In this document: positions 1 through 64,000 of the stretch, piece after piece
Numbering within the stretch: position 1 is the first letter of the stretch
Layout: each line of letters begins with the position of its first letter
Assembly: GCF_963675165.1 (NCBI RefSeq)
Contig: NC_087377.1
Span: 16,493,518-16,557,517 of the forward strand
Direction: 5' to 3'
Source: Halichondria panicea
Lineage: Eukaryota; Porifera; Demospongiae; Suberitida; Halichondriidae
Length of the DNA stretch: 64,000 bases
Notes under the pieces: model-generated
What the model was told of the DNA's origin: nothing
What the model saw: the letters and a program-made list of their open reading frames with translations, nothing else
The model's database searches: none
Position numbers and translations under genes: made by a program

Positions 1-135
1 ACTTGTGTTAAGAACACCCAATTTAGAATTAAAAGAGGCGTTTATAGCGCGGTGTCAAAGCTCATTATAATTTTTTGTATTCCATTGAAGCCAATTCCTG
101 TCATGTTTGATGTTTTGCTCTCTTTGTGTGTGCAG

Positions 136-1318
136 TGTTTGGGAGTGCTTGTGACGGTGGCTGGGTTCGTGGTCATCTTCTTGGTGGGCAGTTACAATGA
201 GCCGGCCTTCCCTCACGCCATTGTCGGCATTGTACTCACCACTCTCATGATACAACAGTTCCTATCGGGAATATTGTGAGCATTAGTTGTATGTATGATA
301 GCATTGTGATATGTAGCGAGTATACTTATAGTAAAGGCAACTAAATAAACATTAGCCAATTTTTCCTATAGCATACATGTGTTGGGTACAGTGAAGCCTG
401 CATGTCTATTGTAGTCATCACCTATAATACATAATAATACAGCCAGGCAAGAGTAGATAAGAGTATACTCTTATCTACTCTTGAGCCAGGTTAATGGTCC
501 CCAAAGTCTCCTATACATATAGCGTGTACTTATACCTGTGTTAGCAGACCACCTTTTTATTACAGTCACTGCATGTTGTAACTAAATGTACCTTATAGCT
601 TTATTTACCATGCAACTATTGGTTCGTCTCTCCCCCCCTCTACAGCCATCCGTGTGTGGACAAGGAGGATGGTAAGACCCCCCCTAAAGAAAAATCTACG
701 TATCGCAAGTGTTGGGAACTTTATCATGCCATCTCAGGATTCCTCACCGTAGCGATAGGACTGGGACAGGTGAGAATAATGAGCTGAAAACTTCTGCTGA
801 CTTATGTGAATTGAAAGACTATTGTTCACATTTACGTTAGTTACAAGTGTGTGTATATATAAAATTTCAGGCATGTTTCAGGGGCGGATCCAGGAATTTT
901 GGTAATAGCTAGCTAGCTAAGTAGCTGATAGATCACTATATAGATAAGGTTCTTAGGAGGAAGGGAGGGGGGGATGAGCCCTCTATTCCATACCCCTGGA
1001 TCCGCCCCTGTGTTTATCTGCATACAATCAATGTTTGTACTATAGATCTACTTTATATCGATATCTTCTGCCATTGTCTTTTGTGCGGTTGACTTTACAC
1101 CTCCCTACATCTTTTTTGCAGTTGTTTTGTGTGTTGGCTTTACACCTCCTATTTCCTTCATTCTGCAGGTGACTCTGGGGGTCTTCTTAATCAAAGCCCC
1201 CTTGACCGTGTGGGCTGTGTGGGTGGGTATGGGGAGCGCCTGGCTGATCGCGTTTGTTGTGCACGAGTGTGTCTACGTATGTTGCAAGATAGCTCACAGA
1301 GGGCAGAAAATTTATTAG
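136..1318 (+). CDS. Cytochrome b561-type membrane protein, C-terminal exons (5' end outside window)
   Basis: Three exons splice in frame: 136-275, 646-769 and 1169-1318, each with AG acceptor and GT donor, ending in TAG. Together they give about 137 residues: a helix containing FPHAIVGI, a short polar loop, a helix containing LYHAISGF, then two more hydrophobic segments and a basic end (KIAHRGQKIY). Membrane helices with one histidine near each start resemble the haem-binding helices of the b561 domain found in DOMON/ferric-reductase-like proteins (family knowledge). Such proteins move electrons across membranes via two haems. Only two candidate haem histidines lie in the window; the rest would be upstream. 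Degraded copies of the same exons recur at 26692, 36001, 40865 and 46478, so this is the only copy here with all three exons open. The specific substrate is unknown. Confidence 0.72.
879..1010. repeat. Short MITE-like element with CAGGGGCGGATCC termini
   Basis: A 132-bp insertion lies in the last intron of the b561-like gene. Its ends are inverted repeats of about 16 bp beginning CAGGGGCGGATCCAG. It is flanked on both sides by TGTTT, a possible 5-bp target duplication. The duplicated intron at about 36121-36145 lacks the element and reads straight through, so it is a real insertion. Termini of this kind are common in hAT-like MITEs, but the flanking repeat is shorter than the usual 8 bp, so the superfamily is uncertain. 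Confidence 0.7.
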
Positions 1319-2924
1319 AACAATAACTCTCCCCATCTACACACATTATACTAGCATTGTTTTTATCTCAGTACCACCTTTGTTTGTAGCTGTTACATCT
1401 ATACTCTGTTATTACGTATAATTATGCTATTAATAGTTACGTACACGTGTTGTTGTTTTTGTGCTATTAATTATACCAAGGGCGTATTTTCTCTTTGTAC
1501 GTCCTTCATTGTGCTGTATACATTATGCATGTCTGGTCATTGATTTTGTCATGGGTGCATGCATGACTGTGCTAGCTCCTATAGATCTAGAGCTTAGAAA
1601 ATTATTGACCAACTACATGCACATTTTCGTATAACGATGATTTAATTATTTACATAACAAAACAAAAATCCAGTGATATTGAAAAAGTATACACACACAC
1701 ACACACACAGCTATAGTTCGTTAATAAGTTTATCGCCACTTGTTGGACCTGATGTAACTTGATCGAGTTATGTATTGCAAATAGTAACAAGTTGCTTGTA
1801 ACTCAAGCTAGCTTAATTCTAAGGTAATCATAAAAGAGTGGTATACATAACTGTGAAAGTAACATTGAGTACCAAATTAATTTACAAAGAAGACAGTTCT
1901 ATCAACCTTACTACTACTATACTAGCGTAACGCATTTGCATGCCAAATTTGACTGTAACTGAATATTTCGCTTTGCAGTCTGGAGTAGGAGGATAATCAT
2001 TATAATTATACACAAATGAGTCTTCTCTACCCTCACGGGCCATGAATGCAGCTTATCAAGTATCCCAGCTCCAGGAATAGATAATTTTATACGTTGCCTA
2101 CATGAATTTTTTTTTTTAACGATTGATCATCAAATCAGAACAGGTAGAATTTGTCCAAAAAGGAGATTAAAGCTGCATCAGAAATACTGACCAAACATTT
2201 GGCCTAGGCTTGTTAATGTTAATGCTAATGTTTTATACTGCTCAACTTTTATGAAATTACCATTGCTACAACTAAAACGTATAATTGTTAGCTTGAACAT
2301 AGGTAATGTCGCTCATCAACCGATATATTGCTAATTGCAATATTTCCACAACAAAGGGCCTCACACACAGCTTACTTACTAAGGAAAAGTGCACAGTAAC
2401 AATTGGGAATGCAGAAATGTTTTGCAAACATTTTTAAGGACTGTTTCTTCTCTAAAAACCACAAATATTGCCCACATCACACCTCATCCCACAACATATC
2501 TCATAATCCCATTGGAATCCCAGGATCAAACTTGTCACACTTCAAGAGAATGGTATAATGAACATGATACTCAAAAAGTGCAGAAAAAAACAGCGTTTTT
2601 TGAGAAGCCAGACTTCAAAGAACATTAACAATACCCAAACGTTATCGAGTGAAGCCATACAACATACCAAATGATGCGGAATTTCTTAGGCAATAAGATG
2701 ATAGACATTCTTAGTCTTGAATATTAATGGTTAGAAAGTTACAGTTTAACTAACAGCAGCCAGTTTCTAAAAGTGGGGAATTTCTGCATTTTTTCAATTT
2801 CAGAAGCCATAATTATTGTTTACAAACCCAAAATTTTTTCTGAGATGTTATCATACCATTCCTCACACATATACCAAGTTTCGTGCAATTCTGAAGACGT
2901 CACGTGTTGAATTGATATGGAATG
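1319..2924. other. Intergenic; b561 3' flank plus relic of a receptor-gene 3' flank
   Basis: No supportable gene. Positions 1319-1560 match 36439-36660, the flank of the duplicated b561 last exon. A CA microsatellite sits near 1690-1708. About 1890-2020 still resembles the sequence just past the tail exons of the receptor genes (compare 36900-37020), including the GCCAAATTTGACTG-like stretch and the GGATAATCATTA stretch. This suggests that a receptor gene once followed here in convergent orientation. From 2030 to 2924 I recognise nothing; the short open frame at 2389-2628 has no recognisable domain. Confidence 0.5.
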
Positions 2925-3344
2925 ACCCTATAGGAAAGGCATGATGTGTTCCTGCATGTGGGTCCCCTGATGAGGCTGTGGTAATATGGACCATGCAGGC
3001 AAGTCTTCTGCCACCAAATCTTACCTTTATGTTCGACAAGAAGTCATTGCTGAAAATAAAGAAGCTAATGATCACTCCTGAAAGCTTTTAATAAGCTTTA
3101 ACTCCGACACTCAGGAAGTTGTATTCCTAGCTGGCAGCTCTAGCTGTCTGGAAGGCTTTCTTGAACTGTCTGCTGCAGCTTAATTATTCTACTTTGATTA
3201 TAGTGTCTCTAAAAGCTGCCATTGTCCTTTTTGTAACGAATTTGTATGATGAAATTGTGGAATAACTCACTTTCATTTTCAATAAATTATTTCGCGCATG
3301 CGCATACAGGCCGCCTTTCTCTTCGCGGCCTGGAATCGAGGCTA
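2925..3344. repeat. Truncated copy of the TAGCCTCGATTCC-ended repeat family
   Basis: This stretch matches, in reverse orientation, the right-hand two thirds of the better preserved element at 16183-16943. Shared blocks are GGAAAGGCATGATG, the AAGCTTTTAATAAGCTT-like palindrome, the CAGCTCTAGCTGTCTGG-like block and the GCGCATGCGCATACAGGCCGCC end. It terminates at GAATCGAGGCTA. The left end could not be found, so the copy seems partial. A related GGGATCGAGGCTA end recurs at about 3420-3434. Confidence 0.6.
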
Positions 3345-3765
3345 GTCGAGCACATCTCCAAGATACACATCTCCAGGGGTGTGTTGTTCGCCTAACCGTT
3401 ATAAAAGCGAAAACTCGGCCTGGGATCGAGGCTAAGCAATCCCAGAGCCAATCCCTCTTCAACTATTTGGGCGGCGCCGGACTACAAAGATATTTGTTAT
3501 TGCATGTCGCCATGTGGCAGAAATTGTTCTGTATAATTATAGGCTATATAGAGTCTATATACAGAATTATAGCTCTGGCATGTAGATCTATTGTTTTTTC
3601 TGCTTCAATGCTGTGATCTGAATGAATATACTGTAGCCTCTGGATTATTATCAGTAAGTGCAGACAGCACTGTTTACTGTAGATGGTTTAGATATTGTCA
3701 AGCTAGCTATATAGCATTTTATCAGTATGTCTCTATCCATCCCACACTCTACAGAGACTCAGAAG
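3345..3765. other. Upstream region of the Death-kinase-Kelch gene
   Basis: No gene is supported. The TCTACAG just before 3755 looks like a splice acceptor, so a 5' untranslated or short coding exon may lie in 3480-3720, but I could not place it with confidence. Confidence 0.35.
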
Positions 3766-6700
3766 ATGTCTGACTATCTCACAATAGCAAGTCTAAAGAA
3801 ATTGTACCACGTCACGTTTGATGCTCGAATTAAGTGGCGAAACATTTTGCTTATTCTTGACGTACCCTTGGCTACAATCGACAGTATTGGCAATAAATGG
3901 AGCAACAATCCTGATGACTGCTATCGTGAGGGTTTGATAGAATGGCTGAATGAAGGAGGGAAGAGCTGGGAAAATATGGTGGAGGCTTTGTCTAGTCCCA
4001 CCGTGGGCCACGTTTACATAGCCAATGCCATCGAGAAAGATCATCTACAGTCTACTGATGCAAGCAATCCTACTGATGGGAAGTCTGATGGTAAGCACTA
4101 GTTCAGCACAGGAATGCATATGTATGTAATGCTAGTTTGTTAGCTACTATAATATTCACCTAATCCCCCTGAACACATGCACCCACACAATATTCTACAG
4201 ATCACCAGAAGATCAACGATGATTTGACCGTTTTCTCAGACGAGCGTCTCGGTAAAGGTGCATTTGGAGCAGTCTTCAAAGGCAGCTACAAGGGCGAGAT
4301 TTGTGCAGTCAAAGTGCTGCTTCACGATGCTATGGAGATGCAGGCAAGTATTCCAGTCGGCAAAAACGAAGAAGCTAGCGATGCAATTAATCGTGAGAGT
4401 GATTTTCTCAAGTCGTTCCAGCACCCAAATGTTGTTCAGTTTCTGTCGACTGCCAAGCACCCCAAATCAGGTACTACAATCCTCATTCTTGAGCTGATGG
4501 AATGCAATCTGAGATCCTATTTCTCCGGCCTTGGTGAAGAGTCCCTCACTAGCGAATGTGAAATTAGCCTATCCAAAGACATAGCTTGTGGTCTGGTCTA
4601 CATTCACGGCAAGCAGATTGTCCACCGTGACCTCTGTGGCGATAACATCTTGCTGAAGCTAACACGACCAGTGCCTGTTGCAAAGATTTCCGACTTCGGC
4701 ATGTCACGGCTATATGATTCCTCAAAGCTTAGCCACACCCTCACGGCCATTGGTCACCGTATGGGGTATCTACCTCGCGAGGCTCTTCGATTAGAAGAGG
4801 AGAATTATGATAATAGCCTGGATGTATTTTCCTATGGGGTGATTGTGACGCAGATTGTTTGCAAGCTGGAGACAATCAAATCAGCCAAGGATCGATCATT
4901 CCATGTTGCCCAGATCCCTCACACACACAGGTTGAGGAAGCTTATCGACAGTTGTTTGCAAGAAGACATGATCAGGAGACCATCTGCCATGGACATATGT
5001 GAGTCAACTAAGTATGCGTTTTAGATTTCCTAACACTAACCTGGACTCTAACAGAAAAATGATTTCATGTTGGTATCAAAATTATTTTTTTACTGACCTG
5101 ACAACAGACTCGGATCTAGTGGAGGCAACAAAGAGGGAGTCAAAGGACACTCAACCAGTCAAGAAGGTGCGCACATGTAGTGTGATAATGTGATTCCCAC
5201 AGCAACAATAGTATTGTACCTTAACATGCATGGATGCTGCCTCATGTTAAGCCGTAACCATTTTTTTGAGTATGCCTATAATCATATCATTTAGTGAAAA
5301 GGTTGCTTGTTCTCGTTCTGTTGTAGATAATGATATTCACGTCTGTGTTTTAGATTTCCACCAACGTTCCCCTGTACAGGAACACAGAGAACAGATTGAG
5401 CACAACGATGCTGAGCTGGTCAGGACAGACGCCATCATTCAACAGCAGAGACAGGTGAGACAGCATGCACCATTATATTATTGCAGAGCTATAGTAGAAG
5501 CTTTGATCTCTTATAATCGTGCTGTACATTCTATTAGACTGGTAGGCGTGGCCTCTTAAGCTAATTAGAGATTTAGTGTGTATGCAATTATTATGCCTCG
5601 GTGCGCATGCACAAGCGAGGTATAACGGTAGTGTGTTTGTGTGTCTGTGTATGTGTGTGTCTGTCTGTGCATGTGTGTGTCTGTCTGTCTGTGTGCATGT
5701 GTGTAGACCGCTACAGCTGCTCAAGGATGAATCAAGTGCAAGTAAGAGTTTCTATAGGTTTCTAGTCATGTTTACTTGGATTTTAATTCGTGGATTTGCA
5801 AAATAATGCTTCGTTCTCGAGTTATGCCTAGTTTTGCTTACTATATAGGAATGCCATTGCAGCCTTTTCAGAAGAGTCCGTAGCAAAACTTGTTCACCAA
5901 GTGTTACTACTCTACTTAGTATAGATAGCTCTGCCTAGAACGCTAGCTATTGGTAGCTGCAAGAGTGAGCAGAGAGCTGCAAGGCTCTGCTGACTAGACT
6001 TGCAGCCATTGAATTTTTGGCATCGATCGTTTTTAACAACAATCATGGTTGATCATTACCCACTATTCGGCATGCAGCAAAATTAAAGATGCTCATCATG
6101 ATAATTATAATCAATGTGTATGTAAAAAAGCTAGCTATTAGTAGTTTTATGTTATGTAGCTTTGGCACCTCCACCGAGGCATCAGCACCCGCGGTGCTTT
6201 CATTGCTACAAGTAACACTCGCTTGTTAGTAGACACTATCCTAATTACACTCATTCATTATTCAGAGTCCGCCTCCCAGAGAGTTGAGACCTCCATTCAC
6301 TCTGAAATGGAGAAGAGGAAAAGACATGCCAATCAAGATGGGCTCGGTAGAGAGTGTTGTTATCGGTGACACGGTGTATGTTGATGGAGGTGATGCAGAC
6401 CATGAGTGTGTGATGAAACTCGAGCAAGATCAATGGATCAAACTACCAGAGTATACTGCCCAGTGGTTCCCTATGATATCACTCGCTAATCGACTAGTGC
6501 TGGTGGGAGGACGTCATCCAACAAACTACAAAAACACCAATCAACTTGCAGTATTTGAGTCAGGGGAATGGACTCACCCGTACCCATTAATGAAAAATGC
6601 TCGTTCTTTCTCAACAGCTGTCTCCTTCAACAACCACATAATTGTAGCTGGTGGGGAAGATGATAAAGGACATATCTCCTCTGTGGAGGTGTTGGACGTG

Positions 6701-7168
6701 GCATCAAAAATATGGTACCCTGCTGAGTCACTACCTTACCAACGGACATCACTGAAATCAACTCTCATAGAAAACACCCTCTACCTAATGGGAGGGAGCG
6801 ATCACACTGGGGCAACCAAGACAGTGCACCACGTCGACCTCAATGAACTCATTTCAAAGGCCCTTTCCAACCGGGACATACCCACTCTCTGGAAGACCTT
6901 ACAGGAAGTACCACTCGTGCGGTCAGCTCCTCTTAGTGTTGGGAGGTCACTATTAGCCGTTGGTGGACTGGACGGAGGCAAGCCAAGTTCATCGATCCAC
7001 CTCTACCAACCTGACAGCAGGAGGTGGGTGAAAGTGGGAGATCTGCCTACTGCACGATACGACTGCACATGCTTAGTACTTCCTAGTGGAGAGGTCATTG
7101 TAGCCGGAGGACAGACAGATTCATATGCTAATATTCTAACTGTGGATTATTTCTCTCTAAGTGATTAG
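3766..7168 (+). CDS. Death domain-TKL-like kinase-coiled coil-Kelch propeller protein
   Basis: Five exons (3766-4090, 4201-4998, 5108-5176, 5354-5454, 6266-7168) assemble to 2196 nt, 731 codons plus stop, with matching phases. Residues 1-100 resemble a Death-fold domain (core WRNILLILDVPLATIDSI and WLNEGGKSWENMVEAL). The kinase follows: glycine loop LGKGAFGAVFKG, lysine in CAVKVLL, catalytic HRDLCGDNILL, DFGMSRL, and LPREAL at the APE position, so it looks catalytically competent and TKL-like. A glutamine-rich coiled coil (EHREQIEHNDAEL) leads into six Kelch blades, each with a double glycine (VDGGD, LVGGR, VAGGE, LMGGS, AVGGL, VAGGQ). A cytosolic adaptor kinase recruited by Death-fold contacts is inferred. 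The donor of exon 3 (before GTAGTG) is the least certain junction. An upstream in-frame ATG exists at 3727, but an acceptor-like TACAG lies between, so 3766 is preferred. Confidence 0.82.
5587..6205. mobile_element. Non-autonomous DNA element, copy 1, in intron 4 of the kinase gene
   Basis: This copy matches the element at 45849-46406 end to end. It begins with a small hairpin (GCCTCGGTGCGCATGC ... GCGAGGTA) and ends with ACCTCCACCGAGGCATCAGC followed by ACCCGCGGTGCT. It carries an extra TG-rich microsatellite at about 5633-5703, which explains its greater length. There is no coding potential. The boundaries are taken from the second copy, where an empty site is available. Confidence 0.7.
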
Positions 7169-7673
7169 TTATGTTGCAGTAATGTTGTGCTTTGAGTTAA
7201 ACAATGTTATGTTTGTTCATCATGTTGAGAAATTTCTGTTGCTACTTAACACATCAATGGCATAAATTGGTAATTACGTTGCCAAAATAGACTACAAAAA
7301 AACAGACAATTAAAAGTAATGTAAACAGTCTCATAACAAGTTCTGATCCTTGTTTGTCCGACGATGGACGCCTTCTCCCAGAATCCAAAGATGCGGTCTG
7401 ATAGTGACGTTCTATGACATACTCGTACCGTAACGTAGTTTACACTATAACTGCTACAGTTGCCTGACTATACACCTATATATAAATCCAGTCCCAGGCC
7501 AGGGGGTATGTGTAGACAGAACTATAAGAAGGGGGTATAGTGGGGCTGTAAGCTGATAATATACTGAGCTGTTTGTGAGGTGGTGGTCATGTAACTCGAC
7601 TTGTCAGCGAGATCTTTAATTTTCTGGTACATTAAGGCAAATTTTAAGCAAAACAGCATTAAAATTGAACTAC
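7169..7673. other. 3' flank of the Death-kinase-Kelch gene
   Basis: AT-rich non-coding DNA without a clear domain-bearing frame. I see no repeat or RNA gene that can be named. Confidence 0.4.
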
Positions 7674-7887
7674 TACCGTACGGGTAGAAAATTTCGAGGG
7701 TGTAAATTTTCGTGCAATTCAATATTCTGTCTTATTTGGAAAATTTCGCGGGTAGTAAATTTCGTGGAGTTAGGGTGTGTCACTATCTCGCATGCGTAAA
7801 CAAAGCCTTTCGCGGGTTTTAATTTTCGTGTTCTGCAACCACCCACGAAAAACGCGAAATTAATCGAAATTTTCTACCCGTACGGTA
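7674..7887. repeat. Palindromic MITE, TACCGTACGGGTAG ends
   Basis: About 214 bp with matching inverted ends (TACCGTACGGGTAGAAAA at the left and its complement at the right). The interior is rich in AAATTTTCG and CGAAATT blocks. The family resemblance to 7912-8109 and 47360-47602 is clear from the shared CCGTA and AATTTTCG blocks. It is probably a TA-inserting, Tc1/mariner-derived MITE by analogy with the 47360 copy. Confidence 0.75.
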
Positions 7888-7911
7888 TATGAACAACTCA
7901 GATTTCTTGTA

Positions 7912-8109
7912 TACCGTATAGCGGGTAATTTTCGTGGGACAAAAAATTGGAAAACAGTGGTTTTCGTGAGTAAAAATTCGTTTAGTCTTGTTGCCTGCCT
8001 GCATTCATACGTTCCGGTAAGCCACGCCTACGTTAAAATTTCGTGGAGGTCAGCTTGCCCACGAAAATAACGAATTTTTTACCCCACGAAAATTACCCGC
8101 TATACGGTA
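7912..8109. repeat. Palindromic MITE, TACCGTATAGCGGG ends
   Basis: About 198 bp with long inverted ends starting TACCGTATAGCGGGTAATTT; the right end is the exact complement. It lies 24 bp from the related element at 7674-7887. It has the same end sequence as the element at 47360-47602, where an empty site shows TA target duplication. Confidence 0.8.
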
Positions 8110-9267
8110 ATAATTATCTTGACAATAGTATCTTTTTTCACCCTAAATGTATTGTGAACATAATTTGATAACACTATTACCATGGTTACTATCTTGTTGT
8201 GTGCGTTAGCTGTGACCAAAAATGACAGACCAAGCAATATTACTACCAAAAGAAAGAGCTCTTGGTGATATCTAATAGAAAAAAGGCTAGTATTTGGTAT
8301 GAGGTCATTTTAGCTCAGATTACAGTAATTTAATTAATCGCTGAAAAAAGGAGAAAATTAATGATTCATATTTCCCACCTACTACACTTTTGCCATGTAG
8401 TCTAGTGGGGTCTAACTGTCATAAATTGGCACCTCAGGGCTAAGGGAAAATATGGCTCATAAATTGGCACCTCAAGCATATGCAGCAAAAATGTTTTCGA
8501 AGATGAATGCACTGTCTTGCATGAGAAACAAAATCAAAATGTCATAAATGAAAACATAGAGACAGAGGGTGTAGTCTGTGGACTAGTTCATCAAAAATTC
8601 TGCTGTGTGAGGAGCTGCTTTAGAGACACTCTGGGAGAGGGCTTGGGCTCAGGCTGAGCTTTTTGCTCACTAGCACTAGTATAGTACTGACTGACTGCAC
8701 ACACTGCTGATAAAATAAAGCGTGCACCTATCTAGTTGTGCTATTTAGCACTTAATTGCAGGGTCTGTTTTCAATTTGTTTAGTTAATGATCTTTACATA
8801 CAGAGGCAGGGTTTCAAATCTGGAACTGAATACAAACACCATAATTCCAAAAGATACTTCTCAACCAAGTTTGCATGTGTTGTCAGATGTGTACACTGTC
8901 AGAGTGTACAGTGCCATCCTGTTTTGAAGTGTCAAAGTAAACATCATCAATGAAACATTAATTGTTTACTTAGCAAATAATTATCTGTGCATAATTGTAC
9001 TATATTGACTAATGAGTAATGTGCCTGAGTAATGAGTTACTTGTTTAGCTATCTATAGCTGCTAATAAAAGATACATCAATTAACTTTTAAAGCAAACTA
9101 TCTACATCAAAAGTAAGTCAGTTCTTAGGTACTCAAGTATTTGATTTCTCCATATGCCAGATTCGCGATCGATAGCAAAGTCATGTTTTGTTTTGCCGTC
9201 TGCATGGGGTAGGATAATCATTACACACATGCATCATTACACAAATCACTTTATTTCCTCACTTGTC
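8110..9267. other. Spacer; right half duplicated at 15790-16100
   Basis: No gene. About 8770-9060 is near-identical to 15795-16100 (shared ACATACAGAGGCAGGGTTTC and GTCAGATGTGTACACTG). It is the downstream flank of loci A and C. The remainder shows nothing I can name. Confidence 0.5.
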
Positions 9268-11594
9268 CTAAACTTCATTAGTTGGGTCTTGTGTTCTTGG
9301 TGTCATTGCTAAACCAACTTCCTCGTATACTGGATCAACTGGGGCTGTTGGAAGTCCATTGGCTGAGCCAAAACACAAAATATATAAATGAATAATTATG
9401 ATACATGCTTAAGTTGGCATTACCTTTCCTTTTCTTTGTGATAGTGACTACTAAGATGACAACCAGTAGAATCAGTACCATCACTATAGCAACAAAACCT
9501 CCAGATAGAGCAGCAACATTCCATGCACCAGTTATTGCCTCACCTATGGGTCAATATGCAGCATGCAGACAGGCATTAAGAAAAATGAACTTACTGTTAC
9601 ACTCCAATAGAGCCGGGTCAGGATCCCATAAACCAGACTTGTTACAAGTAGCAGTCTCTGTACCCACCAGTGAAAAACCAGGATCACATTGGAAGGTAGT
9701 GACTGAGCTCTCGGTTTGGTCAGTGTTGGTGAGCAACACTCCATTAAGAGGAGGGGTGGGCAGGACACAGGTAACTATAGGTACAAGGAATGGTATGCAA
9801 ATATGAAAAAATGCCATGCATACAAGGGTTAATAGTAATGTTTTGCATAAGCTCACGTTCACAAAATGCTGCTTCTCCATCAAAAACACCAGTAGTGCTG
9901 CTACCATCTCCAGTGTAAGTCCTTGTGTTGCTACCAACCAGAACAAACCCAGTGTCACAACTGTGGTTAGCCATGGTGTTGAAAGCATAGTTGCCGTTTT
10001 CATCAGAAGTAGAACTACTGTATGTCACAAAGCCATTGGTAGGAGCAGTCAAGGGAGGACAGGTTATATCTATAGTGAAATAAAACAATCAGTATGATGA
10101 CCTACTATTTCAACACTCAACTTACGATTACAGACGACTTCATCTGTTCCAGACAATGAAGCCGCAAATCCATTCAAGCAGCTACAGTTGAACTGTTCCC
10201 TGTTACTCAAACAATTAGAATTTTGACCACAGTTGCATTGTATGGTTCAGGGAGATAATCTCATGCCTCCAGGGTAACCGTAAGAATTTCGTATGTCAAA
10301 TCCATACACAGAAACACCTAGAACAGCTGAGCTGTTTTGATGGCGGATAGAATGAGCTCCAGTAGACACAATCGTTTTACTTATGTGGCCACAAATCTCT
10401 CCACTCGAACAGACAACATTCCTCCAGCCAGTAACAATGGAATTGTCTAACACTATTTGTGCAGTACGAAAAAACTCAGAAGAAACATGCATCGTGACAT
10501 AGTTGAGTACGAAAAGAGGAATAGCTTCGACAACATAATTATTTGTAAACTGCTCAATTGGGGATTATCATTATGAATGGGTCTCCCAAGCCGCCATCAC
10601 TCTCCCTACCATACGCATACTGAGCGACCAGCACTAGAGAAGTGGATTCAATACTACAGAAACTGCTAATAGGGATTTCAAATTCTCTGAAACTCCCTCC
10701 ACTCTGCAACTGGAATTGACTGACTGATATGTTAGTGTTACAGTTCACAGCTACACTTGCTGCTCAAGCACTAAGAACATGAATACGTTCACCAGAAGAT
10801 CTACCCTCGAGAGATGCTACGAAGAATTTTGAGCCCCATGTCACAGTTGGAGGTACTTCTTCAACTAGATGGTCACACCACCTTATACCTTGAGGAACAT
10901 TAATACAATCAGGTCCGCTAAACACAGACAAAGGTTTGGAGCTTGTTATTCTTGTTCCTGTGAGATCATTATCACTTGCAATCTGATACGTTTCCATACT
11001 ATTGAGTGTTATGTTTAAAGAATCAAATTTAACGATAGTTTCATTTTCACAAGCCACCAACAAAATCACACTAGGATAGCCACTACTAATGGTGTCATAA
11101 GAGATTCCATAATATTCGTATTCATTCACTGCCATTATACAGTACATGGTAACGCTAAATATACATCTGCAGAACCTGAACGAAAAGATATCCCATACAA
11201 ATTGATGTTTCTGTCGGCTTCAACAAGGATACCCTTGTTCCTTTCATTAACAGAAAATACCTCAAAACTGGATGGAACGTTTACCCTAGTTGAAGATATA
11301 GAAACGCTCCCATTGAAATTAATTGGAGTGACCATGAAATTAACAGCACTTGACTCTGGGTTCGTGATAAACAAACACAGCTGATCTGCTGATAGACCTT
11401 CGTTTCTTGGGAAACCGACCACAAATTTTTTACCAGTACTTAATGAAGTCTCATCTAGGATTAATGGACAATTCGACTTAGGACATGCATAAAATAATTA
11501 GTCCTACCTGTAATTTGGGCATCACAAGATGTTGCAAAAATGATAATATGAGTATCGTCAATGCCAACGTAGAGCTAGCAAATCTGTAGCTCAT
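9268..11594 (-). pseudogene. Receptor locus A: disrupted IgGFc-binding/CCP receptor
   Basis: Exons in gene order: signal 11594-11510, main 11454-10126, CCP type 1 10069-9857, CCP type 2 about 9774-9595, transmembrane 9543-9424, tail 9362-9268. Compared with its closest relative C, the signal exon has a 2-nt excess, the main exon has a 2-nt excess near 11147, an in-frame TGA near 10750 and a further indel near 10560. The CCP cysteine in RTCTG is tyrosine. In the tail a 1-nt loss turns the conserved AYGQV tyrosine into a TAG stop. The tail has one YEEV motif. With this many lesions, locus A is very probably not producing a full receptor. Some exons remain clean enough to act as donors for gene conversion (inference). 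Confidence 0.8.
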
Positions 11595-12268
11595 TATTCT
11601 AAATTTGTTGACAACTGGTTGATCAACAGATTTAGTCTATATAATTATAATGAGTGAAGCAAACTCCACCATCACTATAGGTATAATGATTATAGCTACA
11701 GGCTATAGATCTCTTAATACTAAGCCCCCCCCCCTCTATAGATATCTACTATTGATGCTTGTCACAAATGGCGCAATCTGATTGGTCACTGAGAGGTCCC
11801 TAGACACATTACATCATCTGTAATTGATCCGATTGGCTGAAAACAGTAGATTACATGGAAGCATGAGGTGTTGTATAGTGAAGGTGTTGTATAGTGATGT
11901 TCCTGAGTAAGCCTGTAGCTTCCTATCAGCCAATGTTTGCACAAATTCATTTAGTTCGTTTTACTATGCCCACAACTCAGAAAAATCTGAACTGTTTACT
12001 TAACATAATTTATATCTGTGCAGAATTGTCTATTTTACTAATGTGGAGAGGATACAAGTTGCTTGCTTAGCTAATTGCTATATAATTATATAATTATATC
12101 CTCAAAAATAACATTAAAAGGAAACTGTAATGACATTACTTTTGAGTATGTCGTTCTTATCAACCTAGTTACTCGTGTATTCATATGCCTGATTTGACTG
12201 CAGCTTTATGTTTTGTTTTGCCGTCTGCATGGGATAAGATAATCAGTACGCAATTCTCTGTCACTTTT
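11595..12268. other. Spacer between loci A and B (duplicated at 21737-22359)
   Basis: Non-coding. It shares long stretches with 21737-22359, for example TGATGTTCCTGAGTAAGCCT, showing that A+B and C+D are two copies of one duplicated two-gene block. It contains 5' flank of A and 3' flank of B. Confidence 0.6.
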
Positions 12269-15013
12269 ATTTCCTCACTTGTCCATAAGCTTCATTAGAC
12301 TCCACTTGAATGTCTTGTGTTCTTGGTGTCATTGCTAGATCAACTTCCTCGTATACTGGACCAGCTGGGGCTATTGGAACTTCATTACCAGACAGTTGTC
12401 TATTTGTCATTGCTAGATAAACTTCCTCATATACTGGATCACCTGGGGGGGCTATTGGAACTTCATTGCCAACGATATAAATTGATATAGATCTACGTAC
12501 AGTCAAGGAATCCTTTAGTTGCCCTTATCTTTCTGATAGTGACTACTAAGAGAAATATGACGACCAGGACGATCGGTACAATCACTATAGCAACAAAACC
12601 TCCAGATAGAGCAGCAACATTCCATGCACCAGTTATTGACGCACCTATGGGTCAATAGGCAGCATACATGCAGGCATTGAGACATATAATACTTACACTC
12701 CAATAGAGCTGGGTCAGGATCCCATAAACCAGAGTTGTTACAAGTGGTAGTCTGTGTACCCATCAGTGAAAAACCAGGATCACATTGGAAGGTAATGACA
12801 GAGCTCTCGGTTTGGTCAGTGTTGGTGAGCAATGCTCCATTAAGAGGAGGGGTGGGCAGGACACAAATTACTATAGGTACAAGGAATGGTATGCAATTAT
12901 GAAAGCAATGCCATGCATACAAGGGTTACTAGTATTGTTTTACAAAAGCTCACGTTCACAAATTGCTGCTTCTCCATCAAAAACACCAGTAGTGCTGCTA
13001 CCATCTCCAGTGCAAGTCCTTGTGTTGTTACCAAACATAACAAACCCAGTGTCGCAACTGTGGTTAGCCATGGTGTTGAAAGCATAGTTGCTGCTTTCAT
13101 CAGAAGTAGAACTACTATATGTCACAAAGCCATTGGTAGGAGCAATCAAGGGAAGACAGGTTACAGCTATGGTGAAATGAATGAAACAAATCAGAAAAAG
13201 TAAACGACCTTCTTATGAATAAAGAAACCATGCACTTACTACATGAAAACATGGGTTAACAATAACGTTTGAATATAAGCTCACGTTTACAAAATGCTGC
13301 TTCTCCATTAAAAACACCAGTAGTGCTGCTGCCATCTCCAGTGCAAGTCCTTGTGTTGTTACCAACTAGAACAAACCCAGTGTCACAACTGTGGTTAGCC
13401 ATTGCATTGAAAGCATAGTTGCCGTTTTCATCAGAAGTAGAACTACTGTATGTCACAAAGCCATTGGTAGGAGCAGTCAAGGGAGGACAGGTTATAGCTG
13501 TAGTTAAATAAAACAACCCAGTATAATTATGATCCTCTGCACTGAACTTACCGATACAGACGACTTCATCTGTTTCAGACAATGAAGCAAAAAATCCATT
13601 CGAACAGCTACAATTGAACTGTTCCTTGTAACTCGAAAAATTAACATTTTGACCACAGTTGCATTGTATGGGAGATAATCTCATGCCTCCAGGGTAACCA
13701 TAAGAATTGGCAATGCCAAATCCATACACTGAAACACCTAGAACGGCTGAGCTGTTTTGATGGCGGATAGAATGCACTCCAGTAGACACATTCGTTCTAC
13801 TTATGTGGCCACAAATCTCTCCACTTGAACAGACAACATTCCTCCAGCCAGTAACAATGGAATTGTCTAATAATATTTGTGCAGTTTGAGAAAACTCAGA
13901 AGAAACATATACTGTGACATAGTTGGATACGAAAAGGGGAAACGCTTCAACATAATAATTATTTGTAAACTGCTCAATTGGAGAGATTATCATCATGAAT
14001 GGATCTCCCACGCCATCACTATCCCTACTATATGCATACTGTGCGACCAGTACTGGAGAAGTGGATTCAATGCTACAGAAACTGTTAATAGGGATTTCAA
14101 ATTCTCTAAAGCTCCCTCCACTCTGTAACTGGAATTGACTGACTGATACGTTAGTGTTGCAGTTCACAGCTACACTTGCTGCTCGGGCACTAAGAACACG
14201 AATACATTCACCAGAAGATCTACCCTCGAGAGATGCTACAAAGAATTTTGAGCCCCATGTGACAGTCGGAGGCACTTGTTCAACCAGGTGGTCACAGTAG
14301 TTTATACTTCGAGGAATATAAGCACAATCAGATCCACTAAACACAGACAAAGGTTTGGAACTTGTTATTCTTGTTCCTGTGAGATCATTATCACTTTCAA
14401 TCTGATACGTTTCCATACTATTGAGTGTTATTATTGAGGAATTGAATTCGACAACAGTTTCATTTTCACAAGCTACCAACAAAATCACACTAGGATGATA
14501 ACTTGTAATAATGTCATAGGAGATTCCATAATATTCGTATTCATCAACTGCCATTTTAGAACATGGTAACGCTAAATAAGCATCTGCAGTATATTGATGA
14601 AAAGACATCCCGTATAAATTGATGTCTCTGTCGGCTTCAACAAGGATCCCCTTGTTCCTTTCATTAACAGATAATATCTCAAAACTGGATGGAATATTTA
14701 CCCTAGTTGAAGAGTTAGAAACGTTCCCACTGATATTAATTAGAGAGACTGTAAAATTAACAGCACTTGACTCTGGGTTTGTGATAAACAAAAACAACTC
14801 GTCTGCTCTTTGACCACTATTTCTTGGGAAACCGATCACGAATTTCTTGCCAGCACTTGATAAGGTCTTATCTATAGGATGAATGGACAATGCAAGAATT
14901 ACATGCATTTTCAAGAAATCAGTCCTACCTGTAATTTGAGCATCAAAAGATGGAGCAAATGTGATTATGATTATTGTCAATGCCAAAGTAGATCTAGCAA
15001 TTCTGTAGCTCAT
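12269..15013 (-). CDS. Receptor locus B: open ectodomain and TM, tail exon probably cut off
   Basis: Exons: signal 15013-14929, main 14871-13552, two CCP type 1 exons (13497-13285, 13166-12954), CCP type 2 12870-12697, transmembrane from 12644. The 57-nt intron 1 has no in-frame stop, so the frame even runs through it. At the usual donor after the transmembrane exon, GTAAGG has become ATAAGG, and the normal acceptor before the tail is missing. Reading on gives TIRKIRATKG and a TAG at 12493; that version totals 718 aa in frame. The conserved tail (YEEVYLAM, YEEVDLAM, AYGQV, stop at 12269) is still open downstream but seems unreachable. The signal peptide, N-terminal IgGFc-binding-like domain and EGF-like cysteines are intact. 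Likely a surface receptor with little cytoplasmic tail, unless an unusual splice restores it. Confidence 0.72.
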
Positions 15014-16143
15014 TATTTTTAGCAACTGGTTGACTATCAAGTAGATAAGAGTAAGAGCTAAACTGTGTAGCCAAACCACATTTATCAAACTCTGTGTTAT
15101 CATGCACTGTGTGGTTGAGATTTTGTCTTATAAACCGTTGTAATTGGTTTGTAAGCACTGACCTCGTGTGTGCAACTGTTAATTACGACTTTAATAGATG
15201 TCTTGTATACGCTAACAGAGTGTACAGTCACTATAAGCCCTTGATAGTATCAGAAGCATGTGAGATTATCTCCTCATGTGCTCCTGATACTATCAACTAT
15301 GATATCTCTAAGCCCTTGATAGTATCAGGAGTATAATCACCTCGTGTGCTCCAGCTATATGATACCACTGTACACAATACTCATATTACATTATTTCCAC
15401 CCATCTTAGCCGATCCATATAATTATACACCCTCTATATACCAGCTATACTACCAGACATTGACTCTCACAAAATACGAGCATACTTCAACCTCGGAGTG
15501 AACTATACCTTAACGCACAACACCTGCAAAGATCTGAGAATGTTTCTACACACACTATAACACTGGACTGAGGAAGCACTAGCTATCTTGATCACTTGAA
15601 TGGAGTGATATATTGCTTGGAGAATGTGTATGCACTAAATTTTAAAGGCCAACCTTTGTATAACTATCATTGACAGCTATAGGTCTATATCAGTGGCAAA
15701 AAGAAAAGGTAATAACTATAGGTAGAGAGTCACTTGACAGTATGGGATACAGCAGGATTTAACTTCGAAACATACCGCGGGTTAATTATGATTAATTTGT
15801 TTAGTTTACATACAGAGGCAGGGTTTCAAATCTGACCTTAATACAAACACCATAATTACAGTGGATTTGCCCGTGTTTAGCAATATTTCAAAAGATTCTT
15901 TTCACCCAAGTGTGCATGTGTTGTCAGATGTGTACACTGCATGTCAGAGTGTGCCATCCTGTTTTTTGAAGTGTCAAAGTAAACATCATTAATAAAACAT
16001 TTTACTTGTTTACTTAGCAAATATGATTATCTGTGCAGAATTGTCCTATTGCTAATGTGCCTAAGTAATGATTGCTTGTTTAGCTATCTATAGCTGCTAA
16101 TAAAAGATAACTTTGAAAGCAAACTACTATCTACATGCATTAA
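15014..16143. other. 5' flank of locus B and 3' flank of locus C
   Basis: Non-coding. It contains a hairpin at 15240-15297 (TTGATAGTATCAG and its complement flank a short loop) with a further half-copy at about 15312-15330. About 15360-15545 is a 5' flank shared with loci F, G and J (AACCTCGGAGTGA block). About 15795-16100 duplicates 8770-9060. Confidence 0.5.
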
Positions 16144-16182
16144 CCCTTTAACCGTCACGGGCCACGATTGTGGCCCACAATA

Positions 16183-16943
16183 TAGCCTCGATTCCCGGCC
16201 GCTTGAACAAGGCGGCCTGGTATACCTTGTATGCGCATGCGCAAAATAATTGACAACAATTTCATCATACAAATTGTAAAAAAACGGACAAAGTTACAAA
16301 AGGGAATAATACGTATGACAATGTGACCACAATGGCAGCTTTCAGAGACACTAATCAAAGTATAGAATAATTATGCTGCAGCAGTGTTGCTTCTTCTAGC
16401 TCTGTTTATCAAAGAGACAGTTCAAGAAAGCCTCCCAGACAGCTAGAGCTGCCAGCTAGGAAGAGTGGTGGACTCTTTAATACATCAGTAGATCTTGAGT
16501 GAATAACTTCCTGAGTGTCGAGTTAAAGCTTATTAAAAGCTTTTAGGAGTAATCATTAGCTTCTTTATCTTCAGCAATGACTTCTTGTCGAACATAAAGG
16601 CAAGATTTAGTAGCAGAACACTTGCCTGGTCTATATTACCACAGCCTCATCAGGGGACCCACAGGAACACATCATGCCTTTCCTATAACATCTGTAGCCT
16701 TACAGTGTAGGGTATTGTTAAGTAGAGACTTGGCTTGATACAATAAAGGGCGTAAGAACTCAGTCATCTTTACACAATACTTCTATGTAACGGACTGTAA
16801 AATCAGAATACAAATAGTATACGGTTTATTTTACTGACAGTATCCACAAATACACGGATTACCCCCTTTTTAGGGTAATGTACACGCATGTGCATACAAG
16901 GTATACCAGGCCGCCTTGTTCAAGCGGCCGGGAATCGAGGCTA
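16183..16943. mobile_element. Nested 761-bp element with about 60-bp inverted ends and 9-bp target duplication
   Basis: Terminal inverted repeats of roughly 60 bp begin TAGCCTCGATTCCCGGCCGC and end with the complement. The flanks are CCCACAATA on both sides (16174-16182 and 16944-16952), a perfect 9-bp target duplication inside the piggyBac element. A 9-bp duplication fits MULE-like elements, but superfamily assignment is inference. There is no coding potential. A partial relative lies at 2925-3344. Confidence 0.85.
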
Positions 16944-18085
16944 CCCACAATAGTGACTTTTTTGCGAAATTCTAATTCTGCGATACTTAGGAAGTAGCTC
17001 GAACTACGCACATCCCTGTATAGAGGAAGAGCTGTAGAATCACGTGCAATTTAGTCTAGAGTTTTCCAAGCCACGTTGCTATGTTAAAATCATTAGCACG
17101 GTAGTGCTAATAGTAGGGTTGGGTCGAAAACAGCAAAAAGGCCCCCTCTGGATCTCACCCAAGACACAAGACACAGTTATTTTGAGTTTATATATCTGTT
17201 GCCCATATCATTTGTGACATTTGTGTGAAATATGAACTTAATTGAACATTGTATGAAAAAGTTATAAAAACAGCAAAACTAAAAAAACAACAACTTTTTC
17301 TTCATCTTCCTCTCACGTTCTTCAGTCAGATAATCTAGAGAACTGTAAGTCCACAGTACAAACTAGTGACACCGTACTGTTCTAAATCACCTTGGGTAGT
17401 GCAGTAACTAATCTATTTCCTTCGAAGTTAAATTTGCTAGGGTGGAAGCTACGCCCTCTTTAATGAGTGCAGAGGTGAGGTCGCCATTGTTTACCTACTG
17501 AGCATGCTCAGACATAGTAGAAAGCATGGCCACACCCCTCTTATCTTAGCAACCACTTGAGATCTATAGCAACAGTAGTGTTTTGCACTGTCGATTCTTA
17601 CCGCAGCAGTTAATGCTCAAAAATTATGTTGAAGCTGCATTCTGAGCCTGCTCTGTCTGAGCTTATGATAGTAAATTATTGCATGCATAAGACCAAAAAA
17701 CTTATGAAAATTATCATAACAGACACAAACTGCAACAGTGCAAATAAAAATTCAGTACAGTTGCTAGCTCTTTTTTATCCGCATAGTAAAGGTGGATTGC
17801 CACCTACTGAAGATATTTGATCTAGCTAGCACCATAGATAAATCTATGCTAGTACCTGTGAAGAAAAATTGTAGGTACAAACAAGCGTAAAAAAATGTTT
17901 GAAAAAATAATGGTGAGAAGTAGGGTTGCATGTTGGATGAGCTGCTGGCAAAGGGATGTGAACAAGATGGGTAACCCTAATAGGAACGTCCATTAGAATA
18001 GACACAAAACGTCACTACTTAAAATATTGTACGTGGTTTCCCAGGACTACTTATTAACGCATGCATGCAGTGAAAAAAGTTTACA

Positions 18086-18647
18086 AACAAGTGCAAAAAA
18101 CATTTTGTGAAAAAATGGGGAAGAGTAGGGTTGGAAGAGCATGTGCACTGAAGTAACAAAAAGTTCGAAAACAAGATTAATTGTGGGTTGGTATAGTCTT
18201 GCATGCTCCAACTAGTTGGGGGTGGGGCACGATCTTTAACAGTTGGGTCCAGCACTATTTCGAGTTTTGGGTGGGCAGGGCTCATATATCTGTAGAGTCT
18301 CAAATTTAATATTAATTTTACACCATGCATGTGTTTCGGTGCTGTAACAGAAAGAAACGTTAATTTGAAAAAGCCTTATTCAAATGCGTCATTATGTAGA
18401 AACACATGCAAGTTGATGGTCAAATACGTGATCAAGTGTCTCAAATAACTTGAAGAAAGAGGTGTAACGAGAAGTAGTGCTGGACCCAACTGTTAAAGAT
18501 CGTGCCCCACCCCCAACTAGTTGGAGCATGCAATACTATACCAACCCACAATTAATCTTGTTTTCGAACTTTTTGTTACTTCAGTGCACATGCTCTTCCA
18601 ACCCTACTCTTCCCCATTTTTTCACAAAATGTTTTTTGCACTTGTTT
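18086..18647. repeat. Large foldback: 172-bp arms around a 217-bp loop
   Basis: 18086-18257 and 18475-18647 are near-perfect inverted copies, including the palindromic core CCAACTAGTTGG. The transcript or single strand would form a very stable hairpin. It lies inside the piggyBac element, just upstream of the acidic frame. It is either a nested foldback element or an inverted internal duplication of piggyBac sequence. Confidence 0.85.
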
Positions 18648-18679
18648 CATTAGCATTGTACCGCACGAAGTTTATAGCT

Positions 18680-18925
18680 ATGGCTAGATTGTTTACTTGT
18701 GCCGATGTGCTTGAACAGCTTGAGGACAGCAATGGCGATGTCTCCTCTGGTGATGACAGTGCCTATGAAGGAGAGGGGATAGTAGGATACCTCCCAAAGG
18801 CTACCAGCTTTATGCCAGACGCTGATGAACTGTCTGGGACTGATGACATGGACCTAGACGCTAGCGCTATGGACCAGGACGGTGAAAGACTAGAAGAGGG
18901 CTCACTGTGTGACTCTGGCAAGTAG
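18680..18925 (+). pseudogene. piggyBac transposase N-terminal remnant
   Basis: Open frame of 81 codons from ATG at 18680. It starts MARLFTCADVLEQLED, then is very acidic (SSGDDSAYEGEG, GTDDMDLDAS). Acidic starts of this kind, before the DDE_Tnp_1_7 core, are typical of piggyBac transposases (family knowledge). The core domain is absent up to the element's right end at 19377. It could be a first exon whose partner was lost. The open frame continues upstream into the foldback arm, so the start is not certain. Confidence 0.55.
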
Positions 18926-19328
18926 TATAGTATAGCTAGAATATCAGTAGTGAGTATAGTATAGCTAAAATAGAATTAGCAGCAATGAACAGTCTTTATG
19001 TGAGCTTGTAAATTTCATAGATCGTTCACCGATATAGTAATACATGTACGTATTGTACTTCAAATTGATATATCTTAGCACTGTTACATTCATATGATGT
19101 GAAAATCAAGCTTAGTCAAGCCTTTATACCATATGATAGGCTGCTCCATAAAAAAATTTTTTTGGATTTTATCTTACCGCTGGCCGAGCATTTAAAATGA
19201 TAAAAACGGGTGAGCGTAATAACCGTGGTTGTTATGGCAACACATGTTGCACCATTTTATTCTTTGTTGTATGGGCATTGGTATATGGTTGCTAGGCATT
19301 TTATTGCTCTGGAAACCCGATAGAGAAT

Positions 19329-21736
19329 TTACAGACATTTCACTTCACTGTTAATTAAGAATCCGACGGTTAAAGGGTTAATTGTGAGTACATTAATAAA
19401 CAAAAGCAAGTCAGTTCTTAGGTCATGTATTTGATTTCTCCATATACCTGATTCGGGATCGATAGCAAAGTCATGTTTTGTTTTGCCGTCTGTATGAGGT
19501 AGGATAATCATTACACAATCTTTGTATTTCCTCACTTGTCCATAAGCTTTATTAGTTGGGTCTTGTGCTCTTGGTGTCATTGCTAAACCAACTTCCTCGT
19601 ATACTGGATCAACTGGGGCTGTTGGAAGTCCATTTGCTGAGCCAAAACACAAAATTAATACAAGATATAAATGATACATGCTTAAGTTGGCATTACTTTT
19701 TCTTTTCTTTGTGATAGTGACTACTAAGATGACAACCAGTAGAATCAGTACCATCACTATAGCAACAAAACCTCCAGATAGAGCAGCAACATTCCATGCA
19801 CCAGTTATTGTCACACCTATGTATAGGTCAATATGCAGCATGCAGACGTTAAGACATAAAAATGAATTTACACTCCAATAGAGCCGGGTCAGGATCCCAT
19901 AAACCAGAGTTGTTACAAGTGGCAGTCTCTGTACCCACCAGTGAAAAACCAGGATCACATTGGAAGGTAATGACTGAGCTCTCAGTTTGGTCAGTGTTGG
20001 TAAGCAACACTCCATTAAGTGGAGAGGAAGGTAGGACACAGGTAACTATAGGTACAAGGAATGGTATGCAATTATGTGAAAAAATGGCATGCATGCAACT
20101 CAGTGTCACAACTGTGGTTAGCCATGGTGTTGAAAGCATAGTTGCCGTTTTCATCAGAAGTAGAACTGTATGTCACAAAGCCATTGGTAGGAGCAGTCAA
20201 GGGAGGACAGGTTATAGCTATGGTGAAATGAAGCAATCAATATTATGACCTTCTATTTAAACACTCAACTTACCATTACAGACGACTTCATCAGTTCCAG
20301 ACAAGGAAGCAAAAAATCCATTCAAGCAGCTACAGTTGAAGTGTTCCATGTTATTTAAATAGATAGAATTTTGACCACAGATGCATTGTATGGGAGATAA
20401 TCTCATGCCTCCAGGGTAACCATAAGAATTTCGTATGTCAAATCCATACACTGAAACACCTATATAACGGCTGAGCTGTTTTGATGGCGGATAGAATGAG
20501 CTCCAGAAGACACAATCGTTCTACTTATGTGGCCACAAACTTCTCCATTTGAACAGATAACATTCATCCAGCCAGTAACAATGGAATTGTCTAACACTAT
20601 TTGTGCAGTACGAAAAAACTCAGAAGAAACATACACCGTGACATAGTTGAGTACGAAAAGAGGAATAGTTTCGACAACATAATTATTTGCAAACTGCTCA
20701 ATTGGAGGGATTATCATCATGAATGGGTCTCCCAAGCCGCCATCGCTCTCCCTACCAAATGCATACTGAGCGACCAGTACTGGGGAAGTGGATTCAATAC
20801 TACAGAAACTGTTAATAGGGATTTCAAATTCTCTGAAACTCCCTCCACTCTGCAACTGGAATTCACTGACTGATACAACAGTGTTGCAGTTCACAGCTAC
20901 ACTTGCTGCTCGGGCACTAAGAACACGAATACGTTCACCAGAAGATCTACCCTCGAGAGATGCTACGAGGAATTTTGAGCCCCATGTCACAGTCGGAGGT
21001 ACTTGTTCAACTAGATGGTCACACCACCTTATACCTTGAGGGACATAAGCACAATCAGATCCACTAAACACAGACAAAGGTTTGGAGCTTGTTATTCTTG
21101 TTCCTGTGAGATCTTGATCACTTTCAATCTGATACGTTTCCGTACTATTGAGTGTTATGTTTAAAGAATAAAATTTAACGATAGTTTAATTTTCACAAGC
21201 CACCAACAAAATCACACTAGGATAGACACTACTAATGGTGTCATAAGAGATTCCATAATATTCGTATTCATTCACTGCCATTACAGTACAGGGTAACGCT
21301 AAATATATATCTGCAGAACCTGAACGAAAAGATATCCCATACAAATTGATGTTTCCATCAGCTTCAACAAGGATCCCCTTGTTCCTTTCATCAACAGAAA
21401 AAACCTTAAAACTGGATGGAACGTTTACCCTAGTTGAAGATGTAGAAACGCTCCCACTGAAACTAATTGGAGTGACCATGAAATTAACAGCACTTGACTC
21501 TGGGTTCGTGATAAACAAACACAGCTGATCTGCTGATAGACCTTCATTTCTTGGGAAACCGCCCACAAATTTGTTACTAGCACTTGATGGGGTCTCATCT
21601 AGGATCAATGGACAATTCGACTTAGTACATGCATAAAATAATTAGTCCTACCTGTAATTTGGGCATCACAAGATGTTGCAAATGATAATATGAGTATCAT
21701 CAATGCCAACGTAGAGCTGGCAAATCTGTAGCTCAT
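19329..21736 (-). pseudogene. Receptor locus C: disrupted, long tail running into piggyBac
   Basis: Signal exon 21736-21652 and main exon 21598-20274. In the main exon the conserved ACENE has GAA changed to TAA (stop at about 21186), and a 2-nt excess lies near 20462. The CCP type 1 exon is cut: only about 20100-20216 remains, joined to CCP type 2 (about 20047-19873). Transmembrane exon about 19816-19693 encodes VMVLILLVVILVV; tail from about 19636. The tail has one YEEV, then NKAYGQVRKY without the usual stop, continuing through a polar stretch (DFAIDPESGIW) into the piggyBac end, where the stop lies. It is the closest relative of A. Probably non-functional as a whole, but the membrane and tail exons are clean. 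Confidence 0.78.
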
Positions 21737-22359
21737 TATTCTAAATTTGTTGGCAACTAGTTGATTAACAGTTTAGTCTATAATTATAATGAGTGAGGCA
21801 AACTCCAACATCACTATAGGTATAATGATTATATAGCTACAGGCTAGATCTCTTAAATACTAAGCCCCCCCCTATAGATATCTACTATTGAAAATGCTTG
21901 TCACAAATGGTGAAATCTGATTGGTCACTGAGAGGTCCCTTATTTTACTTAGACTACATTACATCATCTGTAATTGATCTGATTGGTTGAAAACAGTAGA
22001 ATACATGGAAGCATGAGGTGTTGTAGTGATGTTCCTGAGTAAGCCTGTAGCTTCCTATCAGCCAATGTTTGCACAAATGCATTTAGTTCGTTTTACTATG
22101 CCCACAACTCAGAAAAATCTGATTTTGAAATGCATGTCGGAGCAAACAAAAACTGTTTACTTAACATAATTTATATCTGTGCAGAATTGTCTATTTTACT
22201 AATGTGGAGAGGATATAACAAGTTGCTTGTTTAGCTAACTGCTATAATATAAAAGAGTGCTATACCCTCAAAAATAACATTAAAAGGAAACTGTAATGAC
22301 ATTACTTTTGAGTATGTCGTTCTTATCAACCTAGGTACTCGTGTATTCATATGCCTGAT
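21737..22359. other. Spacer between loci C and D
   Basis: Non-coding counterpart of 11595-12268. It contains the conserved 5' flank of C and 3' flank of D. No independent feature is recognised. Confidence 0.55.
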
Positions 22360-25300
22360 TCAACTGCAGCTTAATAATGCTTTGCCATCTGAGGTAGGAT
22401 AATCAATAATTATACACAAATCTCTATCATTGTATTTCCTTACTTGTCCATAAGCTTCATTAGACTCCAATTGAATGTCTTGTGTTCTTGGTATCATTGC
22501 TATATCAACTTCCTCGTATACTGGATCAGCTGGAGCTATTGGAACTTCATTATCTGACATTTGTCTATTTTTCATTGCTAGATCAACTTCCTCGTATACT
22601 GGACCAGCTGGGGCTATTGGAACTTCATTGCCTGACAGTTGTCTATTTGCTGAGCCAAATCACAAATGGAAGACATAAATTGAATATACGTACAGTTAAG
22701 GAAATCCTCATGTTGCCCTTACTTTTTCTTATAGTGAGTACTAAGAGAAATATGACGACTAGTAAGATCAGTACCACCACTATAGCAACAAAACCTCCAG
22801 ATAAAGCAGCAATATACCATACACCAGTTATTGCCGCACCTATATATAAATCAATATAATTTATATGATGCAGCATGCAGGCATTAAGACATAAAAATGA
22901 ACTTACACTCCAATAGAGCAGGGTCAGGATCCCATAAACCAGAGTTGTTACAAGTGGCAGTCTCTGTACCCACCAGTGAAAAACCAGGATCACATTGGAA
23001 GGTAATGACTGAGCTCTCGGTTTGGTCAGTGTTTTGAGCGTTGGTAAGCAACACTCCATTAAGTGGAGGGGCAGGCAGGACACAGGTAACTATAGGTACA
23101 AGGAATGGTATGCAATTATGAAAGCAATGCCATGCATACAAGGGTTAATAGTAATGTTTTACATAAGCTCACGTTCACAAAATGGTGCTTCTCCATCAAA
23201 ACCACCAGTATTGCTGCTACCATCTCCAGTGCAAGTCCTTGTGTTTTTACCAATCAGAACAAACCCAGTGTCACAACTGTGGTTAGCCATGGCATTAAAA
23301 TCATAGTTGCCGTTTTCATCAGAAGTAGAACTACTGTATGTCACAAAGCCATTGATAAGAGCAGTCAAGGGAAGACAGGTTATAGCTATGGTGAAATGAA
23401 TCAAGAAAAGTAAACAACCTTCTATAAATAAAGAAACCATGCACTTACTACATGAAAATATGGGTTAACAGTAACGTTTGAATATAAGCTCACGTTCACA
23501 AAGTGCTGCTTCTCCATCAAAAACACCAGTAGTGCTGCTACTATCTCCAGTGCAAGTCCTTGTGTTGTTACCAACCAGAACAAACCCAGTGTCACAACTG
23601 TGGTTAGCCATGGCATTGAAAGTATAGTTGCCATTTTCATCAGAAGTAGAACTACTGTATGTCACAAAGCCATTGGTAGGAGCAGTCAAGGGAGGACAGG
23701 TTATAGCTATGGTGAAATGAATCAAGAAAAGTAAACGACCTTCTATGAATAAAGAAACCATGCACTTACTAGATCTACATGAAAATATGGGTTAACAGTA
23801 ACGTTTGAATATAAACTCACATTCACAAAATGGTGCTTCTCCATCAAAACCACCAGTATTGCTGCTACCATCTCCAGTGCAAGTCCTTGTGTTGTTACCA
23901 ACCAGAACAAACCCAGTGTCACAACTGTAGTTAGCCATGGCATTGAAAGCATAGTTGCCGTTTTCATCAGAAGTAGAACTACTGTATGTCATAAAGCCAT
24001 TGGTAGGAGCAGTCAAGGGAGGACAGGTTATAGCTATGGTGAAATGAATCAAGAAAAGTAAACGACCTTCTATATGAATTAAAAAAACCATGCACTTACT
24101 ACATGAAAATATGGGTTAACAGAATATAAGCTCACGTTCACAAAATGCTGCTTCTCCATCAAAAACACCAGTAGTGCTGCTACCATCTCCAGTGCAAGTC
24201 CTTGTGTTGTTACCAACGAGAACAAACCCAGTGTCACAACTGTGGTTAGCCATGGTATTGAAAGAATAGTTGCCGTTTTTATCAGAAATATTATTGTATG
24301 TCACAAAGCCATTGATAGGAGCAGTCAAGGGAGGGCAGGTTATAGCTATGGTAAAATGAAGTAATTATCTTAAGTTCTCTTTGAACACTCAACTTACCGC
24401 TACAGATGAGTTCATCTATTGTAGACAATGAAGCAACAAATCCATTCAAGCAGCTACAGTTGAACTGTCCCATCTTATTCAAGCAAATAGAATTTTGACC
24501 ACAGTTGCATTGTATGGGAGATAATCTTATGCCTCCAGGGTAACCATAAGAATTGGTAACGCCGAATCCATACACTGAAACACCTATAACGGCTGAGCTG
24601 TTTTGATGGCGGATAAAATGAGCTCCAGAAGACACATTTATTCTACTTATGTGACCACAAATCTCTCCACTTGAACAGACAACATTCCTCCAGCCAGTAA
24701 CAATGGAATTGTCTAATACTATTTGTGCAGTTTGAAAAAACTCAGAAGAAACATACACCGTGACATAGTTAGATACGAAAATAGGAAACGCTTCAACAAA
24801 ATAGTTATTTGTAAACTGCTCAATTGGAGGGATTATCATCATGAATGGGTCTCCCACGCCGAAGCCATCACTCACCTTACCATACGCATACTGTGCGACC
24901 AGTACTGGAGAAGTGGATTCAATGCTACAGAAACTGTTAATAGGGATTTCAAATTCTCTGAAACTCCCTCCACTCTGCAACTGGAATTCACTGACTGATA
25001 CGATAGTGTTGCAGTTCACAGCTACACTTGCTGCTCGGGCACTAAGAACACGAATACGTTCACCAGAAGATCTACCCTCGAGAGATGCCACGAGAAATTT
25101 TGAGCCCCATGTGACAGTCGGAGGCACTTGTTCAACCAGGTGGTCACAGTAGCGTATACCTTGAGGAACATTAGCACAATCAGATCCACTGAACACAGAC
25201 AAAGGTTTGGAGCTAGTTATTCTTGTTCCTGTGAGATCATTATCACTTTCAATCTGATACGTTTCCATACTATTTATTGAGATTGTTGAGGAATTGAATT

Positions 25301-25867
25301 TTACAACAGTTTCATTTTCACAAGCCACCAACAAAATCACACTAGGATAATAGGTAGTACTACTAATGGTGTCGTAGGAGATTCCATAATATTCGTATTC
25401 ATCAACTGCCATTTTAGAACATGGTAACGCTAAATAAGCATCTGCAGTATATTGATGAAAAGACATCCCATACAAATTGATGTTTCCGTCAGCTTCAACA
25501 AGGATCCCCTTGTTCCTTTCATTAACAGAAAATACCTCAAAACTGGGTGGAACGTTTACCCTAGTTGAAGATGTAGAAACGTTCCCACTGATATTAATTA
25601 GAGAGACTGTAAAATTAACAGCACTTGACTCTGGATTTGTGATAAACAAAAACAACTCGTCTGCTCTTTGACCACTATTTCTTGGGAACCCGACCACGAA
25701 TTTCTTCCCAGCACTTGATAAGGTCTCATCTAGGATCAATGGACAATAAGAATTACATGCATTTTCAAGAAATCAGTCCTACCTGTAATTTGAGCATCAC
25801 AAGATGTTGCAAATGTGATTATGATTATTGTCAATGCCAAAGTAGATCTAGCAATTCTGTAGCTCAT
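22360..25867 (-). CDS. Receptor locus D: intact IgGFc-binding/EGF/5xCCP/TM/tyrosine-tail receptor
   Basis: Nine exons: signal 25867-25783, main 25729-24398, four CCP type 1 exons (24345-24136, 24033-23821, 23706-23494, 23385-23173), CCP type 2 23089-22907, TM 22839-22723, tail 22649-22360. The sum is 2856 nt, 951 aa, with no stop and every junction phase 1. Order: hydrophobic signal ending CDAQIT; about 400 residues resembling the IgGFc-binding protein N-terminal domain (KKFVVGFPRN, VPPTVTWGSKF, SYGYPGG); an EGF-like six-cysteine end (CNCGQNSIC ... CSCLNG); five Sushi modules; a valine/leucine-rich helix; basic stop-transfer. The tail has two YEEV motifs and AYGQV and extends past the usual VRK stop by about 25 residues. 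A cell-surface adhesion or recognition receptor is inferred. Confidence 0.85.
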
Positions 25868-26691
25868 TTTTCTAGCAACTGGTTATAATTAACAGATTTA
25901 GTCTATCAAGAGTAGATGTATAAAAGTGTTGAACTGCTGTATAGTAAACACGGAATGTTTCCCAATATAATTATCTTTGTCATCACTATTGAATAGTGTG
26001 GTTGAGTAAACCTTGATCTGTGGTTTGTAAGCACAATCCTTCTGCTATATAATTATCTAGATCTTGGATTTATGTTGCCATGGAGTGTCCCCTTGACCTT
26101 TGTACTGTGTGTATATAGATCTAGACCGTCCCCCCTCCAAGAAGCTGGAATGTTAACTATTGCCATGGACCTCACAGTTTATTGAGAGGGTCTCCCGTGA
26201 CAATAGCACAGAGCACGGTAGCAATAATTATTGATTCACAAAGAGAAACTTGTTAAGTGCCAAGCTTTCAGAAAATCCTAACAAGAATACCAAAGTTATG
26301 GCTGTTGTTTAACTACAACCCCCCTCCCTCCATTAATGCTTTGGAAACTCTTTTAGCTGCATGGTATATTCATTGAAACTTAGAAAAAAATAAACAGAAG
26401 CCCATTCAGTTCTTCGTAAATAGTCCACCCTAGTTCCATAATTATTCCATTCATTCCATTCCACATTCCTCTTTTACCCCCCCTAGAGAGCGGTGTCATT
26501 AGCTATAAATTATAGGAATGCTTACATTGTCACAAGGTGATCTATGTATTTATTTTCGACATCTACATGGGATTGTCCACTTTTGACTGTCCATTAGGAA
26601 AACCAATTAAGCCCTTGGAGAGCTGTCACAGTGTCATTTCATTGAAGCCAAATGTCATAATTTAAATGTTTTGCTCTTTTTCTGTGTGCAG
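25868..26691. other. 5' flank of D and upstream intron-like flank of duplicated b561 exon
   Basis: Non-coding. The block from about 26080 (TTGCCATGGAGTGTCCCCTT) to 26690 recurs at about 31320-31850, 40110-40860 and 45265-45840. It appears to be old b561-gene sequence carried along by the duplications. Confidence 0.5.
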
Positions 26692-27125
26692 TGTTTGGGA
26701 GTGCTTGTGACGGTGGCTGGGTTCGTGGTCATCTTCTTGGTGGGCAGTTACAATGAGCCAGCCTTCCCTCACGCCATTGTCGGTATTGTACTCACCATTC
26801 TCATGATACAGCAGTTCCTGTCGGGAATATTGTGAGCATTAGTTGTGTGTATGATTAGCCTTGAGATAATTAAGAAATTCTGACAGTGAAACTTGTGTAT
26901 TGTGTTCACTCTACTGAAGCAGGTGACTGGTCACCCTCTATATTAATAAAACCAGACACAATTAGTACAACCAGTAGGCCCGGTTGTACATAAGATGCGT
27001 GTGTGGACAAGGTGGATGGCAAGACCCCCCCCCCTGAAGAAAAGACCGCCTAAATCGCAAGTGATGGAACTTTATCATGCCATCTCAGGATTCCTCACCA
27101 TATAGCGATAGGACTGGGATAGCTA
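26692..27125 (+). pseudogene. Duplicated b561 exons (fragment 1)
   Basis: 26692-26831 is an open copy of the 136-275 exon with good splice sites. About 26998-27125 corresponds to 646-769 but has lost bases in the TCTACGTAT region, so a TAA arises in frame, and it has a 2-nt excess plus TAG near the donor. The third exon is absent. It is a by-product of segmental duplication, not a gene. Confidence 0.75.
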
Positions 27126-27475
27126 GGTGAGCATAGTGTCTATAGCACTGTTATGATGACAGAGAACTGCGAACTATAATATTTACGTGCTATTGAACTT
27201 TCTGTTCACATTTATGAGAATTAGAAGCGTGTTTATATATAGTTTACTTATTTGAGGGCATGTTTTACCATGGACTTACCTCTGCATGCTTTCACAATAA
27301 TTATAGTGTTGGCTTTTTAAAATACACTTCACATTCTGCAGTACACTACAACAAGCCTCTAAATCCCGTAGAAACAGCTATATATATATATATACATGTA
27401 TATACGCTAAAACACTTTGCCCAGATTATTTGTTGTGGAAGGTTATCATTTGTGTTCTCTTGCGTATGTAATAGT

Positions 27476-27670
27476 TGTACCATGGATATCAAGTGTGTAT
27501 TGGATTTGTACTACCGAGGGCAGTTGTATGTATTCCCTTGGGGAATACATACAACTGCACGAGGTAGTACAATAACAACTCGTGCAGTTCAATGTATTCC
27601 CTTGGGGAATACATTGAACTGCACAGGTAGTAGTACAATAACAATACACATGCAGATATCCATGGTACAG
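27476..27670. repeat. Nested palindromes between b561 relic and receptor locus E
   Basis: Outer arms GTACCATGGATATC (27478-27491) and its complement near 27656-27668 enclose two adjacent hairpins. 27520-27558 has an 18-bp stem (GCAGTTGTATGTATTCCC) and 3-nt loop; 27582-27624 has a 20-bp stem and 3-nt loop. Reduced or altered versions occur at 28026-28130, 41648-41742, 42113-42210, 47274-47636 and 47998-48095. Probably a palindromic MITE duplicated with the block. Confidence 0.7.
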
Positions 27671-28470
27671 GTAGCTTGTGTACTATGAACACGTATTGAT
27701 TAGAAGCAATTAGAAGCTGTTGTCCAACCCATTTACAAACACTCTTTGATCCCTGCCGTGCATGCACTGTGCACATTTTGTGTGGTGTGCTTGCACTTTA
27801 CAAACCATATTTACAACTTCAACATCCGCACATTTTGTGCTTTCCACAGATTTGTCTCGGTAGTCTTCTTTAAAAGAGAGGGTCCTTAAAGGGTGGAGGG
27901 TGGGCTTCAGGCTGACCTCAGTCAATGTACCCTGAATGTACACCCTAGCAGGGTACATGGGATTTGTACCCTGTAGTATCCTGAGAGTTTCAATGGATAT
28001 TCCTTAGTGTCATAGCACATCATGGTACAAGTAATAGTTGTACCATGGATACCAAGGGTGTATTGGATTTGTACTACCAAGGGCAGTTGTATGTATTCTC
28101 CGAGGGCGCATATTCCTTAGTGTCATGGTACAAGTATACGTGCCTACTTGGATTACATTGCACAGATTCTGATGAATTGACCTGCATGTAAACATGACCC
28201 ATGCGTTTAACTTTATCAGAATCATCCACATACTGGAAGATATAGGTCATAGGAAGATATAGGTCTACTGACGTAGGCTATAGTTACGCATTGCATTACC
28301 AATATCTTATCAAATACATTTGAGTACCAAAATTAGCAAAAACAGGTTCGTTCTATCAGTCTAAGTACTAACGTATCTGATTTCTCCATGTGCCTGATTT
28401 GACTGCAACTTTATGTTTCGTTTTGCCGCCTGCATGGGGTAGGATAATCGTTACACAAATCCGTATCACT
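27671..28470. other. Spacer before locus E tail
   Basis: Non-coding block shared with 41743-42550 and 47637-48461, identical over long stretches (AAAGAGAGGGTCCTTAAAGG). It contains another partial palindrome at 28026-28130. Confidence 0.55.
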
Positions 28471-29306
28471 TTATTTCCTCACTTGTCCATAAGCTTCATT
28501 AGACTCCACTTGAATGTCTTGTGTTCTTGGTGCCATTGCTAGATCAACTTCCTCGTATACTGGACCAGCTGGAACTCCATTGCCTGACAGCTGTCTATTT
28601 GTCATTACTAGGTACACTTCCTCGTATACTGGAACAGCTGGGGCTGCTATTGGAACTTCATTGCCTGACAGTTGTCTAGTTTCTGAGGACCAAATCACAA
28701 ATGCAAGATGAATGTGATAATGCAGTCACAAGTTGCACTTACTTTTTCTTTTCTTTGTGATAGTGACTAAGAGAAATATGACGACCAGTAAGATCAGTAC
28801 CATCACTATAGCAACAACACCTCCAGATAGAGCAGCAGCATTCCATGCACCAGTTATTGCCACACCTATGGGTCAATATGCAGCATATACATGCAGGCAT
28901 TGAGACATAAATGATCGAACTTACACTCCAATAGAGCAGGGTCAGGATCCCATAAACCAGAGTTGTTACAAATGGCAGTGTCTGTACCCACCAGTGAAAA
29001 ACCAGGGTCACATTGGAAGGTAATGACTGAACTCTCGGTTTGGTTAGTGTTGGTAAGCAATGCTCCATTAAGTGGAGGGGCAGGCAGGACACAGATAACT
29101 ATATATACGTACAAGGAATGGTGGATGCACATGTTAAAATAAAGTAATCACTATAATATAAGCAAAAACACATATGTTATATGGGATGCATCATCGTATT
29201 TTAGTGTTAAAATGACAGAAATTTATGTCATTTCTACATTAAATTTCAAATGATGCATTTTATATGAGATGTTTTATGTTATTATAACGTATCTGTTTTT
29301 ACTGTG

Positions 29307-29338
<32 letters not shown>

Positions 29339-31144
29339 ATAGTAATGATATAATTATATATATATACTACATTAAAGTATGGGTTAACAGTTGCAAAAGC
29401 TCACGTTCACAAATTGCTGTTTCTCCGTCAAAAACACCAGTAGTGCTACTACCATCTCCAGTGCAAGTCTTTGTGTTGTTACCAACCAGAACAAACCCAG
29501 TGTCACAAGTGTGGTTAGCCATTGCATTGAGAGCATATAGTTGCCGTTTTCATCAGAAGTAGAACTGTATGTCACGAAACCATTGGTAGGAGCAGTCAAG
29601 GGAGGACAGGTTATAGCTATGGTGAAATGAATCAATCAGTATGATGACCTACTATTTAAACACTCAACTTACCATTACAGACGACTTCATCAGTTCCAGA
29701 CAAGGAAGCAAAAAATCCATTCAAGCAGCTACAGTTGAAGTGTTCCATGTTATTTAAACAGATAGAATTTTGACCACAGATGCATTGTATGGGAGATAAT
29801 GTCATGCCTCCAGGGTAACCGTAAGAATTGTCTGAGCTGAAACCATACACTGAAACACCTAGAACTGCTGAGTTGTTTTGATGGCGGATAGAATGAGCTC
29901 CAGGAGACACATTCATTCTACTTATGTGACCACAAATCTCTCCATTTGAACAGACAACGTTCCTCCAGCCAGTAACAACAGAATCATCTATTAACATTTG
30001 TGCAGTTTGAAAAAACTCAGAAGAAACATACACAGTGACATAGTTGGATACAAAAAAGTAAATGCTGCGACAAAATAATTATTTGTAAACTGCTCAATTG
30101 GAGGGATTATCATCATGAATGTTCCTCCCACGCCTTCACTCCTATTACCATACGCATACTGTGTGACCAGTACTGGAGAAGTGGATTCAATGCTACAGAA
30201 ACTGTTAATAGGTATTTCAAATTCTTTGAAACTCCCTCCACCCTGCAACTGGAATTGACTGACTGATACGTTAGTGTTGCAGTTCACAACTACATTTGCT
30301 GCTCGGGCACTAAGAACACGAATACGTTCACCAGTAGATCTACCCTCGAGAGATGCCACGAGAAATGTTGAGCCCCATGTCACAGTCGGAGGCACTTGTT
30401 CAACCAGGTAGTCACAGTAGAGTGTACCTTGAGGAACACTAGCGCAATCCGATCCACTAAACACAGACAAAGGTTTGGAGCTAGTTATTCTTGTTCCTGT
30501 GACATCATTATCACTTGCAATCTGATATGTTTCCCTACTATTGAGTATTATTGTTGAGGAGTTGAATTTGACAACAGTTTCATTTTCACAAGCCACCAAC
30601 AAAATCACACTAGGAGTGTTACTATAATGGTGTCATAGGAGATTCCATAATAATATTTGTATTCATCAACTGCCATTTTAGAACATGGTAACGCTAAATA
30701 AGCGTCTGTAGTAGCTGAATGAAAAGACATCCCGTACAAATTTATGCTTCCGTCGGTTTCAACAAGGATCCCCTTGTTCCTTTCATTAACAGAAGAAACC
30801 TCAAAACTGGATGGAACGTTTACTCTAGTTGAAGAGTTAGAAACGTTCCCACTGATATTAATTGGAGTTACTGTGAAATTAACAGCACTTGACTTTGGGT
30901 TTGTGATAAACAAAAACAATTCAGGATTGATTCCTGGATATTGAACAACATTTCTTGGGAAACCGACCATGAATTTCTTGCCAGCACTTAATAAAATATT
31001 ATCTAGGATATGGACAATTCAAGGATTGCATGCTAAATTCTACAAGATTTCAGTCCTACCTGTAACTTGGGCATCACAAGATGTTGCAAATGTGATTATG
31101 ATTATTGTCAATGCCAAAGTAGATCTAGCAATTCTGTAACTCAT
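28471..31144 (-). pseudogene. Receptor locus E: recent but frameshifted copy
   Basis: Signal 31144-31060, main 31002-29673, CCP type 1 29616-29405, CCP type 2 29098-28925, TM 28865-28743, tail 28682-28471. Relative to H, the main exon has two single-base losses (near 30620, after GISYDTI, and near 30055, after AAFTF), and the CCP type 1 exon has a 2-nt excess (near 29535). All splice sites and the tail are fine. The tail has YEEVYLVM, YEEVDLAM and AYGQV. Its high similarity to H and I shows recent origin. The lesions could partly be assembly errors in homopolymer runs (the 30055 one is in an A run), so a functional allele is possible. Confidence 0.72.
29311..29366. repeat. AT microsatellite in CCP intron of locus E
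   Basis: An (AT)n run at about 29311-29333 and shorter AT runs to 29366, in the intron between the two CCP exons of locus E. The matching introns of H and I are much shorter, so expansion happened after duplication. Confidence 0.7.
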
Positions 31145-32113
31145 TATTTTTAGCAACTGGCTCAACAGATTTAGTCAGTGAGGCAAGCTAACTACTATAT
31201 CTCTGAAATATTAAGCCCCCTCCCCCTCATAAACAATAAAACAGTACCCCCTATGGTGGGTGCATGCCTCTATTGATTGATAATCACAATCCCTCTGCTA
31301 TATATCTAGAATTTATGTTGCCATGGAGTGTCCCCTTGACCTTAGTACTGTGTGTAGAAGGTCCCTGACAAGAGGCTGGAATGTTTGGTCTAACTATTAT
31401 AATTGCCATGGACCCCACAGTTTGTCATAGCTACAATCTATTGAGTCAATACTTGAGAGGGTCACCCGTGACAATAGCACAGAGCACGGTAACAATAATT
31501 GCTTCGCATGCGGAGATAAATTTGTTCAAGCTTTCAGAAATTCCTAAAAATGTTGACAACAATACATATGGCTGTTGAAATAATTATGTTGAACTACAAC
31601 CTCCTCCCCTCCATTAATGCTTCGGGGACTCATTTTCAACGATTTATAATTTTATGAAAACTTAGAAAGACACCTTTCAAATGAACAGAAAAGCCCATTC
31701 AGTTCTCCCTAAATAGTTCACCCTAGCTGGAATGCCTTTCTATTCTCTGAGCATCTGCTCTGGAAAATACTTCATATCTTCATGTCGTTCCATATTCCAT
31801 TCCACATTCCTCTTTAACCCCCCTATATATAGTGTCGGGGCCTGCAACCTTCGATCATGCATGTGTCACAACTGTATAGCTTGTAACATTATACTCCCAA
31901 GAGAGGCATATAGATTTACCCCATTAGGCATGTAGTTTTTGTAAAAGTACTCCCACATTACAGGCATGTAGTTTTTGTAAAAGTGCTCCCACATTAGGCA
32001 TGTATAGGTTTTGTAAAAGTACTCCCGTGCAAAGGCGTACATATACACCCCATAATGCTAATTATGTAGATGTACACATGCAATATGCATGCATGTGTAT
32101 AGAGTAATTATAT
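31145..32113. other. 5' flank of locus E with a short tandem repeat
   Basis: About 31320-31850 is the recurrent GCCATGGAGTGTCCCCTTGA block. From about 31925 to 32030 three imperfect units of roughly 45-50 bp (GTAGTTTTTGTAAAAGT core) are in tandem. No gene. Confidence 0.55.
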
Positions 32114-32284
32114 TGCAGAATCTTTGCAACACACCAGTAAAAGCGTATAGAGCGTTACACATTCCTTATATGGATTTTGTGTACACACTGCATGCGGTCT
32201 GTTTTACTAATTAATAATTATAATTATGTATGAGCATTTCCTAATAAGGAACCACTTTTATTCATGTGTTGCAAAGATTCTGCA
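32114..32284. repeat. Foldback repeat, TGCAGAATCTTTGCAACAC ends
   Basis: Inverted ends of about 30 bp (TGCAGAATCTTTGCAACAC at the left, complement at the right) around a roughly 110-bp AT-rich centre. It is a MITE-sized unit with no coding potential; the superfamily is unknown. Confidence 0.7.
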
Positions 32285-32362
32285 TCATTAGCTACATGTA
32301 TTATATGGAATGCTTGCATTGTAATCACGATAATTATGATTTATCATAATTATCATCTTATT

Positions 32363-32514
32363 CTGCTCAATTGGAAGGATTATCATATCATGAATGGGCC
32401 TCCCATGCCATCAATCTGATCACCATATGCATACTGAGCGACCAGCACTGGAGAAGTGGATTCAATACTACAGAAACTGTTAACAGGGAGTTCAAATTCT
32501 CTGAAACTCCCTTC
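32363..32514 (-). pseudogene. Fragment of a receptor main exon
   Basis: About 150 bp matching the part of the main exon that encodes FREFE-type to IIPPIEQF residues, with small indels. There are no neighbouring exons. It is the remains of a further, mostly deleted receptor copy. Confidence 0.75.
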
Positions 32515-33415
32515 ATCACTTATAAAAGAAATCTACAATAAATCCCATTAATATTGAGCCATCCTTAACATCACTACTGCAGTACGTGTCTAGTTCACTG
32601 TTGGGTTACATTGCATGGAGTGGTGAATTGACCTTCATGTAAACCTGACCCATATATACATTGATAACTTCATCAGAATCATCCATGCACATGCATACTG
32701 CGTGGAATAGGTCATAATTACATAAGGCCACTCCACAACATAAGAACTTAGTTTCCCGTCCTGAATTCTCTGACAAGGGCGAGCTCTTCATTACATAATT
32801 ATCCATAATTATTATAAGAAATGTTCAATAAACTATTAATTTTTACCTGACATTTTTCTTGCAATTTTGCAGCCACATGGCGTTGTGGCGGCATGGCAAT
32901 AACAAAAATTAATAAATAATGGAGTAAAAGTCAATAATAGAAATTAGTGAGGTAGGCTGAAAAGCATACGCGCTCACTGGACGGGAAACTAAGTTCTTTG
33001 TTGCATGGAGTGGCCTAAACCTGAGTTATGTATCGCATTACAATAATAATACAAACAGATTCCATTTGAGTGGAATCTGTAAAGTTATATATACACATGA
33101 GCTGAAAGTAAAATTAGTACAATGTGGAAATAAAATAATTTTACTGCAAGTGCAGTGTTAATTTGTGTCAAAGTAAAGATCGTATAGTAAGATCTACTAG
33201 CATAATTATATCTGTGTAAAATTATCAATTGACTAATATTATATAGCTACATATGAGGGTAGCATAATAACTTAAAGTTGGAATTGCATGTTTATCTGTC
33301 TAGCTGCATGCTGAAAGTAAAACGTAGTATATGTTAATATTCCTTGAGTAACCTCAACCTAGGTACTCGTGTATATGTTTTCTTCATGTGCCAAATTTGA
33401 CTGCAACGTATTGTT
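32515..33415. other. Spacer between the exon fragment and locus F
   Basis: AT-rich non-coding DNA. An inverted pair is present: GGCCACTCCACAACATAAG near 32728 and its partial complement near 32995-33015, with GTTTCCCGTC near 32750 matching inverted GACGGGAAAC near 32979. This may be a degraded element of about 290 bp. Nothing else is recognised. Confidence 0.4.
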
Positions 33416-35198
33416 TTACTTCACCATCTGGGGTATAAGATAATCATTACACAAATTCCTTACTTGTCCATAAGCTTGTCCATAAGCTTCATTAGACTCC
33501 ACTTGAATATCTTGTGCTCTTGGTGTCATTGCTAGACCAACTTCCTCGTATACTGGACCAGCTGGGACTATTGGAACTTCATTGCCTGACAGTTGTCTAT
33601 TTGTTATTGCTAGATCAACTTCCTCGTATACTGGACCAGCTGGGGCTATTGGAATTTTATTGCCTGACAGTTGTCTATTTGCTGAGCCAAATCACAAATG
33701 GAAGATATAAATTAAATATACATGCAGTCAGCAAGTAAATTTTAAATTTACCCTTACTTTTTCTTTTTTGTATGATAGTAAATACTAAGAGGACCAGGAC
33801 GATCAGTATCACCACTATAGCAACAACACCTCCAGATAGAGCAGCAACATTCCATGCACCAGTTATTTCTACACCTATAGGTCATATGCAGCATATACAG
33901 GCACTGAATGCATATGAATAAAGAAATCACTTACTACATTAACCATCTATTGCATGGAGCAGTCAATAACCTTCTATTTACATTCAACTTACCGGTATAC
34001 AGACGATCTCATTTGTTGCAGACAATGAAGCCACAAATCCAATCAAGCAGCTACAGTTGAACTGTTCCCTGTTATTCAAACAAATAGAATTTTGACCACA
34101 GTTGCATTGTATGGGAGATAATCTCATGCCTCCGGGGTAACCATAAGAACCGGTAAAGCGGAATCCATACACTGACACACCTAGAACAGCTGAGCTGTTT
34201 TGATGGAGGATAGAATGAGCTCCAGTAGACACACTCGTTCTACTTATGTGGCCACAAATTTCTCCACTTGAACAGACAACATCTCTCCAGCCACTAACAA
34301 TGGAATTGTCTAATACTATTTGTGAAAATTGAAAAACTCAGAAGAAACATACACCGTGACATAGTTAGATGCGAAAAGAGGAAATGCTTCGACAAAATAA
34401 TTATTTGTAAACTGCTCAATTGGAGGGATTATCACCATGAATGGGCCTCTCACGCTATCACTCACTCTACCATATGCATACTGTGCGACCAGTACTGGAG
34501 AAGTGGATTCAATGCTACAAAAACTGTTAATAGGTATTTCAAATTCTCTAAAGCTCCCTCCACTCTGTAACTGGAATTCATTGACTGATACAACAGTGTT
34601 GCAGTTCACAGCTACACTTGCTGCTCGGGCACTAAGAATACGAATACGTTCACCAGAAGATCTATACCCTCGAGAGATGCTACGTGGAATTTTGAGCCCC
34701 ATGTCACAGTCAGAGGCACTTGTTCAACCAAATGATCACACAAGCGTCTATTGTGAGGAACAATAGCGCAATCACACTATGCACACACCACACACCCTAC
34801 ACACACCTACACACGCCACACATACCCTTATTCTTATTCCCCTTGTTCCTTTCATTAACAGAATAAACCTCAAAACTGGGTGGAATAATTACCCTAGTTG
34901 AAGAGTTAGAAACTTTCCCACTGATATTAATTGGAGTGACTGTGAAATTAACAGCACTTGACCCTGGGTTTGTGATAAACAAAAACAACTCGTCTGCTGT
35001 TTGACCAAAATTTCTTGGGAAACCGACCACGAATTTCTTGCCAGCACTTGATGAAGTCTCATCTAGGATGAATGGACAATGCAAGAATTACATAATTATA
35101 AATTCAGTCCTACCTGTAATTTGGGCATCATAAGATGAAGCAAATGTGATTATGATTATTGTCAATGCCAAAGTAGATCTAGCAATTCTGTAGCTCAT
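33416..35198 (-). pseudogene. Receptor locus F: internally deleted, no CCP exons
   Basis: Signal 35198-35114; main exon 35062-33993 with about 350 nt of the centre missing and replaced by a CACACACC-rich stretch near 34765-34825; TM 33874-33758; tail 33681-33416. No CCP exon of either type is found between main and TM exons. A 1-2 nt change near 34325 also breaks frame. The tail carries two YEEV motifs, and the AYGQ unit is doubled (AYGQAYGQV) by a 12-bp tandem duplication. It then ends at a TAA past the usual position. Not a functional receptor as a whole. Confidence 0.75.
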
Positions 35199-35607
35199 TA
35201 TTCTAGCAACTGGTTGATCAACAGAGTTTAGTCTATTAAGAGTATAGATCTAGATAAATTATAAGAGTGTTAAACTGCTGTAGTAAACGCGGAACCACAT
35301 TTGCCAAACTCTTCGTCATCACTGTTCCATTGAATAGTGTGGTTGAGTAAACCGTGGCCTGTGGTTTGTAAGCACTGACCTGTGTGTGCAACTGTTAATT
35401 ACGACTTTAATAGATAGTTTTGCTACTGTAACTTGTACACAATATTTGCAATGCTAACGTGCATGCCACTGTACACAATACACCTGTTACATTATTTCCT
35501 CTCTCCATATAATTATACAGCCTCTATATACCAGCTACTATAGACATTGACCCTCACAAGACACGAGCGTATACTTCAACCTCGGAGTGGGTGACTGACT
35601 ACCTCAA
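35199..35607. other. 5' flank of locus F
   Basis: Shared with 15060-15560, 39130-39515 and 50900-51540: the same upstream region is seen at loci B, G and I. It ends at the breakpoint where the F-prime fragment begins. Confidence 0.5.
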
Positions 35608-36000
35608 CAAAAATGAAAAGACATCCCATACAAATTGATGTCTCTGTTGGCTTCAACAAGGATCCCCTTGTTCCTTTCATTAACAGAAGAAACCTCAAAA
35701 CTAGATGGAACGTTTGCCCTAGTTGAAGAGTTAGAAACATTCCCACTGGTATTAACTATGAAATTAACAGCACTTGACTCTGGATTTGTGATAAACAATA
35801 ACAACTCTGGATTGATTCCTGGATGTTGAACAGCATTTCTTGGGAAACCGACCACAAATGTTTTGCCAGCACTTGATAAAATCTCATCTAGGATTAATGG
35901 ACAATTCATGCTAAATTCTACAAGAATTCAGTCTTATATACCTGTAACTTGGGCATCACAAGATGGAGCAAATGTGATTATGATTATTGTCAATGCCAAA
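35608..36000 (-). pseudogene. Receptor fragment F-prime (start of main exon and half a signal exon)
   Basis: 35608-35894 encodes the first roughly 95 residues of the main domain (VVGFPRNAVQHPGINPEL variant, to NLYGMSFHF). Half of the signal exon follows up to 36000, where it is abruptly fused to the end of b561 exon 2. The 35608 edge is the same as the edge of the 39520 fragment, so both come from one deletion. Confidence 0.75.
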
Positions 36001-36438
36001 CCATAGCGATAGGACTGGGACAGGTGAGAATAATGAACTGGTATACTGCATGCTGACTTATGTGAATTGAACAACTTTATGTTTACATTTACGTTAATTA
36101 CAAGTGTGTGTATATATAACATTTCAGGCATGTTTTTATCTGCATACGTTCACAATAATGTTTATACTATACTTCTTCTGCTATTGTTTTTTGTGTTACC
36201 GTTGTTTTTTTTTGCGGTTGGCTTTACACCTCTCGATATCTCTTTTGCAGTTGTTTTATGTGTTGGCTTTACACCTCCTATTTCCTTCATTCTGCAGGTG
36301 ACTCTGGGGGTCTTTTTAATCAATGCCCCCTTGACTGTGTGGGTGGGTATGGGGGGCGCCTGGCTGGTCGTGTTTGTTGTGCATGAGTGTGTCTATGTCT
36401 GTTTCAAGATAGCTCACAGAGGGCAGAAAGTTTATTAG
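36001..36438 (+). pseudogene. Duplicated b561 exons (fragment 2)
   Basis: 36001-36023 is the last 23 nt of b561 exon 2 with its donor. 36298-36438 is a fully open copy of the last exon, nine nucleotides shorter than 1169-1318 and ending in TAG. The intron between lacks the CAGGGGCGG MITE. It has no upstream coding exons nearby, so it is a relic. Confidence 0.75.
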
Positions 36439-37028
36439 AACAATAACTCTCCCCATCTACACACATAATTATACTAGCATTGTTTTTATCTACACCTTTG
36501 TTTGTATAGCTGTTACATCTACTCTGTTATTATGCTATTACATACACGTGTTGTTGTTTTTGCGCTATTAATTATGCCAAGGGCGTATTTTCTCTTTGTA
36601 CGTCCTTCATTGTGCTGTATACATTATGCATGTCTGGCGAACTGGGTATTATCATGCATGGGTGCATGCATGACTTTAATTTAACAAAAAAACAAAAAAT
36701 CCCCAAAAAGGTACACACTCACACACAACTAGTTCGTTTAATAGTTTATCGCCAGCTAGCCTGTATAATTATAATCTGAGCCACGTATTGCAATTATAAT
36801 AAGTTACTTGTAACTCAAGCTATTATTATTATAGCTTCTAATCATAACAACATACTGTGAAAGTAAACTGTAACATTAATTTGAGTTCCAAAAAGGAGGC
36901 AGTTCTATCAACCTCAGCTACTAATGTATTTGATTTCACCATATGCCAGATTTGACTGCAACTTAATATTTCATTTTGCCGTCTGGGATCGATAAGATAA
37001 TCAGTACACAATTCTCTATCTGTTCACT
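36439..37028. other. b561 3' flank facing receptor 3' flank
   Basis: Counterpart of 1319-2030. It shows the convergent b561-receptor arrangement with the receptor gene (G) still present. Confidence 0.55.
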
Positions 37029-39124
37029 TTATTTACTCACTTGTGCATAAGCTTCATTAGACTCCACTTGAATGTCTTGTGTTCTTGGTGTCATTGTTAG
37101 ATCAACTTCCTCGTATACTGGAACAGCTGGAGCTATTGGAACTCCATTGCCTGACAGTTGTCTATTTGCTGAGCCAAATCACAAATGCAAGGTATAATTA
37201 TGATTATACCTGCAGTGGCAAGTAAATCCTTAAGTGGCCTTACTTTTTTTCTTTTTGGCATTTGCTACTAAGAGAAATATGGCGACCAGTAAGATCAGTA
37301 CCACTACTAGAGCAACAAAACCTCCAGATAGAGCAGCAACATTCCGTGCACCAGTTATTTTTGTGAACTTACACTCCAATAGAGCCGGGTCAGGATCCCA
37401 TAAACCAGAGTTGTTACAAGTGGCAATCTTTGTACCCACCAGTGAAAAACCAGGATCACATTGGAAGGTAATAACTGAGCCCTCAATTGTGCTAGTGTTC
37501 TGAATGCTGGTGAGCAATGTTCCATTAAGCGGAGGGGCAGGCAGGACACAGGTAACTATAGGTACAAGGAATGGTAGATGCAAATAAAGAAATCACTTAA
37601 TGCATTAATAACATTCTACAAATCAATGACCTTCTATTTAAACACTCAACTGACCGGTACAGACAATTTCATCTGTTCCAAACAACGACGCCACAAATCC
37701 ATTCAAGCAACTACAGTTGAACTGTCCCATGTAATTCAAACAAATAGAATTTTGACCACAGTTGCATTGTATGGGAGATAATCTCAGGCCTCCAGGGTAA
37801 CCGTAAGAATTGTATATGTCGAATCCATACACTGAAACACCTAGAACGGCTGAGCTGTTTTGATGGCGGATAGAATGAGCTCCAGTAGACACATTCATTC
37901 TACTTACGTGACCACAAATCTCTCCACTTGAACAGACAACATTCATCCAACCAGTAACAATGGAATTGTCTAACATTATTTGTGCAGTTTGAAAACACTC
38001 GGAAGAAACATATACTGTGACATAGTTGGATACGAAAAAAGAAAACGCTTCAACTAAATAGTTATTTGTAAACTGCTCAATTGGAGGGATTATCATCATG
38101 AATGGGTCTCCCACACCATCACTATCCCTACCATACGCATACTGTGCGACCAGTACTGGAGAAGTAGATTCAATGTTACAGAAACTGTTAATAGGGATTT
38201 CAAATTCTCTGAAGCTCCCTCCACTCTGTAACTGGAATTCACTGACTGATACAACAGTGTTGCAGTTCACAGTTACACTTGCTGCTCGGGCACTAAGAAC
38301 ACGAATACGTTCACCAGAAGATCTACCCTCGAGAGATGCCACAAGAAATTTTGAGCCCCATGTCACAGTCGGAGGCACTTGTTCAACCAGGTAGTCACAC
38401 CACCTTATAACTTGAGGAACAAAAGCGCAATCAGATCCACTAAACACAGACAAAGATTTGGAGCTAGTTATTCTTGTTCCTGTGAGATCATGATCACTTT
38501 CAATCTGATATGTTTCCATACTATTTAGTATTATTGTTGAGGAAAGGAAATTTACAACAGTTTCATTTTCACAAGCCACCAACAAAATCACACTAGGATA
38601 ATAGGTAGTACTACTAATGGTGTCGTAGGAGATTCCATAATATTCGTATTCATCAACTGCCATTTTAGAACATGGTAACGCTAAATAAGCATCTGCAGTA
38701 TATTGATGAAAAGACATCCCATACAAATTGATGTTTCCGTCAGCTTCAACAAGGATCCCCTTGTTCCTTTCATTAACAGAAAATACCTCAAAACTGGGTG
38801 GAACGTTTACCCTAGTTGAAGATGTAGAAACGTTCCCACTGATATTAATTAGAGAGACTGTAAAATTAACAGCACTTGATTCTGGATTTGTGATAAATAA
38901 AAACAACTCGTCTGCTCTTTGACCACTATTTCTTGGGAACCCGACCACGAATTTCTTCCCAGCACTTGATAAGGTCTCATCTACATGTAGGATGAATGGA
39001 CAATAAGAATTACATGCATTTTCAAGAAATCAGTCCTACCTGTAATTTGAGCATCACAAGATGAAGCAAATGTGATTAGGATTATTGTCAATGCCAAAGT
39101 AGATCTAGCAATTCTGTAGCTCAT
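37029..39124 (-). CDS. Receptor locus G: intact short receptor with one CCP and a fused CCP-TM exon
   Basis: Signal 39124-39040, main 38980-37655 (donor GTCAGT), fused exon 37555-37244 and tail 37168-37029 sum to 1863 nt, 620 aa, in frame. The fused exon encodes a type 2 CCP and continues directly into the membrane helix: GAGTGTAAGTTC, normally the donor, is read as ECKF followed by TKITGARN, and the intron is gone. There is no type 1 CCP. The main domain is almost identical to that of D over long stretches. The tail has one YEEV and AYAQV rather than AYGQV, ending VSK plus TAA within an AATAAA. Likely a functional, compact member of the family. Confidence 0.83.
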
Positions 39125-39519
39125 TTTTCTAGCAACTGGTTAATTAACAGACTATCAAGAGTAGATGATAGTACAAATAAAAGTGTTGAACTGCTGTAGT
39201 AAACACGGAACGTTTGCCAAACTTTTCATCATCACTGTTCCATTGAATAGTGTGGTTGAGTACACCGTGGTCTATGGTTTGTAAGCACTGACCTGTGTGT
39301 GCAACTGTTAATACGACTTTAATAGATAGTTTTGCTACTGTAACTTGTACACAATATTTGCAATGCTAACGTGCATATGCCATTGTACACAATACACCTG
39401 TTACATTATTTCCACTCCTCCCTTCATACAATTATACAGCCTCTACTAGCTACTAGACATTGACCCTCACAACACACGAGCATCTACTTCAACCTCGAAG
39501 TGAGTGACTACCTCGACGA

Positions 39520-39940
39520 AAATGAAAAGACATCCCATACAAATTGATGTCTCTGTTGGCTTCAACAAGGATCCCCTTGTTCCTTTCAATAACAAAAGAA
39601 ACCTTAAAACTGGATGGAACGTTTGCCCTAGTTGAAGAGTTAGAAACATTCCCACTGATATTAACTGTGAAATTAACAGCACTTGACTCTGGGTTTGTGA
39701 TAAACAATAACAACTCTGGATTGATTCCTGGATGTTGAACAGCATTTCTTGGGAAACCGACCACGAATTTTTTGCCAGCACTTGATAAAATCCCATCTAG
39801 GATTAATGGACAATTCAAGGATTACATGCTAAATTCTACAAAAATTCAGTCCTACCTGTAACTTGGGCATCACAAGATGGAGCAAATGTGATTATGATTA
39901 TTGTCAATGCCAAAGTAGATCTAGCAATTCTGTAGCTCAT
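39520..39940 (-). pseudogene. Receptor fragment G-prime (signal exon and start of main exon)
   Basis: Signal exon 39940-39856 (85 nt, open) and main exon from 39796 to about 39520, ending at NLYGMSFHF as in F-prime. It is a twin of F-prime, more complete at the 5' end. If transcribed, it would give a short secreted fragment running into flank sequence. Confidence 0.75.
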
Positions 39941-40864
39941 TATTTTGCAACTGGTTGAATTTAGTCTATTATAATATAGTCAGTGAGGCAAGCTTTAAAA
40001 TACTCACTAACTATAATTATCTCTGAAATATTAAGCCCCTCCCCCTCATAAACAATAATAACAGTACCCCCCATGGTGGGTGCTGCATGCCTATTAGACT
40101 TGGATTTATGTTGCCCTGGAGTGTCCCCTTGACCTTTGTACTGTAGATCTAGAAAGTCCCCCGTCCAAGAGGCTGGAATGTTTGATCTACACTGTAAAAA
40201 AAAAAGTGCGGTGAGCACACTAAAACCGTCGCATATAGCACACTTTTTCAAAAAAGCGTGCTATATGCGACGGTTTTAGTGTGTCCACCGCACTTTTTTT
40301 CAATCATTTTTTACAGTGTAATTATTGCTATTGCTATGGACCCCAAAGTTTCTTGAGAGGGTCTCCTGTGACAATAGCACAGAGCAAGGTAGCAATATTG
40401 CTTCACAATCCAAAAATGTTAACAAGAATACCAAATGTATGGCTGTTGTTTAACTACAACCCTCCCTCCATTAATGCTTTGGGGACTCTTTCAGCTGCTG
40501 CATGGTATTAGAAATACTTTTTAAAAGAACAGAAACCATTCAGTTCTCCGTAAATAGTCCACCCTAATTCCATAATTATTTCGTTTCATATATTTCATTC
40601 CATTCCACATTCCTCTTTTACCCCCTGCAGAGCGGTGTCATTAGCTATATTAATAGGAATGCTTACATTGATCACGAGGTGATCTATGTACTTATTTTCG
40701 AATCGTTGACATCTGCATGGGATTGTACTTTGACTGTCCATTAGAAAAACTGATTAAAGGATGCCCTTGGAGAGTTGTCACAGTGTCGTTATAATTATTA
40801 TTTCATTAAAGCAAAATGTCATAATTTGATGTGATCAAATTTTTTGCTCTCTTTGTGTGTGCAG
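39941..40864. other. Spacer with recurrent b561-linked block
   Basis: Non-coding and near-identical to 45101-45840 apart from the MITE at 40190. No gene. Confidence 0.5.
40190..40318. repeat. Hairpin MITE, CACTGTAAAAAA ends, TA target
   Basis: 129 bp, almost a perfect inverted repeat over its length (GTGCGG and AAAACCGTCGCATATAGCAC with their complements). It is flanked by TA on both sides. The paralogous region near 45340 lacks it and shows the empty site. The ends and TA duplication fit a Tc1/mariner-derived MITE. Confidence 0.85.
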
Positions 40865-41296
40865 TGTTTGGGAGTGCTTGTGACGGTGGCTGGGTTCGTA
40901 GTCATCTTCTTGGTGGGCAGTTACAATGAACCAGCCTTCCCTCACGCTATTGTCGACATTGTACTTACCACTCTCATGATTCAGCAGTTCCTATCAGGAA
41001 TATTGTGAGCATTAGTTGTGTGTATGCTTAGCCTTGAGATAATTAAGAAATTCTGACAGTGAAACTTGTGTATTGTGTTCACTCTACTGAAGCAGGTGAC
41101 TGGTCACCCTCTATATTAATACAACCAGACACAATGAGTACAACCAGTAGGCCCGGTTGTACAAAAGATGCGTGTGTGGACAAGGAGGATGGCAAGACTC
41201 CCCCTGAAGAAAAGACCGCTTAAATCGCAAGTGTTGGAACTTTATTATGATGCCATCTCAGGATTCCTCACCATAGCGATAGGACTGGGATAGCTA
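40865..41296 (+). pseudogene. Duplicated b561 exons (fragment 3)
   Basis: 40865-41004 is an open copy of the first b561 exon (with VDIVLTT instead of VGIVLTT). About 41165-41296 is a degraded copy of the second with a TAA after GACCGCT and a broken donor (GGATAGCTAGGTG). No third exon. Confidence 0.75.
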
Positions 41297-42550
41297 GGTG
41301 AGCATAGTGTCTATAGCACTGTTATGATGACAGAGAGCTGCGAACTATAATATTTACGTGCTATTAAACTTTCTGTTCACATTTATAAGAATTAGAAGCG
41401 TGTTTATATATAGTTTACTTATACATTTGAGGGCATGTTTTGCCATGCACTTATCTCTGCATGTTTTCACAATGATTATTGTGTTGGCTTTTTAAAATAC
41501 ACCTCACATTCTGCAGTACACTACAACAAGCCTCTAAATCCCGTAGAAACAGCTATATATATACATGTATATACGCTAAAACACTTTGCCCAGATTATTT
41601 GTTGTGGAAGGTTATCATTTGTGTTCTCTTGCGTATGTAATAGTTGTACCATGGATATCAAGGGTGTATTGGATTTGTACTACCGAGGGTAGGTGTATGC
41701 ACGAGGTAGTACAATAACAATACACACGCAGATATCCATGGTATAGGTAGCTTGTGTACTATGAACACGTATTGATTAGAAGCAATTAGAAGATGTTGTC
41801 CAACCCATTTACAAACACTCTTGATCCCTGCCGTGCATGTACTGTGCATATTTTGTGTGGTGTGCTTGCACTTTACAAACCACATTTACAACTTCAACAC
41901 CCGCACATTTTGTGCTTTCCACAGATTTGTCTCGGTAGTCTTCTTTAAAAGAGAGGGTCCTTAAAGGGTGGAGGGTGGGCTTCAGGCTGACCTCAGTCAA
42001 TGTACCCTGAATGTACACCCTAGCAGGGTACATGGGATTTGTACTCTGTAGTATCCTGAGAGTTTCAATGGATATTCCTTAGTGTCATAGCACATCATGG
42101 TACAAGTAATAGTTGTACCATGGATACCAAGGATGTATTGGATTTGTACTACCGAGGGCAGTTGTATGTATTCTCTGAGGGCACATATTCCTTAGTGTCA
42201 TGCATGGTACAAGTATACGTGCCTACTTGGATTACATTGCACAGATTCTGATGAATTGACCTGCATATAAACTGACCCATGCGTTTAACTTTATCAGAAT
42301 CATCCCCATACTGGAAGATATAGGTCATAGGAAGATATAGGTCTACTGACGTAGGCTATAGTTACGCATTGCATTACCAATATCTTATTAAACACATTTG
42401 AGTACCAAAGAATTAGCAAAAACAGGTTCGTTCTATCAGTCTAAGTACTAACGTATCTGATTTCTCCATGTGCCTGATTTGACTGCAACTTTATGTTTCG
42501 TTTTGCCGCCTGCATGGGGTAGGATAATCGTTACACAAATCTGTATCACT
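41297..42550. other. Spacer before locus H tail
   Basis: Collinear with 27126-28470 and 46912-48461, including reduced palindromes at 41648-41742 and 42113-42210. It serves as an empty site for the MITE at 47360. No gene. Confidence 0.5.
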
Positions 42551-45100
42551 TTATTTCCTCACTTGTCCATAAGCTTCATTAGACTCCACTTGAATGTCTT
42601 GTGTACTTGGTGTCATTGCTAGATCAACTTCCTCGTATACTGGACCAGCTGGAACTCCATTGCCTGACAGTTGTCTATCTGTCATTGCTAGGTACACTTC
42701 CTTGTATACTGGACCAGCTGGAACTCCATTGCCTGACAGTTGTCTATCTGTCATTGCTAGGTACACTTCCTCGTATACTGGAACAGCTGGGGCTATTGGA
42801 ACTTCATTGCCTGACAGTTGTCTAGTTTCTGAGGGCCAAGTCACAAATGCAAGATGAATGTGATAATGCAGTCGCAAGTAAATCCTTTAGTTTGCACTTA
42901 CTTTTTCTTTTGTTTGTGATAGTGACTAAGAGAAATATGACGACCAGTAAGATCAGTACCATCGCTATAGCAACAACACCTCCAGATAGAGCAGCAGTAT
43001 TCCATGCACCAGTTATTGCCTCACCTATGGGTCAATATACAGCATACAGACAGGCATTGAGACATAAAAATGAACTTACTGTTACACTCCAATAGAGCCG
43101 GGTCAGGATCCCATAAACCAGAGTTGTTACAAGTGGCAGTCTCTGTACCCACCAGTGAAAAACCAGGATCACATTGGAAGGTAATGACTGAGCTCTCGGT
43201 TTGGTTAGTGTTGGTGAGCAACACTCCATTAAGTGGAGGGGCAGGCAGGACACAGGTAACTATATACGTACAAGGAATAGTGGATGCGCATGTCAAAATA
43301 AAGTAATCACTATAATAATTATACTACATTAAAGTATGGGGGTTAACAGTTGCGAAAGCTCACGTTCACAAATTGCTGCTTCTCCATCAAAAATACCAGT
43401 AGTGCTGCTACCATCTCCAGTGCAAGTCCTTGTGTTGTTACCAACCAGAACAAACCCAGTGTCACAACTGTGGTTAGCCATGGTGTTGAAAGAATAGTTA
43501 CCGTTTTCATCAGAAGTATTATTGTATGTCACAAAGCCATTGGTAGGAGCAGTCAAGGGAGGACAGGTTATAGCTATGGTGAAATGAAGCAATCAGTATG
43601 ATGACCTACTATTTAAAAACTCAACTTACCATTACAGATGAGTTCATCAGTTCCAGATAATGAAGCAAAAAATCCATTCAAACAGCTACAGTTGAAGTGT
43701 TCCGTGTTATTCAAACAAACAGAATTTTTACCACAGATGCATTGTATGGGAGATAATCTCATGCCTCCAGGGTAACCGTAAGAATTGTCTGAGCTGAAAC
43801 CATACACTGAAACACCTAGAACTGCTGAGCTGTTTTGATGGCGGATGGAATGAGCTCCAGGAGACACATTCATTCTACTTATGTGGCCACAAATCTCTCC
43901 ATTTGAACAGACAACGTTCCTCCAGCCAGTAACAACAGATTCATCTATTAACATTTGTGCAGTTTGAAAAAACTCAGAAGAAACATACACAGTGACATAG
44001 TTGGATACGAAAAAAGTAAACGCTGCGACAAAATAATTATTTGTAAACTGCTCAATTGGAGGGATTATCATCATGAATGTGCCTCCCACGCCTTCACTCC
44101 TAATACTATAGGCATACTGTGCAACCAGTACTGGAGAAGTGGATTCAATGCTACAGAAACTGTTAATAGGGATTTCAAATTCTCTGAAACTCCCTCCACC
44201 CTGCAACTGGAATTGACCGACTGATACGTTAGTGTTACAGTTCACAGCTACATTTGCTGCTCGGGCACTAAGAACACGAATACGTTCACCAGTAGATCTA
44301 CCCTCGAGAGATCCCACGAGAAATGTTGAGCCCCATGTCACAGTCGGAGGCACTTGTTCAACCAGGTAGTCACAGTAGAGTGTACCTTGAGGAACACTAG
44401 CGCAATCAGATCCACTAAATACAGACAAAGGTTTGGAGCTAGTTATTCTTGTTCCTGTAAGATCATTATCACTTTCAATCTGATATGTTTCCATACTATT
44501 TAGTGTTATTGTTGAGGAATCGAATTTGACAACAGTTTCATTTTCACAAGCCACTAGCAAAATTACACTAGGAGTGATACTACTAATGGTGTCATAGGAG
44601 ATTCCATAATATTCGTATTCATCAACTGCCATTTTAGAACATGGTAACGCTAAATAAGCGTCTGTAGTAGCTGAATGAAAAGACATCCCGTACAAATTTA
44701 TGCTTCCGTCGGTTTCAACAAGGATCCCCTTGTTCCTTTCATTAACAGAAGAAACCTCAAAATTGGATGGAACATTTACTCTAGTTGAAGAGTTAGAAAC
44801 ATTCCCACTGATATTAATTGGAGTTACTGTGAAATTAACAGCACTTGACTCTGGGTTTGTGATAAACAAAATCAATTTGGGATTGATTCCTGGATATTGA
44901 ACAACATTTCTTGGGAAACTGACCATGAATTTCTTGCCAGCACTTGATAAAATATTATCTAGGATATGGACAATTCAAGGATTACATGCTAAATTCTACA
45001 AGATTTCAGTCCTACCTGTAGTGTGGGCATCATAAGATGTTGCAAATGTGATTATGATTATTGTCAATGACAAAGTAGATCTAGCAATTCTGTAGCTCAT
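42551..45100 (-). CDS. Receptor locus H: intact receptor with two CCPs and three-unit tyrosine tail
   Basis: Signal 45100-45016, main 44958-43630, CCP type 1 43573-43364, CCP type 2 43259-43080, TM 43024-42902, tail 42828-42551: 2205 nt, 734 aa, open and in phase throughout. The main domain uses the NVVQYPGINPKL loop variant. CCP type 2 uses a donor six bases further on than most copies (GAGTGTAACA before GTAAGT), as in A and I. The tail has three tandem units: YEEVYLAM, YKEVYLAM and YEEVDLAM, then AYGQV and VRK with the TAA inside an AATAAA signal. YLAM matches the YxxM form bound by PI3K p85 SH2 domains; YEEV is close to the Src-family SH2 optimum YEEI (established knowledge). Signalling through such partners is inference. 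Confidence 0.85.
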
Positions 45101-45848
45101 TATTTTGCAACTGGTTGAATTTAGTCTATTATATATTCAGTGAGGCAAGCTTTAAATACTCACTAACTATATCTCTGAAATATTAAGCCCCTCCCCCTCA
45201 TAAACAATAATAACAGTATCCCCCATGGTGGGTGCTGCATGCCTCTATTAGATCTTGGATTTATGTTGCCATGGAGTGTCCCCTTGACCTTCACAAGATC
45301 TAGAAAGTCCCCCGTCCAAGAGGCTGGAATGTTTGGTCTAACTATTGCTATTGCTATGGACCCCAAAGTTTCTTGAGAGGGTCTCCTGTGACAATAGCAC
45401 AGAGCACGGTAGCAATATTGCTTCACAATCCAAAAATGTTAACAAGAATACCAAATGTATGGCTGTTGTTTAACTACAACCCTCCCTCCATTAATGCTTT
45501 GGGGACTCTTTCAGCTGCTGCATGGTATTCATTTTCAACGATTTTATGAATTTATGAAACTTAGAAATACTTTTCAAAAGAACAGAGAAGCCCATTCAGT
45601 TCTCCGTAAATAGTCCACCCTAATTCCATAATTATTTCGTTTCATATTTCATTCCATTCCACATTCCTCTTTTACCCCCTGCAGATGTCTGGTGTCATTA
45701 ATAGGAAGGCTTACATTGATCACGAGGTGATCTATGTATTTATTTTCGAATCGTTGACATCTGCATGGGATTGTACTTTGACTGTCCATTAGAAAAACTA
45801 ATTAAAGGATGCCCTTGGAGAGTTGTCACAGTGTAGTTATAATTATTA
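45101..45848. other. 5' flank of locus H
   Basis: Collinear with 39941-40800. No gene. It ends at the insertion point of the mobile element. Confidence 0.5.
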
Positions 45849-46406
45849 TACCTCGGTGCGCATGCGCAAGCGAGGTATACGGAAGTGTGTTTGTGTGTCT
45901 GTGTGTGTAGACTGTTTCAGCTGTTCAAGGATCAATGAAGTGCAAGTAAGAGTTTCTATGGGCTTCTAGTGATGTTTTCTTGGCTTGGTATTTGTGGATT
46001 TGCAAAATAAAGCTTCGTTCTCGAGTTATGCCTAGTTTTGCTTACTTGGAATGCCATTGCAGCCTTTTCAGAAGGTCCGTAGCAAAACTTGTTCACCGAG
46101 TGTTGCTACTCTACTTTGTAGCTAACTCTGCACTAGAACGCTAGCTATTGGTACCTGCAAGAGTGAGAAGAGAGCTGCAAGGCTCTGCTGACTTGCAGCC
46201 ATTAATTTTAGATTTGATATTTTGGCATCGATCGTTTTAACATCGATCATTGTCGATCATTACCCACTCTTTGAGTTTCTGGATTCTGCATGCAGCAAAA
46301 TTAATCATGATAATTATAATCAGTGTGTGTATAAAAGCTAGCTATTAGTAGCTTTATGTTATGTAGCTTTGGCACCTCCACCGAGGCATCAGCACCCACG
46401 GTGCTT
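45849..46406. mobile_element. Non-autonomous DNA element, copy 2, with empty site and TTATTA duplication
   Basis: 558 bp, flanked by TTATTA on both sides (45843-45848 and 46407-46412). The paralogous position near 40790 has one TTATTA and no element, so the boundaries are exact. The left end is a small hairpin (TACCTCG/CGAGGTA). The right end carries CCGAGGCATCAGCACC. Copy 1 is in the kinase-gene intron. There is no coding potential and no long terminal inverted repeat; the family is unknown. Confidence 0.85.
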
Positions 46407-46477
46407 TTATTATTTCATTAAAGCAAAATGTCATAATTTGATGTGATCAAATTTTTTTGCTCTCTTTGTGTGTGCAG

Positions 46478-46911
46478 TGTTTGGGAGTGCTTGTGACGGT
46501 GGCTGGGTTCGTATATAGTCATCTTCTTGGTGGGCAGTTACAATGAACCAGCCTTCCCTCACGCCATTGTCGGCATTGTACTTACCACTCTCATGATTCA
46601 GCAGTTCCTATCGGGAATATTGTGAGCTTTAGTTGTGTGTATGCTTAGCCTTGAGATAATTAAGAAATTCTGACAGTGAAACTTGTGTATTGTGTTCACT
46701 CTACTGAAACAGGTGACTGGTCACCCTCTATATTAATACAACCAGACACAATGAGTACAACCAGTAGGCCTGGTTGTACATAAGATGCGTGTGTGGACAA
46801 GGAGGATGGCAAGACCCCCCCTGAAGAAAAGACCACCTAAATCGCAAGTGATGGAGCTTTATCATGCCATCTCAGGATTCCTCACCATAGCGATAGGACT
46901 GGGATAGCTAG
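46478..46911 (+). pseudogene. Duplicated b561 exons (fragment 4)
   Basis: 46478-46621 copies the first b561 exon with a 4-nt insertion (TATA) that shifts frame after GFV. About 46785-46911 copies the second exon with TAA after GACCACC. No third exon is present. Confidence 0.75.
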
Positions 46912-47359
46912 ATGAGCATAGTGTCTATAGCACTGTTATGATGACAGAGAGCTGCGAACTATAATATTTACGTGCTATATTGAACTTTCTGTTCACATTT
47001 ATGAGAATTAGAAGCGTGTTTATATATAGTTTACTTACATTTGAGGGCATGTTTTGCCATATGCACTTATCTCTGCATGCTTTCACAATAATTAGAGTGT
47101 TGGCTTTTTAAAATACACCTCACATTCTGCAGTACACTACAACAAGCCTCTAAATCCCGTAGAAACAGCTATATATATATATATACATGTATATAGGCTA
47201 AAACACTTTGCCCAGATTATTTGTTGTGGAAGGTTATCATTATTTTGTGTTCTCTTGCATATGTAATAGCTGTACCATGGATATCAAAAGTGTATTGGAT
47301 TTGTACTACCGAGGGCAGTTGTATGTATTCCCTTGGGGAATACATACAACTGCATGAGG

Positions 47360-47602
47360 TACCGTATAGCGGGAAATTTTCGTGGGGTGCAAATTTTCGC
47401 GTTTTTCGAGGGCAGAGTAGTCAACGCGAAAATTAAAACTGGGATAAACTCCCACGCACCGGTATACGCAGGTGCAAAACCTATTGGTGGGTGTGGTTTA
47501 TTGGCATTGACACGAAAATTAAAACCGCGAAAATTTCTGCTGAGGGCTCTGGGAGCCAAATAGCGAAAATTTGCACCCGCGAAAATTTCCCGCTATACGG
47601 TA
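47360..47602. repeat. Palindromic MITE, CCGTATAGCGGG ends, TA target, with empty site
   Basis: The element 47362-47600 runs from CCGTATAGCGGGAAATTT to its complement, flanked by TA on each side. The paralogous site near 41700-41710 and one near 27560-27570 read GAGGTAGTACAATAAC without it. It interrupts the palindrome region of this block, so it inserted after the last duplication. Same family as 7912-8109. Confidence 0.88.
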
Positions 47603-48461
47603 GTACAATAACAATACACACGCAGATATCCATGGTACAGGTAGCTTGTGTACTATGAACACGTATTGATTAGAAGCAATTAGAAGGTGTTGTCCAACCC
47701 ATTCTTTGATCCCTGCCGTGCATGCACTGTGCACATTTGTGTGGTGTGCTTGCACTTTACAAACCACATTTACAACTTCAAAACCCGCACATTTTGTGCT
47801 TTCCACAGATTTGTCTCGGTAATCTTCTTTAAAAGAGAGGGTCCTTATAAAGGGTGGAAGGTGGGCTTCAGGCTGACCTCAGTCAATGTACCCTGAATGT
47901 ACACCCTAGCAGGGTACATGGGATTTGTACTCTGTAGTATCCTGAGAGTTTAAATGGATATTCCTTAGTGTCATAGCACATCATAGTACAAGTAATAGTT
48001 GTACCATGGATACCAAGGGTGTATTGGATTTGTACTACCGAGGGTAGTTGTATGTATTCTCCGAGGGCGCATATTTCTTAGTGTCATGGTACAAGTATAC
48101 GTGCCTACTTGGATTACATTGCACAGATTCTGATGAATTGACCTGCATGTAAACATGACCCATGCGTTTAACTTTATCAGAATCATCCACATACTGGAAG
48201 ATATAGGTCATAGGTAGATATAGGTCTACTGACGTAGGCTATAGTTACGCATTGCATTACCAATATCTTATCAAACACATTAATTTGAGTACCAAAGAAT
48301 TAGCAAAAACAGGTTCGTTCTATCAGTCTAAGTACTAACGTATCTGATTTCTCCATGTGCCTGATTTGATTGCAACTTAATGTTTCGTTTTGATTGCAAC
48401 TTAATGTTTCGTTTTGCCGCCTGCATGGGGTAGGATAATCGTTACACAAATCCGTATCACT
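47603..48461. other. Spacer before locus I tail
   Basis: Collinear with the E and H spacers. It contains a partial palindrome at 47998-48095 and a local 31-bp direct duplication near 48365-48420 (GATTGCAACTTAATGTTTCG twice). No gene. Confidence 0.5.
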
Positions 48462-50893
48462 TTATTTCCTCACTTGTCCATAAGCTTCATTAGACTCCAC
48501 TTGAATGTCTTGTGTTCTTGGTGTCATTGCTAGATCAACTTCCTCGTATACTGGACCAGCTGGAACTCCATTGCCTGACAGTTGTCTATCTGTCATTGCT
48601 AGGTACACTTCCTCGTATACTGGAACAGCTGGGGCTATTGGAACTTCATTGCCTGACAGTTGTCTAGTTTCTGAGGGCCAAATCACAAATGCAAGATGAA
48701 TTAATGTGATAATGCAGTCACAAGTAAATCCTTTAGTTGCACTTACTTTTTCTTTTCTTTGTGATAGTGACTAAGAGAAATATGACGACTAGTAAGATCA
48801 GTACCATCACTATAGCAACAACACTTCCAGATAGAGCAGCAGCATTCCATGCACCAGTTATTGCCTCACCTATGGGTCAATATACAGCATACAGACAGGC
48901 ATTGAGACATAAAAATGAACTTACTGTCACACTCCAATAGAGCAGGGTCAGGATCCCATAAACCAGAGTTGTTACAAGTGGCAGTCTGTATACCCAGCAA
49001 TGAAAAACCAGGATCACATTGGAAGGTAATGACTGAGCTCTCGGTTTGGTTAGTGTTGGTGAGCAACACTCCATTAAGTGGAGGGGCAGGCAGGACACAG
49101 GTAACTATATACGTACAAGGAATAGTGGATGCGCATGTCAAAATAAAGTAATCACTATAATATAGTATGGGTTAACAGTTGCGAAAGCTCACGTTCACAC
49201 TTTGCTGCTTCTCCATCAAAAATACCAGTATTGCTGCTACCATCTCCAGTGCAAGTCCTTGTGTTGTTACCAACCAGAACAAACCCAGTGTCACAACTGT
49301 GGTTAGCCATGGTGTTGAAAGAATAGTTGCCGTTTTCATCAGAAGTATTATTGTATGTCACAAAACCATTGGTAGGAGCAGTCAAGGGAGGACAGGTTAT
49401 AGCTATGGTGAAGAAATGAAGCAATCAGTATTTAAATACTCAACTTACTATTACAGACGACTTCATCAGTTCCAGAAAATGAAACATTCAAGCAGCTACA
49501 ATTGAACTGTTCCCTGTTATTCAAATTTTGACCATAGTTACATTGAATGGGAAATAATCTCATGCCTCCAGGGTAACCATAAGAATTTCGTTTGTCAAAT
49601 CCGTACACTGACACACCTAGAACGGCTGACCTGTTTTGATGGTGGATAGAATGTGCTCCAGTAGACACATTCGTTCTACTTATGTGGCCACAAATCTCTC
49701 CACTTGAAGAGACAACATTCCTCCAGCCAGTAACAATGGAATTGTCTAACACTATTTGTGCAGTTTGAAAACACTCAGAAGAAACATACACCGTGACATA
49801 GTTGGATACGAAATGAGGAAACGCTTCAACAAAGTAGTTATTTGTAAACTGCTCAATTGGAGGGATTATCATCATGAATGGATCTCCCACGTCATCACTA
49901 CCCCTACCATATGCATACTGAGTGACCAGTACTGGAGAAGTGGATTCAATGCTACAGGAACTGTTAATAGGGACTTCAAATTCTCTGAAGCTCCCTCCAC
50001 TCTGTAACTGGAATTTACTGACTGATACGTTAGTGTTGCAGTTCACAGTATGCTGCTCAGGCACTAAGAACACGAATACGTTCACCAGAAGATCTACCCT
50101 CGAGAGATGCTACGAGGAATTTTAAGCCCTATGTCACAGTCGGAGGCACTTGTTCAACCAGGTGGTCACAGTGGACGCATATATTTTGTGGAACATTAGC
50201 ACACTCAGCTCCACTAAACACAGACAAAGGTTTGGAGCTTGTTATTCTTGTTCCTGTGAGATCATTATCACTTGCAATCTGATACGTTTCCATACTATTT
50301 AGTGTTATTGTTGAGGAATTGAATTTGACAAGTGTTCCATTTTCACACGCCACCAACAAAATCACGCTATGGTAATAAATAACATCATAGGAGATTCCAT
50401 AATATTCGTATTCATCCACTGCCATTACAGTACAGGGTAATGCTAAATAAGCATCTGCAGTACCTGAATTAAAAGACATTCCAAACAAATTGATGTTTCC
50501 ATCAGCTTCAACAAGGATTCCCTTGTTTCTTTCATTGACAAATGATACCTCAAAACTGGATGGAATGTTTGCCCTAGTTGAAGAGTTAGAAACATTCCCA
50601 CTGATATTAATTGGAGTGACTGTAAAATTAACAGCACTTGACTCTGGGTTTGTGATAAACAAAAACAACTCGATTCCTATATTATATAGGTAATTTCTTC
50701 CAAAAAAACCAACCACGAAGTTTTTGCCAGCACTTGACGAGGTCTCATCTAAGATCAATGGACATTTTAAGGTATACAAGGATATAGACTACAAGAGTTC
50801 AGTCCTACCTGTAATTTGGGCATCACAAGATGAAGCAAATGTGATTATGATTATTGTCAATGCCAAAGTAGATCTAGCAATTCTGTAGCTCAT
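48462..50893 (-). pseudogene. Receptor locus I: disrupted main exon, good CCP, TM and tail exons
   Basis: Signal 50893-50809, main 50748-49449, CCP type 1 49402-49193, CCP type 2 49104-48925, TM 48869-48747, tail 48670-48462. In the main exon the conserved VTWGSKF has TGG changed to TAG (near 50131), the SARAAS arginine is TGA, and about 5 nt are lost just after it. The EGF-like part is also shortened near 49485. The remaining exons are open: two tail units (YEEVYLAM, YEEVDLAM), AYGQV and VRK stop. It shares the long CCP type 2 donor with H. A main-domain loop variant (NYLYNIGIEL) is unique to this locus. Confidence 0.75.
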
Positions 50894-51654
50894 TATTTTT
50901 AGCAACTAGTTGACTATCAAATAGATAAGAGTACAAAATGAACTGAAATGAACAGCATGAACTGCTTTAATAAACGAGGAACTGCATTAATTTTTCCAAA
51001 TCTGTGTCATTATCAGTTCTGTTGTTGAGGTTTAAAAGTGTGGTTGAGTAAACTGTGGTGTGCATGGTTTGTAAGCACTGACCTGTGTCAGCAACTGTTA
51101 ATACGACTTTAATAAACTGTAACTTGTATACAATAATTGTGCTAGCTATTAAATGTGCATGCCACCATAATTATTTATTCCACGGAGTGTACAGTGCACA
51201 GTACGCAATACACGTATTGCTCTGTGCTTTGTAAGCACTGATCTGGTTGTGTTTGCAACTATTATGACTTTATAATAGATGTATAGTTTAATTTGCTATT
51301 GTAATAATTAATTAGCATGCAACGTACTTTATGCAATATTATTGAAAACACACACAGTAAGCACTGTCAATCCTATGTACAATTATTACATTATTTCCGT
51401 GTATATCCTTTCTCCATAATTATAAACTATAATTAATAATTATTATACAGCCTCTACCATGCAGCTATACTATAGCCATTGACCCTCACAATACACGAGC
51501 GTACTTCAACCTCAGAGTGAACTACCTTAACGCACAAGACTTGTAGAGCTGGAACCTGCATGGCTACAATCTTGGAGTGTAATGCAACCGTCAATATGAT
51601 AGGCTGGCAGAGGCTGAGAGTGTGCTGGTTAGACTGAGGAACTGAGGAAGTAAA
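50894..51654. other. 5' flank of locus I
   Basis: Non-coding. About 51030-51540 has the shared upstream region seen at B, F and G (GGTTTGTAAGCACTGACCTG and AACCTC-GAGTGA blocks), partly duplicated within itself. Confidence 0.45.
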
Positions 51655-52776
51655 GAAGTGGATTCAATGCTACAGAAACTGTTATTAATAGGGATTTTAA
51701 ATTCTCTGAAACTCCCTCCACTCTGTAACTGAAATTCATTGATTCACAGCTACACTTGCTGCTCTGGCACGAATACGTTCACCAGAAGATCTATATCCTC
51801 GAGATATGCTACGAGGAATTTTAAGCCCCATGTCACAGTCGGAGGCACTTGTTCAACTAGGTGATCACAGTAGCGTATACCTTGAGGAATCTCAGCACAA
51901 TCAGATCCACTAAATGCAGACAAAGGTTTGGAGCTAGTTATTCTTGTTCTTGTGAGATCAGTATCACTTTCAATCTGATACGTTTCTATACTATTGAGTG
52001 TTACTGTTGAGGAATCAAATTTGACAATATTTTCATTTTCACATACAGGAAGAGATATATAGTACGTATAGGCAATGTAACCTGAGTCACAAATTGCATT
52101 GCCAATTAGATTCCATTTGAGTAGCCTATAAGAGGAATATGTTATAAGCTTAGGTATTTTCTGCCTTTTGAACTTTGAGACCAAACGAAACGCAGTGCAA
52201 AAATAATTATGGCCCAATTATTATAAGACCAATAATTATAATAATGTCATCACTGACAATGGTGAGTGGCTCTATTAATGAGTCCTGGTAGTACTTAATA
52301 GACAAGTTGGTTACTATAATAGCTATGTTTTCTGTTGTTGCTTTTAAGTTTACTGGATTACATTCACATAACTATAATAAAGCAATAAATTATATATACT
52401 TGTCGTTGACTCTGGGTTTGTCATAAACAAAAACAACTCTCGACTGTTCCTGTTCGGCGATTCATTATATCATTTCTTGGGAAACCGACCACGAATTTTT
52501 TGCCAGCACTTGATGAGGAGGTTAAAATTTCATCTGGGATTAATGAGAGATTTTACATGTAATCATTATAGACTAATTCAGTCCTACCTGCAATTTGGGC
52601 ATCACAAGATGAAGAAAATGTGATTATGATTATTGTCAATGCTCTGATAGGCCACCTTCCAAAGGTCTGGTTTTAGTTGTGTCTTGATGGGGCTACGCCC
52701 TGTGCCCTTGTTATAGACAGCCCCATGCAATCCAGCAGCAATGCCAAAGTAGATCTATAGCAATTCTGGAGCTCAT
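51655..52776 (-). pseudogene. Receptor locus J: broken 5' remains
   Basis: Pieces of one receptor gene in order: signal exon 52776 to about 52586 split by an insert at 52642-52738, start of main exon about 52540-52405, then a gap of unrelated AT-rich DNA, then the central main exon about 52050-51655 (SSKPLSAFSGSDCAEIPQG recognisable). No EGF, CCP, membrane or tail exons follow. Several indels. The spread of pieces shows repeated deletion and insertion. Confidence 0.7.
52642..52738. repeat. 97-bp insertion in a receptor signal exon, CAATG target duplication
   Basis: Extra sequence (CTCTGATAGG ... TCCAGCAG) interrupts the signal exon of J between two copies of CAATG (52637-52641 and 52739-52743). 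All other signal exons are uninterrupted here. No inverted ends are seen; it may be a SINE-like or filler insertion. Confidence 0.6.
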
Positions 52777-53824
52777 TATTTTTAGCGACTGGTGTTGATT
52801 AACTCTAAGTTAGCTGTCTTATAAAGTTCCTGCTGCGCATGCATGTACGTAGTGTGGAAAATGTCAGTAATCAAGTAATTATGTAGTCAAAACTTGAACA
52901 ATGCTCACTAGATCTAGGTTTATTAATATCAGATCTAGTAAAATCTCTGAAATATTCAACCCCCCTAAAACACCTTCCCCCCCAAGATGCATGGGTAATT
53001 TGAAATCACAGTCGCCCCTGCTATAGATCTAGATGTAATTGGATTTATGTTGCCATGGAGTCCCCCTCCACCCCACACTGACTATCTGTACTGCATGTAA
53101 AACTATACAGTTTAGTTAGCTCTAAACATCATTATAATGTCTAGTCTCTAAGCTCCCTCTTGACAGGGACCGTCTAGCTTTACACACTAATCAAATTAAT
53201 GTATGCAAGAATGCAATTTCTTGTCACAGTAACTATCTTATAATAGCATCTCTGCCAGCTGGTTAGATTTTGTCAGCCATAAATCCGGTCGACTCATGGT
53301 TGCTATGATCTAAACTGTCTAGACACTGTTTAGGAAATTTCTACGTAATTTGAAGCCCTCAAGGCTTAGTAGGGCCCCCGGGGATATACAACAAGTGTTT
53401 AGAGATTCTAAATCACGTAAAAACTTCCTAGGAAGCTTCCATGTGATTTAGAAGCCCTCAGGGCTAAATAGAACCCTCACTGCGTTATACTGCGGTATAC
53501 TACAACAAGCCCTTTTGGCTTCTATAATCCCGTAAAACAGCTATATACATGTACGCTAAAACACTTTGCCAAGATTATAATAATATTTGTTGTGGAAGGT
53601 TATTATTGAGTATGTATACGTGCCTACTTGGATTACATTGCTATAGTTACGCATTGCATTGCCTACAAACACATTGAGTACCAAAATTAGCAAAAACAGG
53701 TTTGTTCTATCAGTCTAAGTACTAACGCATCTGATTTCTCCATATGCCTGATTTGACTGCAACTTAATGTTTTGCCTGGCCATCTGAATGGGATAAGATA
53801 ATCATTACACAAATCTCTATCACT
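52777..53824. other. Spacer between J and K
   Basis: Non-coding. A pair of related blocks near 53335-53385 and 53400-53470 (AAGCCCTCAAGGCT / AAGCCCTCAGGGCT) forms a short duplicated or inverted unit. About 53490-53600 resembles the 27340-27440 flank. No gene. Confidence 0.45.
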
Positions 53825-56394
53825 TTATTTCCTCACTTGTCCATAAGCTTCATTAGACTCCACTTGAATGTCTTGTGTTCTTGGTGTCATTGCTAGATCA
53901 ACTTCCTCGTATACTGGACCAGCTGGGACTATTGGAACTCCATTGCCTGACAGTTGTCTATTTGTCATTGCTAGATATGCTTCTTCGTATACTGGACCAG
54001 CTGGGGCTATTGGAACTTCATTGTCTGACATTTGTCTAGTTTCTGAGCCAAATCACAAATGCAAGATATAATTAATTGAATGTGATAATGCAGTCGCAAG
54101 TAAATCCTTTAGTTGCACTTACTTTTTCTTTTCTTTGTGATAGTGACTACTAGGAAAAATATGACGACTAGCAAGATCACTACCATCACTATAGCAACAA
54201 CACATCCAGATAGAGTAGCAACATTCCATGCTCCAGTTATTTCCACACCTATAATTATAAGTTATATGCAACATTCAAGCAGGCATTAATAATGAACTTA
54301 AACTCTAATAGAGCCGGGTCAGGATCCCCTAAACCAGAGTTGTTACAAGTGGCAGTCTCTGCACCCACCAGTGAAAAACCAGGATCACATTGGAAGGTAA
54401 TGACCGAACTCTCAGTTTGGTAAGTATTGCTCCATTAGGTGGAGGGGCAGGCAGGACACAGGTAATTAGGTACAGGGAATGAGGGACACAGGTAATTAGG
54501 TACAGAGAATGGAGGACACAGGTAATTAGGTACAGGGAATGGAGGACACAGGTAATTAGGTATACATGCAGGCCGAGGGAATGGTTGAATAAAGAAACTA
54601 CTTGATTGCTACATTAAGGCAACAATAATGTTTTGCATAAGCTCACGTTCACAAATTGCTGTTTCTCCATCAAAAACACCAGTAGTGCTGCTACCATCTC
54701 CAGTGCAAGTCTTTGTGTTGTTATCAACCAGAACAAACCCAGTGTCACAAGTGTGGTTAGCCATTGCATTGAGAGCATAGTTGCCGTTTTCATCAGAAGT
54801 AGAACTGTATGTCACGAAACCATTGGTAGGAGCAGTCAAGGGAGGACAGGTTATAGCTATGGTGAAATGCAGCAATCAGTATGATGACCTTCTATTTAAA
54901 AACTCAACTTACCATTACAGATGAGTTTATCAGTTGCAGATAATGAAGCAAAAAATCCATTCAAACAGCTACAGTTGAAGTGTTCCGTGTTATTCAAACA
55001 AACAGAATTTTGACCACAGATGCATTGTATGGGAGATAATGTCATGCCTCCAGGATAACCGTAAGAATTGTCTGAGCTGAAACCATACACTGAAACACCT
55101 AGAACTGCTGAGCTGTTTTGATGGCGGATAGAATGAGCTCCAGGAGACACATTCATTCTACTTATGTGGCCACAAATCTCTCCATTTGAACAGACAACGT
55201 TCCTCCAGCCAGTAACAACAGAGTTATCTATTAACATTTGTGCAGTTTGAAAAAACTCAGAAGAAACATACACTGTGACATAGTTGGATACGAAAAGAGT
55301 GAACGCTGCAACAAAATAATTATTTGTAAACTGCTCAATTGGAGGGATTATCATCATGAATGTGCCTCCCACGCCTTCACTCCTATTACTATAGGCATAC
55401 TGTGCGACCAGTACTGGAGAAGTGGATTCAATGCTACAGAAACTGTTAATAGGTATTTCAAATTCTTTGAAACTCCCTCCACTCTGTAACTGGAATTGAC
55501 CGACTGATACGTTAGTGTTACAGTTCACAGCTACATTTGCTGCTCGGGCACTAAGAACACGAATACGTTCACCAGTAGATCTACCCTCGAGAGATGCCAC
55601 GAGAAATGTTGAGCCCCATGTCACAGTCGGAGGCACTTGTTCAACCAGGTAGTCACAGTAGAGTGTACCTTGAGGAACACTAGCGCAATCAGATCCACTA
55701 AACACAGACAAAGGTTTGGAGCTAGTTATTCTTGTTCCTGTAAGATCATTATCACTTTCAATCTGATATGTTTCCATACTATTTAGTATTATTGTTGAGG
55801 AGTTGAATTTGACAACAGTTTCATTTTCACAAGCCACCAACAAAATCACACTAGGATAGCGCCTAACCATACTAATAAGGATGTCATAGGAGATTCCATA
55901 ATATTCGTATACATCAACTGCCATTTTAAAACACGGTAACGCTAAGTAAGCATCTGTAGTAGCTGAATGAAAAGACATCCCATACAAATTGATGTCTCTG
56001 TCGGCTTCAACAAGGATCCCCTTGTTCCTTTCATTAACAGAAGAAATCTCAAAACTGGATGGAACGTTTGCCCTAGTTGAAGAGTTAGAAACTTTCCCAC
56101 TGATATTAATTGGAGAAACTGTGAAATTAACAGCACTTGACTCTGGATTTGTGATAAACAAAAATAACTCTGGATTGATTCCTGGATGTTGAACAGCATT
56201 TCTTGAAAAACCGACCACAAATGTTTTGCCAGCACTTGATAAAACCCCATCTAGGATTAATGGACAATTCAAGGATTACATGCTAAATTCTACAAAAACT
56301 AAGTCCTACCTGTAACTTGGGCATCACAAGATGGAGCAAATGTGATTATGATTATTGTCAATGCCAAACTAGATCTAGCAATTCTGTAGCTCAT
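53825..56394 (-). CDS. Receptor locus K: open main exon; type 2 CCP exon damaged, skipping keeps frame
   Basis: Signal 56394-56310, main 56250-54913, CCP type 1 54856-54647, TM 54248-54123, tail 54042-53825. The type 2 CCP exon (about 54470-54308) has a net loss that shifts frame, its donor is TTAAGT instead of GTAAGT, and its acceptor region is filled by a 30-bp tandem repeat. Because all these exons start and end in phase 1, splicing CCP1 directly to TM gives 1977 nt, 658 aa, fully open. The main domain carries an NAVQHPGINPEL loop and an extended ISMVRRYPS loop. The tail has YEEAYLAM, then YEEVDLAM, AYGQV and VRK stop. The first unit has lost the YEEV valine but kept YLAM. Probably a one-CCP receptor. 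Confidence 0.72.
54454..54565. repeat. 30-bp tandem repeat, four units, at a CCP acceptor
   Basis: GGACACAGGTAATTAGGTAC begins at 54454, 54484, 54514 and 54544 with one or two differences per unit. It is the former intron-exon edge of the type 2 CCP exon of K, amplified in place. Confidence 0.88.
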
Positions 56395-56675
56395 TATTTT
56401 TAGCAACTGGCTCAACAGATTTAGTCTATTCAGTGAGGCAAGCTTTAACAATACCTCTATATCTCTGAAATATTAAGCCCCCCCCCCCTCTCATAAATCT
56501 AAAATAAAACAGTACCCCCCCATTGACATTTCTTTGAGCACCTCAATTAATAACAAAAACAGGTTAGTTTTTATCAACCTAGGTACTCGTGTATTTGATT
56601 TCTTCATATTCCTGATTTGACTGCAACTTAATGTTTCGCTTTGCCATCTGTGGTATAAGATAATCATTACACAAA

Positions 56676-58155
56676 TTAATTCCTCACTTGTCCATAAGCT
56701 TCATTAGACTCCAATCGAATGTCTTGTGTTCTTGCGGGTATCATTGCTAGACCAACTTCCTCGTATACTGGACCAGCTGGGGCTATTGGAACTCCATCGC
56801 CTGACAGTTGTCTATTTGTTGCTAGACCAACTTCTTCGTATACTGGACCAGCTGGGGCTATTGGAACTTCATTGCCTGACAGTTGTCTATTTGCTGAGCC
56901 AAATCACAAATGTAAGATATAAAATGAATATACATGCGGTTAGCTAGCAAATCTTTAATTTACCTTTACTTTTTCTTTTTTGTGTGATAGTAAATACTAA
57001 GAGGACCAGGACGATCAGTATCACCACTAGAGCAACAACACCTCCAGATAAAGCAGTAAAACTCCATGCACCAGTTATTGTCACACCTATATAGGTCATA
57101 TACAGCGCATACATGCATTAAGACATAAATGAACTTACACTCCAATAGAGCCGGGTCAGGATCCCATAAACCAGAGTTGTTACAAGTGGCAGTCTCTGTA
57201 CCTACCAGTGAAAAACCAGGATCACATTGGAAGGTAATGACTGAGCTCTCGGTTTGGTCAGTATTCTGAGAGTTGGTGAGCAATGTTCCATTAAGTGGAG
57301 GAGCGGGCAGGACACAGATAGCTATAGGAACAAGGAATGGTGAAAGCACACGAATAAAGAAATCACTTACTGCATTAATACATGGGCTAACATTCAACCT
57401 TCTATTATTTTAAACACTCAACTGACCGGTACAGACAATTTCATCTGTTCCAGACAAAGAAGCCGCAAATCCATTCAAGCAACTACAGTTGAACTGTCCC
57501 ATGTAATTCAAACAAATAGAATTTTGACCACAGTTGCATTGTATGGGAGATAATCTCATGCCTCCAGGGTAACCGTAAGAATTTTTTGTGTCGAATCCAT
57601 ACACTGAAACACCTAGAACAGCTGAGTTGTTTTGATGGCGAATAGAATGAGCTCCAGCAGACACATTCGTTCTACTTATGTGGCCACAAATCTCTCCACT
57701 TGAACAGACAACATTTCTCCAGCCAGTAACTAAAGAATCATCCATTAATAAATTATTTGTGTAGTTTGAGAAAACTCAGAAGTAACATACACTGTGACAT
57801 AGTTGTATGTGAAATTAGTAAAACTCTCGACAAAATAATTATTTGTAAACTGCTCAATTGAAGGGATTATCATCATGAATGGATCTCCCATGCCATCACT
57901 ATATCTACCATACGCATACTGTGCGACCAGTACCGGAGAAGTGGATTCAATGCTACAGAAACTGTTATTAATGATTTCAAATTCTCTGAAACTTCCTCTA
58001 CTCTGTAACTGGAATTGACCGACTGATACGTTAGTGTTACAGTTCACAGCTACACTTGCTGCTCGGGCACTAAGAACACGAATACGTTCACCAGAAGATC
58101 TACCCTCGAGAGATGCCACAAGGAATTTTGTTCCCCATGTCACAGTCGGAGGCAT
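56676..58155 (-). pseudogene. Receptor locus L: 5'-truncated
   Basis: The main exon starts abruptly at 58155 (VPPTVTWGTKF part) with no signal exon upstream; it runs to 57427 with a frame break near 57745 (extra bases in the QTAQ-LID segment). CCP type 2 57321-57139, TM 57086-56970, tail 56893-56676 with two YEEV-type units, AYGQV and a late TAA. No type 1 CCP. This is the right-hand end of the array, where unrelated DNA begins at a clean break. Confidence 0.75.
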
Positions 58156-58866
58156 TATTATTATGAATCATATGCAGTCCCCCTGCTTAGATTTAGATTA
58201 AGGTGGGGAATACCAGGAGAACGCCCAGGGAGGGGATCCAATAATGGGGGGTCGATTTCATCGTGAATAATCCTCAACTATGTGTGTCAAAAAGGTGACT
58301 AAACAATATAGATCTATAGGTTTTATGTACATGCACTGACAACAAACAGTATATAGACTTCAAATAAAACTTCGCACTATATAATTCTTTCTGCTAGTAT
58401 ATAGTATAATATATATAGCGGCACTAGGTGAAAAAACAAACAAAAAACTATGTTAGCAGTTGTGCTTCAATTAGGCTTTCCTGTGAGCGTGAAAAATCTT
58501 TTATCTAATTAGTTTTGTGCCACTTAATTGTTATCATTTTCAAGCAATCCAGCAATGTACGACTTCTCTGTATTATCGACTTCACTGGCTTCATCTTTCA
58601 TGGTACTACTATGATCACATTTGCTGAATCTAGACTCGTGTCTTGGCTTGAGCTGAACACCACTCGTCGGATTCTTGCTCTGCGTATAATATATATTTCA
58701 CAGTCTGGCACTATAATTATATATACAGTCTATAATTTTTAACTTAAACTACAATGAAAACGAGCATATACACTCCAATAATGCACAGCGATGATACTAC
58801 TATATATACTTTAATAATAGGCGATGGCGATCCACCTGTCTAGACATTAATTTAAGGTATATAGAT
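58156..58866. other. Intergenic between array and adhesion GPCR
   Basis: Non-coding AT-rich DNA; this is the edge of the array. No repeat or gene is recognised. It contains the 3' flank of the GPCR gene. Confidence 0.45.
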
Positions 58867-61800
58867 TTATGTGTAATTATATACCAGATCGTTTTTTCCT
58901 GAGGCAGAAGTTGATACAACGCTATCCATTCTCTTTCTGCACTGCTTTAGGAAGTTTGTGACCTAAAAATTAGAAGAGATCTATAGACATACAAAGCAAC
59001 AAAATGTAACACGCCACCTTTTCACTCCTGAGCACATGGAAGATGAATACAAACAGGCCTTGCAGTGAGTTAAAGATAGAGAACAACCATGCAAACACAA
59101 TAGTGCTGCTGTTGACTGAGAGTAGACCAAACACCCAAGTCAGCCCGAGTATTGGAAGGAGAATTACGGTGGTCTTGAAGAGTTGTCTTTATGCATAATT
59201 ATACAAGCATTGGATCAACATGTTACTGAATAGCAGGAATGAGAGTTGACAAACTCACAAGAATAACTGTAAAGATTCTTTTTTTTCACTTTGTTGCCTG
59301 GTTAACTTTCTTAGATTATAGACACTGCGCAAAGCAGCCAAGAGGAAGAATATATTCACCTGTACAGGTATAGTCGTCATAATTATAAAGGTCAACTTAA
59401 AATACTGATGAGTGTACTCTCAAAAACTGGCTGCTATATACAATTATTTGAATAGACACTATTATAATCCAATGCATTGCAAACTGTATAGAGATCTCAC
59501 CAGAACAACTAGTAGCATTGGTACAACAAATGCCCATATGGCTCCTTTATCACCGGCACCAACAGCAATCCAACAACTGAATGTACAAAGGGGACAAATC
59601 AATATGGTCATGCAGTTGTAAAGGTAATTATACGAATTCTTTAATGGGAGAAGCTGTAATATGCATGCAGTTATAGAATTTGGAGATGAGGTTCCACTGA
59701 ATTATAAGTATAAAACTTACTACTCTTCTGTGCCATACTGGTCATGAATAATTCCAGCAGATATAGCCACTGGTATCACTGGAACACCTGCAAGAAACAT
59801 ATATCCAATGCACTTGACAGAATGCTATATAATTATATAATAAATTATAGTTATCACGTCACATGCATGCATGCATAAATGGATGAACCGTCCATGCAGA
59901 GGAGCTAGTATAAGTAGTTCCTGCATTTATTATAAGAGAGCTAGAGGTTGTCGTCTTTATTGTGCTCAAGGGCTGCCAGTGCATGCATGCATGCATAGGC
60001 AAGAAAGGAAGCTTAGCTGCAGTTAGCCTCGTTCCCAACCGAGTTGTCTCTGAAATAACGCTATATAGGTCGCCAACTAATATTTTCAACTTTGTTCTAA
60101 AATTGGCCTGGGAACGAGGCTAAGCTACAGTATGACATGTGCAGTATATAATTATTATAGTTTAGCCAAGCATGCAGTGAAAATGGTTGCTCATGCACAT
60201 ACTATAATTATGCATTCATGCATGTACATAGTATATATATATGCATCGATCGTGCAAACTAGAAATTACCCCATCCAATAATAAAGAATATCCACCATTT
60301 CTTGGAAATTCGGTTGAAGACAAGCACCAACATCAGATAGAGCATGATTCCCTCACACAGCATCCAAAAGAACACAGTAGTGAACAGGTAGTGAAGGAGA
60401 GCAGCCACAAATACACATGCTACCTGCAAGTGATGCAGTATAGACTCTTGCTAATCCGGCTCTCTGAATTATGGTCACCTCGATATACCGGTCGTTTTGT
60501 TAGGCACATGCAGATTGGTATATAGCGGGATCAATACTACAAAACTCACCCTGAAATGCGGCCACCTCGCTATTCCGTATATATACTAGTCATTTCTATC
60601 AGCCCCAAATATCAGGATACATGCACATAGCTAATACAAATATATGATGTTAGTGTGTGATTTAGCAAAAACCACGAAATGACTCATTGGTTCGAGACAT
60701 GTATGCAAATTAGCCACGGTAACTTTTCTGAATTCCGGCCACCTCGTTAATGTGGCGAAACTAAATATTTGCTATGTATAACTTTTACAATCAGGTAAGG
60801 ATCGTGATGTCATAAAAGTATATACTGACATAAGGTATATTTGTGATCTTATTTTTGTGATGCCATAAGCACTCGCAAAGCTCGCAAATTCATGGAGTAG
60901 TAAGTAATATTACAATTTACATATACATAATTATAAGGCTTGCTCACAAATTTTTGAATTTCGATGTACACGTCTGTTAAAGTTTTAAGATAAACTACAC
61001 AAGCTATATACAATACTGCATAATTACGACTCGACACCTTGTTGGCCACAGCAGTCTCTACTCCTAACAGGAACACCACGTAACCAAGGAGCAAAGAAAT
61101 AGACAGGTTGAGATGGATGAAGTTATGAACCCTGGCCAGCAGCTCTTTTCTAAACATCAACAGCATAATTATAGTAAGGTTTTTATAATTATGTATGCAA
61201 AGCTTCAATAATTACCTCAATGTCAAGAAGTAGACAATAGACAATAGAAGAAAGAAGATGGAGATGGAACAACCGACATAAGTCACCACCGACAGAGCAA
61301 ACCTGATCTCTGGAGTTGTGTCCTACAAAGGATCATAAAGAACTGATTCAAATACTACATGAGGCTCACATTCAGTGCTCCAGTGACATCCATTAGAACA
61401 GAAAATGCTGTGAAATGACTGCTCTCACAGACGATATCATATACTCTCATTTGCTCGTCTTCATCCACACTGACTGTAATCACACCTTCCGTGGACCACC
61501 TGCTGTTGGCCGCATCACTAACAAAATAAATCTTTGACAACAATAAACATTATAGAAGGACATGCAGTTCACCTAGAAACACTCCAAAATACACATTTTG
61601 CATTTTCAGCAACTTCATCTTCAGAAAACTGCACACACAAGCATGAATAAGTATTGCTTGTAGGTCCAAATGACTACTATTACCTTTTGGGTGGTGAATC
61701 TGAAGGTTGCCTGTGCCTGAAAGTTAGTTAACTTTACTTTGGAGAAGACTTGACTAGAAATAACCTGTGATACTGGTCTGGTTGTGTTCCTGTGTAAGCG

Positions 61801-63333
61801 TATAAGCATATACAATAAGACTGAACAGAATATGACTTATAATTAGTATATACTGTTGATAATACATTTCAAGATTAGTTTTTGGAAGAAAATCCTCCAA
61901 GTTGGAAAATAGAATGTTGACTACTGCAACATTTCCATCTGAAAATTGAGACAGACATAATTATATAGATTTTTGTTACCACTAAAGTTTATGAAATACC
62001 TTGAGCACCTTTCTCCATAAGAAGAGCAGCTGGTATCACAGTTTGGGCTGAGCCTGTTTCTTCACTGACTTTGACAACTTCAGGAAAGGTAATGTTATCC
62101 AAACTAGCGGTGTCAACTTCAATTGCAGCTAGCACTGAACGGTAAAACGTAGCCTCAAATCAATTATATCTAGTAAATGGTGAAGTACGCATACCGATGT
62201 TCTGTCTCACAAGTGTGATCTCCGTCATGTTGCCTGTATCCACAGCTTCACTCCTTAGTGCCAATGACACATACTGACCATATAACTCTGCACTCAACAG
62301 CAATTGCTGACTCTCAGCAGAAGAATCCTGAAGTATATTTGCATGATTGTCGGTTAATTATCTATATCTGTATTTATACCTCTTGTAAACTTTCCCATCC
62401 TTCTGTATTCCTCTCATCCAGAACATTGTTGAGAACGTTTATAACTTCCTGCAAGACACAATTATTTGGGATGTTTTAATTAACTTATAGTCTTTCTTAC
62501 TTCACTAAAATTGAGAGAAGACATGGGGCTAGCAGTCTCAACGTTTTGAACGAGGTAATTCACACTTGACTTGACGATCGTATTAGTAGTGCTGAGGTCT
62601 TGGGGGAATATGGTGGAGTTTCCTGTTGCATTTACACTAGTAGCCTCCGCAAGAACAGCAAGAAGGTCATCAACTTCATTCTGAGATGCATTTCTAGAAT
62701 ATAGTTCATTTGCCTGAATGGGAAATAGAAAACTAGAGCTGATGAAAGATTGTCATGAACGACGATATCAAGGGCTTATATATAAAGAGAAGAGGGCATG
62801 CAAACTCAGTTAGACTCAGCAAACTTCATATACTGTCACTCACTCCACATGGGCGGAATGCTTGACTTTTACCACTACTGTATGGATTCTATTTATAGTA
62901 GTACATCCTGCCTCTGACATGAAGTTGAATGATTACATAGCTTCTCTTTAAGCCTTTGACAATAATACTATACACGTGCAATATTATTACAATATCAGTA
63001 CGTATAGATATGACAGTGCATGTATTTGTAATACATGTACAGTAACTGCAAAAGTCTCACCCTGTCATTAAGTGAGATGAATACTTCCCCAGTGCAGTTA
63101 TCAATATCCACTGCTTCCCACACACCACCCAGTGTACAGAAACGATTCGCAGTACCTACAAGTACATGCACAGAAATGCATCAACACACAGTCACTTGGA
63201 ATGATAATTATAATGATACCTAAAGTTTTTCCATTTCTATATTGTGGGCATTGCTGGGAATAGGAAAAGCCAGCCACAGTAGCAGGGAAGACAAGCCCCC
63301 AAACAGAATCCTCTTCAGCTTCACAAACCACGC
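58867..63333 (-). CDS. Adhesion-type GPCR (hormone-receptor motif, GAIN/GPS, 7TM), 5' end not found
   Basis: Eighteen exons, in gene order: 63333-63220 and 63155-63061 ([28 protein letters not shown]), 62713-62501, 62448-62380, 62327-62195, 62134-62000, 61938-61866, 61789-61684, 61628-61573 (GAIN), 61517-61370 ([15 protein letters not shown]), 61322-61216 (TM1), 61149-61038 (TM2), 60423-60270 (TM3, [17 protein letters not shown]), 59787-59721 (TM4), 59576-59501 (TM5, [14 protein letters not shown]), 59359-59259, 59188-59018 (TM6-7, ILGLTWVFG) and 58962-58867 (tail, TAA). All phases agree except in the TM6 exon, which is 2 nt too long near 59158. In the GPS the first cysteine (KCVFW) and one of CxC are present, but the GC cysteine is valine and the second of CxC is serine. 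A plasma-membrane receptor; ligand unknown. Confidence 0.85.
60024..60122. repeat. 99-bp MITE, TAGCCTCGTTCCCA ends, in GPCR intron
   Basis: Starts TAGCCTCGTTCCCA and ends TGGGAACGAGGCTA, exact complements. The end sequence is related to the 16183-16943 element (TAGCCTCGATTCCC). It lies in the intron between the TM3 and TM4 exons. Confidence 0.8.
60445..60760. repeat. Degraded repeat with GGCCACCTCG blocks in GPCR intron
   Basis: Related short blocks (GGTCACCTCGATAT, GGCCACCTCGCTATTCCG, GGCCACCTCGTTAAT) occur at about 60470, 60555 and 60735. Recurrent blocks of this kind are seen in decayed pogo/Tigger-like elements; that assignment is weak. Confidence 0.35.
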
Positions 63334-64000
63334 CTATAGAGAAAAATCATAATTATAATCAAATTGAAGCAAAAATGCTTCCATTCAGTTGCTACGAGCA
63401 TGAACGAGTATTAGTTGGGCGGAGTCCAAACAATACGTGTGTTTATGCGACTCCGCCCAACTAAATGAGTATGATATGCAAGTTTGGCAGCCTCGCAGAT
63501 TGAACCCGAACTGTATGTAGTCTGAAGACATCAATTTTTCAGCCAGAAGGTATGTAGATTATCGAATTTTGTCAGACATCAATAATCGTTAGCTAAAAGT
63601 GCGTATAATGCACGAACGAAACAAGATTGATTCTAACTAACTGCACACACTAATAGATGGCTATGGGACTACTAACCAGCGAAAATTTGAATGGGCCAAG
63701 TCGCTTCCAGTCGGAGCTGTGATCACTAGAAAAAACTGTCCAATCGTTTGATTTTCGGCGGGATAGCGTCTTACTATGCATAGTATTGCGGACTCACTAT
63801 ATCGTATACCACATTTCCTTGTTTGTAATGTGCTAAGTACTCTGTATGTGTGGTTGATAACGTGTTTGATCTGAATAATGTCAGCAGCACTTAGCGGTTT
63901 GACATAATTGGCATGATTTACATATATACATGTAGCTAGACGATACCTAATCGTAAGACACTCCACATTCCCTGCACTGACACATAGCACAGTATAGTGT
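63334..64000. other. Upstream of the last GPCR exon found; inverted repeat present
   Basis: Intron or promoter of the GPCR. An imperfect hairpin lies at 63412-63463: arms TAGTTGGGCGGAGTC and its complement, around a 22-nt loop. The GGGCGG within the arm is a GC-box core in both orientations. A 109-codon frame at 63661-63990 on the minus strand has no recognisable domain or signal peptide and is not called. Confidence 0.45.

Follow-up and report, generated by a model that had tools for sequence, protein, structure and literature searches.

In the window, a 64,000-nucleotide stretch of the Halichondria panicea genome (contig NC_087377.1, positions 16,493,518 to 16,557,517 of the forward strand), eleven receptor-gene copies and four fragments, all of one family and all on the minus strand, occupy about 49,000 bases between positions 58,159 and 9,252 (Table 1). 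Exons E1, E5 and E6 are present in ten loci and the remaining one, locus K, is 5'-truncated, in agreement with the counts, the order and the single strand given in an initial annotation of this DNA. Blocks of 1.5-2.5 kb recur across the array at 84-93% DNA identity, and consequently the array is not a product of chance.

Table 1. Window coordinates of the receptor loci, the fragments and the associated tandem repeats.
Feature	Position	Strand	Exons and state
Locus H, intact, 734 aa	42551..45100	-	E1 45100-45016, E2 44958-43630
Locus H, 3' exons		-	E3 (CCP) 43573-43364, E4 (CCP) 43259-43080, E5 (TM) 43024-42902, E6 (tail) 42828-42551
Locus D, intact, 951 aa	22360..25867	-	E1 25867-25783, E2 25729-24398
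Locus D, four E3-type CCP exons (E3a-d)		-	24345-24136, 24033-23821, 23706-23494, 23385-23173
Locus D, 3' exons		-	E4 23089-22907, E5 22839-22723, E6 22649-22360
Locus G, intact, 620 aa	37029..39124	-	E1 39124-39040, E2 38980-37655, fused E4/E5 37555-37244, E6 37168-37029
Locus J, altered but open	53825..56394	-	658-aa reading with E4 skipped
Locus B, altered but open	12268..15013	-	718 aa, through TM to stop at 12493; two E3 exons
Locus A, broken	9252..11594	-	E1 2-nt insertion; E2 frameshifts and one in-frame stop; tail end shifted
Locus C, broken	19525..21736	-	E2 in-frame stop and frameshift; E3 alignable over 121/210 nt only
Locus E, broken	28472..31144	-	E2 with two -1 frameshifts; E3 +2
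Locus F, broken	33475..35198	-	E2 with large deletions; E3, E4 not found
Locus I, broken	48463..50893	-	E2 net -5 frameshift
Locus K, 5'-truncated	56677..58159	-	E2 3' half with frameshifts, E4, E5, E6; E3 not found
Fragment	51654..52776	-	split E1 and E2 pieces
Fragment	39521..39940	-	E1 and E2 5' part
Fragment	35612..36000	-	E1 part and E2 5' part
Fragment	32346..32515	-	E2, 170 nt
327-bp tandem repeat, 3.8 copies	23142..24360	.	bears locus D CCP exons
69-bp tandem repeat, 2.6 copies	42611..42790	.	codes locus H tail tyrosine unit

The genes are ordered as signal peptide, PF17517 (IgGFc_binding) domain with a weak EGF-like end, CCP/Sushi exons, transmembrane (TM) segment and tail. In the five spliced models (B, D, G, H and J) the signal exon comprises 28 residues, all introns are in phase 1, and GT and AG are found at every junction used; the TM segment is strongly hydrophobic, the best 19-residue hydropathy being 3.45-3.85 in D, G and H. 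Three of the ten full loci are intact (D, G and H), two altered (B and J) and five broken (A, C, E, F and I). The intact loci, free of lesions over 620-951 codons and with intact splice sites and tails, are the three that the annotation had rightly called complete. Its description of two others as altered but open fits J, in which the damaged second CCP exon (E4, shortened by a 10-bp deletion and lacking AG where the acceptor aligns) can be skipped in frame, and B, which is open through the TM segment. Since no GT donor follows E5 in B, no clear splice site connects it to the YEEV tail lying downstream. Locus G lacks E3 and has E4 fused to the TM exon; the number of CCP modules is one in G, two in H and five in D. 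The complete chain of features, namely a type I TM protein with a sushi ectodomain and a core tyrosine motif, is found only in D, G and H, and in J with E4 skipped. AATAAA/ATTAAA occurs within 600 bases downstream of only two of the eleven loci (C and G), with none for D and H, a pattern by which expression is neither proven nor excluded. Upstream, where the alignment is noisy, the ten E1 copies have only C(C/T)AGTTG, close to the ATG, in common.

The IgGFc-binding homology proposed earlier was borne out by a Pfam profile search, in which PF17517 matched all five open E2 exons, those of D, G and H included, with 168.6-183.5 bits against a gathering cut-off of 25.6 and E values of 4.6e-53 (B), 7.1e-54 (D), 8.8e-51 (G), 2.4e-49 (H) and 1.3e-49 (J). 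The CCP modules were recovered as well, PF00084 lying above its cut-off in all eight CCP exons submitted (five of D, two of H and one of G). The EGF-like part held only in weak form: in D and G, EGF_CA and EGF_3 scored under their gathering thresholds, and at E 0.01 the E2 exons of B, H and J matched no EGF family of Pfam. A search of the locus D exon against the PDB gave nine matches, all within the EGF stretch (the best being Notch, E 0.00027), and a PDB search with the A3 profile gave no match at E 1. Pfam scans of the five E2 ORFs and the eight CCP exons returned only IgGFc_binding, EGF and Sushi, with vWD-C8-TIL repeats absent, and Ig domains were not found at E <=0.01 in the former or at E <=0.1 in the latter; the rest of each model consists of the signal exon (28 residues), TM exon and tail. 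None of three proteins matched NCBIfam. A predicted structure of low confidence (pLDDT 59.9) gave 917 matches in Foldseek, none of them, and hence no PDB entry, reaching E 0.001, so that a binding face shared by the copies is no more than a conjecture, a point against the recognition reading. Two protein scans of viral contigs found no relative. A single 46-residue match in phages (E 0.4) and two PDB matches of a bacterial relative (E 0.34 and 0.84) were taken as chance.

The tails had been described as tyrosine-motif tails bearing YEEV, YLAM and AYGQV. They carry PVYEEV and YGQV, and the looser Y-x-x-I/L/V core is present in all eleven, which upholds that much of the description, but a YxxM site follows YEEV in only five of the eleven (B, E, H, I and J), and a canonical immunoreceptor reading was rejected, ITIM, ITAM and ITSM occurring in none. 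Each tail has one to three tyrosine units, the P, V, Y and second E being unchanged in all 20 units, and the unit is tandemly repeated, with a length of 69 bp in H and of 75-78 bp in D, F, J and K.

The copies are mosaics, with a global p of 0.0005, the floor of the exchange test at 2000 permutations, for four of 36 pairs. D and G, linked by a mosaic run (89 polymorphic sites, global p 0.0005), are 99-100% identical in the first 450 alignment columns, beyond which no 150-column window exceeds 95%; H and I are 87.9% identical in E2 but 95.9-99.5% in E3-E6, and the E2 exons of E and H are 96.0% identical. Haplotype or assembly duplication is an unlikely origin of the array, given the drop between D and G after column 450 and the 82-92% protein identity of the open E2 copies of B, D, G and J to that of H. 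With intact, damaged and fragmentary copies side by side and exchange between copies, the birth-and-death pattern first read from this DNA is supported.

All ten pairs of open copies gave dN/dS values of 0.40-0.52, which shows, at the level of sequence comparison, that the N-terminal domain is under purifying selection. Pooled pN/pS in the broken copies (0.47) matches that in the open ones (0.45), so that D, G and H do not stand out by constraint, and purifying selection as a mark of intact copies only was rejected. Amino-acid change is concentrated in four indel-bearing loops, tested as residues 17-29, 122-131, 281-293 and 383-394 of H E2, where pN is 0.181 versus 0.065 and pS is raised too; positive selection was not detected in these loops, their pN/pS of 0.71 (95% interval 0.42-1.21) not exceeding 1. 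Both this ratio and the tails free of canonical ITIM, ITAM or ITSM motifs count against a recognition function, as does the fact that variable loops are ordinary in many proteins. Residues with three or more types number 5 of 196 in predicted strands versus 22 of 200 outside.

Recognition-type receptor clusters as such are an already known kind, and the receptor architecture of this array was not found in literature searches. The ectodomains of the Hydractinia Alr proteins are Ig-like, unlike those of the array receptors. PMC12065747 mentions the Alr proteins, which belong to an early-branching animal and resemble the latter in being allorecognition candidates with tyrosine motifs, but ITAM and ITIM are reported there and none occurs in the array tails. 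The fester family and co-receptors of the Botryllus fuhc locus share with the array clustered birth-and-death type I TM genes, a sushi domain and Y-x-x-I/L/V tails, according to the text of PMC12065747; they differ in having Ig domains, which we did not find, paired genes and, in some receptors, an ITIM or hemITAM. Amphimedon SRCR arrays are likewise tandem, and their genes keep a conserved exon structure while varying in the number of domains, but they are built of SRCR domains, and 'IgGFc' is absent from the main text of PMC10855680, where they are described. FCGBP also has PF17517 in N-terminal position (PMC9354016), yet it is mucin-like, with vWD-C8-TIL repeats in place of the EGF-like, CCP, TM and tyrosine-tail parts of the array genes. 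Bacteroidota proteins share the PF17517 domain at 23-27% identity; they are large and secreted-looking, and the receptor layout was not recognised by eye in three ORFs.

We give an even chance to the interpretation that the cluster is a family of type I TM recognition receptors arranged in tandem and evolving by birth and death, predicted to signal through phosphotyrosine, and we infer that it may have an immune or allorecognition role. Copies are seen to differ in how many CCP modules and tail tyrosine units they carry. The IgGFc_binding domain would be the ligand-binding head, its indel-bearing loops would set specificity, and the CCP modules would form a stalk of variable length. Ligand binding would cluster the receptors, whereupon Src-family-type kinases could phosphorylate PVYEEV and YGQV, which would then dock SH2 proteins, with YLAM possibly recruiting PI3K. 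Such receptors may recognize nonself or microbes, symbionts included, and the copies could serve as a reservoir from which unequal exchange and gene conversion assemble new variants. The role of human FCGBP in mucosal defence (PMC9354016), the Syk-family kinase of the sponge Amphimedon used in PMC9601881, the likeness to the Botryllus FcoR receptors, the raised pN of the loops and the position of most variable residues outside predicted strands are counted in favour of this recognition reading. A bolder proposal, which we hold to be doubtful, is that the cluster is, or belongs to, a sponge self/nonself locus based on a mucus-defence domain and not on Ig or SRCR domains. Each property would then have its own source of variation, with exchange of head loops altering specificity, CCP-exon number altering reach, and tail tyrosine-unit number altering signal strength.

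A compact cluster with an unusual ectodomain, tyrosine tails and three named intact genes offers directly testable candidates for the receptors by which early-branching animals recognize microbes and tell self from nonself. Recognition receptors here would show a design of variable head, variable stalk and tyrosine tail made from a domain better known in a mucus protein and in bacterial ones.

Broken copies, mosaic exchange and variation in exon number would be unusual for housekeeping adhesion genes, and this counts against the possible, though unlikely, alternative that these receptors serve cell or matrix adhesion and take no part in self/nonself recognition, with the IgGFc domain binding mucus or matrix glycoproteins and the tyrosine tail coupling adhesion to the cytoskeleton. 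Adhesion would accord with the overall purifying selection in the array, and PF17517 may be a plain adhesion domain because it is found in bacterial proteins of surface-protein look too, standing N-terminally in the large secreted-looking products of three ORFs judged by eye; FCGBP, moreover, is a mucus component (PMC9354016). Allorecognition receptors proper, whose polymorphic copies would decide between fusion and rejection of individuals, seem to us very doubtful on the present analysis. In their favour, the layout and genomics of the array resemble the FF/FcoR clusters of Botryllus (PMC12065747), and since genes of aggregation-factor-mediated adhesion were not significantly enriched in Amphimedon grafting as presented in PMC5450542, other allorecognition receptors may still be at work; however, 'IgGFc', 'sushi' and 'receptor' are all absent from the main text of that paper.

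A third alternative is a dying array, amplified in the past and since reduced largely to pseudogenes, in which D, G and H would be open through recency only. That half of the full loci are broken and two more altered, with K truncated and four fragments in between, fits such decay, as do the equal pooled pN/pS of broken and open copies and the scarcity of downstream AATAAA/ATTAAA. We nevertheless consider it highly improbable, since D, G and H retain long lesion-free frames, splice sites and tails, and PVY.E is conserved across loci.

The minus-strand array is, as its sequence shows, a tandem type I receptor family with birth, death and exchange of copies. Using exon queries from the locus at 45.1-42.55 kb, blastn and local alignment recovered ten loci with signal, transmembrane (TM) and tail exons, one 5'-truncated locus and four fragments, all on the minus strand, the same count as the initial annotation had given. 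The lesions in A, C, E, F and I are frameshifts, stops or deletions. B has no GT at the donor of its TM exon (E5), and consequently its tail is not joined. In J, the 5' border of E4 is damaged, and a 30-bp tandem repeat (3.7 copies; 54453-54562) lies there. Loci E, H and I are flanked on their 3' side by common DNA (26272-28641, 40413-42721 and 46407-48632) of 89-97% identity, which suggests segmental duplication that took in both gene and spacer.

Receptor loci of the array, with position in the window, strand and state
Locus	Position	Strand	State
A	11594-9252	-	broken
B	15013-12268	-	reads 718 aa through TM
C	21736-19525	-	broken
D	25867-22360	-	intact, 951 aa, five CCPs
E	31144-28472	-	broken
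F	35198-33475	-	broken
G	39124-37029	-	intact, 620 aa, one CCP, E4 and E5 a single exon
H	45100-42551	-	intact, 734 aa, two CCPs
I	50893-48463	-	broken
J	56394-53825	-	658-aa reading only with damaged E4 skipped
K	58159-56677	-	without 5' part

In H, the exons measure 85 (E1, signal), 1329 (E2), 210 (E3), 180 (E4) and 123 nt (E5), E6 (tail) runs to the stop at 42551, and the introns are, in order, 57, 56, 104, 55 and 73 nt long. GT and AG are present at each junction used in the spliced models of the open copies (B, D, G, H and J), and all their introns are in phase 1, so that duplication or skipping of E3, E4 or E5 keeps the frame. The Pfam domain IgGFc_binding (PF17517) matched E2 in all five open copies with 168.6-183.5 bits. 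The EGF that follows it falls under Pfam cut-offs and is listed for D and G only; that of D has PDB matches to EGF stretches of Notch and NELL1. Sushi was above cut-off in all eight CCP exons scanned, and the TM segments of D, G and H reach a best 19-residue hydropathy of 3.45-3.85. Directly 5' of the E1 ATG, loci A-J carry a near-invariant C(C/T)AGTTG, a candidate promoter or translation element.

The 11 tail exons hold 20 PVY-type units, in which the P, V, Y and second E never vary (20/20), and the first E and the V after the second E are each kept in 19. An A-Y-[GA]-Q-V site is found in 10 of the 11 tails, being lost in A. YEEV resembles the Src-SH2 preference, pYEEI; YxxM, which resembles PI3K sites, is present in the tails of B, E, I, J and, in two copies, H. 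A pattern search found no canonical ITIM, ITSM, ITAM or hemITAM in any of the 11 tails.

The receptor copies are mosaics. In E2, D and G are 99-100% identical over the first three windows of 150 columns and no more than 95% identical later, and H and I are 87.9% identical in E2 versus 95.9-99.5% in E3-E6. A column-permutation test (2000 permutations; 491 polymorphic gap-free columns) covered nine loci (A-E and G-J), omitting F and K, which are incomplete, and E3, whose copy number varies. Global p was 0.0005 for D-G, C-E, I-J and C-H, 0.0035 for H-I and 0.013 for E-I; the remaining 30 of 36 pairs gave p >0.05 (B-G, 0.094). Runs spanning exon borders hinge on how the exons were concatenated. 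Copy-number change operates within genes too: D contains 3.8 copies of a 327-bp CCP repeat, and the tails of D, F, H, J and K contain a repeat of 69-78 bp.

In all ten pairs of open E2 exons, dN/dS was 0.40-0.52. When A, C, E, F, I and K were each compared with the nearest open copy, pooled pN/pS for these broken or truncated copies (n=6) was 0.47 versus 0.45 for open pairs (n=3), so that divergence mostly pre-dates breakage or later sequence exchange has occurred, and the ratio is no proof that D, G and H function now. Net-in-frame indels among the copies lie near E2 nt 60-78, 375-385, 853-870 and 1159-1172. Around them pN is 0.181 versus 0.065 elsewhere, a value reached in 26 of 5000 circular shifts, and pS is likewise raised (0.256 versus 0.145); pN/pS is 0.71 in these loops (95% interval 0.42-1.21) versus 0.45 in the rest (0.34-0.59). 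The structure model of E2, a weak one (14 aligned sequences, mean pLDDT 59.9, pTM 0.68), predicts an all-beta fold except for short helices, and positions with at least three residue types lie mostly outside its strands (5/196 in predicted strands versus 22/200 outside). None of its Foldseek matches reached E 0.001.

That the family would serve nonself or microbe recognition with phosphotyrosine signalling is suggested by its domain and tail, by how its copies come and go, and by analogy with the Botryllus FcoR clusters; the main rival to recognition is a function in adhesion. The host is likely to be an animal, given the CCP modules, the multi-exon genes and the adhesion-GPCR-like neighbour of the array. 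The literature searched, available in part and thin on subscription papers, yielded no receptor family of this layout (comparison literature: PMC12065747, PMC9601881, PMC9354016, PMC5450542, PMC10236652, PMC6208332, PMC10855680). The sole paper found there joining sponge, Amphimedon and IgGFc-binding, PMC8242945 (Halichondria), merely names IgGFc-binding beside other domains in a figure legend of the portion available; its figure might depict such a protein.

PF17517 also occurs at E 0.001 in 46 of 198 Bacteroidota genomes (seed genome counted; 45 over cut-off), several with ten or more matches, and in none of 14 control genomes. Two Bacteroidota loci came from the genome scan. Three bacterial ORFs read by eye have the domain at the N-terminal end of large proteins that look secreted; an N-terminal PF17517 domain is noted for the Bacteroidota proteins L001, L003 and L004. 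The sole plasmid record matched was a Bernardetia plasmid (23.4% identity, 90% coverage, E 3e-9).

Two short MITE-like elements (7917-8104 and 47365-47597) have inverted ends TATAGCGGG(T/A)AATTTTC and gave no matches in the viral contigs searched. A protein kinase domain (3715-5024, plus strand; Pkinase E 3.8e-38) is preceded by an ORF that looks death-like by eye and has no such Pfam match, and a Kelch-repeat protein ORF lies at 6245-7168 (plus strand; PF24681 E 5.7e-36). An inverted repeat of 177 bp (18085-18261 / 18471-18647) has 98.9% identity. Adjoining the array is an adhesion-GPCR-like gene (58970-61549, minus strand), with a GPS motif slightly under cut-off and 7tm_2 in three ORFs (E 8.1e-10, 7.9e-16 and 1.8e-4).
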